From NCBI RefSeq assembly GCF_019059575.1, contig NW_024882993.1, positions 62,001 through 126,000 of the forward strand: DNA of 64,000 bases, in the 5' to 3' direction. Position numbers and translations under genes: made by a program. The notes beneath the pieces are model-generated. The model saw nothing but the letters and a program-made list of their open reading frames with translations, was not told the origin of the DNA and did not search any database. Shown here piece by piece: positions 1 through 64,000 of this stretch (position 1 is its first letter; the number at the start of each line of letters is the position of its first letter). The DNA comes from Amphibalanus amphitrite. Lineage: Eukaryota > Arthropoda > Thecostraca > Balanomorpha > Balanidae.

Positions 1-3000
1 CAGTTTTGGACGCTGATTCCAATGGTGAAGTCTGTTTTTCGCCACATATTATACTTTGGCCCCTAGAGGCATTCAAAGTTTTTTTTTGGGGCGAAGGGGG
101 ACCCCCTTAGATTTTCATAAAAACTGGTCCATGTGTACAGTTTTGGACGCTGATTCCAACGGTGAAGTCTGTTTTTCGCCACATATTATACTTTGGCCCC
201 TAGAGGCATTCAAAGTTTTTTGGGGCGAAGGGGGACCCCCTTAGATTTTCATAAAAACTGGTCCATGGGTACAGTTTTGGACGCTGATTCCAATGGTGAA
301 GTCTGTTTTTCGCCACATATTATACTTTGGCCCCTAGAGGCATTCAAAGTTTTTTGGGGCGAAGGGCGACCCCCTTAGATTTTCATAAAAAAGTATAATA
401 TGTGGCGAAAAACAGACTTCACCGTTGGAATCAGCGTCCAAAACTGTACACATGGACCAGTTTTTATGAAAATCTAAGGGGGTCCCCCTTCGCCCCCCAA
501 AAAAATTGAATGCCTCTAGGGGCCAAAGTATAATATGTGGCGAAAAACAGACTTCACCATTGGAATCAGCGTCCAAAACTGTACCCATGGACCAGTTTTT
601 ATGAAAATCTAAGGGGGTCCGAATGTGATTCTGAAAGTGAATCTGAATGCCTCTGGGGCCAAAGTATAATATGTGGCGAAAAACAGACTTCACCATTGGA
701 ATCAGCGTCCAAAACTGTACACATGGACCAGTTTTTATGAAAATCTAAGGGGGTCCCCCTTCGCCCAAAAAAAGTTTGAATGCCTCTAGGGGCCAAAGTA
801 TAATATGTGGCGAAAAACAGACTTCACCGTTGGAATCAGCGTCCAAAACTGTACACATGGACCAGTTTTTATGAAAATCTAAGGGGTCCCCCTTCGCCCC
901 AAAAAAACTTTGAATGCCTCTAGGGGCCAAAGTAAAATATGTGGCGAAAAACAGACTTCACCATTGGAATCAGCGTCCAAAACTGTACCCATGGACCAGT
1001 TTTTATGAAAATATAAGGGGGTCCCCCTTCGCCCCAAAAAAACTTTGAATGCCTCTAGGGGCCAAAGTATAATATGTGGCGAAAAACAGACTTCACCATT
1101 GGAATCAGCGTCCAAAACTGTACCCATGGACCAGTTTTTATGAAAATCTAAGGGGGTCCCCCTTCGCCCCAAAAAACTTTGAATGCCTCTAGGGGCCAAA
1201 GTATAATATGTGGCGAAAAACAGACTTCACCGTTGGAATCAGCGTCCAAAACTGCACACATGGACCAGTTTTTATGAAAATTTAAGGGGGTCCCCCTTCG
1301 CCCCAAAAAAAACTTTGAATGCCTCTAGGGGCCAAAGTATATGTGGCGAAAAATTGACTTCACCATTGGAATCAGCGTCCAAAACTGTACCCATGGACCA
1401 GTTTTTATGAAAATCTAAGGGGGTCCCCCTTCGCCCCAAAAAAACTTTGAATGCCTCTAGGGGCCAAAGTATAATATGTGGCGAAAAACAGACTTCACCA
1501 TTGGAATCAGCGTCCAAAACTGTACCCATGGACCAGTTTTTATGAAAATCTAAGGGGGTCCCCCTTCGCCCCAAAAAACTTTGAATGCCTCTAGGGGCCA
1601 AAGTATAATATGTGGCGAAAAACAGACTTCACCGTTGGAATCAGCGTCCAAAACTGTACACATGGACCAGTTTTTATGAAAATCTAAGGGGGTCCCCCTT
1701 CGCCCCAAAAAAACTTTGAATGCCTCTAGGGGCCAAAGTATAATATGTGGCGAAAAACAGACTTCACGATTGGAATCAGCGTCCAAAACTGTACCCATGG
1801 ACCAGTTTTTTATGAAAATCTAAGGGGGTCCCCCTTCGCCCCAAAAAACTTTGAATGCCTCTAGGGGCCAAAGTATAATATGTGGCGAAAAACAGACTTC
1901 ACCGTTGGAATCAGCGTCCAAAACTGTACACATGGACCAGTTTTTATGAAAATCTAAGGGGGTCCCCCTTTGCCCCCAAAAAAACTTTGAATGCCTCTAG
2001 GGGCCAAAGTATAATATGTGGCGAAAAACAGACTTCACCATTGGAATCAGCGTCCAAAACTGTACCCATGGACCAGTTTTTGTGAAAATCTAAGGGGGTC
2101 CGAATGTGATTCTGAAAGTGAATCTGAATGCCTCTAGGGGCCAAAGTATAATATGTGGCGAAAAACAGACTTCACCATTGGAATCAGCGTCCAAAACTGT
2201 ACCCATGGACCAGTTTTTATGAAAATCTAAGGGGGTCCCCCTTCGCCCCAAAAAACTTTGAATGCCTCTAGGGGCCAAAGTATAATATGTGGCGAAAAAC
2301 AGACTTCACCGTTGAAATCAGCGTCCAAAACTGTACACATGGACCAGTTTTTATGAAAATCTAAAGGGGTCCCCCTTCGCCCCAAAAAACTTTGAATGCC
2401 TCTAGGGGCCAAAGTATAATATGTGGCGAAAAACAGACTTCACCGTTGGAATCAGCGTCCAAAACTGCACACATGGACCAGTTTTTATGAAAATCTAAGG
2501 GGGTCCCCCTTCGCCCCAAAAAAACTTTGAATGCCTCTAGGGGCCAAAGTATATGTGGCGAAAAATTGACTTCACCATTGGAATCAGCGTCCAAAACTGT
2601 ACCCATGGACCAGTTTTTATGAAAATCTAAGGGGGTCCCCCTTCGCCCCAAAAAAAAACTTTGAATGCCTCTAGGGGCCAAAGTATAATATGTGGCGAAA
2701 AACAGACTTCACCATTGGAATCAGCGTCCAAAACTGTACCCATGGACCAGTTTTTATGAAAATCTAAGGGGGTCCCCCTTCGCCCCAAAAAACTTTGAAT
2801 GCCTCTAGGGGCCAAAGTATAATATGTGGCGAAAAACAGACTTCACCGTTGGAATCAGCGTCCAAAACTGTACACATGGACCAGTTTTTATGAAAATCTA
2901 AGGGGGTCCCCCTTCGCCCCAAAAAAACTTTGAATGCCTCTAGGGGCCAAAGTATAATATGTGGCGAAAAACAGACTTCACCATTGGAATCAGCGTCCAA

Positions 3001-6000
3001 AACTGTACCCATGGACCAGTTTTTTTATGAAAATCTAAGGGGGTCCCCCTTCGCCCCAAAAAACTTTGAATGCCTCTAGGGGCCAAAGTATAATATGTGG
3101 CGAAAAACAGACTTCACCGTTGGAATCAGCGTCCAAAACTGTACACATGGACCAGTTTTTATGAAAATCTAAGGGGGTCCCCCTTTGCCCCCAAAAAAAC
3201 TTTGAATGCCTCTAGGGGCCAAAGTATAATATGTGGCGAAAAACAGACTTCACCATTGGAATCAGCGTCCAAAACTGTACACATGGACCAGTTTTTATGA
3301 AAATCTAAGGGGGTCCCCCTTCGCCCAAAAAAAGTTTGAATGCCTCTAGGGGCCAAAGTATAATATGTGGCGAAAAACAGACTTCACCGTTGGAATCAGC
3401 GTCCAAAACTGTACACATGGACCAGTTTTTATGAAAATCTAAGGGGTCCCCCTTCGCCCCAAAAAAACTTTGAATGCCTCTAGGGGCCAAAGTAAAATAT
3501 GTGGCGAAAAACAGACTTCACCATTGGAATCAGCGTCCAAAACTGTACCCATGGACCAGTTTTTATGAAAATATAAGGGGGTCCCCCTTCGCCCAAAAAA
3601 AACTTTGAATGCCTCTAGGGGCCAAAGTATAATATGTGGCGAAAAACAGACTTCACCATTGGAATCAGCGTCCAAAACTGTACCCATGGACCAGTTTTTA
3701 TGAAAATCTAAGGGGGTCCCCCTTCGCCCCAAAAAACTTTGAATGCCTCTAGGGGCCAAAGTATAATATGTGGCGAAAAACAGACTTCACCGTTGGAATC
3801 AGCGTCCAAAACTGCACACATGGACCAGTTTTTATGAAAATCTAAGGGGGTCCCCCTTCGCCCCAAAAAAACTTTGAATGCCTCTAGGGGCCAAAGTATA
3901 TGTGGCGAAAAATTGACTTCACCATTGGAATCAGCGTCCAAAACTGTACCCATGGACCAGTTTTTATGAAAATCTAAGGGGGTCCCCCTTCGCCCCAAAA
4001 AAACTTTGAATGCCTCTAGGGGCCAAAGTATAATATGTGGCGAAAAACAGACTTCACCATTGGAATCAGCGTCCAAAACTGTACCCATGGACCAGTTTTT
4101 ATGAAAATCTAAGGGGGTCCCCCTTCGCCCCAAAAAACTTTGAATGCCTCTAGGGGCCAAAGTATAATATGTGGCGAAAAACAGACTTCACCGTTGGAAT
4201 CAGCGTCCAAAACTGTACACATGGACCAGTTTTTATGAAAATCTAAGGGGGTCCCCCTTCGCCCCAAAAAAAAACTTTGAATGCCTCTAGGGGCCAAAGT
4301 ATAATATGTGGCGAAAAACAGACTTCACCATTGGAATCAGCGTCCAAAACTGTACCCATGGACCAGTTTTTTATGAAAATCTAAGGGGGTCCCCCTTCGC
4401 CCCAAAAAACTTTGAATGCCTCTAGGGGCCAAAGTATAATATGTGGCGAAAAACAGACTTCACCGTTGGAATTAGCGTCCAAAACTGTACACATGGACCA
4501 GTTTTTATGAAAATCTAAGGGGGTCCCCCTTTGCCCCCAAAAAAAACTTTGAATGCCTCTAGGGGCCAAAGTATAATATGTGGCGAAAAACAGACTTCAC
4601 CATTGGAATCAGCGTCCAAAACTGTACCCATGGACCAGTTTTTGTGAAAATCTAAGGGGGTCCGAATGTGATTCTGAAAGTGAATCTGAATGCCTCTAGG
4701 GGCCAAAGTATAATATGTGGCGAAAAACAGACTTCACCATTGGAATCAGCGTCCAAAACTGTACCCATGGACCAGTTTTTATGAAAATCTAAGGGGGTCC
4801 CCCTTCGCCCCAAAAAAACTTTGAATGCCTCTAGGGGCCAAAGTATATGTGGCGAAAAATTGACTTCACCATTGGAATCAGCGTCCAAAACTGTACCCAT
4901 GGACCAGTTTTTATGAAAATCTAAGGGGGTCCCCCTTCGCCCCAAAAAAACTTTGAATGCCTCTAGGGGCCAAAGTATAATATGTGGCGAAAAACAGACT
5001 TCACCATTGGAATCAGCGTCCAAAACTGTACCCATGGACCAGTTTTTATGAAAATCTAAGGGGGTCCCCCTTCGCCCCCAAAAACTTTGAATGCCTCTAG
5101 GGGCCAAAGTATAATATGTGGCGAAAAACAGACTTCACCGTTGGAATCAGCGTCCAAAACTGTACACATGGACCAGTTTTTATGAAAATCTAAGGGGGTC
5201 CCCCTTCGCCCCAAAAAAACTTTGAATGCCTCTAGGGGCCAAAGTATAATATGTGGCGAAAAACAGACTTCACCATTGGAATCAGCGTCCAAAACTGTAC
5301 CCATGGACCAGTTTTTTATGAAAATCTAAGGGGGTCCCCCTTCGCCCCAAAAAACTTTGAATGCCTCTAGGGGCCAAAGTATAATATGTGGCGAAAAACA
5401 GACTTCACCGTTGGAATCAGCGTCCAAAACTGTACACATGGACCAGTTTTTATGAAAATCTAAGGGGGTCCCCCTTTGCCCCAAAAAAACTTTGAATGCC
5501 TCTAGGGGCCAAAGTATAATATGTGGCGAAAAACAGACTTCACCATTGGAATCAGCGTCCAAAACTGTACCCATGGACCAGTTTTTGTGAAAATCTAAGG
5601 GGGTCCGAATGTGATTCTGAAAGTGAATCTGAATGCCTCTAGGGGCCAAAGTATAATATGTGGCGAAAAACAGACTTCACCATTGGAATCAGCGTCCAAA
5701 ACTGTACCCATGGACCAGTTTTTATGAAAATCTAAGGGGGTCCCCCTTCGCCCCAAAAAACTTTGAATGCCTCTAGGGGCCAAAGTATAATATGTGGCGA
5801 AAAACAGACTTCACCGTTGAAATCAGCGTCCAAAACTGTACACATGGACCAGTTTTTATGAAAATCTAAGGGGTCCCCCCTCGCCCCAAAAAAAACTTTG
5901 AATGCCTCTAGGGGCCAAAGTATAATATGTGGCGAAAAACAGACTTCACCATTGGAATCAGCGTCCAAAACTGTACCCATGGACCAGTTTTTATGAAAAT

Positions 6001-6443
6001 CTAAGGGGGTCCCCCTTCGCCCCAAAAAACTTTGAATGCCTCTAGGGGCCAAAGTATAATATGTGGCGAAAAACAGACTTCACCATTGGAATCAGCGTCC
6101 AAAACTGTACCCATCGACCAGTTTTTATGAAAATCTAAGGGGGTCCCCCTTCGCCCCAAAAAACTTTGAATGCCTCTAGGGGCCAAAGTATAATATGTGG
6201 CGAAAAACAGACTTCACCGTTGGAATCAGCGTCCAAAACTGTACACATGGACCAGTTTTTATGAAAATCTAAGGGGGTCCCCCTTCGCCCCAAAAAAACT
6301 TTGAATGCCTCTAGGGGCTAAAGTATAATATGTGGCGAAAAACAGACTTCACCATTGGAATCAGCGTCCAAAACTGTACCCATGGACCAGTTTTTATGAA
6401 AATCTAAGGGGGTCCGAATGTGATTCTGAAAGTGAATCTGAAT
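1..6443. repeat. ~135-bp satellite array, about 47 monomers
   Basis: Head-to-tail monomers of 133-137 bp fill the first 6.4 kb. Landmarks in each are GTGGCGAAAAACAGACTTCACC, here seen as GTGGCGAAAAACAGACTTC, then GGAATCAGCGTCC, GTACCCATGGACCAG and CCCCCTTCGCCCC. Orientation flips near 390. Monomer variants recur in blocks: a GAATGTGATTCTGAAAGTG version at about 617, 2099, 4663, 5606 and 6415, and a GAAAAATTGACTTC version at about 1348, 2560, 3907 and 4855. The block at 741-1290 recurs at +2,560 bp and the block near 1900 recurs at +1,215 bp, so there is higher-order structure. Short open frames across units are by-products: unit length varies and frames break at the AAAAAA run. Confidence 0.97.
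380..400. other. strand-switch point inside the satellite
   Basis: Left of about 390 monomers read one way (cttagattttcataaaa); right of it they read as the reverse complement (aagtataatatgtggcg). The switch happens inside a monomer, so the left block is a head-to-head inversion and not a separate array. Confidence 0.9.
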
Positions 6444-7064
6444 CTGAGGCTGTCTTGACAGACGTTTCACCCTGCCACGTGTCTCGCAAGAGCCTCATCT
6501 GGGCGGTCACCAGTGAACCTCTTCGCAATTGTCTTTAGGTGTCTTGCAATTGTCGACAAACATGATTGTTTACAGCTTCTCAAGAACCTTACTTTTACTA
6601 AATCTAGCAGAAATATTGTCGTGGTAGAAAATTGCTAGCTTGAAATACATATTTGCTCTGGGTAAAGAAAAATCATCTTTTGACAAATATTAAAAAGGCT
6701 AGTTTTAATTTGAATAAAAAAATATCAATGTATTTGCCTGAATATATCAAGCAGAAAACAGCGCCGCCTCGTGATCCTAAGCTGTTGGTTGATAGCCTTG
6801 GGTGATTCCTCAGTTTTCAAATCTAGCTTTTGCATGTGAGTTGTGACCGATGTGCCTCCATCCAGCGGAATCCAGCTAGATTGCAAAGTGGTCGGTCGTA
6901 CGGGTTGGACCGCGGCGGCATAACTCGGCTTCTATAAGTCCGATTGACAGAGGACAAGCACCGAGATCGATCGTCCACAAATTTGATGACCAATCACAAT
7001 GAAGTGGTAAGTACGACATCTCACTCTTCGGCGTTTGGGTATGTAATTATGCGGTGGTGTCGTT
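6444..7064. other. no gene recognised; possible first-exon end
   Basis: AT-rich sequence after the satellite. The only gene-like signal is ATG AAG TG followed by GTAAGT at 6999-7012, a near-consensus 5' splice site two codons after an ATG, with TATAAG at about 6933. No downstream coding exon could be linked to it. Confidence 0.3.
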
Positions 7065-7126
7065 TGTATACAAAAGTCGGTAGTGCCCCCCCCCCCCCCC
7101 CTTAATTGAAGGTGTTCCGCCGCTAC
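7065..7126 (-). mobile_element. partial copy of the 150-bp G-run MITE
   Basis: Contains AAAGTCGGTAGTG, a C-run and AAGGTGTTCCGCCGCTAC. These are the reverse complement of one half of the complete copy at 11201-11355. The other half is missing. The 7131-7255 flank is also repeated in inverted orientation at about 10440-10525. Confidence 0.7.
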
Positions 7127-7130
7127 AGCA

Positions 7131-7255
7131 ACAAACCCTATGTAAACGCGTCTTCAGTTGGGCAAACTAGACTTTTGGAATCAAAATATGGAGGCATCAA
7201 TAATTTGATTCTGGTGGGAGGAGCCACCATGACCAAATATGGGCATGGAATCAAT
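7131..7255. repeat. dispersed repeat, inverted partner near 10440-10525
   Basis: The stretch with GGAATCAAAATATGGAGGC and CCAAATATGGGCAT matches the reverse complement of about 10440-10525 (GCCTCCATATTTTGATTCC). No coding potential was recognised. A CAG/GTAAGG donor-like site lies further right at about 7430. Confidence 0.55.
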
Positions 7256-8221
7256 TTTTTGATTCATTTGGGTACACTTTTGACTTCAAATGTCTCGTTA
7301 CGGCGTAAAAAAGGCCCATGACGGTGAGATTTTTCTTAAAAAAGGTAGAAAAATGTGGTAGGTTTGCAAAAAGTGTTACCTCCAAGCTAAGAAATTGTCC
7401 CTTCTTTGGCCCAAGGCTATAGAACTCCAGGTAAGGACACCAGCCGTTTGACCTTGAACGCCGCCGGCCGGCCGATGACGTCATTGGAGGCAAGCCGGCT
7501 CGGCGGACACACAGGGCGAATGCATAACGGAGGGGCGTTGGAACGTTGCGGGAGCCAGGGAGATATTTTAAAGTGGTTGCATACCACCATTGTCTGTTGA
7601 TTGATCTACAGACTGCATCCTTTCAAACCTCGATGCATCCTAGGCCTGGATGGTGCGTACATTCGTGGAACGATCACCCCGTCCGACGTCCGTGGTCGAA
7701 GCTGTCATAGTATTCAAGACACTAAGACGGGTGCAATAACGGCGATCCGATCCCGTCTCTGGCGAATTTAGAGGGGTCGTAAGGACCCAGGCCGAATCTG
7801 ACCGTCTATTTTTAGGGAAACGGGGTGGGTGAATTGACAACCGATGGCTTAAGAGATGATGAGAAGGGATTCCGTCGTCGATTGTTGTTTGACAGACAAC
7901 ACATGTACCATCAGAGGTAATGCCTGAACGTAGGCAAGCATAATTGGTCTGTCATATTGTTTAGGAATATAAAATGGTAATCGAGATCATTGAGGATATG
8001 ATCTCTACATTACGGGAATTCATTAATTACTACGGCCCATAGGGGCACCGCCGGAGCTGTTGTTTTGCCATCGGTCCCAGGCAACTCCAGGGAGCTGCAG
8101 TACCCGGCGGCCAAAGCGGCCACCTCGTCGACTCGCAGGTCCTCTGGGATTCCGTGATGCTTTAGTGCTTCACCCACAGAAGCACGGGCATAGCAGTAGG
8201 ATGTGGGGCCAGGTGTCTGTC
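7256..8221. other. no gene recognised
   Basis: About 970 bp of mixed composition with only short open frames. GTGTCTGTCC at its right end is one copy of the target duplication of the hAT-like element that follows. Confidence 0.6.
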
Positions 8222-9063
8222 CAGGGGCGGATCCAGCATTTTGCCAAGGGAGGGGCTATTCCGAATCGGGGGCCCCCCATCGATGGGGGCCCTACCTACC
8301 CCCAAAAGTTTAAGCCTGGATTTCGTCCACTTTATTTTTGGGGGCCCCCTATCATGCTTTTTTTGCAAAAAAAAAAAAGAAAATGAGAAAGTCGCCCCGG
8401 GGGGGGGGGGCGCTACAGTCCCTATCGCCCCCCTGGATCCGCCCCTGCTAGGAGGCCTTGTATGTGAACTAGGAAGCCCTCTGTGATAGCTAGGAGGCCC
8501 TCTGTGCAGATGCGAGCGCAGGCCCTCAGTACAGACTTGGAGACCCTTTGTGTGGATGCGAGTGGAGGCCCTCTGTGGAGATTAAGAGGTCCTGTGTTGG
8601 CGAAGAGGATATCTGTGCAGGCTTGGAGTCCCTCTGTGCAGGATAGGAGACCTTCTGTGTGAGTTAGGAGGCCCTCTGTGTTGGCTAGGAGGCCCTTTGT
8701 TCGGATGCGAGTGGAGGCCTCTGTGTAGGCTAAGAGATTTTGTGTTTGTTAGGACATCTGTGCAGGCTTGGAGGCCCTCTATGCAGGTTAGGAGGCCCTG
8801 TAAAAGTGGTCATCTCTGTGAGTATAAGAGACCTCCAAGTTATGAAAAGCTTTACCAATCTTCTAACAAAGAAGTCTTCTCAGCTAGTCTTCTAAGAAAT
8901 AACTAAGTGGGTAGGTTAAAAAAAAACTCATCGGATTTCGGCCACTTTATTTTCAGGAGGCCCCCTTTTCAGCTTTTTAACTTTTTATTTTATTTTTGAA
9001 AAAAATCGGCCAAGGGGGGGGGGCCATGGCCCCCATGGCCCCCCCCCCTTGTATCCGCGCCTG
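8222..9063. mobile_element. hAT-like non-autonomous element, 8-bp TSD TGTCTGTC
   Basis: Terminal inverted repeats are CAGGGGCGGATCC at 8222 and GTATCCGCGCCTG ending at 9063. TGTCTGTC directly abuts both ends (8214-8221 and 9064-9071); an 8-bp duplication with CAGGG-type ends is the hAT signature. It is compound. 8222-8447 alone has both ends (GGATCCGCCCCTG closes at 8447), and the right-half sequence (GGATTTCG, CCACTTTATTTT, poly-A, G-run) appears a second time at about 8930-9063. A minisatellite fills the gap. No transposase is encoded. Confidence 0.85.
8448..8835. repeat. AGGAGGCCCTCTGTG minisatellite
   Basis: Degenerate tandem units of about 24-45 bp built on AGGAGGCCCTCTGTG with variable 5-20-bp links. 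It lies between the two right-end copies of the hAT-like element, so it belongs to that element's interior. Related units occur at 14876-15095 and 15855-15900 inside another hAT-like element. Confidence 0.8.
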
Positions 9064-9735
9064 TGTCTGTCCACCTCTTCATTCAAAGAACAACGTGTAC
9101 AGCGCCTGGTCCCGCCGAAGCTCGGTATCGACCGTAACTTATTCACAACTGGCGGATCCAGGAAGCGGTATTGGACACTGCGGGGGCTTACCCCAAAAAG
9201 GTTTCTCGGAATTAATTTAAAAAACTCGGATTTCGATTCCTTGCGCACTGCTGTGCGGTGTGCTTAACCAACATTTCCTCAGAAAAGTTGTGAAGTTTTC
9301 ATTTATTCCCGAAAATCGATTTCGGGCGCTGGCCTGGTTGTTGGAGAAGACATTTGCCCCAAATGCCTTCCCCTGGATCCGCCAGTGGCCGTTGCCCCAC
9401 TCCGAGCTTGACTAAAGACGTCTTCAAACCTCACCAGAAACCGATGGTAAGGTGAATTTAAATCCAATAACTCATCTCTGTCTGCCCGCCTAAATATACT
9501 ACACATGGTACAGCACCCGGCCCTGTCGGAGCTATGAGCCGATCGTGATATTTTCGGCTTTCCCCATCCCAAGCTCGATTAGAAACGTTCTCCTTCCCCA
9601 CCCGATTGCTGATGTCAATTCAAATTCAATGCCTCATCTCTGTCTGCCCCAAGGCCAAAGTCTGCCCGACCATAACCCATTCATTGCACACCGTTCAGCG
9701 CCCGGCCCCGCCAGAAGTGTCCTAGCGCGCTGAGC
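9064..9735. repeat. degenerate ~175-bp tandem repeat
   Basis: Three loosely similar blocks carry CAGCGCC(T/C)GG(T/C)CC(C/T)G(C/T)CGGAGCT-like cores at about 9100, 9511 and 9690. After subtracting the 9148-9387 insert, spacing is about 170-180 bp. CTCATCTCTGTCTGCCC is shared by the last two blocks. The first hAT-like element also appears to have inserted into this block. Confidence 0.4.
9148..9387. mobile_element. MITE with ACTGGCGGATCCAGG ends
   Basis: ACTGGCGGATCCAGG at 9148 is mirrored by CCCTGGATCCGCCAGTG ending at 9387. The interior is non-coding (AAAAACTCGGATTTCGATTCC). A related interior string lies at about 38597. No exact target duplication was found, so superfamily is unassigned; the ends resemble the hAT-like element at 8222. 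Confidence 0.65.
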
Positions 9736-10440
9736 AGCTGCCTCCAGCCGCGTCATCGCGAGGCCCCGCGCGGCCCATAAACGAATACATTGCGCGAATA
9801 GCCGTGTCGCCCCCCTGCTTTGGCCTTGTGAATGGGAAAAAGTCAGAACCACTGTCCATCACGTAAAAGCTGTTTTGAGGAAATCGCACTGTATGTTCTT
9901 TTGTATCATGAATCACATAGGTACTAAACAATCAGTATTTGTGTAAAATGGCAAAATGAAATTTTTAAACCCCTAATTATCATTGTTGTAGTGCTTTTAT
10001 ATTATTTATATGGTTTTTACCCGTTGCTTCAGTTTTTGTTTTCTTGACATTTAAAAATTGTTAATTGTTATCAAATGTAGTGAAGGTAAAGTACAACAGT
10101 GCTATAGGTATCCGTTGTGGTGCTGAGGATACCACTAAATGAGAATAATAGCAAGATAAATGCTGTATTCTTGCAAGTCATTGTTGCCTATTTGTTAACA
10201 TTACCTGTGAATCAAAATAATGATTAGCCAGCTGATGGGGAATCAATATTATGATTATCTGTTTAAAGTGAATCAGTTCCTTGATTGCCTTTCACTACCT
10301 ATTGAATTCAAATTGTTATGATAGGGGCAATATTATTTTGCTTAGGAGATAGTTCCAGCATTTCTGTTCAAGATCAGGCATGCTCCTTCTTGAAACACTC
10401 TCTTATTTTTATGTGATTGGTAGGTTAGAAATGGTCTGCA
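9736..10440. other. no gene recognised, AT-rich
   Basis: From about 9900 the sequence is strongly AT-rich (long A and T runs, ATTATTTATATGG) with no open frame of note and no repeat shared elsewhere in the window. Confidence 0.6.
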
Positions 10441-11200
10441 TTTATGCCCAAATATGGTCATAAGGAATCAATCTTTTGATGCCTCCATATTTTGATTCCA
10501 AAGGTCTAATTTGCCCAACTGTCTTCTGTGTGCTGACCATCGCACGACCTTGGTCGTCGGCCAAGCCAATCGGCATTGAAGTTTCCATATCCCCCCTATG
10601 ATGTCGGCTTATGATGACAAGGTCACTTGAGTGACCTCTCAGGTGGCCTTCGAGGAAAAATCCGAGATACAGAAGTTGTGAGGCCTCTGGAGGACACGGT
10701 CCTGTCCGTTTTATTTCCCTGTGAAAGCTCTTCTGGCATTAGGTTCATTGCAGATTTGTGACATTCACAGTTTAGCACCGTGCAGAAGTTTACGTATGAC
10801 GTCATAGGTCAGTGACCTGACCTGACCTGAAAACGCGGCATGGGTGGAGCTTTTCCAGGAAAGTTGGTGGGGCAAAAAGTTGTCAAACCCAGCTGCCGGA
10901 CATTGGTCACGTGACCACATTTTCCGTGTGACCTTGAGTTGGCACCAGATTTTGTCGACAGACGTGGCGCAGCTTATTTTACTGCATTATTTTAGATACT
11001 AAATATTTAGGCGTGTGGTGGTAAATGATACCGTGCAAATGATATTGAATCATCGGTGACATAGTTCAACCATTGATACTTGAAAAGCATCAATAAAATG
11101 CAATTAATCTATTATTACTCTTCCGTTGATTTTATTGTGTTTGCAGGCATAGGTAGAAACTGAAAAGCTGCCTGAGCCTGCAGCTTACAGTTGTTCTATA

Positions 11201-11355
11201 CAGTAGCGGCGAAACACCTTCAATTAAGGGGGGGGGGGGGGCACTGCTGACTTTCGGTCCGATTCTTTCCATGCAACGCCCATAGGGCTAATGTTAAAAT
11301 GCCAAAATTATAGGGGGCACGGTGCCCCGGTGCCCTCCCCGTTCCGCCGCCTATG
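11201..11355. mobile_element. 155-bp G-run MITE, 8-bp TSD GTTCTATA
   Basis: Ends are CAGTAGCGGCGAAACACC and GTTCCGCCGCCTATG, imperfect inverted repeats of CA(G/T)AG(G)CGGCG. GTTCTATA abuts both sides (11193-11200 and 11356-11363). The middle is a 15-G run. Other copies are at 30427-30579 (complete), 41241-41370 and 7065-7126 (partial). Length, ends and TSD point to a hAT-type MITE. Confidence 0.85.
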
Positions 11356-11507
11356 GTTCTATAACTCTTAATGCATAAATCAATGCTACTGAGGGCTGCA
11401 AATTTGTTTTTTACCTATCTTTAATAACTGATGCCCTACCTTCATCTACCATTATCTGTAAGAATCTTGCATCAATCATCACCAGACTTCTTAGTTTTTT
11501 TTTACAT

Positions 11508-12518
11508 ACCTACGCCCCAGCCGCGAGAGTGGGCGGGTACGACTCCCTCGCCTTATAATTGAGCTAGCCTCGCGGGAAAAACGAGCATGTGTGCCGTTAC
11601 GGGACCGGGGACGCAGCGATTGATGCACGGTTTAAAAGTCTCAGGTCAACTGATGCCCTCTGAGGGTCAGGTCAAGTGCCCCGAGGGCCAAAATACGATT
11701 TCGGGTTTTGAAAAATAACTTTGTCAAAAAAACGGCGCAGAGTCGCTATTTTAGTACCATCATGTTTGTCATGCTCCGGTGCGTCAAAATGGTACACTTT
11801 TGTTTGGGTGGGGTCAACATAAGGTGTTCACATCGGATCAAAGCCAGGTCAGAGGCACTCAGGTCACGAACTTGGTCGGAGGAGGTTATATCGCATATCA
11901 TTCGATTCGGTAGGTCTTCCCGAGTCTATTGGCGACTTTTCCGACTTGCCAGCTCAATTTTATCAGGAGTTATTGACGAAAAAACTTGTGACATTTGTGA
12001 CGTCATGAATGACGTCACGCGAGGTTAAAGATGCAAAAGTGAAGCATTGGACATTGCAAGAATTGCTTGAAATTGCGATTCCATGTGCTTGAGCTAGGTT
12101 TAGATCATTCTCGGCGTCAAAATTGCAGTTTCCATATTTTCCCCATTGACTTGTAATGGTGACGTCGCGCGATCGGCCTGACCTCATGTGACCTCTAGGA
12201 AAAATCTGAGATATACAAGTTTTGAGACTCCTAGAGGATACTAGGTCCTGTAAGTATCATCTCGCTGTGACAGCTCCTCTGGCACCGAGGGCGTTGCGAA
12301 GTTTCGGTATTTTGGGACTATTGCAGAGGTTCACGTGTGACGTCATAAGTCAGTGACCTGACCTGAGACGGAAATGCAATTGGTTTCCAAAGATGCGTAT
12401 GGAAGCAAAGATAAGGTGTGCCAAATAGCAGCCCTCTAACTGTAAGGTGTTTTGAGCTATCGCCAAAAGTCGTGAGTGGAGCGCTACTGACTCCTCCGGT
12501 CGGCCGCCGGGGGTAAGG
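11508..12518 (+). mobile_element. TTAA element family A, degenerate copy A2
   Basis: Follows the family A order throughout: GCGGGTACGACTCCCTCGCC, GAGCTAGC..CGCGG..AAAACGAGC, TGATGCCCTCTGAGG, CGCATATCATTCGATTCGG, GACGTCATGAATGACGTCA and AGTCAGTGACCTGACCTGA, ending near GGTCGGCCGCCGGGG. Termini have decayed and no TTAA pair is visible. It is much more diverged than A3 and A4, so probably an older insertion. Confidence 0.7.
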
Positions 12519-13215
12519 AGGCGTGCAGGGTATCGGAAAACCACCTGGTACTTCGCGAATTTTGCCGATAAAAATACGTTTCTTATGCCAACTTGTAGCC
12601 AAAAGACTACTGAATCTCAAACCAGTCGTATCCTTGCACTAAATGGCTTGGTTTAGACACGATAGGTCTGAAAAGAAAAGGTCCCATGTATTCTCTATGG
12701 GCGCCGCGAGGCCGTTGGCACCAGAGTTTCGGGAAGTGCCCTCGCCACAACCGCACGTGCAGATTTGGTCACGTGACCAAGCGCATTTGCCGCCACTGTA
12801 TTTATATACACTGTGGTCAAACCTACAATGTCCGATTGTTAAGTTAGATAAAATTCAAAAATGAATCAATTCTTTTCATTACAGAGATAATATTTTGCAT
12901 TACACAGACATTTTAAAGCTCCTCAATGCGAAAAACATAGGTTTGCTAAGCAGTAAAGTCCTGCAAATCGGCTTATGTTGGTGGGGCAAAACGCTTATTG
13001 GTGGGGCAAATTGGCAAGTTGGTGGGGCAGGCGCCCCACTAAGTGAATAGGAAGCTCCACCCCTGAAACGCGGTTGATGTCACATGATCTGGCTTGAATC
13101 AAAAGTTAATATGATAAATTTTAACTTTCTATCACAAGCGTGCTTTAAGCTATCACAAAAAAAAACTACGATGGTGGGCCCCGCCCCGCCCCTTTCCTCA
13201 GCCGGCGAGGGTTAA

Positions 13216-14067
13216 CTTGTCAGCCTTGAATTTTCGCAAATACCTAATTGTGATTTTTGACCAATGACCATAAAAATACCGTACCTATCATTAAACACGA
13301 CCAGAAGTGGCATGGTAAAATTTCTGACAAACGAAGCAAGATAAATATCGACTCAATCCTCAATCTCAAAACTTAAAAAAACTATGTGATCGAAAACTGT
13401 GTGAACGAAAACGAAGCATTTATATGTGTGTAGAACGGCTGCTGACTAGTTGGACAAGATTCCAAATTTCAATTTGGCTAGATGGTCATGAAATACTCGT
13501 CGGTATAAACTATAGGTATACACTTCGATTTGCCCTTGCATTACGTCTATCCCATGGCCTCGCTTTTCATTCTCGCTTTTTTTTGTCCGGGATGATGTCG
13601 CCGCTAAACGAGTTGTTTGTTTCCTTTTGTTGAGAATTTGAGTGCAAGCAGTCTTGACGATTGCAGATTATTGTAGGACTATGACATAATAGGTAGCGGA
13701 ATGGGGGAAGGAAGGGTGTGCACTGTGCAGGTGTTTGATTTAGATCATTAAGCATCATTTCCGCCATCATGCAGTGTCACATCTTCCCCTTCCCTTCACT
13801 GCGGCATCTCTGCGCCCCACACACGGGGTGAGACTAAATGCTTACTTCGAAATCTAAGCTGCTTTGCGGCATTGGCGGTTATGTGCGGCGTGTATGCCGC
13901 ATGATTAGTAAGCGGCGACCACTAAATTAAAAACTCAATAGCTTTGACCTGTTTTCAATGGATAACACTGTATACCAAAAATGTCCATCGCTCTCGTCAT
14001 AGGATATTTAGATTTAAATAACTAACTTATCTACATCATCGTTTTGAACCAAATTAATACTTTCAAC
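13216..14067. other. no gene recognised
   Basis: Mixed, mostly AT-rich sequence between two TTAA elements. No open frame with recognisable content and no repeat shared elsewhere in the window. Confidence 0.6.
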
Positions 14068-14514
14068 TTGACCCTCGCCCGTATTGGTGTTTTTCCAGCC
14101 GCGAACGGCGAACGTATAAGGTATAACCCCTTGCCGTTTCGCTCCTGATCAAGCGAGAGCTTCGCGGAAAAAACGAGCGTGTTGCCCGTGACGAGAGGAA
14201 GCCGATGATACCCAATTTTAAGGTCCTAGGTCATCGGTTGACCTTCCAGGTCAGGCCAATGACCCAAAAGGCGGAAAATTGGGACCTGTTAGAACGTCGT
14301 AGTGTGGCTGCTCAGGGGCGTAGGATCCTATACAGTTGGGGGGGCTTCAGCCCCCCCAACTGGCTGGTCAGCCCCCCCAACTTGCCAGTCAGCCCCCCCA
14401 ACATTTTAAAATATGGCTAAATCAAAGAAAGCTCAACTTGGCAAGGTTAAATGGTACTATTTTGGGGAGTAGAAAGCAGGCGTCACACTTCTTTTTGCAA
14501 CCAAGGAAAGACGC

Positions 14515-14650
14515 TGTAGATTAGGCTGTAGGTTGTAGGCTTTAGGTTTTAGGTGGTAGGTTTTAGGTTGCATGTAGGTTGCAGGTTTTTGGTTGTAGGT
14601 TGTATGTGAAGTTAGGCCAGGTTTGGTTAGGTTTGGTTTGGTTTGGTCCG
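14515..14650. repeat. degenerate (TTNTAGG)n minisatellite
   Basis: About 15 near-7-bp units such as TTGTAGG, TTTTAGG and TTGCAGG run across this stretch, followed by GGTTTGG units. They resemble a telomeric TTAGG string but are heptameric and degenerate, and lie inside a hAT-like element. Confidence 0.7.
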
Positions 14651-14875
14651 ATTAGAAAGCAGCTCTGGAGTCTGGGTACAGCGCCTCTCTGCTTTACGAC
14701 CACCCAATTTTGGCCTTAAGACTAACTGGGGGCCTTGAAAATGTGCATTGCAATGGAGGGAGTAAGTTTAATTTATAAAATGACTTTCGAGTCATAAGAA
14801 AGAAAATACTAGGAAAACAAAACCAGGAAGGTACACTACACACACATAAGAAATCAACTGTGGTTTTAGCAAGCC

Positions 14876-15095
14876 GGAGGCCGAAGGCCCTTTGCAGAGA
14901 TGAGGTCCTCTGCAGAGAGGCCCCCCTGTAAAGACTAGAGAGGAGGCCCTCTGAAGAAAGGATGCCCTCTGAAAGGGATAGACCCTCAGTAGAGAGAAGT
15001 CCTCTGTAGAGAGGAGGCCTTCTGTAGTTGAGAGACCCTGTAAAAAGAGGAGGCACACAGTACAGCGGTGGTCCTCTGTAGAGAGGAGGCCCCTC
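14876..15095. repeat. GAGGAGGCCCTCTGTAGA minisatellite
   Basis: Degenerate units of about 20-35 bp based on GAGAGGAGGCCCTCTGTAGA. A short block recurs at 15855-15900. It is closely related to the minisatellite in the element at 8222-9063, which has similar CAGGGGCG ends. Confidence 0.75.
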
Positions 15096-15129
15096 TTTTT
15101 TTCGCAAATTGTTGTACGCACAGGTCAAT

Positions 15130-15530
15130 ACGAGATCGTGACTGTAATTACACCAACCGTGTCAAATTGAATCGGAATTCATATGTGTACTGTGGAGTGT
15201 AGGAACTCCGGCTTGTACTACCATGCTAAAAGAGTTGTAAAATGTGTGATTTGGAGCTTTGTTTTGACAAATGCTCTTGCAAATTTTCTCGGCGCTCCGT
15301 GCCTCCGATTCTTACACCAATCAATAAGAAAGGTCGTGACTGTAATAACACCAACAATGTCAAATTGAATCAAAATTCATATGTGTACTGTTAAGGAACT
15401 CCGGCTTGTACTAGTATGCTAAAAGGGTCATAAAATTTGTGTTTGAGCTATGTTTTGACAAAAAAAAAAGATTTGCAAATTTTCGCCGCGCTTCGCGCCG
15501 CTGATTCATAAACATAAGAGAGATCGCTAC
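15130..15530. repeat. two tandem copies of a ~200-bp unit
   Basis: CGTGACTGTAAT, ACACCAAC, TGTCAAATTGAATC, ATTCATATGTGTACTGT and GAACTCCGGCTTGTACTA recur in the same order at about 15135 and 15335. The two copies have diverged moderately. No function is visible. Confidence 0.75.
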
Positions 15531-16386
15531 TGTATGCTTCTAATGCATTAGGCTAAAAGTGCGGTAACAATATCAACTTCTGGGTTTTTAAGTCGGTCGA
15601 TACGTCCCCCCCCCCCCCCCAGTGAGAAATCCGTGGCGACGCACTTGCATAGGTGAATTTAACTAAACCTACTAAGCCGAGTGACTTATAACGTTAAAGC
15701 TTCATCTTAGAAACGACGAAGACAAAATGTCTTTTGATCTCGACATACTCGCTCCCCCTCCCCCGGTCGTCAGAATTCATCCATCAGACCCGGCATGTCG
15801 GCCGACCTGTAACCTCCCCCCCACCACAAAAAAAAACGTTCGCCTAGATGCTCCCTTGCCCTCTGTAGAGAGGAGGCCCCCTGTAGAGAGTAGGTCTCCC
15901 GGGATCCTCCGCCCCCCCCCCCCCCCTGGCCAAATCCTAGGTACGTGCCTGCAATTGTTTCTTGCATTTTGTTGGGAGTATTCGTGTAGCTACACGACCT
16001 ACAACTTTAAAAATAAAATTATGCTTCCAATGATATGCAGAATGCGGGGGTTTTGCGAAATACTACAACAGAAATTGTTCTGTGACGGTCCTGCAGCTTT
16101 ACAGATCACGATCGCCTACTTTGTCGATACCGCTATCGTGGCCCTAAAAGTAGTCGAGGTGATCCCTGAAACAGCCAAAAGGAAGCCATTAAACAGTCTA
16201 CAATCTTTAGGTACACAAAAACTTGACTCTTCCGAAATGAAGCATGGGTGATTGGTGAAAAATGAGTACCTACCTAGATTTAAGGAAAGTGAGGGTCCCT
16301 CTAAGGAGCCCGTTAAACAGTATGCCAAACTAGGGGATAGGAATCTAAATACTGAATCAATCAATAAATGGAATCTCTCATCAGCG

Positions 16387-17553
16387 TTAACCCGCGCCCC
16401 ATTGGGGTCTGCCGAGCAACGCGCCCTGCTGGGGGGGAGGGCAAATTGGCCCCTTCTCCCCTAAGATCTCGAGAACCACGCAACCTAGCGACAAGCAGTA
16501 AACGGCTTTGGATAGCCCCAACAGGGAACTACCTTGTGACCAAATTTCGTTGACCTAGGTCAAACCGATGACGTCACAGGTCAGGTCAAATGTCGAATTT
16601 TCACCGTTTGCAGGCATTTCAAGAAATGCGTTGTGAAATCGAGTAAAGTGCATTTCATTGCAAGTCATCGATGGGGTATTGTTTGTCAAACACATATTTT
16701 GCTATTTAATGTCACTGATACCAGGTCAGGTCACAGAGGTCAGGTCACTGAGGATCAAAATATGAAAATACCCTGTGATGCATCTTTTATGGTCCATTTT
16801 ACATGACAAATGCGATTATGTGGGTCAGGCAGCCTTTGGGGCCAGTTTAGGTCATGTTCTGGTGAAGGTCAGGTCAAGATCACGTCAAATAAGGTCCAAT
16901 GTCAAACTTGATATTTTTGCATAAAATGGGTATTGATTCGATGCAGCTCGTCACGGGGAGTCTAATGGTGGTCTTTGTTTTGCGCTAGGTGGTCTAGAAT
17001 GGCTAAAAATTGAGTTCAAAAATGCGACGTCATCAATTTTGAACAGTTTTTCCGCTATAATTTGGCCAAAAAAGAGGTATCGATCTTAAATTGGTATGTA
17101 GATAGAAGAGCGCAGGGAATATCACATATATTCCGGTTAGTTCGAAAGTCAAAAAACTTTTGGGATTTTTTTGCGTTTTCTAAAAAAATAAACTTTTTGA
17201 ATTTTGGGGGTCTAAATCCCACAATTTTTAAAATCCGAGATAGCAGTTTTGTAGCGCAGTCTTTTCTCTACATGACCATATAAAGAACTCTGAAATTGCT
17301 TAGTTACTGTAGCTTTTGTGAGCGTTTCAAGATTTCATGTTTTTTGCTTATTTTTGCTCGAACATGACCTCAGTTTGACCTCAATAACTCCTGACCTAAG
17401 GTGACCTAAGACTTGAAATTTTGTGTGAAGGTGTCAAATTGATGCCCGGTAAGGTACTAAACATTTGGCGGCGCTGCGCGCCGCCGTTTTCTTGCTATTC
17501 AGGAAAAACCACAGGGAGGGGGGCAAATTGACCCCCCAGCTGGGCGAGATTAA
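16387..17553 (+). mobile_element. TTAA element family C, copy C1
   Basis: TTAACCCGCGCCCCATTGGGG opens it, read here as TTAACCCGCGCCCCATTGGG, and AGCTGGGCGAGATTAA closes it (17538-17553), with TTAA at both ends. It aligns end to end with C2 (50509-51695): AAGATCTCGAGAACCACGCA, CCGATGACGTCACAGGTCAG, GGGTCAGGCAGCCTTTGGGG, GGCGGCGCTGCGCGCCGCCG. It is non-coding. It sits inside the hAT-like element at 14313. Confidence 0.88.
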
Positions 17554-18408
17554 GTCATATCACTCAAGTCATAGACCCGCTTTTCACCACCACGGTCCAC
17601 GCTCCCCCCGGTCATTGGTCAACACCTTTTCCACTGCTGGTTTTTCCCTCCCCCCCCCCCCGGTCAGCACCTTTCGTCGCCGCCCCCACCGGCGTCCGTG
17701 GCTCAGCCCCCCCAACCTATTTTGCGATCCTACACCCCTGTGGCTGCTATGGGGTTTTCCGGGGTGCTGATCACGAATATCATGCTAGTTTTGATGATGA
17801 TGTCTTCATTCATTTAGGCCAGGTCGGGTCAGGTCAGGTCAGGTCAACCAGTAGAGGTCCTGCCGGGTATTTGTAGTAGGTGTCAACCGCCTCTGACAGC
17901 CTCGTAACATGTTACGAAGGCACCAAAACTACTTTGTAAACGTTCATGTGGTTGCTAAATTCGAATTCAGCTCGAAAAACTGGCCTAGAAACATGTCAAA
18001 CTCGAAAAAGTGAACCGAGTTCACCAAAGGTCAATGACCTGACCTGACCTTCAGGTGACTTTGACACCCACCCTAATGCATGGGGGCAACATCATATCAC
18101 ATGTTTGAACGCTTGAAACGGCCTTGCTTGAAACCACGAAAAGACTGCAAACCAAGCTGCAAACGCGCTGCTAATGCGAGCCGACATACGCTGAATCGCG
18201 GTTCCGGCCAAACATGGTCTCGAAAAGTAGGTCACAGGTCAAAGGTTATTTGCGTCAGGGTCATGAAATTTTCAGGGTAGGTGTAAAATTGATCAACGCG
18301 AGGATACTAAACGTTACGTCGTGATCGGCCGCTTTTTACGCGAGTTATTCGCGAAAAACCGAGGGGAGTCCGTTCGACCCCCCCCCCCCCCTAAAGGGCG
18401 AGGGTTAA

Positions 18409-19499
18409 CTCACAGTCCGAGCTCCGAACAAGTTCGGTCTTGTTTGTGAATTTGTCGGAGCATCACCTATTGTTAACGCCAGACCCCTTGAGACCCTAAT
18501 TTTTCGCGATTACTTTTAAATGCGTGAAGGAATTTCAACCAAGCTCAGGACATGGCCGTTTCAAGACAGGCCGAAACTTTTACAATTTAGATATTTTATC
18601 GCCATTTCAATATTTCAGGCACTTGTCATTGACTCGTAATGTTAACTGTTTTTCCATCCTGGATAGAGGCTTTCTACGTCATATGACATTAGGCTCCGCC
18701 CACGACTGCGGCATTGACCCGTGCCCATCAGCGACCTCTGTACAAACGACACCCCTGCCATCTGTGAAGGACTATGAATTTCGCTGACGCTTCACGTGCT
18801 ATGAGTCAATTGCAGCAGACGGTCAAGTAAATGTTAGGCTCTTGTTGACTCTTGTATATAGGACCAAGAGGACCATCACTCCTCAACCTACTACTCAGTC
18901 GTGCTTCGAACAAACGTTAACGATTCCTAACAAATACGATTTTCGATGTAGGGTATCTGTTTGAAATACGAGCGAGCCGTATGATGTGAAGCTCAGGCAA
19001 TTAACTATTATTGCGTTGTTCGATGGTTGCATAGCGATGTACAAATCGGTAGCTACTTGGTGACATCCGACATCCCATTATCGCATTATCTGCAACGCCA
19101 TAGGCTTTAAATACAGGTGAATATTTCCTAACCTTATGTCAGTTATATGCCATCTGCCCGTCATATGCAGCTTATATAAATAAATTAAAAAAATATCAGC
19201 GAACATATCAGCATTGTAGAAGCAATGCGCATTGAGCATTTATGACTCCTTAGTCATCATGTCGCTCTCTGGGCAGGGCATATTTTAACATACTGACTGC
19301 GTCCCATTTTGGGACGCAGCCCCCTGCCTTTGGGACGTAGCCCTCGCGAAATTTGGACCACTGCGTCCCACACTGAAATGCCACGGTTTCAGCCGAAAAG
19401 TGCGAGCAAAAATAAGTAACATGCCTCGGTCTTTTACTGTGTAAAAGATGTTGGCTTTCCGATTGCTTTGTGCCCTGATTTACTATGTACCTAAGCACA
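18409..19499. other. no gene recognised
   Basis: About 1.1 kb of unassigned sequence. GTATATAGG at about 18853 followed by CTCAGTCGT at about 18893 resembles a TATA/initiator pair, but spacing (about 40 bp) is long and no exon follows. 19265-19375 has GGGACGCAG/CTGCGTCCC motifs with a related inverted copy at about 24790. Confidence 0.5.
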
Positions 19500-20905
19500 T
19501 ACATGCCCTCTCCAGTCCTTGTGCCCTGCCCTACCCTTGGTCATACACCTTATTATGTTCTTCCCTACTATACCCCTAGGATATGTGCCCTGTCCTTAGG
19601 TCTTGTACCTTGCCCTGCCCTTTCTTCAGGCCCTGTGCCCTGCTCTGCATTCAGGCCCTGTGCCCCGCTCTGCCCTGCCCTCAAACACGATACTTTATAT
19701 ATTCTGCCTGGAAATTTGATGCACTGCCTTCCCGTCTTTTGGCCCCGTGCCCTGCCCTACCCTAGTTTGGGGCCCCTGCCCTTCTCTGCCTTCAAGCCGT
19801 GTGACACGTCCTGCCATCAGACCCCGTGCCGCTGCCTTGTCTTCAGGTACTGTGCCCTGCCCTGCCATCAGGCCTTGTGCCTTCCCATGTCCTCATGCCC
19901 CGGCCCCGCGCCCATCTTCGAGCCTAATGCCTTGCCCTGCCTCAGGCCCTGTCCTGTCATGTTCTGCTTCCAGGCCTCATGTGCATTGCCCTGCCTGCCC
20001 TTAGACCCTGTGCCCTATTCTGCCATTAAGCCTTATGCGTTGTATCGCCCTCAGGCCCGTGCCCTGCCTCGCCCTAAGTTGCTGTGCTCTGCCCTGTCGT
20101 CAGGCCTTGTGCCGTCCCATGCCATCAGACCCTGTGTCCTACTCTGCCCTCAAGCCCTGTATTCTGCATTGTCCTAAGGTCTCGTGTCCCATGCCCGCTC
20201 TCAGGCGCTGTGCCCTGCCCTGTCATCAGGCCCTGTGGTGTCTCCCGCCCTCAGGTCCCGTGCCGTTTCCCGTCCTCATGCCCCGTGCCCTTACCTGTCC
20301 TCAGAACCCGTGCTTTGTTCTGCCTTCATGCCCTGAGCCTTGCCCTGCCCTCAGGCCCCATACCCTGGCCCTGTTTCACCGGTGGTAGCAGCACGCTGCT
20401 ATTACACGTGTCAAATTGGGTTTCCATGGAGACATCAACAGGTCCATTGCTCAAACACTACCACAAGTATGACGTCAGCTCGCGGAATTTGATAGCAGCG
20501 TCCGTAAAACACCGCCCACGTCTTGTCATACCTTCGGGGCCCGAAGGTATGACAAGACGTGGGCGGTGTTTCGGGCCTTGTGCCATACCTGTGTCTTATG
20601 TCTTGCTCTACCTTTAGGTACTATTTCTTGCCGTGCTCTAAGATCCTGCGTGTTGCCCTGCCATCAGGTGTGTTGATCATCAGGTGTTCTAAGGCCCTGT
20701 GTCTTGCACTACTCTCCGGCCTTGTGTAATGATAGCCTCAGACCCGCGCCTTGCCTTGCCCTCGGACCCTGCATCCTACCCAGCCCTCAAGGTATCCGTC
20801 TTATCTTAGCTTCATGGCCTGTGCCTGCCCTGTCCTTAGGGCTCAGACTCTGTGTCCTGCCCTTCCCTAAAGTCCTGTTTAGAGATGTCAAGTTGGAGCC
20901 CGCAG
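19500..20905. repeat. CTGCCCTCAGGCCCTGTGC minisatellite
   Basis: Degenerate 30-36-bp units built on CTGCCCTCAGGCCCTGTGC run from 19500 to about 20370 and from 20570 to about 20900. Open frames here (up to 230 codons) encode only cysteine/proline/leucine repeats and change frame freely, so they are artefacts of the repeat. A foldback insertion interrupts the array at about 20372-20571. Confidence 0.9.
20507..20571. other. perfect 32-bp-arm hairpin
   Basis: AAACACCGCCCACGTCTTG (20507) is matched base for base by CAAGACGTGGGCGGTGTTT ending at 20571. The arms meet at TTCGGGGCCCGAA, leaving one unpaired base. Such a perfect inverted repeat inside a degenerate minisatellite suggests a young foldback insertion or recent conversion. 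Confidence 0.95.
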
Positions 20906-21189
20906 GCCCGGAGCCTGGCCCAAAATCCGGCCCTACAGGGCTTTTGCATGCACAGTGGATTGTATCATTGTTTTGAGGTACAGTCGTGTACAGTCTGTCT
21001 TAAAAGTACCGCGCAAAGTGACGGTGGATCCATCATGCCTGACCGAGGAAGGGCCTACTAAATTTGAGTCACCGAAGCAATTCACATCCTCGTCCATTGC
21101 CTAGGTCAATTGGTTCGGTGACTTTCAAATTATAGCAGGTCCTACATCAGTCAGGCTTGATGGATCCACCGTCACTTTGCGCGGTACTT

Positions 21190-22137
21190 TTAACCCTCGC
21201 CCATGTAGGGGGGGGGGTTGGTGCAACCCCCCCCCCCTGAGGTTTTTCGGAAATAGTGCAAAAACGGCGGCGCGCAGCGCCGCCAAATTTTGGGTACCTT
21301 ATGGGGCAAACCTTGCGCATCTTTTGATAAAAAAAATTTGACCGGGTCATGTCAGGTCACGGAGTTATGACGTCACAAAGGGAACAGCCTCCGGCCGGAT
21401 TTTCACAAACTGAGTGCCAACGCCCGAGGTTTCCTGCCGGTGGTACGGACATCGGTTGATGGATCGTGATGAAACTTCCCATGCATGTTGGGGCAAGTAT
21501 TGGCTATCATATGGTATAAGAAACTTGACCGGGTCAGGTCAGGTCACGGAGCTATGACGTCACAAGAGGAACAGCGTCCGGTACTATTTTTGAAAAGCGC
21601 CCGAACCACTATTTTGCTAATTCGTGTCACCTCAATGGGAATATGCAGCAATATTAGCTTCTATAGGGAGCAAATGGACATCCCAAATCCAAAAATACAA
21701 TCAGATTTCAAAAATTTAAATTTTGATTTTTCGAATTTCTGCCGCCGACTGTGACCTTGCCGACTTCCGGCGCTCCCAACGCGCCATTTTTAGAGCTAGG
21801 GAAACGAAATACATACCAAACGATAGAGAATTGATCAAGGAACACGATAGTGAAGGTTTCAAGTCGATATCTCCCACCGTTTTGCCGCAATCGCCGCGGA
21901 AAATTTGAAAAAGTCTATTTTTCCGAAAATTTGACCTTTGACCGGTCAAAAGTAGGTCAAATGTTGACCTAGGACCAAAAAATATACCACCAATCGCGAG
22001 ATCTCGGCGAGAGCAATCCGTTGGTCTTTTCCGCTAAGCTCTACGACGCTCCGTTTTCAAACGCCAAGGGGGGGGTCGCACCAACCCCCCCCTGCATGGG
22101 CGAAGGTGGCAGATCGCCGTTTACGGGCGAGGGTTAA
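21190..22137. mobile_element. TTAA element family D, copy D1
   Basis: TTAACCCTCGCCCATGTAGG at 21190 and TTTACGGGCGAGGGTTAA ending at 22137. It aligns along its length with D2 (35205-36154), differing by scattered substitutions. Inverted-repeat text of the surrounding foldback stops at TTAA on one side and resumes after TTAA on the other, which proves insertion at a TTAA site. Short frames in it are not conserved as coding. Confidence 0.92.
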
Positions 22138-22710
22138 GACAGACTGTACAGGTTGATGGTCCGCCACTCTTTATCCACCGGGTTCCTATGGCTCAGCATT
22201 GGCAGCAGCCGCCTGGTACCGGTAGGCTGTGCCGCATGACCCGAGAGTGAAGCGGCACAGCCTACCCACACTGTATGACACCGGCTCGGGTCGCCTGGTA
22301 GAGCGATTTGACCGGACGCTGCGTTACACCGGCGGGGGGAGGGGGAGGGGTAAGGGTCGGGCCTGTCTATTTGGCTCGGCTCGGTGGATGAGGCGGGCTG
22401 GAGTGTGGTGTGGGGCGGGGGTGATGTGGGGAGGGAGAGAGCGGACCTGGGGCTGGGTGTGTGTGTGGTCACTTGTCGCATAGAACCGATCGTAATCCAC
22501 CCTCCAAAAATTCGCTTTAGAGATATTCACAAAACCCAGGGGGTTCAAACACCCATCTCCCAAGTGGAGTGCGAAAGGACAGGTAAGGGTCCATACGGTC
22601 TCCTCATGAATTGCAGCAAAAAAAGAAAACAGACCTGTCACCAAATAATCTTTCTGAAAAGTGGACTAAAAGCATAGCCTCGAACACAGAAATAAACATC
22701 CAGCACGTGA

Positions 22711-22781
22711 AGCGTCTCGAACCGGGCCTCTCACTACCGGTCAGTTTGACGGTCTAGCACTCCTACGCTGAGCTACACCGG
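22711..22781 (-). repeat. tRNA-derived SINE head (minus strand)
   Basis: On the minus strand it shows a box A (TAGCTCAGCGTAGGAG, 22761-22776) and a box B (GGTTCGAGAC, 22713-22722), separated as in a tRNA. ACCGGTAGTGAGAG, just before box B, is shared with the head at 48681-48694. The acceptor stem is not convincing, so a SINE head or tRNA relic is likelier than a functional tRNA gene. Confidence 0.55.
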
Positions 22782-23631
22782 ATGGTGTCCACGGTAGGGG
22801 CAGTCTGGCCGGGCGGGCGGCGGGGCCGGAAGGTCGGCAGCAAAGTCAATGAATGTTTTTGTGGTCCCGGGTGCCGGTCGCTCTAGCTTGGTGGAATGAT
22901 GATGGATCATTGGAGAAACTATCAACGTGGAGTCCCGGTTCGAGCCTCATCGGGGCTCCAGCTACTTTTCCGAGTTAGGATCTGGTTCGATTTTAGTGGT
23001 TGCGAGCCATTTATAGGGTTTTATATCTACATGTCGATTGTCGATTGATTGATTGATTCATTCATTCGTTCATTTAATACATGTCGACATTTAACATACG
23101 AATTGACATCCAGGATCAATCCGATCAATCTACCATTTTCATAAGCGCATTGCCTAAATATCATGCATATATGTGGCACAAGACCTATGGTTGCCTCGAT
23201 ACCGTGCCAAATCACGTTTTGCACAATGCACAAGTAAATTATATTCGCTGGGTCTTCCGTGCATTTTGCTTAGCAAAAACAGGAATGCAATTGCTAAGCG
23301 ACGCAAAATGTGCAATGCAGCAAGTGACCACACACACCCGCCCAGTCCCCATGGTCCACCAACACGCCCCACACCACTCGCCAGCCCACGCCAACCACCG
23401 AGACGAGCCCCTCCCCCCGCGCTGGTCTGACGCGACAGCTGGTCTACAAATCGCTCCACCCGGCGACCTGAGCCGATGTCAAACGGCGTGGGTAGACTGT
23501 GCCGCTTCACTCTCGGGTCATGCGGCACAGCCTACCGGTACCAGGCGGCTGCTGCCAATGCTGAGCCATAGGAACCCGGTGGATAAAGAGTAGGAGACCA
23601 TCAACCTGTACACGACTGTACCTCATCGAAA

Positions 23632-23860
23632 CGCATCGACTGATATGCGACATGATCTATCTTGGTCACGAAATGACCTTAATGTGAGGTCAAGTTCTGA
23701 CCTTGACATTTCGAGGTAAAAATGAGAGAAGAACGATCGTGCAAACGAAAATTCTCTACCTTTTTTAGTTCAAAAGCTTTTCATGAAACCTATATTGACA
23801 AAAATTGTAATTTTACCCGTTTTTGGCTATGGAGCCTTAACCGTTGATCTGAACTCAATT
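23632..23860 (+). mobile_element. fragment of TTAA family F
   Basis: CGACTGATATGCGACATGA, GAGGTCAAGTT and GGCTATGGAGCCTTAACCGTTGA follow the order of the middle of the family F copy at 43912-44930. Both termini are missing. Confidence 0.6.
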
Positions 23861-25077
23861 CTGACAAAATATTGACGAAAGAGCTGTTCAAGATATATCG
23901 ATTGCTTTTCACCTATCGATTGCGCCCTCCTAGCTATCATAGTTTTTGAGATACCGGCACGTTTTCCGAAAAAATATCGCATCATTGCGAAGTTTGACAT
24001 TTGATGGCATACGGTCAGATCAGGGCCGTCATGGCCGTCTGGCCATAGGAGGAGAGGGGGCCACGGGGCCATGCTCCCCCCCCCCCCAAGCGCCCGGAAA
24101 TGGCACAAAATCGACACATTTCTGGGCATAATAATTAAACAAAGGAACTTCCATTGGGAAAAGTTTGGGTTATATTACATGATAGGCAGTAAGGAAGCGA
24201 AATCCGAAGCATCCAAAGCATCCGTTCATCCAAAGCATTAATCTATGATGGATTTTTTTATGTAGCTTTAAAATCCGATTATTTCTTGTCACAACTTAGG
24301 TGGGTACTGTTTGACCTTACATCTAATTATTTCAAACACATAGTATCTTCAATGCAAATTGGCAATGTTTCACACGTCAACCTCCATTTTGAATGGATTG
24401 ATAAGGGTGAAAATCGCATGAAGAGACGTATGTATCACATTTTAATCATGTGCATATTCATTTTTATTCTTTAAGCATAGGTACAATTTGGTGCGTCAAG
24501 GAAGGTCAAACACGCCCAACGCCGCTCAGGAAAACGAGTGACTAACAACAATGTAAATGTCATTAAATCGCCGGTCCGCCCTTTGAATGCGGATAAAGAA
24601 CGCACTACGACTGGGCGAATTTCGAGACTGGCCAAAAGCATTCACAGCCCGCTCCCAATATCCCGCTTGCAGTGCCCCTCCACCAGCACAGTACACAATG
24701 TACCTATCTGTACATAATCTCACTTGCATTATATACTATTTCGCTTGCAATGTGCCCTTTCCGATCAAAGCGTGTGCCCTATGCCACCTTTGGGACGCAG
24801 TGAAAAATCCTTAAAATATGCCCTGTCTCTGGGCACTGTCAGCCAAGACGCTACGCACAACTCCGCCGGCTTTCGGCACCGCTCGACCGTCGCCCGTCCC
24901 CGCTCCCCGCCACAGCGAGAGTGACCGCGCGCCGGCCCGAAACCGCCGCAGGCCAAGACCACAGAGGCGGGGCTTAGCTGTGACGTCATAACGTATCACA
25001 GACTGACTGGTGATAGCCTCTACACACCGGATGAAAAAATGCATGTACACGAGTAACATGTTATACATGTTCCATTT
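23861..25077. other. no gene recognised
   Basis: Unassigned, partly AT-rich sequence with a G-run/C-run block at about 24045-24090. Short open frames only. TGGGACGCAGTG near 24790 relates to the 19265-19375 motif in inverted orientation. Confidence 0.5.
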
Positions 25078-25389
25078 TCATTCGTACACGAGGTCGTCTG
25101 CCACGGTCACTACCGGGCATCGGAAGCTGACTCCATCAATGCATAATGAGAGGTTTTCCAACTCACCAACTACCTGGAGGGAGGTACCTCCCGCTCCGAT
25201 AGCATTGCGCGCGCTCGGGCTGAGCCGGATTGCTCTGAGTGCTGGGTTCCCCTCATAAAATCCTCTTCGCATCATGGTGAAGTCGGCACCAGTGTCCACC
25301 AGCGCCCATGTCGGAGCGCCGTGAATGACGACCCGAACGGCCGACGCCGTGAGTGGGGACGCTTTCGAGAGGACTGGGACCTGTCCCAC
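25078..25389 (-). CDS. retroelement aspartic protease (retropepsin-like)
   Basis: A frame of about 100 residues downstream of gag on the minus strand. It contains ALVDTGADFTMM, the retropepsin active-site loop (D-T-G-A) after a hydrophobic strand. IGAGGTSLQVVGE matches the usual flap-strand spacing. It is offset by -1 relative to gag: gag ends at CAG GAA AAC TGA and the protease frame runs openly through GGAAAACTG, so a -1 ribosomal shift could join them; the heptamer is not a textbook slippery site. The frame stops at 25078. No reverse transcriptase, RNase H or integrase follows, so the element has lost or never had the rest of pol. Confidence 0.8.
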   Translation of the reverse strand: MGQVPVLSKASPLTASAVRVVIHGAPTWALVDTGADFTMMRRGFYEGNPALRAIRLSPSARNAIGAGGTSLQVVGELENLSLCIDGVSFRCPVVTVADDLVYE

Positions 25390-25403
25390 GGCTCCAGTCC
25401 GGT

Positions 25404-26435
25404 TCAGTTTTCCTGATGCGCACCGGCGCCCCGCCGGGGATCAGCAGCTCTTGTCTCGGAGTGGCCTCCGCCAGTGCTGCCACCCTGGAAGTATTGGCAC
25501 CCCGCCATCCAGTGGCCCTGCTGCCCGCAACATAAGCAGAGCGGCAGCGCGCGCCCATCCCTTGTCGACGGCAATGAAATGGGGCAGTGTCGCTTGAGGT
25601 GACCCAATTCTCCACAGCCGAAGCATCTGACGCTAGGTGAACCACGGCTACGCTCGGGGCAGTCTCGCTGAAAATGACCCGGCTGCTCGCAGCGGTAGCA
25701 CCGGGAAAGTCGGCGAGACTTACTCGCATCAGTTGTCGTCTTCGGCGCCATTGTGATGGCCGATATCGACTCGTGTAGCCCGCGAATATGATCTTCGATG
25801 GCTGTGAGCCGGTTGTTGTCCGTCACAGTCTTTTCTGCTTGACCCGCGGTTGCTTCACCCCCGACCGGGCGGACCGCCCCGATGACGTCGATCTCATGAT
25901 TTCGCACTGCCTTGATCGTCTTCCTCGTCTCCTCGAATTCTTTACTAACGCGTACCGCGTCAGTCAGTGTGGATACGTTTTGGCTGATTAACCTCTCTTG
26001 CAATTGCGTGTCACGGAGGCCACAGATGAATCGGCCGCACTGGAATCCCTCCATAGCGCTGTGGTCGCTGGGCAGAGCCGGCTGGGCTAGCCCACTCAGC
26101 TCTCTGATCCTGGCTGAGAAGTCTTCAACAGACTCCGAAGGTGATTGGCAAACTCGGTTGAGTTCGGCATGAGCCTGCAACGTGCTTATTTGCCGACCGA
26201 ATCGACTTTTCAGTGCTTCAACCACCCTGCCGTAGTCCTTCCGTGACTCTTCGGTGAGTGACGCGAATGTGTCCAGTGCGACTCCGTCCAAAAGACCCAC
26301 CATAGCCGCCAGCCGGTCCCCGGCTTTCATGCTCGCCGTCTGAGCTTCGAATCGGCAGAACCATTTCTGCCACACTTCCCCCGACTCTCCACTAAATTTC
26401 GAAGCTCTTGAAAGGAAAATGGTAGATAAATCCAT
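25404..26435 (-). CDS. LTR-retrotransposon Gag with three CCHC zinc knuckles
   Basis: 343 residues beginning MDLSTIFLSRASKFSGES. The N-terminal half (about residues 10-160) looks like a retrotransposon capsid/gag domain: WQKWFCRFE, LLDGVALDTFASL, LKSRFG, FSARIRELS. Near the C-terminus are three knuckles of the form C-X2-C-X4-H-X4-C: CYRCEQPGHFQRDC, CFGCGELGHLKRHC and CLCCGQQGHWMAGC. Gag would form the particle and bind element RNA through the knuckles. The ATG at 26435 lies about 165 bp inside the primer-binding site, as expected. The frame is intact. Protease follows in the -1 frame. The lineage could be Gypsy-like or BEL-like, and without reverse transcriptase this cannot be settled. Confidence 0.88.
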   Translation of the reverse strand: MDLSTIFLSRASKFSGESGEVWQKWFCRFEAQTASMKAGDRLAAMVGLLDGVALDTFASLTEESRKDYGRVVEALKSRFGRQISTLQAHAELNRVCQSPSESVEDFSARIRELSGLAQPALPSDHSAMEGFQCGRFICGLRDTQLQERLISQNVSTLTDAVRVSKEFEETRKTIKAVRNHEIDVIGAVRPVGGEATAGQAEKTVTDNNRLTAIEDHIRGLHESISAITMAPKTTTDASKSRRLSRCYRCEQPGHFQRDCPERSRGSPSVRCFGCGELGHLKRHCPISLPSTRDGRALPLCLCCGQQGHWMAGCQYFQGGSTGGGHSETRAADPRRGAGAHQEN

Positions 26436-26599
26436 AGTTTGTTATACTGAACTCTACTGGAGAGAACCTCTTCACCACCCAAAGTCTCTACTCACCGGCT
26501 CCGTCCACCTTTTCCACCGTGAGCTTGCGTAGGCCGTCACAGAACTCTCACAGCAATCTTCTTTTTAAAAACTCATATGCAGCCCATTTACGTTATTGG

Positions 26600-26616
26600 T
26601 CCTACCGACCGCGCCA
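26600..26616 (-). other. candidate primer-binding site
   Basis: On the minus strand TGGCGCGGTCGGTAGGA begins five bases after the LTR ends in AACA. TGG start, position and length fit a tRNA 3'-end primer site. The primer tRNA was not identified. Confidence 0.6.
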
Positions 26617-26621
26617 AAATA

Positions 26622-26876
26622 TGTTAGGGCCAAGTAAAGCTGCATATACCACGACACGGTGTATTGTGCTTCCAGCGACCGAAGACCAAGCACGGACACG
26701 GCGACCCGCCGACTGACCCAGTCCGGTCACGGTCGCGCCCTTATATAACCACGGCAAAGAGCGCATGCGCGGTGACCGCGCGGCGGTCAGGCGGCTCGCC
26801 GGCCGGACAGCCGGGCCGCCGACCCATCCTGTTCCACGGCCCCACACGGCCGGTGCGCGGTCACAATATCCCAACA
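26622..26876 (-). repeat. 5' LTR, 255 bp, solitary partner lost
   Basis: Read on the minus strand it opens TGTTGGGATATTGTGACC and ends GGCCCTAACA, so it has TG..CA termini with TGTT/AACA inverted ends. A TATATAA box lies at 26742-26748 in the sense of gag. It is GC-rich upstream of the box. No second LTR was found in the window, so the retroelement is 3'-deleted. Confidence 0.75.
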
Positions 26877-27315
26877 TTTCTAGGGCAGTTTTTCGGGCTA
26901 ATTTCGAATTTAGCATCCATTTGAACATTTACGAAGTAGTTTTAGTGCCTTTGTAACGTGTTACGACGCCATCAGTGGTAGTTGAGACCTACTGTGGGTA
27001 ACCGGCAGGACGCCTAATGGTTGACCTGACCTGAACTGACCTGGTCTAAATGCATGAGGACATCATATGTGATCAAAACTAGCATGAAATTCGTGATCAG
27101 CACCCCCAAAAACATAACAGCTTCACTGCAGGTCCCGATTTTCCTGACCATTGGGTCATTGACCTAACCTGGAAGGTCAACCGATGACCTAGGACCTTAA
27201 ATTGGATATCATCGGCTTCCTCTCGTCACGGGCAACACGCTTGTTTTTTCCGCAAAGCTCTAGCGCGATCTGGAGCCAAACGGCAGAGGGGTCCAACCGA
27301 CCCCCCCCCCACACA
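26877..27315 (-). mobile_element. TTAA family B fragment B5, cut by the LTR element
   Basis: Reverse-oriented family B text begins exactly where the LTR ends (TTTCTAGGGCAG; compare GTTTCTAGGCTAG in B4). It continues through GTAACGTGTTACGACG, GGTCAACCGATGACCTAGG and CGCAAAGCTCTAG to a C-run and a short (AC)n near 27310-27323. The other half of the copy is absent on the far side of the gag element, so insertion was followed by deletion. Confidence 0.75.
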
Positions 27316-27332
27316 CACACACACGTTAGACG

Positions 27333-27854
27333 TTAGCGGAAAGTTGCGGCGTGATGGTCGTGGTTCGACCACGCTTTCGGGATGACAGAGTGGTTGTACC
27401 CATGCTGGGGCCAGGTCTCACGGCTCCGCGAAGTGGGGACGATTCGGATTTTGGAGCTACTCGAGGTTATGCTTTCCAGCTCCACTGGGTCGGCTGCCGC
27501 CCGCGCCTCCTCCGACGCCTTGCTCCTCCTCCTCTCTTCGGCGTCATCCCTCCTCCTCTTCCTCTTTTCTTGGAAATGGAGCGCCATGCCTGCCTCTGTC
27601 TTTCTATCCCGTCTCCCTGGCTCACGTTGGGCGAGAAGGAAGGCGCGATCTTCCGGGATGGTTATCAAGGACATTGCGTCACCCTGGGCGATATCAAAGA
27701 TGTTTTCCAGACGTTTCTTGAATGCGTCCTCGTTGCCTGTTTGGGTAGCGGAAGTCCAGTTCTTGTTCTTTTTTAGGCGTTTCCACTCGTCGAAGAGAGT
27801 TTCCACCTTCTTGAACGCTGAGAAGTATGCGCATCCGGCTGACCTTATCCTCAC
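27333..27854 (-). CDS. uncharacterised protein fragment, split by the Penelope element
   Basis: A frame of 173 codons. Residues about 15-75 are moderately conserved-looking (VETLFDEWKRLKKNK, LENIFDIAQGDAMSL, EDRAFLLAQREPGRRD). A basic, charged coiled-coil-like stretch (EKRKRRRDDAEERRRS) and a serine-rich tail follow. The first residues are encoded in the arm of the Penelope-like element, so the true N-terminus is lost. From memory the DEWK..KNK plus EDRAFL pattern recalls uncharacterised ORFs of invertebrate genomes; I cannot name a family or a function. The frame antisense to it (27382-27999) is not credible as a gene. Confidence 0.4.
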   Translation of the reverse strand: MRIRSAGCAYFSAFKKVETLFDEWKRLKKNKNWTSATQTGNEDAFKKRLENIFDIAQGDAMSLITIPEDRAFLLAQREPGRRDRKTEAGMALHFQEKRKRRRDDAEERRRSKASEEARAAADPVELESITSSSSKIRIVPTSRSRETWPQHGYNHSVIPKAWSNHDHHAATFR

Positions 27855-27910
27855 TTCTGTATGGAAATATGAAATTGCAAAAATAAATTACTGTATTAAA
27901 AATCGAGATA

Positions 27911-27933
27911 TTTCGAGCACAGCTCTTCGTCGG
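27911..27933 (-). ncRNA. hammerhead-like core in the left arm
   Basis: On the minus strand the arm reads CCGACGA, then GAGC-TGT-GCTC (4-bp stem II), then GAAA, the order of a hammerhead core CUGANGA-stem II-GAAA with U4 changed to C. Hammerhead motifs are known in Penelope-like terminal repeats. Stems I and III and the cleavage triplet were not resolved, so activity is doubtful. Confidence 0.4.
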
Positions 27934-28151
27934 TCGATTGTAATTATTTACACACATAACAGGCACACAATGTCGAATTCGTCTCAAGTTCTTCAGTAAT
28001 GTCGCAGTAAGAAATTTAAATACACAGATCCCGTGCAAATTGATCACCCTAGTTCCTACCTTAAAAATATATCTAAACATAATTCCCCAGTTAAACTAGC
28101 AGTACATATATAGGTATCTTTCAAGAACCAATTCACACACATTTATATACA

Positions 28152-30098
28152 TTATTTTGGAAGAAGCTGCCATGATGTAGTGTTATCGTTAATTTTGGGC
28201 CTGGCGTCTCGGATGAAGATGGATTCAGCGATTCTTCTATCCGCTTCGTCTTTGCATACACGCAGGATTTTGGCCGTCGCCGAGATGTCGCGTCGATCCA
28301 TCTCAGGGTGCTTATGCAGCGCATGCTCTCCTAGGGGAGTGTCCTCTTCTCTGTTAATGCCGTTCCTCCGATGCTCGTTGTAGCGGAGTCTAACTGGCCT
28401 GCTCGTTTCTCCGATGTAGGTGTCGCCGCAGTGACTGCAGGTAAGTTCATATACCACGTTTTTGGTCGTGCACTTGGACTGTAGCCCCGCCTGGCATGAA
28501 TGACAGCACCTTCGTCCCGAGGGGCAGGGGGCTGGGTTCAGTCGTGTCTTGACCAGTCGTTTCTTCAGGGTGTTGTTGGTGGTCCATGCTATCTCCACTG
28601 GTAATCCAGAGTTGATTGCAACCTTCTTCACCTGAGCAGCCACCTTGTCATTAACGAAGGGCAGTCGGATATATGTGCCTTGCTTCTTCTTGTTCTGTTG
28701 TCGCTGATCTGGCCGTTCCCGTCGTTCTCTTCCTCTGTCTCTGCTTCTCTCTTCATGTTTCTTCATTTCCCTCCAACTGTACTCCTTGATCATCTTCATC
28801 GGATATCCATTACTGACAAACAGATGACGTATCTTCTCGAGCCCTCTTTTTCTTGCCGCTGTGTCTGAGCCAAGACGGATCGCCCTAGTGATCTGTGATG
28901 TGAGCACAGCCTTCTTTGTAGACCTGGCATGTGCCGAGTCATACGGCAGAATGATCGGTGCCGCCATGGGCTTGAAATACAGCTCCGTGCTGTACGAGCC
29001 GTCCTGTCGCACGCTTATCAGTGTGTCCAGGTATGGCAGCGTCCCGTCCTGGTCTGATCGCTCAATCGTGAATTGAATGGCCGGATGTCTCGAGTTGAGG
29101 AAGGCCAGATATTCAGTTAGCGCCTCGCTGCCGTGCGTCCAGAGACACCATATGTCATCGATGTACCTAACATACATGTCTGGCTGAGGTCTGTCCACCT
29201 GCAGTGCCTCTGCTTCCAGCTTCCCCATGAACACTATGGCCAGAGATGGCGCAATCCTGGATCCCATGGCTATCCCATCAGATTGTTTGTAGAAGTTTTC
29301 ATTGAATCGAAAGAAGTTGTTTTGTAGGCAGTGGGTGAGCAGGACTTCAACATCTTCTGGAACCAGCCCAAACAGATTCAGCTCGTTGATGTGTTCACGT
29401 ATGAGCTCCATGACAGCTTCAATCATTTCTTGGGTTGGCACGTTCCCGTAGAGATTTTTAACGTCAACGCTGAAAGCGATGCTGCCAGCAGGGAATCCTG
29501 TGGGATATTTTTCTTTTACTCTATCCAGAAATTCACCGGTGTCCTTCAAGTGTGCAGGTATGTACCTCAGCAACTGTGACGTAACTTGTTCTAACAACCA
29601 GCTTAGCCTATCCACTGGATTGTCAATCCCAGAGACTATAGGTCTCAATGGCTCACCTTCCTTGTGTGTCTTCGGTAAGCCATAGAGTTCAGCGCAGCGC
29701 GAGTGGTGAGGGCGGATGGCAGCTACAATGTCTTTGCCTATCTTGTCCTTGATTGTTTCAGATATAATTCTCTTCGTGACTGCTTCAGTTTTGGCCGTAG
29801 GATTTTGCTCTACTTGTTCATAGCCACTGGTGATTTCTTCTCCCTTTGCCAAATAGTCCTCTTTGTTCATGATAACTAGCCCTTTGCATTTATCTGACTG
29901 CTTCACTACTACGGAACTGTCCTGGCACAGTTCGCGTAGCTCTGCTCGCTCCTCTGTTGTTGTGTTCAGCGCCGTCCTGGGTGCGTTGCGGTAAATGGCC
30001 AATATTTTGTTCTTAAGTGCTCCCATGGAGTGTTCGGTATCACGGTCTAGTGGGTTCGCTTGTCGGGTGGGGACGTTCGGGAATCGTGGCTTTCTCAA
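28152..30098 (-). CDS. Penelope-like reverse transcriptase with C-terminal GIY-YIG endonuclease
   Basis: 648 residues, one uninterrupted frame. Reverse transcriptase occupies about residues 60-400: YGLPKTHKEGEPLRPIVSG, the DVKNLYGNVP strand with the first catalytic Asp, GIAMGSRIAPSLA, and catalytic YIDD in VRYIDDIWCLW. LPYLDTLISVRQDGS follows. A basic linker (about 435-475) precedes a Cys cluster (PCPSGRRCCHSCQAG) and then GIY-YIG at about 545-625: VYELTCSHCGDTYIGETSR with R, E-H and downstream E. It reverse-transcribes element RNA and nicks the target. The usual N-terminal 80-100 residues are missing because the frame begins at the arm boundary, so the copy is probably 5'-truncated; the start shown may not be native. 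Confidence 0.93.
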   Translation of the reverse strand: MRKPRFPNVPTRQANPLDRDTEHSMGALKNKILAIYRNAPRTALNTTTEERAELRELCQDSSVVVKQSDKCKGLVIMNKEDYLAKGEEITSGYEQVEQNPTAKTEAVTKRIISETIKDKIGKDIVAAIRPHHSRCAELYGLPKTHKEGEPLRPIVSGIDNPVDRLSWLLEQVTSQLLRYIPAHLKDTGEFLDRVKEKYPTGFPAGSIAFSVDVKNLYGNVPTQEMIEAVMELIREHINELNLFGLVPEDVEVLLTHCLQNNFFRFNENFYKQSDGIAMGSRIAPSLAIVFMGKLEAEALQVDRPQPDMYVRYIDDIWCLWTHGSEALTEYLAFLNSRHPAIQFTIERSDQDGTLPYLDTLISVRQDGSYSTELYFKPMAAPIILPYDSAHARSTKKAVLTSQITRAIRLGSDTAARKRGLEKIRHLFVSNGYPMKMIKEYSWREMKKHEERSRDRGRERRERPDQRQQNKKKQGTYIRLPFVNDKVAAQVKKVAINSGLPVEIAWTTNNTLKKRLVKTRLNPAPCPSGRRCCHSCQAGLQSKCTTKNVVYELTCSHCGDTYIGETSRPVRLRYNEHRRNGINREEDTPLGEHALHKHPEMDRRDISATAKILRVCKDEADRRIAESIFIRDARPKINDNTTSWQLLPK

Positions 30099-30112
30099 AT
30101 AATTACAATCGA

Positions 30113-30135
30113 CCGACGAAGAGCTGTGCTCGAAA
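30113..30135 (+). ncRNA. hammerhead-like core in the right arm
   Basis: Inverted twin of the site in the left arm: CCGACGA (30113), GAGC/GCTC stem around TGT, GAAA (30132). It faces opposite to the reverse transcriptase frame. Confidence 0.4.
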
Positions 30136-30426
30136 TATCTCGATTTTTAATACAGTAATTTATTTTTGCAATTTCATATTTCCATACAGAAGTGAGGATA
30201 AGGTCAGCCGGATGCGCATACTTCTCATGATGATTTTCCTCAGAACGCTTAACCACTTACTTCTTGAACGCTCTCCCCTTGTGCTGGGTGGGAATCCTAG
30301 CCCTGGCCCAGAACTCCTCTAGGTACCTTCTCTAACGTCCGGTTGGCCGCTTCCCGGACCGTTTAACTGAGGATTTGGTGGCGGTGGAGGAAGTAGGCGA
30401 GAGATTGGCCGCGGGATGGGAGCTTG

Positions 30427-30579
30427 CATAGGCGGCGGAACGGCGAGGGCACCGGGGCACCGTGACCCCCTTTGATTTTGACATTTTAACATTAGCCTTA
30501 TGGGCCTTGTATGGAAAGAATGGGACCAAAAGTCGGCAGTGCCCCCCCCCCCCCCATTGAAGGTGTTGCGCCGCTACTG
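30427..30579 (-). mobile_element. 153-bp G-run MITE, complete
   Basis: CATAGGCGGCGGAACGGCG opens it and AAGGTGTTGCGCCGCTACTG closes it, the reverse complement layout of the copy at 11201-11355. Flanks are GGAGCTTG and GGAACTTG, an 8-bp duplication with one difference. The core is a 15-C run. Confidence 0.82.
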
Positions 30580-30779
30580 GGAACTTGGAGCCAAGGAGTT
30601 CATCACTGGGGGACACCATGTACCCAGAAGTTTGCGACGTAGACAATCGTTACACCTGAGGAAGAGGGAACGAGCATTGATCGACGAAACGGACATTGAG
30701 CGAACATTGACGAACGAACGAGCGTTGAGCTACCAGTAAATAATGAAGTAGGGATCTGAAATTTTGACAGACATGTTTT

Positions 30780-31296
30780 TTCGTTAAACGGCACCGATTA
30801 AAGGGGCGCAAGGTATCTAAATACGATTTTCGAAAATAAGGACCACCCTAGTGTACGTGTTTGGCTCAAAAAGTTAAATTTAAAAAATGCATGTATCATG
30901 GTGGTGAAGTAGTCACGAGAAATTGCCGAGATTCAGTTCAAGATTTTGGAAAATGCGGAACGATAATCAATAATCGAAGATAGCCATTTGATTGTTCATG
31001 GTATTGGCAGTCTAATGGCGTTTACGGCATGTCTGTATGTCTATTCTGTGATTTTATATGATTTTTTGAACATATGCCGTTTTTGGTCGAAAACTCAGAA
31101 ATCATGACGTCACTAAAACCTCGATATCTCTAAAATTTTCCAATCGATTTTTTTGAAACTTTGTCACAATAAACTTCAATCAATTCTCTACAGGTACCCA
31201 AAATTTGGCGCGCCTACGGCGCGACGTTTTCATGCTATGGCCCGGCGAAAAAAGTGGGGGCGTTTAACGCCCCCCCCCCAGCAACTCGCGGGTTAA
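30780..31296 (+). mobile_element. TTAA element family E, left end not found
   Basis: The right end follows the family grammar: GGCGCGCCTACGGCGCGACG, CGGCGAAAAAA, a G-run/C-run hairpin around CGTTTAACG, then CAGCAACTCGCGGGTTAA ending at 31296. The interior (GATATCTCTAAAATTTTCC, GTACCCAAAATTTGGCG) is unlike the other families. No matching long end is seen on the left, so the copy is truncated or its start lies in unrecognised text near 30780. Confidence 0.6.
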
Positions 31297-31373
31297 TAGC
31301 TGAAGCTTCTTCATAGTTCATTAACACTATTAAAACAGGAGCTTTCTTGTCTCATGCCTGAATGTATATGGAT

Positions 31374-32260
31374 TTAAACCTCGCCCGTATTGGCGTTTTG
31401 TCAGCCGCGAACGTATAGGGTGGGGGGGGGGGGGGCGTTGCCCCCATTGCCGTTTGGCCGCTGATCGAGCTAGAGCTTCGCGAAAAAAAAACGAGCGTGC
31501 TGCCCGTGACGAGAGGAAGACGATGATGCCCAATTTAAGGTCCTAGGTCATTGGTTCATGGTTGACCTTCCAGGTCAGGTCAATGACCCAAAAGTCGGGA
31601 AAATTGGGACCTGTTAGAGCGTCGTAAGTGTGGCTGAGCTTTTCCGGGGTGCTGATCACGAATATCGTGTTAGTGTTGATCCCAGAAGATGTCTTCATGC
31701 ATTTAGGCCAGGTCGGGTCAGGTCAACCAGTAGTGGTCCTGCTGGGTATCCGTAGTACGTGTCAACTGCCTCTGACAGCTTCGTAACATGTTACGAAGGC
31801 ACTTAGAGTACTTCGTAAATGTTCAAATGGTTGCTGAATTCGAGATCAGCTCCAAAAACTAGCCTAGAAACATGTAAAACTCGAAAAAGTGAACTGAGGT
31901 CATCAAAGGTCAATGACCTGACCTGACCTTCAGGTGACCTTCACACCCATCCAAATGCATGGGACAAACATCATATCACATGTTTGAACGCTTGAAACCA
32001 CGAAAAGACTGCAAACGCGCGGCTAATGCGAGCCAACATACGCCGAATCGCGATCCCGGCCAAACATGGTCTCGAGAAATAGGTCACAGGTCAAAGGTCA
32101 CTTGGGTAAGGGTAATTAAAATTTCAGGGTAGATGCAAAATTGATTAACTCGAGATTACTGAAAGTTTCGTCGCCATTAGCCGTTTTTACGCGAGTTATT
32201 CGCGAAAAATCGAGGGGGGTGGGGTCTGTTCGATCCCTCCCCCTATACGGGTAGGGTTAA
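31374..32260 (+). mobile_element. TTAA element family B, copy B2
   Basis: TTAAACCTCGCCCGTATTGG at 31374 and CCTATACGGGTAGGGTTAA ending at 32260. The tag CCCGTAT is at the left edge, again as ACGTATAGGG before the G-run at about 31410, and as CCCGTATAGG on the reverse strand at the right edge. The interior matches B1, B3 and B4. Confidence 0.92.
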
Positions 32261-32371
32261 CAGAGGAAGACACAATTTCCCCTTACCTGTACTTGTTTTT
32301 GAAGTGTTTCAAGCGTCATTTTGAGAAGGTACTTTATTCAGTTAGGGGGTGCATGTGCACCCCCAGAACCC

Positions 32372-33415
32372 TTAACCCTCGCCGGACCTATTGGTTTTCT
32401 ACATACGCGCCGGCCGAGGGGGAGGGCGGGTACGACCCCCCCCCCTCGCCGTTTCGCCCCTGGTGGAGCTAGCGCGTCGCGGAAAAAAACGAGCGTGTGC
32501 GCCGTTACGAGACGCAGAGATTGGTACCCGATTTTAAGGTCCCAGGTCAACCGGTGACCTCTGAGGTCAGGTCAAGTGCCCCAAGGTACGGTTCAGTTTT
32601 TGGTGAATAAGTTCGCAACAAACGGTCGCAGAGCCGCGATTTTGGCAGCATCGTGTTCACCTCGCTCAGGCACGTCGAATAATACACTTTTTGTCCGGGT
32701 CAGGTCAACTTGGGGTGTTGACCTCAGGTCAAGGTCAGATCAGCACCCCCAGGTCACGAAGCTGGTCGAAAGAGGTTATGTCGCATATCATTCGATTCGG
32801 CAGGTCTTTCTGAGTCCATTGGTGGCTTTCCCGACTCGCTAGCTCAATTTGATCGGGAGTTATTGACGAAAAACTAATATGACCTTTATGACGTCATAAA
32901 TGACGTCACGCAAGGTCAACATTGCAAAAGTGACGCATCTAACCTTGCAAGGAGTGCATCAAATTACGATTCTGTGTGCTTGAGATAGTTGGAGATCGTT
33001 CCCGGCGCCAGAATAGCAGTTTTCATTTTTCCCCATTGACTTATAATGGTGAGGTCACGAAAATGACCTGACCTCATATGACCTTTAGGAAAAATCCGAG
33101 ATATACAAGTTGTGAGACTCATAATGGATACTAGATCCTGCAAGTTTCATTTCCCTGTGACATCTCCTCTGGCAGTGAGGGCGTTGCGAAGTTGCGACAT
33201 CTGAAGACCGTGCAGAGGTTCACTTATGACGTCATAGGTCAGTGACCTGACCTGACCCAAAAATGCGGTTGGTGTCAAAAGATGTGGCTTGAATCAAAGG
33301 TCAGGTATGCCAAGTTTCAGCTCTCTATCGCCAGCGTGTTCGGAGCTATCGCGAAAAAAAACCCTATGGGGGGCGGCACCCGCCCCCCCCCCCCCCCTCG
33401 GCCGGCGAAGGTTAA
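32372..33415 (+). mobile_element. TTAA element family A, copy A3
   Basis: TTAACCCTCGCCGGACCTAT at 32372 and CCTCGGCCGGCGAAGGTTAA ending at 33415, 1,044 bp. Nearly identical to A4 (42776-43813). Contains CGCATATCATTCGATTCGG, GACGTCATAAATGACGTCAC, CCGAGATATACAAG and GACGTCATAGGTCAGTGACC. No coding frame is shared intact by both copies. Confidence 0.93.
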
Positions 33416-33974
33416 TTAATGCTCCACCATATGTCACTAACTAAACCCACTATTTGAAGTTATACTTAATGACACATGGGTAGTTTTCACTCAACATAGT
33501 AGGATAATTAAGCATTAAATGCAAAATTAGAGCTTGAGATTGTCCGGCATTTAGCCCAACAGGATACCTCTTCAATCGTCCTAGCTGAACCCAGCATAAG
33601 CTCAGCTTGTCTGAACTCGGACACACCATCAACATTGCCGAGTCTGAATTTGAGCTCGACGCCGGGCCATGGGCCTGAACTTTGTGGTCATGGGCGCGGG
33701 AGCTGGGGGTCTGGGGGGCAGCCTGCCCCCACAACTCTGGGGCCGTGGGGCGCTGCCCCACAACTTTTCATAGGGCTAGGAACCGTCGGGGCAGCTTGCC
33801 CTCCCTGAATTAGCGGTTGTGGGTCACAAAGGAAAACTAAAGGGAAGAAAACATTTAAGAAAAAATCCCCCTCTTTACCTTACTTGACAGCTCATGTGGA
33901 AGATTTAAGCCTTTATTCTACGTTACCAAAAAGGTAGTTCCTTGACTCAGCTGAGACAAAATATCTCACTTTTT
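33416..33974. other. no gene recognised
   Basis: Unassigned. GGGGCAGC(C/T)TGCCCCC motifs around 33715-33800 are low-complexity. The 33450-33761 minus-strand frame has no recognisable content. Confidence 0.5.
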
Positions 33975-34290
33975 GCAACTGTTTTCGTTTCGTTTTTTTT
34001 TTTCGATGAAAAGGCGAAGGGTTAAAAATAAGTGGCCTAAAACCGGTGAGAAAACTAGATTTGGGGGTACCCTAGGTTTGGCTAGTCCCAACCGGTTGCC
34101 CCCCCCCCCCCCAAGACGGCCGGCTGGATCCGCCCTTGTTTTTTCCTTTAGTTTTCAAAAAAAAAATCATGGTGTCAGGGCTGTGATAAAAAATAAGTGG
34201 TTTAAATCCGGTGAGAAAACAGGATTTGGGGGTACCTACCCTAGGTTTGGCTCCTTCAGGCTCTGCTCCCCCCCCCCCCCCAGTGAAAGT
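33975..34290. mobile_element. two tandem right ends of a GGATCCGCC-type element
   Basis: GTGAGAAAACTAGATTTGGG..CCCTAGGTTTGGCT at 33990-34138 recurs as GTGAGAAAACAGGATTTGGG..CCCTAGGTTTGGCT at 34139-34290. The first copy closes with GGATCCGCCC (34125-34134). Text in inverted orientation occurs at 38690-38860 (AGCCAAACCTAAGG, AATCCTGTTTTCTCATCGG). Confidence 0.65.
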
Positions 34291-34649
34291 TCCTTAGACA
34301 AGGCCCTGGCGTGCGGCCGTTTTTTGCGGCTTGCGGCGGGCGGGCGTGCAATGCAATTTTTTGCGTCGGTGTTTGCGTTTTTTGCGGTGTTTGTGTTTGG
34401 CGGCGGGCGGGCGTATGCGGTGGTGTCGTTTGTATAGGCCAGGGGCGACGAATTCAATTTTGGCGTGGGGGGGGGGGGGGGCAAGATTAGTGATGTCAAT
34501 CACGGAAAATCGGAATACCGATACCAGTGGCGTAGACAGGGGGGGCATGGGGGCCATGGCCCCCCCTTTCCGCCCAGCCGCCCAGATGGCGCCCCACTTA
34601 GCGCCGACTAGGCTGATGCCGTTTTACAGAGGGAGCATGAATTAAAAAG

Positions 34650-35204
34650 CGATGTGCAGGCAGGGATCGAACTCAATATCTCTTTAGGGGTGCCTGGACA
34701 CCCCAATGTTCTCCAGGGCACCCCCAAATAGGACCTGAGCCCCCCAATGTTTAAGGGCGCACCTCCGGAAACCAGAATAGGTATTCCGAACCCCCAGGGT
34801 CGATGGCGCCCCTGAAAGCCGCTGGCACCCACCAGAACGGAACAGTCGCCCCATTTAAGGTTAATTGCACCCCTCTGAAGTTCAAAGCTGCCCCATTCGG
34901 CCCCATCCAAGGTCGATGGCGCCCCCTGAAACCACTGGCGCCCCTCTAAAGCACCCACATTCTTCTCAAGATCACAGTCGCTCTATCCGAGATCAATAGC
35001 GCCCTCAAGAGAGTCACTAGCGCCCCCCCCCCTTGAGACTGAAGTCGTCCCGCTTGAGACTAAAGTCGCCCCATTCAAGCCCAATGACGCCCCTCCAGAG
35101 CGCCCGGTGCGCTTCTGAAGATCACAGTCGTCCTCATCCGAGGTCGCTGGCGCCCCTCAAAAGTCACCGGCGCCCATCTAAACGGAGATCACAGCTGCCC
35201 CATC
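34650..35204. repeat. GGCGCCCCTCTGAAA minisatellite, left part
   Basis: Degenerate units of 30-40 bp such as ATGGCGCCCCTGAAACC(A/G)CTGGCGCCC. The array continues after D2 at 36155-36720 and changes to GATGCCGCCCCTCAATGC units to about 37020. D2 inserted at a TTAA within it. Confidence 0.85.
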
Positions 35205-36154
35205 TTAACCCTAGAACGCCTAGGGGGGGTTGTATCAACCCCCCCCCTGAGGTTTTTTCGAAGTGCACGCTAAACGGCTTGTCGTAGCGGGCTGAAATTT
35301 TCAATACCCTCTGGGGCAACCTTTGCGCATCTTTTGCCGAAAAAAAAAAATTGATCGGGTCATGTCAGGTCACGGAGTTATGACGTCATAAGAGGTACAG
35401 CCTCCGGCCGGATTTTCACAAACTGAGTGCCAACGCCCTAGGTTTCCTGCCGGTGGTACGGACATCGGTTGATGGATCGTGATGAAACTTCCCATGCATG
35501 TTGGGGCAAGTATTGGCTATCATATGGTATAAGAAATTTGACCGGGTCAGGTCAGGTCACGGAGCTATGACGTCACAAGAGGAACAGCGTCCGGTACTAT
35601 TTTTGAAAAGCGCCCGAACCACTATTTTGCTAATTCTTGTCACCTCAATGGGAATATGCAGCAATATTAGCTTCTATAGGGAGCAAATGGACCTCCCAAA
35701 TCCAAAAATACAATCAGATTTCAAAAATTTAAATTTTGATTTTTCGAATTTCTGCCGCCGACTGTGACCTTGCCGACTTCCGGCGCTCCCAACGCGCCAT
35801 TTTTAGAGCTAGGGAAACAAAATACATACCAAACGATAGAGAATTGATCAAAGAACACGATAGTGAAGGTTTCAAGTCGATATCTCCCACCGTTTTGCCG
35901 CAATCGCCGCCGAAAGTTGAAAAAAGTCTATTTTTCCGAAAATTTGACCTTTGACCGGTCAAAAGTAGGTCAAATGTTGACCTAGGACCAAAAAATATAC
36001 CACCAATCGCGAGATCTCGTTGAGAGCAATCTGTTAGTTTTTTCCGCTAAGCTCTACGACCTTCCGTTTCGAAACGCCAGGGGGGGGGGGTCGTAACAAC
36101 CCCCCCCCCTGGTCGTTCGTGTTATGAGAAATGGCCTGGTCGTGCGAGGGTTAA
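35205..36154. mobile_element. TTAA element family D, copy D2
   Basis: TTAACCCTAGAACGCCTAGG at 35205 and GGTCGTGCGAGGGTTAA ending at 36154, 950 bp. Almost identical in the interior to D1 but with a different terminal tag (ACGACCAG twice at the right end, ACGCCTAG at the left). Confidence 0.93.
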
Positions 36155-37050
36155 GATCGATGGCAACCCTTTGAAACCAATGGCGCCCTTCTAGAGTTTA
36201 TTCGCCCCATCCGAGACAACGCCCCTTGAGACTACAGTCCCCCCACCCAATTTCAAGGCGCCCCTCTTAGACTGTCCGGCGTCCTGCTGAAGGCAACAGC
36301 GGCCCCATCCATGCCCAATGGCGCCCCTCAACGCCCCTCTAAAGATCACAGTCGCCCCATCAATCCAAGGTCGCTGGCGCCCCTCAACAGCCACTGGCGC
36401 CCACCTGAACCGGGACTTCAGTTGCCCCATCCTAAATCAATGGCGCCCCTCTGAAACCACTGGTGCCCCTCTGAAAATAACAGTCGAATCATCCGAGATC
36501 AATGGCGCCCCTTCAGAGCGTCCGACGCCCTACTGAAGGCAGCAGTGACCCCATCTAAGCATTACACCCCTCTAGATCACCCGGTGCCCTTCTGAAGATC
36601 ACATTCGCCCTATCCGAGTTCGTTGGCGCCCTCCAGTAGTCACTGACGCCCATCTGAATGGAGACTTCAGAGTCGCCCCGCCCCATTCAAGATCGATAGC
36701 GCCCCCCCCCCCGCCGAAACCACTGACGCTAGGTAGGTAATTATTTTACAATGGGGCTGTCTCATCGACACCAAGGACCCTTTTCAAGATGCAGCAGCCA
36801 GGCGGCGCCGAGCTGGGCTAGGATGTGCCAAGCGTTTCTTATAAGGCAGCCTCGATAGTGCCACCCCTCGTTGCGATACCGCCCCTCAATGCGACGCCGC
36901 CCATTCACCGTACAATGCCACCCCTCAATGCAAGTGCTGCCCCCAGCGCATTGCCCCCCCCCCCCATTATTGTGATGCCGCCCCCGCCTAGCAGTGCGGT
37001 GCCGCCCCAGCGTACGCCACACCGACGGAACGATCACTTTTAAAACTATC
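36155..37050. repeat. GGCGCCCCTCTGAAA minisatellite, right part
   Basis: Continuation of 34650-35204, first with GGCGCCCCT..CACTGGCGCC units, later with GCCGCCCCTCAATGCGA units. Low-complexity frames in it are not genes. Confidence 0.8.
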
Positions 37051-37079
37051 AGAGATTGATAAGACTAAAAATATGTATA

Positions 37080-37625
37080 AAATGTTTATCTCGGACTTTT
37101 GATATCCATGACCTAAGGTCAGGCCAATTTTGCGACTTCTCCATTAGGTATAAGTCAATTGGAGAAAATTGAAATGCGGCTCTTTTGGACGAATGTGGTT
37201 CAAAACCCTCTCAAACATCGGTACATAGGTAAACATAACACACTGAATCGATAAAATGCACCTGTGACCCTTCTGTGTGCCCCTGAGGTCATCTCAGGTC
37301 ATGAACGGTCACCAGCATTTCTTTGGCTATACCTTTTGATAGAGACTTGCTAAAGCGGTGAAAACACGTCAGATGTGTTCAGCTCGACGATACGGATCGA
37401 GTGATATGCAGCATGACCCTGTCCATCAAGGTCATGATCTTGACCTGAGGTCAAATTTTCAAAATGACGTTTCAAGGTCAACGTATAGTTCATTCGACGC
37501 GTTTCGACGAGAGGAATACGATGCTGGCAAAATAAATGTCGTCACTGTCTTGAGTCAAAAGCTATTGCAGAAAACGATTTTAATAAAAACTGTTATTTTT
37601 GGAGTTGTTTCCCTCTGGAGGCGTG
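37080..37625 (+). mobile_element. fragment of TTAA family F
   Basis: Shares ATGTGTTCAGCTCGACG, GATATGCAGCATGACC, GTATAGTTCATTCGACG, GACGAGAGGAA and CCCTCTGGAGGC in order with 44335-44570 of the family F copy. Termini are absent. Nested in the hAT-like element at 34525. Confidence 0.7.
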
Positions 37626-38150
37626 GCAGTCAGTCACTGGAGGCAGTCATGCATGTCCAGAAGTAGGGGCTGCACGCACTAGACATCGAATTGTAAAGGG
37701 GATGTGTGGAGAAAAAATCCAGAACGTATGTCAGCGTTCGGTCGCCTCTGACTGCAGTCGCTGCTGGTATGACAATGAGTTGGGATCTCATGGTGGATCT
37801 CATGGTCTTAATTGTTCAAGTCTTTCCTTGATTCCAATTTAGGCAATAAGTCGCAGCGTGTATCCTACATACGTGCGCTCTGATATTCTAAACACGGCAA
37901 CCCCGGTCGACCACAGGCTGCAGCCCACAGGTCATTCGAATTCGCATGGATGCGTATTTTGAGAATAAAATGTCCGTAGCCTGAGCTCGTTTCCTATATC
38001 ATGCTAAAAATTCATCTAGATCAAGGTTTTTTGATAAAAAAAAAACACCAGGCTGCAAATTGCATTAATTGGACTTTATGAAAATCAGCGAAAGCTGGTT
38101 CTTATGTATTTTGCAACACCTATAGTAAATCATGCATGAACATGACGTTA
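37626..38150. other. no gene recognised
   Basis: Interior of the hAT-like element between the F fragment and its right terminal region. Unassigned, without coding content. Confidence 0.5.
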
Positions 38151-38683
38151 CATTTTAGCCTGACACCCCTGTCACTAGCTGACAATGGCGCCCCTCTCAA
38201 GGGAAAAAGTCGCCCCCTCGAGCACCATTGCCCCCCCTTTCGCTGATCTCTGGCTACGCCACTGACCGATACCAAACCAAATACCAACTAAAACCACGGG
38301 AGAATACCGAAACCAAACCAACTTGAGAAACTGAGGGAAATACCAACTTTTTACCGATATCTTAGCCTCTAATACATTAGTGAGGGCCTATGATACCAAC
38401 AAAATACCAAACACATTACGATTGAAGTACCAAATACCAAGTTGGTATCGGTTTGGTATCGGTATACCAAAAAGTTGGTATCCGATTGACATCTCTAGGC
38501 AAGATACTATACGAGATAATGCCATAGGCGGATTCAAAAATGTTTTTTCCACGCTACGGGAACATACCCCCAAAAAGTATCTCCAAAATCCAAAAACTCG
38601 GATTTTGATGCATTACATACCTACCTACCTACTCCTGAGCAGCTTCAGCATGGGTGGAGAATTGTCGAAATGCCAGGGGATGG

Positions 38684-38870
38684 TTTCACTGGCGGATCCA
38701 GGGCTTGAGAGCGGGCGTCGGGCACACCAGGGAAGGAGCCAAACCTAAGGTACCCACAAATCCTGTTTTCTCATCGGATTTAGGCCACTTTTTCGTCACA
38801 GCCCTGGCACGATGATTTTTTTTTTAAGACTTGAAAAAAATTGTAGGCCACCTGACAGGGGCTTTTTCTT
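38684..38870. mobile_element. left end of a GGCGGATCC-type element
   Basis: CACTGGCGGATCCAGGGC begins at about 38686. Following text is the inverse of 33990-34290 (AAACCTAAGGTACCC, TCATCGGATTTAGGCC, CACAGCCCTGGCA). No closing end was found to the right. Confidence 0.6.
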
Positions 38871-38994
38871 TCGGCACCTGAAGCCTCTCTGGGCTGTGAG
38901 CCTCTCTGGGCCCTATGTAGGGCCATTGGAAGTCAGGTTAAGGGTTGACCCACAGAGGTGCACGTGACCCACAGGGGAGCACTGCCGCTTCAAC

Positions 38995-40085
38995 CCTATT
39001 GGCCGTAGTGTCTAACGGTGGCGGCCATATTGCGCAGACCAGGAACCGGCCGCCGCCTGTGTTGAGGAATAGGGAATTCGGGACCTCGATTTACGTTTGC
39101 GGCCGCCGCATCCGTTACGTTCAAGTTACGTAGATACGGAACCCGGCATCTTACGCAGAATTGAGTGGGAACACGATCAAATCTTCAGAATTCCTTAAAT
39201 TCACTCGCCGGACCATCGTCTTTCTAAATTTGCCCCGGCTGAGAGGCTTGATTGAACCCACCCCGCTAATGCGCCGCTAATTCAACTAGAATTTAGCGGT
39301 AAAGTGGTCGTATGAGGCAGAGTACAATGCAGAGTGACTGGTTGGTAGAAATCCGCTTTAAAGGTCTCAGGTCAACCGGTGACCTCTTGAGGTCAGGTCA
39401 AGTGACCTAAGGCACGGGCTCGGTTTTTGGTAAATAACTTCGCCAAAAATGGCCGTAGAGCCGAGATTTTGGCATCATCGTGTTCACCTAGCTCAGGCGC
39501 ATCGAGTGATGTACTTTTTGTTCGGTTGAGGTCAATTTACGGCATTGACCTCGTGACAATGTCAGGTCAGAGCTCTCAGCTCACTAAGCTTGTCGAGTAA
39601 GGTCATGTTGCATATCATTCGATTCGGCAGGTATTTCTGAGTCCATCTGTGGCTTTCCCGATTCGCTAGCTCAATTTGATCGGGAATTATTGAAGAAAAG
39701 TTTATGACCCTTGTGACGTCACAAATGACGTCACGCAAGGGCAACAATGCAAATGTGAAGCATTGGACCTTGCAAGGAGTGCATGGAATCACGATTCTAT
39801 ATGCTTGAGATAGTTTCAGATCATTCCCGGCGCCAATAGTGAATATTTCCTCATTCACTTATAAAGGTTTAACGTATAACTTCCCTGTAGTTGAGGATTT
39901 TTTTCAGATGTCATCTTGTTCTCAACTCAATTCTGCGTAGTGTCTACATAGCTTGAACGTAACGGATGCAGCGGCCGCAAACGTAAATCGAGGTCCCGAA
40001 TTCCCTATTTCCCAACACAGGCGGCGGCCGCTTCCTGGTCTGCGCAACATGGCGGCACCGTTGGACACCATCTGGCGGCCGATGC
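38995..40085. mobile_element. foldback element with ~165-bp arms
   Basis: 38995-39165 and about 39925-40085 are inverted copies: GGGAATTCGGGACCTCGATT and its complement, GCGGCCGCCGCATCCGTTACG and its complement, read here as GCATCCGTTACGTTCAAG, and GCAGAATTGAGT. The arms differ by small indels. The loop holds a family A fragment. The outer ends are not sharp. Confidence 0.82.
39358..39868 (+). mobile_element. TTAA family A fragment A5
   Basis: Runs from GGTCTCAGGTCAACCGGTGA to CCTCATTCACTTATAAAGG in family A order, without either terminus. It is more diverged than A3 or A4 and fills the loop of the foldback. Confidence 0.75.
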
Positions 40086-40907
40086 GCCTTCCACATTATA
40101 GAGTTCAGTGACGTGACCACACGGTGCCGACTGCCGACACTCCGCAGGAGATCGTTTAGGGCCTCAGAAACTCGTCTTTTCTGTCAGAGGCCAGCAAAAC
40201 CGCTCAGAGATTTTAGCGGGCCCTACACGTAAAAGATCTGTGCGGACCTTCGGGTATAGTATACCTGGGCAATATTTGCCCTCAAAGGTTCTCGTGGGGC
40301 CCCTAGAGTCCGACGTAGGGCCCCTTGACATGGGTGTGGCACTCAAAGACGGCTGAAGAGACCCTTAAAGATATGTGGGTCTTTAGATACATGCGTCTGG
40401 TGATTGACTTGGGTTCTGAATGTTATCGGGGAGCTACACTGAAAAAATTTTTTACTCAGGCCAGGCATTACTCAGTAATAACTCATGAAGAAACTCAGTG
40501 AATACGATAGTGGTGCTCACTTATTGGCTGATCTAACTCACATCACCAGGGTGACTTCGTTATGCGTGAGTTCTGAGTGCTTAGTTGCGTGAATTCGAAC
40601 TGAGTCGGAAATGAGTTTTGCTTGGGCAAATCTAGTTATCTGCGCAATGCATGAGTTCTCGCGAATTCACGTGCAGTTGTGCGTGAGGTACCCCTGGCTT
40701 GAAGATGCGCGCATGCGCGGCAGGGTGAGTTTCCTGCGTGATGCGTGAGTTCGCGTGATGAGTATTAAAGCCGTTGCGTTCGAAAACCGCGGCGCGCGCT
40801 TCAGTCCGTTGTGGCGCGGTGACTCGCGTAGTTCACGTTGAATTGTTGAGGCCGTATTGTGAAATTGTGCAGGAGAGTGCAGGAGCGGGGAAGGCGTGCA
40901 GCGAAGG

Positions 40908-42691
40908 ATGGGTAAGTTATCTGTGAAGAACTCGGTGATTGTCGATGAAGCTTTTATCAATCGTATGCGCCACGGAGAACAGGGAGGTGAACTGATGGAC
41001 CAGCAGACATTCCCCGCCGACGTCAGGAGGTCGGTGCCAACCGTGAACGGCGGAGCAGATCGATCGAGAAACTGAGGGATACCTACCCGGCATAGTTCGA
41101 GAAAGAAGAGGTGAGTTATGTTATATTTAAATTAAAAAAACATGTTCGTGGGATAATGTTGTCCTTATCCTAAAAGCACGTTCGTTTGACCCTTTTTACT
41201 TCTTTAAACAACAGCTCCGTCACGACCCGATGGTTTTTTTTTTGGGGGGGGGGGCGAAGGTTGTTTGAAGTCGATTCTTTCCATGCAGCACCCATAGGCA
41301 CAATGTTAAAAATGTAAAATATTGGGGGACACGTCCCCCGTACCCTCCCCCCCCCCCCCCCCGGTGGTGGGGCCCATGGTCTTAATTCCGCTCGCTGAAC
41401 CGTTTAAGATTCTTCTGTCTCGTTTGTGCTTGTTATTTTTCCGACTGTTATTATTTTTACGACTGTTTGTTTTTAATGCCTACACACATAATTTCGTACA
41501 CTATTCGATTTCAGCGAGCATTTTCAACCTTTCTTACAGTTCTGGCGCGAGTTCGACCGGGTGGTGGGTTGCTCAGCCGGCTCGAAGCCGGCACTGACCA
41601 CTACGAGGCCTCGATGCAGCGGCTTAAATCATGGCTAAGCCGAGTTCAAGCGGCATGCTTCCGCACAAAAGGTTTGTGTTTCATTATCTGTTCATTTTTA
41701 TACAATAGAATAAGGAAAAGCAACGTAACTAACAATTAACCCTCGCATGTGTGCGGCGTTTGCCAGCTTCTAATGTGTAGGGGGGGGGGGGTCGGTTGGA
41801 CCCCCCCCTTGCCGTTTGGCCCCTGATTGAGCTAGAGCTTCGCGGAAAAAAACGAGCGTGTTGCCCGTGACGAGAGGAAGCCGATGATACCCAATTTTAA
41901 GGTCCTAGGTCATTGATTGACCTTCCAGGTCAGGTCAATGACCCAAAGTCGGGAAAATCGGGACCTATTAGAAAGTCGTAAAGTGTGGCTGCTAAGGGGT
42001 TTTTCGGGGTGCTGATCACGAATATCGTGTTAGTTTTGATCACAGATGATGTCTTTAAGCATTTAGACCAGGTCGGGTCAGGTCAGGTCAGGTCAACCAG
42101 TAGGGGTTGTGACGGGTATTCGTAGTACGTGTCAACCGCCTCTGACAGCTTCGTAACATGTTACGAAGGCATCAAAACTACTTCGTAAATGTTCAAATGG
42201 TTGCTAAATTCGAATTCAGCTCCAAAAAGTAGCCTAGAAACATGTAAAACTCGAAAAAGTGAGCCGAGGTCACCCGAGGTCACCAAAGGTCAATGACCTG
42301 ACCTGACCTTCAGGTGACCTTGACACCCACCCTAATGCATGGGAGCAGCATCAAATCACATGTTTGAACGTTTGAAACCACGAAAAGCTTGCAAACGCGC
42401 GGCTAATGCGAGCCGACATACGCGTAATCGCGATTCCGGCCAAACATGGTCTCGGAAAAGAGGTCACAGGTCAAAGGTCATTTGGGTCAGGGTCATAAAA
42501 TTTTCAGGGTAGGTGTAAAATTGATCAATGCGAGGGTACTGAAAGTTTCGTCGCGATCGGCCGCTTTTTACGCGAGTTATTCGCGAAAAACCAAGGGGGG
42601 GGGGGGTCCATCCGACCCCCCCTACACATGCGAGGGTTAATTAAGTATGTTAACTTGCTTCAATATTATACATGCATCAATATAAACATTA

Positions 42692-42762
<71 letters not shown>

Positions 42763-45277
42763 ATTACTGTTAAGTTTAACCCTCGCCGGACCTATTGGTT
42801 TTCTACATACGCGCCGGCCGAGGGGGGGGGGCGGGTACGACCCCCCCTCGCCGTTTCGCCCCTGGTGGAGCTAGCGCGTCGCGGAAAAAACGAGCGTGTG
42901 CGCCGTTACGAGACGCAGAGATTGGTACCCGATTTTAAGGTCCTAGGTCAACCGGTGACCTCTGAGGTCAGGTCAAGTGCTCCAGGGTACGGTTCAGTTT
43001 TTGGTGAATAACTTCGCAAAAAACGGCCGCAGAGCGCCAATTTTGGCAGCATCGTGTTCGTCTCGCTCAGGCGCGTCGAATGATATACTTTTTGTCCGGG
43101 TCAGGTCAACTTGGGGTGTTGACCTCAGGTCAAGGTCAGGTCAGCACCCCCAGGTCACGAAGTTGGTCGAAAGAGGTCATGTCGCATATCATTCGATTCG
43201 GCAGGTCTTCCTGAGTCCATTGGTGGCTTTCCCGACTCGCTAGCTCAATTTGATCAAGAGTTATTGACGAAAAACTAATATGACCTTGATGACGTCATAA
43301 ATGACGTCACGCAAGGTCAACATTGCAAAAGTGACGCATCTAACCTTGCAAGGAGTGCATCAAATCACGATTCTGTGTGCTTGAGATAGTTGGAGATCGT
43401 TCCCGGCGCCAGAATAGCAGTTTTCATTTTTCCCCATTGACTTATAATGGTGAGGTCACGAAAATGACCTGACCTCATATGACCTTTAGGAAAAATCCGA
43501 GATATACAAATTGTGGGACTCATAATGGATACTAGATCCTGCAAGTTTCATTTCCCTGTGACATCTCCTCTGGCAGTGAGGGCGTTGCGAAGTTGCGACA
43601 TCTGAAGACCGTGCAGAGGTTCACTTATGACGTCATAGGTCAGTGACCTGACCTGACCCAAAAATGCGGTTGGTGTCAAAAGATCCGGCTTGGATCAAAG
43701 GTCAGGTATGCCAAGTTTCAGCTCTCTATCGCCAGCGTGTTCGGAGCTATCGCGAAAAACCCTATGGGGGGGGGCGGCACCCGCCCCCCCCCCCCTCGGC
43801 CGGCGAGGGTTAACACATTTTATGTGATTGTTTCAAGTTGATTTTAATATTGGACGCCCATGGAAGTGTTTTGCGAGACTAAAACCCGTCTGTTAAGGTG
43901 ACCATCCCACCTTGACCCGCGCTGTGCTGGGTGGCGTTTTACACCCCCCCCCCCGCCCCCTCAGGTTTTTCGCGAATATCTAAGAACGGCGGCGCGCAGC
44001 GCCACCATTTTCGGCACACCTGCTCATACCTTTTTTCTGCATATGGAAAAAATTTTAGACCCAGGTCGTTCAAGGTCAGGTCACGTCAAATGACTTTACA
44101 TGAGAAAAATTTTCAATGGTCGCTGACGATCGTGCACCGTGCCATGGAAACCGTTCGATATTTTTGTCATTTTTGCTCAGGGAATTCACCGCTCGATTTC
44201 ACACCAGTTTGAGGTAAAATGTTAAAAAATTATCGAACGGATTTCATTTAATAGCGTTTTTGATACTGTCCCATGTCTCAAGTATCAACCTTACGGCATG
44301 TATAAAATATATTTGCTAGTGCAATAAAACACCTCATATGTGTTCAGCTTGACGGTTTGGATCGACTGATATGCAACATGACCTGGTCAGGTCAACCTGA
44401 GATCAAGTTTTAAAAATGGCCTTTCAAGGTCTAATTATAGTTCATTCGTCCCGACGAGAGGAACATTATGCTAACGCCGCAAAATAAATATCGTGACTCT
44501 TGAGTGGAAAGTATTACAGAAAACATTTTCGTAAAAACGGCTTTTTTTAGAGTTTTTGCTCTCTGGAGGCTTAATTGTTGAACTGAGGTCAAATCTGAGA
44601 TCAAGCGCCAGCAAAAAAAAACGTCGAAAGGGCTTTTGACTGCATTTTTCCGCGGGCAGCTCTTTTGGTTCCGAGTTAAGCACCAGTTTTTCGAAAATAT
44701 TGAAATAAGCAAAATTTGGCCTATCCTGACCTCTGGTGACCTGGCACTTGACTTGACCTTAAAAATTACCCAAGTATTTCCTTAAATATCTTTTATGCTT
44801 TTTCGAATGCCGCTTACTGCGTGTCGCTACGTGGCCCAACAGCCGAGTTAGAAGAGGGGACGTGAAGACGACCCCCCCCCCCCCCCAGTACATTACGGTA
44901 AACTCTGAGCACCAGCACGGCGCGGTTTAACATTAATTTTGAGCTGAAGTAACTTGATAACTTTTGATATTTCAATCAACTTGCATGCCCATATAACTTC
45001 CGTATCTCTTACTGGCAAAAGAAAATCTGACTTTTTTATTGTGTTTTCAGGGAACGGCCCATTGAGCCTCCTCTGCATCTTGGCGGAGAAGGCGTCAGTG
45101 GTGGCGTACACGGGTGACGAAAATTTGGATCACCCCCATCATAACAAGTCCGAAGGAAACGAACGGTGCCGCCTCAGCGTAGTTCGAACGGAAGTCTTGT
45201 GGGGATCCATGGTTTGGAAGGGAGTCTTGCTGTGGGCGACGGCGCACTTTGTGCTCAATCAACAAACGGCGCATTAA
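40908..45277 (+). CDS. candidate split gene inside the TA element
   Basis: Model: exon 1 from ATG 40908 (donor GG/GTAAGT after 40911, or GAG/GTGAAC after 40986; both leave phase 1); exon 2 at 41540-41671 after TTTCTTACAG, donor G/GTTTGT; exon 3 at 45051-45277 after TTTTATTGTGTTTTCAG, ending in TAA. Phases agree at both junctions, giving 75-145 residues. Exon 2 encodes DHYEASMQRLKSWLSRVQAA; exon 3 encodes NGPLSLLCILAEKASVVAYT. I recognise no domain. A 128-codon frame on the other strand (45095-45481) overlaps exon 3 and is an alternative. Unspliced exon 1 reads 55 codons. This is inference from splice signals and phase only. Confidence 0.35.
41241..41370. mobile_element. partial G-run MITE
   Basis: CGATTCTTTCCATGCAGCACC and CCCATAGG..AATGTTAAAAATG, then GGGGGACAC and a C-run, follow the copy at 11201-11355 but both termini are eroded. 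The first string is given shortened: GATTCTTTCCATGCA. Confidence 0.65.
41736..42640 (+). mobile_element. TTAA element family B, copy B3
   Basis: TTAACCCTCGCATGTGTGCG at 41736 and CCTACACATGCGAGGGTTAA ending at 42640. The tag ATGTGT occurs at the left edge, again before the left G-run (TAATGTGTAGGGG, about 41772) and, inverted, at the right edge. 905 bp, intact, no coding. It lies in the long intron of the candidate split gene. Confidence 0.94.
42692..42760. repeat. (AT)n microsatellite
   Basis: An uninterrupted run of about 30 AT dinucleotides preceded by AATATATT. It sits between TTAA elements B3 and A4. Confidence 0.98.
42776..43813 (+). mobile_element. TTAA element family A, copy A4
   Basis: TTAACCCTCGCCGGACCTAT at 42776 and CCTCGGCCGGCGAGGGTTAA ending at 43813. 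Closest relative of A3, differing by few substitutions and homopolymer length. Contains tandem CRE-like palindromes (ATGACGTCATAAATGACGTC) and many GGTCA units. Confidence 0.94.
43912..44930 (+). mobile_element. TTAA element family F, complete copy
   Basis: TTGACCCGCGCTGTGCTGGG at 43912 (TTAA with one change) and ACGGCGCGGTTTAA ending at 44930. The right long end carries GTGCTGG, a spacer and TGTACTGGGG. GGTTTTTCGCGAATATC and GGCGGCGCGCAGCGCC lie just inside the left hairpin, as in families B, C and D. Fragments occur at 23632 and 37080. Confidence 0.82.
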
Positions 45278-45569
45278 CGAAACACGCTGTGGTTTGTGTG
45301 TATCCATGTGCTCCAAACACCATTCAATGCTGAGCGCCAGCCACCTGTAGCCGCGAAGACTGAGGTCGAGAAGCTGGCAAAAGAGTGAAGCTGAGCTGAC
45401 GTGGAGTCGATCCCTCCCCCGACGCAGTTTGGCGTGTGTCATAATTGAAATACAGCGCAATGCGACCGTTTCTACAAACATATATTTCTTGGTAAGGGCT
45501 GGGGCGAATAGTGCAAGACTAGACGTTGGTCGGGCATGCTATAATACAGATATGTATGCTGGTTTTGGG

Positions 45570-45742
45570 CAATGATTCGTTATATATTGGCCAATCCCAA
45601 TATATAGACTAGCTGCCTGGTAGTGGCTGTTGTATGTATCAGCATCATGCATGCATACCTATTGCATAATGCTGATGCGGCAGCTGTTATCATGGGCGGC
45701 GAGCCTATATATTGGCTTGAGCCAATATGAAACGAATCAGAT
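45570..45742. mobile_element. small foldback element
   Basis: GATTCGTTATATATTGGCC at 45571 is mirrored by GCCAATATGAAACGAATC ending at about 45741. CCAATATATAG / CTATATATTGG and the CAGC(T/C)GCC core extend the pairing. No target duplication was seen. Confidence 0.75.
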
Positions 45743-45769
45743 CAGCCGTTTCAGGCGGCGCCTGAGTAA

Positions 45770-46195
45770 CACCCGAGTATCGTATGAGTTATCGATGTGA
45801 GTACGTCCTGAGTACAGCCCTAGTTTCCACTGAATAACCGATGAGTTCCACCTGAGTTATGGCCGTACTACCACCTGAGTTATACATTAGTACCAGCTGA
45901 GTTACATATGAGTTACTTCCTAGTTTTTCATGAGTAATGACTTACTATTACCTGAGTTTGGTCTGAGTTGTCTGAGTAGGACATGAGTTACGCATGAGTA
46001 CTTAATGAGTTTTATCTGAGTTTTACCATCGGACAAAATGGCAACTCACTTTGTTACTCACATGCTACTCACTTGCAATGAGTTTTGCCCGAGTTTTACC
46101 TGCGTTCCGCCCTGAGTTTTACCTGAGTACGCGGATTTAGAGTGAGTTTTACCATTGGACAAAATGGCAACTCAGTCATTACTCAGAAAAGTGAG
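45770..46195. repeat. TGAGTT subterminal repeats
   Basis: About 30 irregularly spaced TGAGT(T/A) pentamers with linkers such as CCTGAGTTAT and TTTACC. ATGGCAACTCA-type text occurs twice. They form the right subterminal region of the TA-flanked element and face a similar set at the left end. Confidence 0.85.
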
Positions 46196-46403
46196 TAAAA
46201 TTTTTTTTCAGTGTATTTCTCAGACACCAGCTAGGGCTCTCGGGGACCGCTTTTGAGCCTCAAAAAAAGCATGTGCGGGCCCTTGGGGCGCATCCGGTGT
46301 CCTCAGGAGTTGGGTGCCTGTGTGCGACTTCAAGAGCCTGACGGATCTCTCAGGAGCCGGAGTGGGTAATTGGAGACCCCGGCCCCGGGAGAAGACTCGG
46401 CAC

Positions 46404-46725
46404 TTAAAACTTCGACGGGCCAAAGGGCCCGTCAGGACCCCAAAAAAATGTTTTACAGTTATTTAATATGTCTTTGTTTCCGGTTATAATCTTACCCTCC
46501 GTGTCCTCCAACACGTGAATGTCCTTGTCAGCACTTTTTTTTGGTTTGCAATGCATGTTTAAAAAGTATCTAGTTAGTTTTTCACCGTGTTCTAGCCAGT
46601 TCGCTCGAGACCAGAGCATCGCTTTTTCGGCGACACGTAGCTTGAATGTATCCAGCTCATCCTTCTTTCGTTTATATTCGTCCTGCAGATCTATGGATGG
46701 TGGCAACCAATATTCTTACAGATAA
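46404..46725 (-). pseudogene. L1/Tx1-type LINE ORF2 fragment, pre-RT region
   Basis: Minus-strand translation gives LQDEYKRKKDELDTFKLRV, AMLWSRANWLEHGEKLTRYF, NMHCKPKK, HVLEDTEGKIITGNKDIL, NNCKTFF. This is the conserved block between endonuclease and reverse transcriptase of L1/Tx1-like LINEs. It continues the frame that ends at 49799. The reverse transcriptase itself is absent: the LINE is cut at about 46445 by GC-rich sequence. Confidence 0.82.
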
Positions 46726-47593
46726 GGCTGGGACGCCAGTCACGTGATCCTTTTTCTGCTTTTCCCAACCCTACTCACGATTTCCATAAGCCTTGATTAA
46801 TTCATTGCACAGAGGCGTTTGTAGTTATTTTATATACGAAAACTAATTCAATGATATTTGAAATTAACAAACAGATTTTACTCGCCATCTCAAACGAAAG
46901 TTGAATTTATTCGCGTTTCATTAATTTAATCAGCTGGCAACCATCACCCGTAGTCCTCGATGTAGTCGAACTTGGCGCACTCAGATAGTGTTCGAAATTT
47001 GTGACACTTACTTGTTGCTATGGCGACCGAGCAGTACCTACAATATTCATTTGTCAATAAGTGCTTGCGGAGCTGCCGCTCACACTTTTGAACACAGTCT
47101 TTATGCGTCAGTTTATTTTACGCGTCATATCTGAAACTCGTTTCGTGAGGCTCCAAAACCATTTAATTCATGTCCTTCAAAAGAAGTGTTTTGTAACATT
47201 TTCGATATGTTTTTTGGGCTTAATTGGTAGCTACATTCCTCCTATCTTGCGAGAGGATAGTCATCACTCGGGGACCAGTCGTTGAAAGCAAGAAACATCG
47301 ACGAGGAGAAGGTCTTGTAAAAAGTCGCAGCGATTGCATTGAGCATTGAATGACGAAAATATGTTTACCCCCACCGCCTCAGGCGATCACGTGCCGTCAC
47401 CCACCTGGTGGCAACAATGCTATAGTTCGTTTTTTTTCTCAGAAGGACGCTGGTTCCAAGTATGTTTTTCGAACAAGCACGTGTTTTAGCGAGCAAAACG
47501 AGAAAAAAACTGAACCTGAGAAAATCGAACGTCGACTAATTTTAACATGTGATTTCTTCCCGATAATTTACATATGTGCGTTTTGGAACCATA
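46726..47593. other. no gene recognised
   Basis: AT-rich sequence inserted between the two LINE fragments, together with the mariner. Only short frames. No terminal repeats or target duplication could be assigned. Confidence 0.5.
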
Positions 47594-48626
47594 CAGGGTG
47601 TCCCGAAATTGATGCGCGGTTGTTCTATCCTCAATAACTTATAAAGTGCTCGAATTTATTTCACGGCTTATATGTTATCATAGTCCCCATTCAGTTGCAT
47701 ACACGGCCTATTGCACTCTAGCGTGTCACGTTTCAGGTTGTCAAGAGTCTCTCCTTTGAAACAGCGCCATGCCGTTTATATCTTCTGAAACAGCCTCTTC
47801 TCTGAGCTAGCCCGTGGAAGCTTGCTGGGCTCTTTTCTGACGATCGTCCAGATAATTTGGATCGGGGACAGGTCCAGACTGTTGCCAGACCATGTCCCCT
47901 TCTCCCAGAGGCCTGGGAGCCTCGCTCGGCACCAGTCCTGGGTCTTCCTGGCGTGATAAGCTGGAGCCCTTTCTTGCTGGAAAATGGCCCTGGGCATGTC
48001 GGACAAAAGTGTGAGTCTGGTTTTTGAACCATTTACCTTTTCCCTCAGCATCTTTGTGGCATCAGTCTTCTCCAGCACCTCGTTGACATAATAATAAGCA
48101 GTCACGGTCTGTCCCCGAGGCACCTCGTAAAGCTCAGAGGCCAGAGCGCCTCTGTAGCTCATCATGCTCCAAATGAGATTCTTCAGCAGACGTTTCACGG
48201 TCTCGACAGCGGACTCCTCAGAGCTGCCGTTGGCCCACATTTCGATCGTTCTGGCAGTAAGGGGCTTAGAGACCACAAAGGGCACCTTGTCACTGAAAAG
48301 GACGCATCTCCAGTCCTGAATGGTCCAGTTTTTGTGGGTCTTGGCGAAATCCAGCTGCCTGCACTTCTAGACCACGGTAGGCCAAGTCTGCATCCTGAAG
48401 CTGAGCAGCTTCAGCTTCAAGATAGTCTTCAAATACTGGTGGAGGGTCGATTTGGATGCTGGGACATGCATCTCATTCAGTTTTCTTGTCAGCGATGTTG
48501 AATGGTGCTTTTTAAAGGTCGACTTTGCAATCACGATTTTCGCCACTCTGCTCAAGGCAGTCTTCCGCCCTCGAACTGTGCTGTTCTTGAGTGTCTCTCC
48601 TGATCGTTCCTGACCTGAGTGATCTC

Positions 48627-48985
48627 TCCCGATGTCCCCTCCGTGGCCGAGTGGATTAAAGCGCCGGAATTCGACGCTTAACCGGTAGTGAGAGCCCGGT
48701 TCAAGCCCCGGTGCGGGCGGCCACATTTAGCTCCTACCTGTAATGGCGTGCGTGTCTGTGGCAGGGGCCGCACAGTAGCCAGGTAACGTGAGTGAGCGGA
48801 GAGGGCCGTGTCCAGTCGTGAGGGCACGTTAAACGTTCGGACAAAATTCTGCCATACAGCTGGAATTGCGCGATCGGGTGGTGGGGTCAGGGTCAGCACA
48901 ACAAGCTATGCTTAGTGCGGGCTCTGATTCCTCAAATCCACCCATTCAACCATTCGGACTAAAGTTATTAAAAAATAAAAAAATC
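48627..48985 (+). mobile_element. tRNA-derived SINE inside the mariner
   Basis: Mariner transposase reading is lost at about 48985 and regained at about 48620. The insert opens with a tRNA-like head, has a body of about 240 bp (GGCAGGGGCCGCACAGTAG, CACGTTAAACGTTCGGAC) and ends in an A-rich tail (TTATTAAAAAATAAAAAAAT), as expected for a plus-strand SINE. No clear target duplication. Confidence 0.7.
48636..48721 (+). repeat. class II tRNA-like SINE head
   Basis: Box A TGGCCGAGTGG (48644-48654) and box B GGTTCAAGCCC (48698-48708) are well preserved. The long variable-arm text ACCGGTAGTGAGAG is shared with 22728-22741. The T stem has one mismatch and no good acceptor pairing is found, so it is not annotated as a functional Leu/Ser-type tRNA. 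Confidence 0.65.
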
Positions 48986-49332
48986 GTTTGCAGTCCATCC
49001 AAAGTTTAATTGTCGCAGAGTTGACGTCCAATTCTCTGGCATCCGGAACCTGGGTCACACCGTCCTTGATCATCCCCACCGCGCGGTAGCGGATCGGTAG
49101 TTTGTGCCTTTTCACTTTTGGTAATATGCGGTTTCTCCACGTTGCCTGTCTGGACAAGAGTGGCCTCCCGCGCCCACCACCGGCCGCGGTCGGGTTAGCC
49201 GCTTGGTTCACGTGATCGTGTGACCAGCAAGATGTCCGTGGTGCCATAGCCGGTAAAATTGCAGTTGTTCAGCACTCGGGAGGGACAACATAACATGCGG
49301 CACCAACCGCGCATCAATTTCGGGACACCCTG

Positions 49333-49798
49333 TATATGAAAACAGTGGTGACGTCATACTGTCGAACATGTATTGCAATGTAACTTATAACTATCATGTA
49401 CGGAACTGCTTACTCGATTATAAGCTCGGCAACAGTGAAAAACTAAGTGTCACCCAAATTCGTTGACACTTGTCCCAATGTCCCATTGCACGGACATTTG
49501 GGTGCCTGCTGCCACCAGTGACGTCATCATAATGTGTTCATTTTTAAGAAGTTTCACCCAAATTCGTTGACACTTGTCCCAATGCACGGACATTTGGGTG
49601 CCTGCTGCCACCAGTGACGTCATCATAATATGTTCATTTTTCAGAAATAATTTCCAGCTACTTACCGTGCACAATTTGAAATCGGTTATTTTTTTCGGTA
49701 AGAAACTCTTCAGTCTTCGCCAGACACTGAAGCTGCCAAAACTCACGTGAGAGCTTCGATATTGAACTTTGGGCCAGCGTCCTTTAAAAAAAAAAGAA
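49333..49798. repeat. tandem duplication of ~104 bp
   Basis: CACCCAAATTCGTTGACACT, GTCCCAATG, CACGGACATTTGGGTGCCTG and AGTGACGTCATCATAAT occur twice, at 49452-49550 and 49556-49650. The copies differ by a 10-bp CCAATGTCCC repeat. A minus-strand frame crosses both copies but has no recognised content. Confidence 0.85.
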
Positions 49799-50508
49799 CT
49801 ATAGTGAGTTTTCCAGTTCTTTTACATTGGCTTCTAACTCTTTTTCGCGTTTTCGCCTTTCTCGCGCCTTCCGCTTACTCGCCTTAATACATATTACTCT
49901 TGCATTTGACAGCAGCATTTCTATCAACAGGCCTAGTTCGCTAGCCCCATGGTATTGGCTCTGCCTTTGTTTTGCCCTAGGTATGTATTTCCTCTTTAAT
50001 TTCATTAACCACATCAGCGCACTCGAGTAAGCTGAGGTTCAATCTCCATACACCTGGTCCCCGCTTGTCCCCAAATACGTTTACTGAGAACGTTATGATA
50101 CTGCGATCGCTTCTTGGGCCGGGTTCAATGTCAATTTTTTCCACATGATGAGCATCTATAAACACGCTGCTTACAAGGAAGTAATATATTCTGGATTGTT
50201 GCAATGGATGACACTTCCTCCACGTATATCGACACAAATTTGGGTTCGCTTCGCGCCAGACATCTTTCAGATCAAATTCTCGCATTAGTTCACTCACAGC
50301 CTGAGCGGTGGTAGATGCCTGAGTGAATTTTTTTTACTGGAATCAGGCATTGATAAATTTGTATGATTAAATCTCCGCAAACAATAAGCGGGTGCGTTAT
50401 CTGTAGGGATCGTATGTGCTTGCCTAGTTCTTTATAAAAAGTTTACTTGGCAATGTCCTTACGTCGGCGCGTATACTCCGACAACTGCCATTGTTGCGTT
50501 ATTAATGT
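49799..50508 (-). pseudogene. L1/Tx1-type LINE endonuclease C-terminal half
   Basis: Minus-strand text: AVVGVYAPT near 50480, PLIVCGDL near 50390, then FDLKDVWREANPN, YTWRKCHPLQQSRIYYFLVS, GPRSDRSIITF, RGPGVWRLNLSLLE. These are endonuclease motifs: the GDFN-type turn, the S-R-I-D-Y position (D is Y here) and the SDHS position (H is R here). A frameshift near 49990 leads to a basic coiled-coil stretch (ASKRKARERRKREKELE). Mutated catalytic positions and shifts make it a pseudogene. Confidence 0.85.
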
Positions 50509-51695
50509 TTAACCCGCGCCCCGTTGGGCTCTGCCGAGCAACGCGCCCCGTTGGGGGGGGGGGCATTTTGCCCCCCCCCCTAAGATCTCGAGAACCACGC
50601 AACCTAGCGACAAGCGGCAAACAGTGTTGGATAGCCCTATCAGGGAACTACCTTGTGACCCAATTTTATTGACCTAGGTCAAACCGATGACGTCACAGGT
50701 CAGGTCAAAGGTCCAATTTTCACCGTTTACAGGCATTTCAAGAAATGCGTTGTAAAATCGAGTAAAATGCATTTCATTGAAAATCATTGATGGGGAAATG
50801 TTCTTCAAACACATATTTTGCTATTTGAGGTCACTGATACCAGGTCAGGTCACAGAGGTCAGGTCACGGGGGGTCACAATATGAAAGTGTCGTGTGATAC
50901 ATGTTTTATGGTCCATTTTACATGACGAATGCGATTATGTGGGTCAGGCAGCCTTTGGGGCCAGCTTAGGTCACGTTTTGGTCAAGGTCAGGTCAAGGTC
51001 AGGTCAAGGTCAGGTCAAATTAGGTCAAATTTCAAAGTTAATATTTTTGCATAAAATGGGTATCGAATTTGAATTTGCAGCTCGTCACGGGGAGTTCAAT
51101 GGTGGTCTATGTTTTGCCGTACGTGGTCTAGAATCGCTAAAAAATTAAGTTCAAAAATTTGACGTCATCATTTTTGAACAGTTTTTTTCGCTATAACTTG
51201 GCCAAAAAACGAGATATCGATCTAAAATTTGGTATGTATATAGAAGAGCACAGGGACTATCACATATTTTCCGGTTTTTTCGAAATTCGGAAAAAAATTT
51301 TGGATTTTTTAGTTTTTCTGAAAAAAAATCAATTTCTTGATTTTTTTATGGTCAAAAACCCAAAATTTTGAAAATCCGAGATAGCAGTTTTGTAGCCGTT
51401 TTTTGTCTACTAGACCATATAAAGAACTTTGAAATTGCTTGATAACTGTAGGTTTGGTGAGCGTTTCAAGATTGCATGTTTTTTGCTCATTTTTGCTCGA
51501 ACATGACCTCAGTTTGACCTCAGTAACTCCTGACCTAAGGTGACCTAAGGCTTGAAATTTGGTGTGAAGGTGTCAAATTGATGCCCGAGAAGGAACTGAA
51601 AATTTGGCGGCGCTGCGCGCCGCCGTTTTCTTGCTATTTAGGAAAAACCACAGGGGGGGCCAAAATGCCCCCCCCCCCAACGGGGCGAGGGTTAA
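50509..51695 (+). mobile_element. TTAA element family C, copy C2, inside the LINE
   Basis: TTAACCCGCGCCCCGTTGGG at 50509 and CCAACGGGGCGAGGGTTAA ending at 51695. The tag CCCCGTTGGG appears twice at the left end and once inverted at the right. Removing it and one TTAA rejoins LINE codons as ..SVQL-NINN..AVVGVYAPT, an uninterrupted endonuclease reading, so it inserted precisely at TTAA. Confidence 0.95.
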
Positions 51696-51867
51696 CTGAA
51701 CCGAAACTGTTCTGCGCTCCTGGGCCTCGTTTCATAAAGCTCTGCCGTAACTTACACCTTTCCGTAATTCACACCCTTTCAAACTACGGAGCGCAAATGA
51801 AGCCGTTTCACAAAGCCACAACTGGAATTGTTTACACCTCCGTAACTAAGCACATTTGCGTAGTTAC

Positions 51868-52082
51868 CGTAATTGTATTGACATTGTATTGACAATTGCT
51901 GACAACTCCACATCACTCATTGTGGCTATTCTGTGTCACAAGTCAAAAGATAAAACGATCAACGGGAAATATGGTTGAGGGGTAAAAACAGGCACACAGT
52001 CAAACAACACTCATACGTCAGAAAATGCTAACCCCGTCCACCCTCCCCACCCCTATTGCACACCACCGACTTGACTGCTCGC
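51868..52082 (-). pseudogene. 3' end of the L2-type LINE
   Basis: On the minus strand the reverse transcriptase frame resumes at the TTAA left by element G: FKRAVKSVVCNRGGEGGRG then stop near 52030. About 160 bp of 3' untranslated text follows, ending in GTCAATACAATGTCAATACA, a tandem decamer tail like those of L2/CR1-type LINEs. Confidence 0.75.
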
Positions 52083-53259
52083 TTAACACGCGCCCCGCTG
52101 GGGGGGGGGGCAGAATCTGCCCCCCCTCCCGTTTTTCGCCAATAACTTCTAAACGCGTTACGCCAGCGACGTCAAACTTTCAGTACCTTATCATACATCA
52201 ATTTGACACGTTCCCTGAAAATTTGAGCAAAATCCGTCGGAAAATTTTTGAGAAATTGACGTTTTAGTGACGTCATGTTCGCCATTTTCGCCTCAAAAAC
52301 GGCAAAATTTCAAACGCCGCTAACATCTTCATTTTTAAAGGAATCAAGACGTAACAAAAAAGGTTATACGTGATTCTACTTTGTCTATCAAATGGCTATC
52401 TCGGTTTTTTGAAAATTTTGGATTTTGGCCAAAATTTTTCCAAAAAACTGACTTTTTTGGGAAAATATTTATAAAATCCAAAATTTTGAGTTTATCGAAA
52501 AAACCGGAATATATGTCAAAGACGTGGTCTATGTGCACCTACATACCAATTTTTAGAAGAATCGGTTCAAAAATGTGGGAGTTATTCAAAATTTTATGAC
52601 GTCACGACACACAAAAATTTTGAAAAATGATTTTTTTGGAAGTTCTAGACCTCGTACGGAAACACAAATAGCACCATTCGATTCGCCGTGAAAAACTGCA
52701 TCGAATAGACACCTTTTTAGGCCTTAACAACCAACTTCAAAATTTGACCTCACTTGACCTGACCTTGACCTGACCTCGACCTGAAATTCATCCAGAGGTG
52801 GTCCATATCACTTATTGAGTGTGCCTATTGAATTCCATGAGTAAAATGACCCATAAAACATGTGTCGCACATGCCCTTTTCTATATTTTGTTTTTGGTGA
52901 CCTGACCTGACCTTGACCTTGACCTTTGAATGACATTGTGTGCAATGAATATTGTCTTGGTAGTCTAAGAACACGTTTTGGGCAATCAGTCTCAGTCCAT
53001 TCTTCGGCAACTACGGTGCAAGGCCGATACTGTAGAAACTTGTATTTTGTACCCTTGACCTGACCTTGACCTGACCTCTGACCTACTTAAGCAAAAAAAA
53101 TTGGGCTCTTAAGATCCGCCTTGTTGAGAGCTTTCGATTGCCGTTTTCCCCGTCTTTCTACGACCATCGGTTCGGAAGTTAGACAGGGGGGGGCAGAATC
53201 TGCCCCCCCCCCCCCAGCAGGGCGCGTATGGCTGAATAGCCCAGCGGGGCGCGGGTTAA
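52083..53259. mobile_element. TTAA element family G, inside the L2 LINE
   Basis: TTAACACGCGCCCCGCTGGG at 52083 and CCAGCGGGGCGCGGGTTAA ending at 53259. The tag CCC(C/T)GCTGGG is present once at the left end and twice at the right end around a CTATTCAGCCATA spacer. Both hairpins have the loop AGAATCT. The interior carries TGACCTTGACCTGACCT arrays. It inserted in the C-terminal codons of the LINE reverse transcriptase. Confidence 0.93.
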
Positions 53260-54558
53260 AGCGTGCCGGGTTCAGCTCCAATGTGCTCGCAGGCAGTTCG
53301 TTCAGGAGTGATGCGGCACGGTAGGTAAAAGACCGCTGGCCGGCGGCTGTACGCATGAGTGGAGGCCGCAGCCGCCGGTCCTGCCGGGTACCACGATCAC
53401 AGCGCTGACGTGAGTCCACAAATGTCACAAACTGGGATGAGATGTCCGTGGGCTCCCCGCACACAATCGCCTTCTGAGCCACAGTCATGGTGGACACGTC
53501 ACACATCAGTCGAGGGGAGATAAAACCAAGCTCCTCCCGCGCGCGAGACACATGGTCATGGTCATACTTCCGCAGGCCAGTGACGACTCTGGTGGCGAAG
53601 TTAACCACGCTCATCAGTCTAGCGTCATTCTTGGAAGTGCCACAGCCATAAATCGCAATACAGTACCTCACGCGCGAGAGGACCAGGCCGTCAACCACCG
53701 TGCGCATCACATGCCGCGGGAGGAGATGCCTCAGGTGGCGGAGACCGATCAGGAGGCCAACACACTGACGGACAACAGCACTGACGTGGTCGTCCCAAGT
53801 CAGGTGACGGTCGAAAAGCACGCCAAGGTTTTTAACGGACGGGCTCTCCTGAACGGTCTCCCCACCGACCCGTACGCTGACAGGGGATAGGCCGCGGGTG
53901 TTCTGACGAGTGCCAAGGAGTAGGATTTCGGTTTTGGATGCATTTAGCTTGAGTCCATGGGCATGGAACCATGATGACAGGGCTTGGAGAGTGGTTTCCA
54001 TGCGATGGATAAGGGAAGGAAGGTTGCGTTTGGAGTCGGATATCAGGATTTGGGTATCGTCAGCGTACTGGGTCACATGAGCGTCCGGCGCGTGAAGGCT
54101 GAGGTCGTTGGAGAGGATGGTGAACAGGAGAGGACCTAAGGATGAGCCTTGGAAGACTCCCATGGTGTTAGGAAGGGGAGATGAGACCACCCTGTCACCG
54201 GAGGAGGTAGCGATGGAGACGGATTGAGTATGGCCGGAGAGATAGGCGGAAAACCAGGTAGGATCAATGTTGTACTGCTGAAGTTTGGTAAGGAGCAGAG
54301 GATGGGGTATAACGTCAAAACACTTACTGAGGTCCAAAAGGCATAGGAGTGACAGCTGACTGCGGTCCATGTTGTGAAGGATGCGGTTAGTGACAGTGAG
54401 AAGGGCGGTCTCGGTGGAATGATTGGGACGGAAGCCGTGTTGGGAAGTGGAGAGGAGGTGATTGTCGGACATGTAGGCAAACAGCTGCCGCTGCACCACA
54501 CGCTCGACCAGGGGGCTGTCATCCCGAGCTTTCCTATGTGCCGGGCGCCCGACTCTTT
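53260..54558 (-). CDS. L2/CR1-type LINE reverse transcriptase, 5'-truncated
   Basis: About 430 codons open from a stop near 54560. Reverse transcriptase motifs in order: SQHGFRPNHSTETALL, LLDLSKCFDVIPHPLLL (first Asp), GVFQGSSLGPLLFTI, catalytic QYADDTQI, LKLNASKTEILLLG, VKNLGVLFDRHLTWDDH. The thumb and tail hold VDGLVLSRVRYCIAIYGC and QRSFTYRAASLLNELP, typical of L2/CR1-type proteins. It copies LINE RNA at the target nick. The annotated frame reads on into element G to 53087; the native tail is at 51868-52082. The 5' half (endonuclease) is missing. Confidence 0.9.
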
Positions 54559-54751
54559 AACATTAGCCGTGACGTCACGGGAGCGTACACTTCTCAGCTG
54601 GCCTTCGCCGCAAGTTTGGCCTTGCATATGATTTTGAGGGTCACGGTTGTAAACAAGTTCCTTTCCGGAAACGTTCCGGAAACGCTAGAAACGTTGTCAT
54701 GCTTTTATTTTCCGGAAAATGCTTCATTACTAATTCGCGCCTAAAATCACT
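54559..54751. other. no gene recognised
   Basis: Short unassigned spacer between the LINE and TTAA element B4. It contains a small TTTCCGGAAACGTTCCGGAAA-like palindrome near 54662. Confidence 0.5.
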
Positions 54752-55626
54752 TTAACCCTCGCCGGCACAGGGGGAACCCCCTAAGGTTTTTCGCGAATGA
54801 CTCGCGTAAAATGCGGCCGATCACGACGAAACTTTCAGGATCCTCGCATTGATCAATTTGACACCTACCCTGAAAATTTCATGACCCTGACCCAAATGAC
54901 CTTTGACCTGTGACCTCTTTTCCGAGACCATGTTTGGCCGGAATCACGATTCGGCGTATGTTGGCTCGCATTAGCCGCGCGTTTGCAAGCTTTTCGTGGT
55001 TTCAATCGTCCAAACATGTGATTTGATGTTGCTCCCATGCATTAGGGTGGGTGTCAAGGTCACCTGAAGGTCAGGTCAGGTCATTGACCTTTGGTGACCT
55101 CGGTTCACTTTTTCGAGTTTTACATGTTTCTAGGCTAGTTTTTGGAGCTGAATTCGAATTTAGCAATCATTTGAACATTAACGAAGTAGTTTCGGTGCCT
55201 TCGTAACATGCTACGAAGCTGTCAGAGACGGATGACAGGTACTACGAATACCCGTCACGACCCCTACCGGTTGACCTCTGATCTGACCCGACCTGGTCTG
55301 AACGCTTAACGGCATCATCTGTGATCAAAACTAACACGATATTCGTGATCAGCACCCCGGAAAACCCTTAGCAGCCACACTTTACGACTTTCTAACAGGT
55401 CCCGGTATTCCCGATTTTTGGGTCATTGACCTGACCTGGAAGGTCAACCGATGACCTAGGACCTTAAACTTAAATATCATTGGCTTCCTCTCGTGACGGG
55501 CAACACGCTCGTTTTTTCCGCGAAGCTCTAGCTCCATCAGGGGCCAAATGCGAGGGGGAGGGGTCGTACCAACCCCCCCCCCTTGTGCCGTCGAATGACA
55601 AAATGGCCTGTGCCGGCGAGGGTTAA
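54752..55626 (-). mobile_element. TTAA element family B, copy B4, reverse
   Basis: TTAACCCTCGCCGGCACAGG at 54752 and CCTGTGCCGGCGAGGGTTAA ending at 55626. The inner second tag TTGTGCCG lies at about 55583 beside the C-run. Interior is the reverse complement of B1-B3. 875 bp. Confidence 0.94.
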
Positions 55627-55679
55627 AGATAGGTTCCTTAACGATTTCCTAATTGTACACTGTTGCATTGTCTGCATGG

Positions 55680-56328
55680 TGAGGAGAACGCTAACCGGTC
55701 AGAAGGGCGCGATGTGTTGTGAGGAGGGCGCCGACAGGTCAGGAGGGCGCTGTACGATGAACGACTGGTCAGGAGGGCGATGCATGGTGATGAGGGCGCT
55801 ATGCGTTGCAAAGGGCGCCGGCTGGTCAGGAGGGCGCTGAACGCGAAGATGTCGCCGACAGGCGAGGAGGGCGCTAACAGGTCAGGAGAGCACTGCACAG
55901 TGCACGGTGATGAGGGCTGCGACAGATCTGGAGGACGCTGTCCGTGAAGCGGGTGCCGACAAGTCAGCAGGGCGCTGTATGGTGGGGAGAGCGCCGACAG
56001 GTCAGGAGGGCGCCGTGTGGTGAGGAGGATGCCATACGATGAGAAGGGCATTATACGAGTGAAGAGGGCGCTGACAGGCCAGGAGGATACTGTATAAAGA
56101 GGAGGCCGCGGACAGGTGAGGAAGGCGATGCACGGTCATGAGGGCGCCGACAGATCAGGAAGGGCCCTCTACGGTGAAAAGGGCACCGACTTGTCAGGAG
56201 AGCGCTGAACGTAGAGGGCGTCGGTCTGGAGGGCTTTGTAATTTGTATGGTTAGGAGGCCGCTATACAGTGAGGAGGATGGCGACAGGTGAGGAGGACAC
56301 TGTACGGTGAGGAGGGCGCTATGATACG
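55680..56328. repeat. GAGGAGGGCGCTGACAGGTCA minisatellite
   Basis: Degenerate 25-40-bp units on GAGGAGGGCGC(T/C)GACAGGT. The array continues at 56775-57030 beyond a MITE. Text ending GGCTGCGCCCCTG at 57299-57312 resembles a hAT right end of the CAGGGGCG class, so the array may be the interior of another hAT-like element whose left end I could not find. Confidence 0.85.
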
Positions 56329-56336
56329 ATAAGGAG

Positions 56337-56774
56337 CAGTGTTCGCCATGGGCTGGGCCAGCCCTATGGGCCATGGGCTGGGCTGGGCTACGGGCTGGGC
56401 TGGGCCCTCAAATATGAAGGATCGGTGGGCTGTGGATGGGCTGGGCCAAGAACTGTTAAGTGGAGTCAGGGGTTAGCAGCTGAGACAATAACTAAAACTA
56501 CATAGCTTATTACTGTGCAAGACTCAAAAATGAGTTAATAAAGCACCCATGCAATGTCCATTGTGCAATTGCATGCTGCTCGCAAAAGATTGCTTCTTTG
56601 CGAGCTTTGGATACCTGTGTAGTGTCAATAATTGTTAATCCATTCATTTTTGACGGGCTGGGCCGGGCTGGGCTTTGACGCCTTTACCATGAATGGGCTC
56701 GGGCTGGGCCGGGCTGTGGACCCATGGGCCTGGGCTGGGCTGGACTGGGAATTTGCAGCCCGTGGCGAACACTG
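56337..56774. mobile_element. hAT-like MITE, 8-bp TSD ATAAGGAG
   Basis: CAGTGTTCGCCATGGGCTGG at 56337 and GCAGCCCGTGGCGAACACTG ending at 56774. ATAAGGAG is duplicated at 56329-56336 and 56775-56782. GGGCTGGGCTG runs lie inside both ends. The middle is AT-rich and non-coding. Confidence 0.93.
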
Positions 56775-57030
56775 ATAAGGAGGGCGCTGCCAGGTCAGGA
56801 GGGCGCTGACATGTGTGGACTTGTGGAGGACGAGACAGATAAGGAGGATGCTGTGTGATAATGCCCATGAGGGCGCCAACTGGTCTGCCCGGAGGGCTCC
56901 GAATGTGAAGAGGGCGCCGACAGGCCAGGAGAGCGCTGAAGGCCGAGAAGGGCGCCGACAGAGCAGAAGAGCGCCGAACAGACAGAAGGGCGCTAAAGGT
57001 GAGCCGAGGGCGCTAGATGGTCAGGAGATT
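56775..57030. repeat. GAGGGCGC minisatellite, right part
   Basis: Continuation of 55680-56328 with GAGGGCGCCGACAGGCCAGGA-like units, the consensus shortened here as GAGGGCGCCGACAGG. Interrupted only by the MITE. Confidence 0.8.
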
Positions 57031-57095
57031 GGGAGTGGATATCCGGCACTTCAGGATTGTGGGTGCATCTTCACCCACAAAGAGATATAAAATTG

Positions 57096-57129
57096 CATAG
57101 ACTACTACATATCTATGTAGTAGTCTATG
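57096..57129. other. perfect 15-bp-arm hairpin
   Basis: CATAGACTACTACAT, loop ATCT, ATGTAGTAGTCTATG. It lies in AT-rich text inside the Harbinger-like insertion. May be a small foldback; not a terminator in this setting. Confidence 0.9.
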
Positions 57130-57312
57130 AAAATTGTAAACCTGGGCGCCAGTGCCGCATGATGTGCCGCAATGGCTTACCGTCGAGGGCGACTAGAGTG
57201 CTGGACGTGGACACTGATAGGCGCCATCGGCGCACAGAATGATCGTGGAAAGCGCCTGCTAGATTTGGGAGGGGCTAAAGCCCAGTGTGCCCCCTCCCTG
57301 GCTGCGCCCCTG

Positions 57313-58400
57313 AGTCCTTTGTCTAGCGATTTTCGAAGTACCTACCTACGTATCGCTCCGTAGCGCCTAGCGGCCTTGGGAGCTGCCGGTGACTACACGG
57401 CCTACGGGTCCCGATTCATGTGGGAATAACACCACAGGGCACCGCATCTTTTTCGAGATAGATGACCGTTCCGAAGCGTGTCGCATTTTCCTGAGCATAA
57501 CCTGGCGTTAACATAATATTAAGCGCCTGCAGGCCCCCTCCTGCCTGCGGCTGACAGCTTTCTGACGAGCCACCTGGCGATCGCCAACTCAACCCTAATT
57601 GCGGCGTTGTCCACTAGGTGGCGGGTTCATACGATACAAGTTAGGACAAGGAATTCTCATAATTATTTTGTTATCATATTTTCCCCTTTTTAAAGTCATT
57701 TAAAAGCGCTATTGCAGAAGTAATTTTTCGATTGGCAGCGATTGCAGCCGCCGCATCAGGGTCCGGATCGAGCCGGGGAGCGTATGCGCCGGTGACGTCA
57801 CCGTAGTGTTGCAGATTTGTAACATTAGCGAGCCCGGACGATCTTACCTAACTTATACGGCCTTGCGCTCGACAATCTTGGCCATGACAGGAACGATGGA
57901 AATAGGACGGTAAATTTATCAAGCGTCCTACAAATTACAATTTCATGTCAACACTGATTTTTTACGAGAAATTATAAAGCAATTATGTTGAATTTAAATC
58001 TAAAAAAAAAATTATTTATGAAAAAAATATTGATATTGATGACCATCCTTTATCAAATCAATATATTGAAAACAGCAGAAAGCCAGCTAAGCAGAAGTGC
58101 TTAACTACGTAAGTGGCGCGGCGCGGCGAATAAATAAAATTCCGATAGTGGCCAGCAAAAAGCGACTGGTACAGAAGATCTACAGTTTCTTTGTTTCATT
58201 TTGGTTGTTCTTTCTTCCTCACCGGGCTCAACATTATAAAATATATCAAAAATTAGCTTCGAATCTTCACATTAATTCAAATTCACGTAACATTTTCGTG
58301 CGTAGTTTACACCACTGATGTCAAGAACTTGATAAAATATTTGGTGTTAATTACGCCGTTTTATGAAACCCAAATGGCATCAATTGGTATACATTCTTGA
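57313..58400. other. no gene recognised
   Basis: Interior of the Harbinger-like insertion. AT-rich from 57640, with short frames only. Confidence 0.5.
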
Positions 58401-58404
58401 ACGA

Positions 58405-58525
58405 TACCGCGAAAACGAAATATTTCTATCGAGAGTTTTCAAAGGATTTCATGCACGAGGCCTTGGCCGAGTGCATGAAATTCTTTGAAAACTCGAGATA
58501 GAAATATTTCGTCGCGGTAGAGTCC
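58405..58525. repeat. ~55-bp-arm imperfect hairpin
   Basis: TACCGCGAAAACGAAATATT.. and GAGTTTTCAAAGGATTTCAT on the left are mirrored by ATGAAATTCTTTGAAAACTC and AATATTTCGTCGCGGTA on the right. The loop is GAGGCCTTGGCC. Arms differ by a few substitutions and one 2-3-bp indel. Confidence 0.88.
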
Positions 58526-58960
58526 TAGATATTATTTCCTGTATGTTTCTTAATATCGCTCGTTATCTGCTTAAAAAAGGCCGAAATATGCATAAATAAA
58601 ATACAGTAACATTAACTACACGTTAGGTACTGAAATACTGGCAGTTCTAATTACTGAACAGTGCAGCAAAGCTTACAAATTTTCTTTAAAACAGAAGCCC
58701 TCGATGAAATCAAGCTATCCAAGAAAACCATCCAAGAAAACGTCTCGCGCAAAGTTTCTTGGATGGCTGGATTGCATTGCAAGACTGCATCAAACATACA
58801 GGAATCCGGAATCGAGCATTTGCCGTAAATGAAGCTCCGTAATTTCGATGGCGTGAACTACTCCGGTCTCCGGCTTTGTGAAACGGAATTGGCATCAAAT
58901 ACGCCAAATCTGGCATAATTGACGGAACGCCGTAAGTAATTCCTTTTATGAAACGAGGCC

Positions 58961-59246
58961 CTGGTCTCGTCGATATCCTAATAGTTCCCCTTTATATTGC
59001 CTTGGAGTCATTATACAGGTACCGCGGGCGTTACCTGAACCATGAGAAAAGAATACATCCCCGCCTATCCCCGCCCCATTCTGCTGTCCATCTTTTTTCT
59101 ACGCCTTCTGTTGAGTGAGTTTCTTGCAAAACAATTATATAATCTGGGTACTTTACGTGCATGTGTCGGAATACAGCCCGCCTCTTTTTGTTATCCCGCA
59201 GTCCTCTCCAGACTCCAGACTCCAGATGTATTCGAATGAGGTCCAC
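58961..59246 (-). pseudogene. L1/Tx1-type LINE endonuclease N-terminal half
   Basis: Minus-strand text WRGLRDNKKRRAVFRHMH, YIIVLQETHSTEGVEKRW, TAEWGGD and a following FSHG-type block match the start of an L1/Tx1 endonuclease (the QETH glutamate is present). The frame continues across the Harbinger-like insertion into 51696-51722 and across C2 into 50508. The first strand with the N-x-R-G-L asparagine is altered or truncated near 59246. Confidence 0.83.
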
Positions 59247-59402
59247 ACAAAGCGGTGGCTTTTCGCTCAGTCACGTCATACGGTAAAACAAAATGGAAAG
59301 TATGACACACGCACACAATCACATCAATCACATATCCATGACCACAATTATACAAACACATCGAAACTGACCATCAGCGACTCGGACACATCTGTGCTAC
59401 AT

Positions 59403-60176
59403 TCATGTAGTAGCCCGCCTCAACATAGCCTTAAATGCCGGCATGCCGGGCTCTATGCGCATGTCATTCATCAGCGACACACCTCGGTAACAAAGACGTC
59501 GTCTCCCAGACTCTGTGCGAATAGCGGGGAGGGTGAACGAATCGGCTCGTCTCCTTTGGTGCTGGTGCCGCTGGCAGGCTCTGGGTCCGATGGTCTGTCT
59601 TAAATACTCGGGCTGACCGGACACAATCACACGCTCGACGGCATATACTGCGTGGTACGATGCCAGCTGTTTAGCTGTGAACCACCCCAGCTGCCGTATA
59701 GCTCCGGACACATGGTCGTTCTTCCTTTTACCGGTCACGACCCGTGTGCAAAAGTTCACAATCTTCTGCACACGGTGGAGCTGCGTATCCGTACAGGAGC
59801 CGTACACTGACATACAGTAGCGCACAATCGATAGAACAAGTGCTTGAACGATACATTTTAGTGCAGTCCTAGGTATCACATGGCGTGCGTGGTTCAGGGC
59901 GATTAGAATTCCGGTGCATTTGCGTGACATGTCATCAATATGCGACTCGAACGTAAGATGGCGATCGATTGACACTCCGAGGTTCTTGACTACCTTGGCA
60001 TCAGGCACTACCGTCCCACAGAAACTGAGCGTGACCGGCGGCAGCCCACGAAGCATCGCCTGTGTTCCCATCACGAGCATCTGTGTCTTTTTAGCATTCA
60101 GACTCATCCCATTTTGACAAAACCAACTATACACATCAGCCAGTGCACCCTCCATTTGCGAGACAAGCTGCTGCAT
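59403..60176 (-). CDS. L2/CR1-type LINE reverse transcriptase, C-terminal fragment
   Basis: 257 codons beginning after the catalytic YADD. Contains MSLNAKKTQMLVMG, VVKNLGVSIDRHLTFESH, VQALVLSIVRYCMSVYGS, VNFCTRVVTGKRKNDHVS and SGRRRLCYRGVSLMN. Equivalent to the last 60% of the LINE at 53260-54558 but clearly diverged from it, so another family of the same clade. The upstream part is missing; the frame ends near 60180 where unrelated sequence starts. Dead copy. Confidence 0.85.
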   Translation of the reverse strand: MQQLVSQMEGALADVYSWFCQNGMSLNAKKTQMLVMGTQAMLRGLPPVTLSFCGTVVPDAKVVKNLGVSIDRHLTFESHIDDMSRKCTGILIALNHARHVIPRTALKCIVQALVLSIVRYCMSVYGSCTDTQLHRVQKIVNFCTRVVTGKRKNDHVSGAIRQLGWFTAKQLASYHAVYAVERVIVSGQPEYLRQTIGPRACQRHQHQRRRADSFTLPAIRTESGRRRLCYRGVSLMNDMRIEPGMPAFKAMLRRATT

Positions 60177-60180
60177 CTGA

Positions 60181-60936
60181 CCCTTCTTCCCCGTTACCTC
60201 TTACGTTAAAGCTCACTACACTGAAAACAATTTTACCCGAAGCTGGCGAATTAAGCGTTGCTCTGCGGGTGGTATATGTGTATTAACTCGCCATGTCCAG
60301 ATTCTAGCTAGAGGGTAGACAGACTTGCCTGCCTTATTACCCGTAAATATGCACCGTACCCACAGTCTGCAGTAAGGTAGCTACTCAGCACCGGATATTG
60401 TCCCCGCGGGTGTCGAGTCATTGGCATAGCCCTCACTGAAAGAGTTGGAACTACTCGAGATATCGTAAACGCGTATCCGTGGTTGGCGAACCTTTACATA
60501 ACCTGCCCTGAAGGAGTTGGATCTACTGGCACAACTAGATGGCGTTGTCTCATACAGTTTTGAATTACAGCAATTTTTTAACTTTTTTTTGCACCAATGA
60601 TATATTGGCACATTGTTTGGCGGTTTCAAGTGGGGGCGAAAGTACAATTGTTAGGGTGCATCTTTAAAACCTCTGCAATATTCATCACGGGACGATTGGC
60701 AACGCCTTTTCTTCCGAAACTACCAAGTGAAACCATTTTGATTCTTATATAGGTCACGAACGCAGTCGCGAGACATCACAGGCTAAGGTGATCGTTAACT
60801 TGCTTCGGCAGTTGGCATTTCACGGGTTTGTTTTGAGAGCTCTCCTACGCGCGTCCTCACCCCTCGCATCCAACCTTTTACCAGTTGTTCCACTCAGTTT
60901 CCTTCACTGCCCACAACCGCATCCAGTTGCCCCACG
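60181..60936. other. no gene; likely LINE 5' region at its right
   Basis: TACACTGAAAACAATTTTAC at 60214 recalls the TACACTGAAAAAA ends of the TA-flanked element, but no partner end was found. From about 60750 the sequence is probably the 5' untranslated region of the LINE that follows, whose internal promoter would lie here. Confidence 0.45.
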
Positions 60937-62505
60937 ATGGGGAAGCGGCGCCGTCAGCGCCCGCTATCCGACTCCTTATCCGATTCTGACTCTGACTCCC
61001 CTCTGAATCCGACTCCTCCCTCTGCCATGGATACCGACTCCCGCCCGACCGTCAACCCTCCCTCCTCTACCCACCCTTCGACTGATCTACCCGGTACCGA
61101 CCCTCGCTCGTCCACTGACCACGCCCTGACCGCTGACCTGACCTCTGACCCCGCCCGGCACTCTGACCCTCGCTCGTCTACCGACCTCGCCCGGAGCCAT
61201 GACCCTCGCCCGTCCACCGACCACTCCCGGAGCTCTGACCCGCGCACGAGCTTGGCCAACGCACCTGCCTGTGATTCGGTTGATCGCTCTCCACTCGAAC
61301 CGTACTTGTCTCTCGACGGCTCCTTTCTGGTTGTTAAAGCTACCGATAGCGACTTCTCTTTCCGGAAGATTAACGTTTTCTGGCCTCAGAAGCAGATCGC
61401 TGCTATCTGTGGCCAGCATGGCCCCGACATCGAAGCTCCAGCTAACGGCACTCTCGTGATCAAAACTCACAATCGAAGGGACACCAAAGCACTCCTGAAG
61501 ACAACCATGTTCTGTGGCAAACAGGTGACGGTCTCTCTCCACCAGAGTCGCAACTCTTGCAAAGGCACGATTTTTGCCCCCGAGATCCGCCACATGACCG
61601 AGGATGAGATCCAGTCAGACCTGAGAGGAGAGGGAGTCACGCACGTCAGACGGCTGACTACCTTCCGCGATGGTCAGCGACGGGACACTAGTTTGCTCGT
61701 TCTGACTTTCGACTCCACCACCCTGCCCGAGAAGATCGCCATCGGCTGGCTCAAGAAAGACGTCCGAGTTTTCATTCCCAATCCGCTCCGCTGTTTCAAA
61801 TGTCAACGATTCGGTCACGGCAGTGCCGCCTGCCGTCAGGCTGCCCGCTGCCAGAAGTGTGGTGAAGCCCCTCATGCGGACTCTGCTTGCACCAAACCAG
61901 TTACTTGTCTCAGCTGTGGTAGCTCGGAACATTCAGTCTCTTCCTCTCAGTGCCCCACGTGGCAAAAAGAAAAACGTATCTGTGAGGTAAAAGCAAAAAC
62001 CGGCTGCTCCTATCCAGATGCCCGCCGCCGCGTAGAAGCAGAGACAGCCACTCCGGCTCCTGGCCGGTCATATGCCAAGGCCGCCACCACCCAGACTGCT
62101 TCCTGCAGTACCCAGACGGACCCCATCGCAGCACTACCCCCTCTCCAGTGTCTGAAGCCTCTGACCACGTCCACGTCTGCGTCCACCAGCACCAACAACG
62201 CGACCGAAACCATTTTCGGTGACCCGATACCCTCCTCTCCTCCAGACTCGCAGCCTGAGGTCTCCCAGGAGATCGCTCAGCAGCCAAAGCCCTCTACCGG
62301 AGCTGGTCGCTCCACCGCAGGCTGGATGAGAGTCCAGCGGTCAAAAGGACCCCGCCCTCAGCCTCCATCAGAGGATGGACGAGCACCCACCCCTCGCACG
62401 TCACGACCAACGGTTCGAGTGTCTATGGGCCACAACCGATCAGCTAGTTGGGCTTCGCCCCGTCGTGGTACGACAAACCAAAGCTCACTTTCCAAGAAAC
62501 AATAA
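60937..62505 (+). CDS. I/Jockey-type LINE ORF1 (Gag-like, CCHC)
   Basis: 522 residues starting MGKRRRQRPLSDSLSDSD; the ATG context (CCACGATGG) is good. Residues 1-110 are a low-complexity S/D/P/T-rich region with DPRSSTD-type repeats. A folded part with RRDTKALLKTTMFCGKQVTV and VTHVRRLTTFRDGQRR fits the usual RNA-recognition-like region. Three zinc knuckles follow: CFKCQRFGHGSAAC, CQKCGEAPHADSAC and CLSCGSSEHSVSSSQC, then WQKEKRICEVKAKTGCSYPD. It coats element RNA. The C-terminal tail is disordered. ORF2 overlaps the end in the -1 frame. GC-rich codons throughout. Confidence 0.9.
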   Translation: MGKRRRQRPLSDSLSDSDSDSPLNPTPPSAMDTDSRPTVNPPSSTHPSTDLPGTDPRSSTDHALTADLTSDPARHSDPRSSTDLARSHDPRPSTDHSRSSDPRTSLANAPACDSVDRSPLEPYLSLDGSFLVVKATDSDFSFRKINVFWPQKQIAAICGQHGPDIEAPANGTLVIKTHNRRDTKALLKTTMFCGKQVTVSLHQSRNSCKGTIFAPEIRHMTEDEIQSDLRGEGVTHVRRLTTFRDGQRRDTSLLVLTFDSTTLPEKIAIGWLKKDVRVFIPNPLRCFKCQRFGHGSAACRQAARCQKCGEAPHADSACTKPVTCLSCGSSEHSVSSSQCPTWQKEKRICEVKAKTGCSYPDARRRVEAETATPAPGRSYAKAATTQTASCSTQTDPIAALPPLQCLKPLTTSTSASTSTNNATETIFGDPIPSSPPDSQPEVSQEIAQQPKPSTGAGRSTAGWMRVQRSKGPRPQPPSEDGRAPTPRTSRPTVRVSMGHNRSASWASPRRGTTNQSSLSKKQ

Positions 62506-64000
62506 GTCAAAGTACTCTACTCCAGTGGAACTGCCGAGGCCTAGTCTCTAACTGGGCCGAAAGCAAGATGTTCTTCCTACTCTTAGCCCCGATCGTTATA
62601 GCCTTACAAGAAACTTGGCTTCTCCCAACAGACCCTTACAACTTTTCACTGTTCAATTATTTGCTATACCGCCATGACGAGACTGATGGTGAGCGCCGTC
62701 ACGGCGGCACAGCTCTATATATCAGTAATGATTTTGTTCACCAACAAATTATACTTCATACACCACTACAAGCCGTAGCTTGTACTATCCGCTTGAATGG
62801 TCGAGAAATAGATATTTGCTCTATCTATATACCGCCAAACACAGACAATAACACGCTAGAAAGAAACTTAAACAATCTCATAGCACAGTTTACTCATCCT
62901 TTTCTCTTAGTCGGCGATTTCAACGCCCATAGCCCTCTGTGGGGACGTGGTATTGCTGCTGCAGACCAGCGAGGCGATATCATTGAACGCGTTTTGGATC
63001 ACCATTACCTTGTTCTACTCAATAAGGGAGATAATACGCACTTTTCACTTTCACACAACAGTGAAACAGCAATTGACTTGTCAATTTGCTCTCCACAAAT
63101 AGCCACCCTTTTCGAATGGTCCGTGGACTCTGACATACACCATAGTGACCATTATCCCATTACATTACACACTACTTTCTCCACCGGTCGTGATGAAGTT
63201 CCCGGTTTTATACCCCGCTGGAATCTCAAGAGGGCCGACTGGGGAAAGTTCCACGATTTTTGCAACATTGACCATGAACATTTTCTTTCCCCTGAACAAG
63301 GCATCAACTATCTTACTGAGGTCATCCTGTCTGCCGCTCAGGCTTCTGTGCCTACCACATCATCATCGGCAAGACACAAACGAGTTCCATGGTGGTCTTT
63401 AGAAGTAGCAAGCGCAATAGCAAAACGCAAACGAGCATTTAGAATGTACTTACGACATAAGAACAACGAAAACTTAATAAAAAGAAACCAAGAGAGAGCT
63501 AAGTGTCGGCGAATTATTAGGGAGTCGAAACGTGCTTCTTGGAAGTCGTTTCTCTCACAGTTAAATTACCGCACGCCTCTCAGTCAGATATGGAATTTGG
63601 TTCGGTCGTTGGCTGGCAAGAGAAGTTTTCCATCGCTCCCCGTTCTGCGTATCAACAATACATCTGTGGTGGAACCAAGAGATATTGTTAATACAATAGC
63701 CGGAACGTTTGCAAACATCAGCTCAGTCGAACAATATCGTCCTGGTTTTCGGGAGACAGCCAGCACACAATTTAGTCTACCTCCGAATGCATTCTTGTCT
63801 GATAATACCGAATCGTACAACAAAATATTTTCCATGACAGAACTACACGAAGCCATTGGATCATCTGGCAACACATCTGTAGGTCCAGATAAGTTGCACT
63901 ACTCATTCTTTCGGCATCTTTCTGAAAATGTTTTAGAATATATGTTGAACACTTTCAATTCCTTGTGGGTTCAGCATATATTCCCGGAAGCGTGGAAGGA
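62446..64000 (+). CDS. I/Jockey-type LINE ORF2: endonuclease and start of reverse transcriptase (runs off window)
   Basis: Open from a stop at 62443-62445 to the window end, -1 relative to ORF1 with about 60 bp overlap and no early ATG, so it may need frameshifting or reinitiation. AP-endonuclease motifs in order: LLQWNCRGLVSNWAESK, ALQETWLL, ICSIYIPP, LVGDFNAHSPLWGRG, ETAIDLSICSP, HHSDHYPI; all catalytic positions (N, E, D-N, S-D-H) are present. RRASWKSFLSQL-like linker text follows, then the reverse transcriptase start (SVGPDKLHYSFFRHL). It nicks target DNA and primes cDNA. Codons are AT-rich, in contrast to ORF1. The copy looks intact as far as visible. Confidence 0.92.

Follow-up and report, generated by a model that had tools for sequence, protein, structure and literature searches.

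Family-specific end tags in TTAA-bounded MITEs of the barnacle Amphibalanus amphitrite as probable piggyBac transposase recognition boxes

We conclude that the TTAA-bounded elements found in a 64,000-nucleotide stretch of the Amphibalanus amphitrite genome (the window) are very probably non-autonomous piggyBac MITEs, in which a short tag near each end is the first recognition box of the transposase and in which families with shared interiors arose by rare exchange. Directly observed are the position and spacing of this box, the matching of box and loop between the two ends, the presence of four of the tag sets at transposase loci, and the constancy of tags within families that have many copies. 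The elements belong to a known kind, of which they are an unusually informative instance: an earlier note on the window knew of no described element with this grammar, but the piggyBac of the moth Trichoplusia ni (T. ni) has the same one.

Results

Eight TTAA-bounded elements of 0.87-1.19 kb lie between positions 31374 and 55626 of the window, and a ninth, D1 (21190-22137, minus strand), lies outside that interval. The earlier note described a tag that has one copy beside the G-run of the short end and two at the long end, a layout that holds in six of the eight; in the two family A copies the full match is between inner and short tags only. In B3 (41736-42640, plus strand, long end left) ATGTGT begins at bp 8 and 34 of the long end and at bp 8 of the short end, numbered from the first base past the TTAA. 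CGTAT is written three times in B2 (31374-32260, plus strand, long end left), CGGCACA three times in B4 (54752-55626, minus strand, long end right) and CCCCGTTGG three times in C2 (50509-51695, plus strand), while G (52083-53259, minus strand, long end right) has CCCCGCTGG as outer and short tag and CCCTGCTGG as inner tag, and D2 (35205-36154, minus strand, long end right) has the layout with a differing short end. The family A copies are A3 (32372-33415, plus strand) and A4 (42776-43813, plus strand). TTAA is present at both ends of the elements checked and the tips are of the CC[C/T]T type of the piggyBac superfamily; the exceptions past the TTAA are the short end of G, which begins TTAACAC, and the long end of B2, which begins TTAAAC. 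B2 is also embedded in a larger repeat, 1.75-3.6 kb of which are common to seven other loci at ~99% identity. ARAGORN, run over 48000-49400, found no tRNA.

That the ends match within a copy was borne out far above chance by family-row permutations and by per-copy counts, although not universally. Across 21 family rows (five typed from the window and loci, the other 16 being spacer keys that derive from 44 pairs of contig C1), which are partly non-independent in that B2 and B3 are spread over several spacer keys, the tag match within families exceeded that between families for outer and inner tags (0.69 versus 0.45), outer and short tags (0.89 versus 0.49) and inner and short tags (0.88 versus 0.46), and none of 50,000 permutations was as high in any of the three comparisons. 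The last five tag letters were the same at the inner and short positions in 33 of 43 paired elements, against 15 of 1,584 comparisons across different spacer keys, and the first five were the same at the outer and short positions in 29 of the 43, against 17 of 1,584; a doubtful 1,388-bp pair was left out of this per-copy count but retained in the 43/82 figure and in the permutation test. The loop letters between G-run and C-run match between ends too (0.80 versus 0.44; 12 families typed in; 0 of 50,000 permutations), so the part of each end that is matched extends beyond the tag.

The exceptions are family A, in which the outer tag is CCGGACCTA and the inner and short tags (as in A3) are CCGGCCGAG; D1 (long end right), with outer CCGTAAAC, inner CCATGCA and short CCATGTA; and D2. 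The D2 short end had been described as diverged, but AACGCCTA shows no decay, being identical in the three D2 MITEs and the autonomous parent that were read. In the 'GTCC' family one outer position occurs in four forms (10 G, 6 T, 1 A, 1 C; n = 18) where the inner tag has T. Because outer and inner tags frequently differ at one base, and because the three-fold match fails in D2, D1 and A, exact identity of the tags is not needed.

Ends of the TTAACCC(T/G) type number about 44,790 (long) and 46,222 (short) in the 807.6-Mb genome, a few of them counted twice, whereas reversed-pattern controls gave 8 and 4, respectively. Sorted with spacer patterns written by hand, 97 of 100 listed long ends fell into 18 families with near-constant tags, the other three being short-end pieces that were set aside; among 100 listed short-end rows, four that repeated one end were dropped and 96 were typed. 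Mismatch inside the families (those with at least four rows, modal length only) was 11/448 in the outer tag, 16/976 in the spacer and 4/448 in the inner tag. On the D interior, the D2 tip occurs 1,556 times and the D1 tip 1,725 times, with 3,293 occurrences of a slightly different, generic D pattern; the D2 tip joined to the B interior, the sole cross-combination checked, gave no exact match. In a tree of the B interior with 13 rows, which retained the window and L007 but omitted the other copies of the window's larger repeat (L001-L006, L008), a near-duplicate (L041, of L043) and matches below 680 bp, the tag classes require no more than the minimum of three changes and there is no conflict between tag and interior.

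These counts bear on a proposal in the earlier note, that tags are copy-specific and seem to be renewed with every insertion or lineage, and that end repair or template switching may carry them from one end to the other. Renewal with every insertion would explain tags that match within an element far above chance, but the same tags recur in copy after copy, as the sorting of the long ends and the counts of D2 and D1 tips make plain, and mismatch within family tags resembles that of the spacer; as a general rule renewal per insertion is refuted by the recurring fixed family tags, and we regard it as almost certainly wrong. What stands is that tags vary by lineage and are mostly matched between ends within a lineage. 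They are largely a modest set of fixed family sequences that track interior families, which is the pattern that had been named in advance as speaking against copy-specific tags.

The layout of these ends is closely paralleled in T. ni piggyBac. In the latter, AAAGATA begins at bp 7 of the short end and at bp 7 and 34 of the long end, a step of 27 bp, with palindromes at 17/45 (PMC3078864). In B3 the boxes start at 8 (short end) and 8/34 (long end), with inverted repeats at 15/41, and among the 97 long ends the tag-to-tag step is 27 bp in 69 and 26 bp in 14 (83 together), with other steps in six and eight having no 5/8 match. The ends are therefore asymmetric in the manner of piggyBac, with the box once at one end and twice, at a 27-bp step, at the other. 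At both ends, a G-run/loop/C-run inverted repeat behind the inner box appears to occupy the place of the piggyBac CRD palindrome, an assignment that leans mainly on position because the self-complementarity of the loop letters is just half (0.50). The T. ni DDBD contacts TIR bp 7-16, RE63 differs from LE35 by a 17-bp insertion and a duplicated box, and activity falls by about half if the second box is randomised or 5 bp are inserted (PMC7351741). By analogy with the ends described there, the outer tag, spacer and inner tag of B3 (41747-41779, plus strand), directly before the G-run/C-run inverted repeat, would form a putative long-end recognition module. The suggestion in the earlier note of selection for TIR matching fits these data, since the tag sits where a piggyBac transposase reads each end.

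Could gene conversion between the two ends of an element have homogenised the three tags, with no role in transposase recognition? The inner and outer boxes do agree with the box of the short end, as the loops do between ends. However, the D2 short end stays different in both the MITEs and their intact parent, the outer box stays different in A and D1, the spacer is absent from the short end, and the boxes are placed and spaced as in the piggyBac ends that have been dissected by experiment, all of which makes such an origin quite improbable.

A 3,971-bp element at C527:290214-294184 has the D2 short and long ends and a 646-aa ORF that matches the DDE_Tnp_1_7 family PF13843 (2.2e-69) and PDB 6x67 (E 2e-78), the CRD included and the three catalytic D aligned. 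Positions 1-390 and 660-950 of the window's D2 MITE match the two ends of this element at 91 and 93%, and its middle is missing; judged from this alignment, the MITE is a deletion derivative of an autonomous piggyBac. The D2 long end is found on two further loci of the same transposase line. Ends in common with an autonomous element are thus present for D2, and in part at most for the other families. Three more transposase loci carry tag sets: C33:447032-451754 (38% amino acid identity) has CCCTGGTG three times, C778 (56-58%) has CGGCACA, the B4 tag, three times together with pieces of B interior, and C702:42-44 kb (49-58%) has the B2 tags at the inner and short positions. Transposases with D2, B4 and B2 tags are 49-61% identical across most of their length and 35% within a single N-terminal segment. 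Neither the C702 nor the C778 copy is intact (frameshift; one stop), and part of their outer TTAAs are mutated, so they are evidence of descent and not of function. Among the part of the transposase loci that were read, no cognate transposase was found for A, B3, C2, G and most other families.

The abundant TTAACCCATTA piggyBacs of this genome were rejected as direct parents. Of the best 20 PF13843 loci (L059-L078), 16 have TTAACCCATTA ends, two have TTAACCCTTTA and two have no clear end in reach; at L072 and L078 nearby tag-and-G-run ends are external to the TTAACCCATTA ends, and L078 is read as nesting because its two outer pieces sum to about one C-type MITE. A TTAACC-type end was absent from 14 of the 5' flanks of 20 further transposase loci, and a D2 end was present in three of 17 3' flanks. 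The tag-and-G-run end at L105 was rejected as a transposase end, being part of a separate element of ~0.8 kb. The flanks of C412, C1318 and C552 gave no tagged end and that of C53 one long-type end. As leads only, we record that the L030 interior matches the C412 and C1318 flanks at 85-86%, and that the C2 interior matches the upstream flank of C702:36 kb at 86%.

A TTAA target is not by itself specific to piggyBac, Kolobok and Sola3 being other TTAA superfamilies. The chance that the elements derive from one of these is nevertheless negligible, for PF13843 transposases are encoded at the loci that carry these tags, that of D2 being 6x67-like with a CRD; an origin in another superfamily is disproved for D2, and it is highly improbable for B4, B2 and CCCTGGTG.

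The observation that interiors are shared while tags are not was upheld. B3 and B4 are 91-95% identical in the interior and 36-38% in the long tip: against two B4 copies, B3 has 748/789 identical interior positions and 17/47 and 18/49 in the long tip, and against the B4 copy of the window 724/793 and 15/40. D1 and D2 are 93-94% identical in the interior and 48% in the long tip, so that interiors are more alike than ends in both pairs; since D2 copies are 98% identical to one another, any D1-D2 exchange was not recent. Tip alignments gave z of 1.1-1.3 for B3-B4 and 0.0-0.2 for D1-D2, whereas across families they gave 3.8-4.9 for B3-D1 and 4.0-4.1 for B4-D2, the interiors of which share short matches only; the tip classes are not clean (B2-B4 2.5-2.9, B2-L019 4.7-4.8, D1-B4 3.1-3.9). 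Because the B interior tree is conflict-free and its branch support inside B3/B4 is weak, each exchange is deduced from the size of the tip difference and not from tree conflict. These comparisons suggest that whole end modules have probably been exchanged at the level of families, as in coral CMITEs and Galileo.

Alternatively, the B3/B4 and D1/D2 tips diverged in place, in fast co-evolution with diverging transposases and with the interior little changed, and no exchange occurred. Tags do follow interior families, the D2, B4 and B2 transposases are as diverged as noted above, and a reading site caught in an arms race could change quickly. Against this, interiors that differ by 5-9% are joined to tips, spacer included, at 36-48% identity; the tips are closer to those of families with unrelated interiors than to those of the sister family; and between the B2 and B4 transposase genes the alignable parts are just 699 bp at 70.5% and 48 bp at 79%, whereas the B-interior pieces beside them are 82-96% identical to B3. 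We therefore consider divergence in place unlikely.

Discussion

In the explanation that we favor, piggyBac MITEs with exchanged end modules, the tag would be the first box read by a piggyBac-type transposase, the counterpart of the DDBD-contacted bp 7-16, and the G-run/loop/C-run inverted repeat behind it would lie where T. ni piggyBac has the palindrome to which the cysteine-rich domain binds. The short end would present one box-plus-palindrome and the long end an additional outer box ~27 bp further out, the asymmetric pair being synapsed by an assembly of two transposase dimers. Each tag would be read by its own transposase line, and tags would match because elements with matched ends are those that are moved. 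On rare occasions an element may retain both of its ends while its interior is copied from another family, through gap repair or ectopic conversion with two breakpoints within the element, perhaps near the G/C runs, and the recombinant would then be amplified by the transposase that fits its ends.

The resemblance to T. ni piggyBac extends from the TTAA, the CCCT tip and the bp 7-16 box, present once at one end and twice, with a 27-bp step, at the other, to an inverted repeat in the place of the palindrome behind the inner boxes and a homologous transposase with DDD triad and CRD (PMC7351741, PMC3078864); in the barnacle, however, the boxes are family-specific and mostly GC-rich, the arms of the inverted repeat consist of G-runs and C-runs that vary in length, and the window copies are non-autonomous. 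Coral CMITEs, also piggyBac MITEs, share the TTAA, the CCC(T) tips and interiors more conserved between families than TIRs, with three families having matching TIRs and one sharing its TIRs with a piggyBac-like element, but they are ~100 bp long with ~1,600 copies in A. millepora, against ~1 kb, ~45,000 ends and several parents in the barnacle, and the sections consulted mention no duplicated inner box (PMC2872659). Galileo likewise has chimeric copies, whose two TIRs belong to one subfamily and whose interior comes from a second, and its authors proposed recombination or conversion with both breakpoints within the element; it is, however, of another superfamily (P), with long TIRs and 170 copies studied (PMC3573991). 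In piggyBat a box-plus-palindrome unit is repeated at one end and a tetramer synapses asymmetric ends, although its box is GCGGGA, its CRD has another fold and its other end has no palindrome (PMC11707139, PMC13405395). A text search of the literature for TTAACCCTCGC gave no match.

With somewhat less than even confidence, we suggest a broader reading: a system of exchangeable end codes within one genome, in which several piggyBac transposase lines each have their own tag-and-palindrome code, written three times, and in which non-coding interiors pass between lines by acquiring new end pairs, exchange taking place at the G/C runs. On this view the parasite that persists would be the interior, with the end module as a key that can be changed.

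As each family has its own fixed tag, the genome offers a natural catalogue of end codes along with some of the enzymes that probably read them. How such enzymes discriminate their own ends is known from few cases, the solved structures matched by the D2 transposase being those of two related elements only, piggyBac and piggyBat. With at least 18 end codes in one genome that differ at a few positions within a contact box already known, and with four tag sets present at transposase loci that are 38-61% identical, the question of which residues read which code becomes directly testable, and codes and enzymes together could yield mutually orthogonal piggyBac systems. The barnacle elements are also a well-sampled case of MITEs that apparently switch transposase through exchange of their end modules.

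Layout and abundance of the ends

Eight TTAA-bounded elements of 0.87-1.19 kb lie between positions 31374 and 55626 of the window, which spans C1496:62001-126000, and a ninth at 21190-22137, each starting with TTAACCC(T/G)CGC or a near variant. The earlier note had described a short tag written once at the short end and twice at the long end, and for the window elements this layout is correct: the start is followed at the short end by tag and G-run, at the long end by tag, spacer, tag and G-run, and the G-run at either end is backed by a short loop and a C-run. Genome-wide (807.6 Mb, 2,644 contigs), the long-end pattern TTAACCC(T/G)CGC N20-40 (not G) GGGGG has 22,050 + 22,740 matches (reversed control, 3 + 5) and the short-end pattern 23,177 + 23,045 (control, 3 + 1); 3 of 100 listed long-end matches are not long ends and 4 of 100 listed short-end matches are repeats of another row. 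Of 82 long ends in reach on contig C1, 43 pair with a listed short end at a distance of 750-1450 bp; a single pair among them is doubtful. Assuming ~1 kb each, these miniature elements (MITEs) would make up roughly 5-6% of the genome, although many ends may lack a partner.

Further TTAACCC-type ends, some of them degraded, lie beyond or among the elements described, at 13215 (- strand), 16387 (+ strand), 18408 (- strand) and 44930 (- strand; TTAAACCGCGCCGTGCTGG, like the CCGTGCTGG family). Another TTAA element's end, with a GAGTTGCTGG tag, is at 31296 (- strand). The B2 copy sits inside a larger repeat (31374-33415 region, loci L001-L008) that seven loci match over 1.75-3.6 kb at ~99%, the match extending into the start of the A3 element in 13 of 40 scored matches (the window's own counted); copies of that repeat do not count as independent insertions. 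What looks like a non-LTR retrotransposon occupies 60937-64000, with two long ORFs: judged by eye, one of 522 aa has CCHC-like knuckles and one of 517 aa, which runs off the end of the window, is endonuclease/RT-like.

The tag in the place of the piggyBac box

On the T. ni piggyBac ends as printed in PMC3078864, AAAGATA starts at bp 7 of the short end and at bp 7 and 34 of the long end, and the palindrome stands at 17 and 45. The B3 tag begins at bp 8 of the short end and at bp 8 and 34 of the long end, with an inverted repeat at 15 and 41. The long-end step from tag to tag is 27 bp in 69 of 97 cases, 26 bp in 14 and another length in 6; the remaining 8 have no match of at least 5/8. Judged by position, the thrice-written tag occupies the place of the piggyBac box, which together with the palindrome is contacted by the piggyBac transposase, according to PMC7351741. 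The elements are piggyBac-superfamily MITEs of standard end architecture, and the grammar, which had been thought new, is already that of T. ni piggyBac.

Tags are fixed by family

Are tags renewed at each insertion, one of the two options suggested earlier? Of 100 listed long ends, all from the + strand of C1, 97 sorted by hand-written spacer patterns into 18 families, each with near-constant outer and inner tags. Among rows of modal length in families with four or more rows, departures from the family consensus number 11/448 in the outer tag, 4/448 in the inner tag and 16/976 in the spacer; since these rates are alike, tags change like the surrounding DNA, and renewal at insertion does not hold. 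The claim that ends match within a copy survives in a less strict form. The three tags covary across families (0 of 50,000 permutations equalled the observed match in each of three comparisons), and inner and short tag ends are equal in 33 of 43 copies versus 15 of 1,584 cross-key comparisons. The exceptions are the outer tag in families A and D1, the D2 short end, which differs in each of the three MITEs that were read and in their parent, and the 'GTCC' family, whose long ends on C1 have G, T, C and A in 10, 6, 1 and 1 of 18 cases at one outer-tag position (inner, T), which may be a site that the enzyme does not read there.

Transposase loci and their tags

The genome has at least 116 matches to the piggyBac-type transposase domain PF13843; among the best 20 loci, 16 have TTAACCCATTA ends and 2 have TTAACCCTTTA. 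At three loci of one further transposase line an exact D2 long end lies 1,011-1,019 bp beyond the domain. One, C527:290214-294184 (3,971 bp), is an autonomous element bounded by D2 ends on both sides; its uninterrupted ORF of 646 aa matches PF13843 at 2.2e-69 and the T. ni structure 6x67 at 2e-78 (residues 89-638, cysteine-rich domain included), the three catalytic aspartates aligning. Positions 1-390 and 660-950 of the D2 MITE match the two ends of this element at 91 and 93%, identifying the MITE, by alignment, as its deletion derivative. A D2 MITE at C527:289270-290217 (98% to the window's D2) abuts the autonomous element, with one TTAA in common, an arrangement expected if either had inserted at the other's end. 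GGTCA/TGACC pentamers, which resemble nuclear-receptor half sites, are abundant in the interiors of the window's MITEs, with raw counts of 12 in the 950-bp D2 MITE (35205-36154) and 29 in the parent.

A protein search found relatives of the D2 transposase at 58% and 38% identity, among others. At the 38% locus, C33:447032-451754, CCCTGGTG is the thrice-written tag, and a B4-type end lies beyond the locus. In the element running from C778:130624 to ~137199 the B4 tag CGGCACA is written three times, and pieces of B interior adjoin the gene; nested just inside the long end is another TTAA element, which has at L119:219 the GAGTTGCTGG-tag end that also occurs at 31296 of the window. In C702 (~41274-45361) the inner and short tags are those of B2, and the outer one has decayed. 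The C778 and C702 copies are broken and are evidence of descent only. The D2, B4 and B2 transposases are pairwise 49-61% identical across most of the protein, with a single N-terminal piece at 35%. In the four readable cases, then, different tags accompany different transposase lines. The interior of family L030 matches L127 and L129, flanks of transposase loci on C412 and C1318, at 85-86%, and that of C2 matches L087 (C702:37.9-38.8 kb), beside a transposase locus, at 86%; ends were not found at these loci, which are possible parents of the two families.

Shared interiors, different ends

B3 and two B4 copies are identical at 748 of 789 interior positions, about the same as within B3 or within B4 (91-98%), versus 36-37% in the long tips (the outermost parts), 5/10 in the short tags and 6/9 and 6/10 in the loops; for the window's own B4 copy the values are 91% (interior) and 38% (tip). 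D1 and D2 likewise are 93-94% identical in the interior and 48% in the long tip, D2 interiors being 98% identical among themselves. Tip z-scores across unrelated interiors (B3-D1, 3.8-4.9; B4-D2, 4.0-4.1) exceed those of sister families (B3-B4, 1.1-1.3; D1-D2, 0.0-0.2), although the tip classes are not clean (B2-L019, 4.7-4.8; D1-B4, 3.1-3.9). On the D interior the D2 tip occurs 1,556 times and the D1 tip 1,725 times, compared with 3,293 matches to a generic D pattern of somewhat different form; the D2 tip on the B interior, the sole cross-combination searched, gave 0 exact matches. A generic pattern finds 4,545 B interiors, and 10 listed strings comprise 3 B2, 4 B4 and 3 B3. On a 13-row tree of B interiors the tag classes need three changes, the minimum. 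End-module exchange thus appears to be rare, and from these counts and the tree a few exchanges probably founded families that later grew large.

What process would lead to this pattern? Box position, spacing, the match between ends, family-fixed tags and transposase loci with four tag sets are observations. Matching ends would persist because elements that have them get moved. Ectopic gap repair or conversion could replace the interior of an element with that of another family and leave its two ends in place, in which case both ends would differ together after a single event; the G- and C-runs, from where identity resumes, are our guess for the exchange points. Copies of this kind, with two TIRs of one subfamily around the interior of another, are described for Galileo (PMC3573991), and coral CMITEs (PMC2872659) have interiors more conserved than their TIRs, as in B3/B4 and D1/D2. 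With the grammar itself known, the value of these elements is twofold: a catalogue of end codes that includes some of the transposases, and the probable exchange of end modules.
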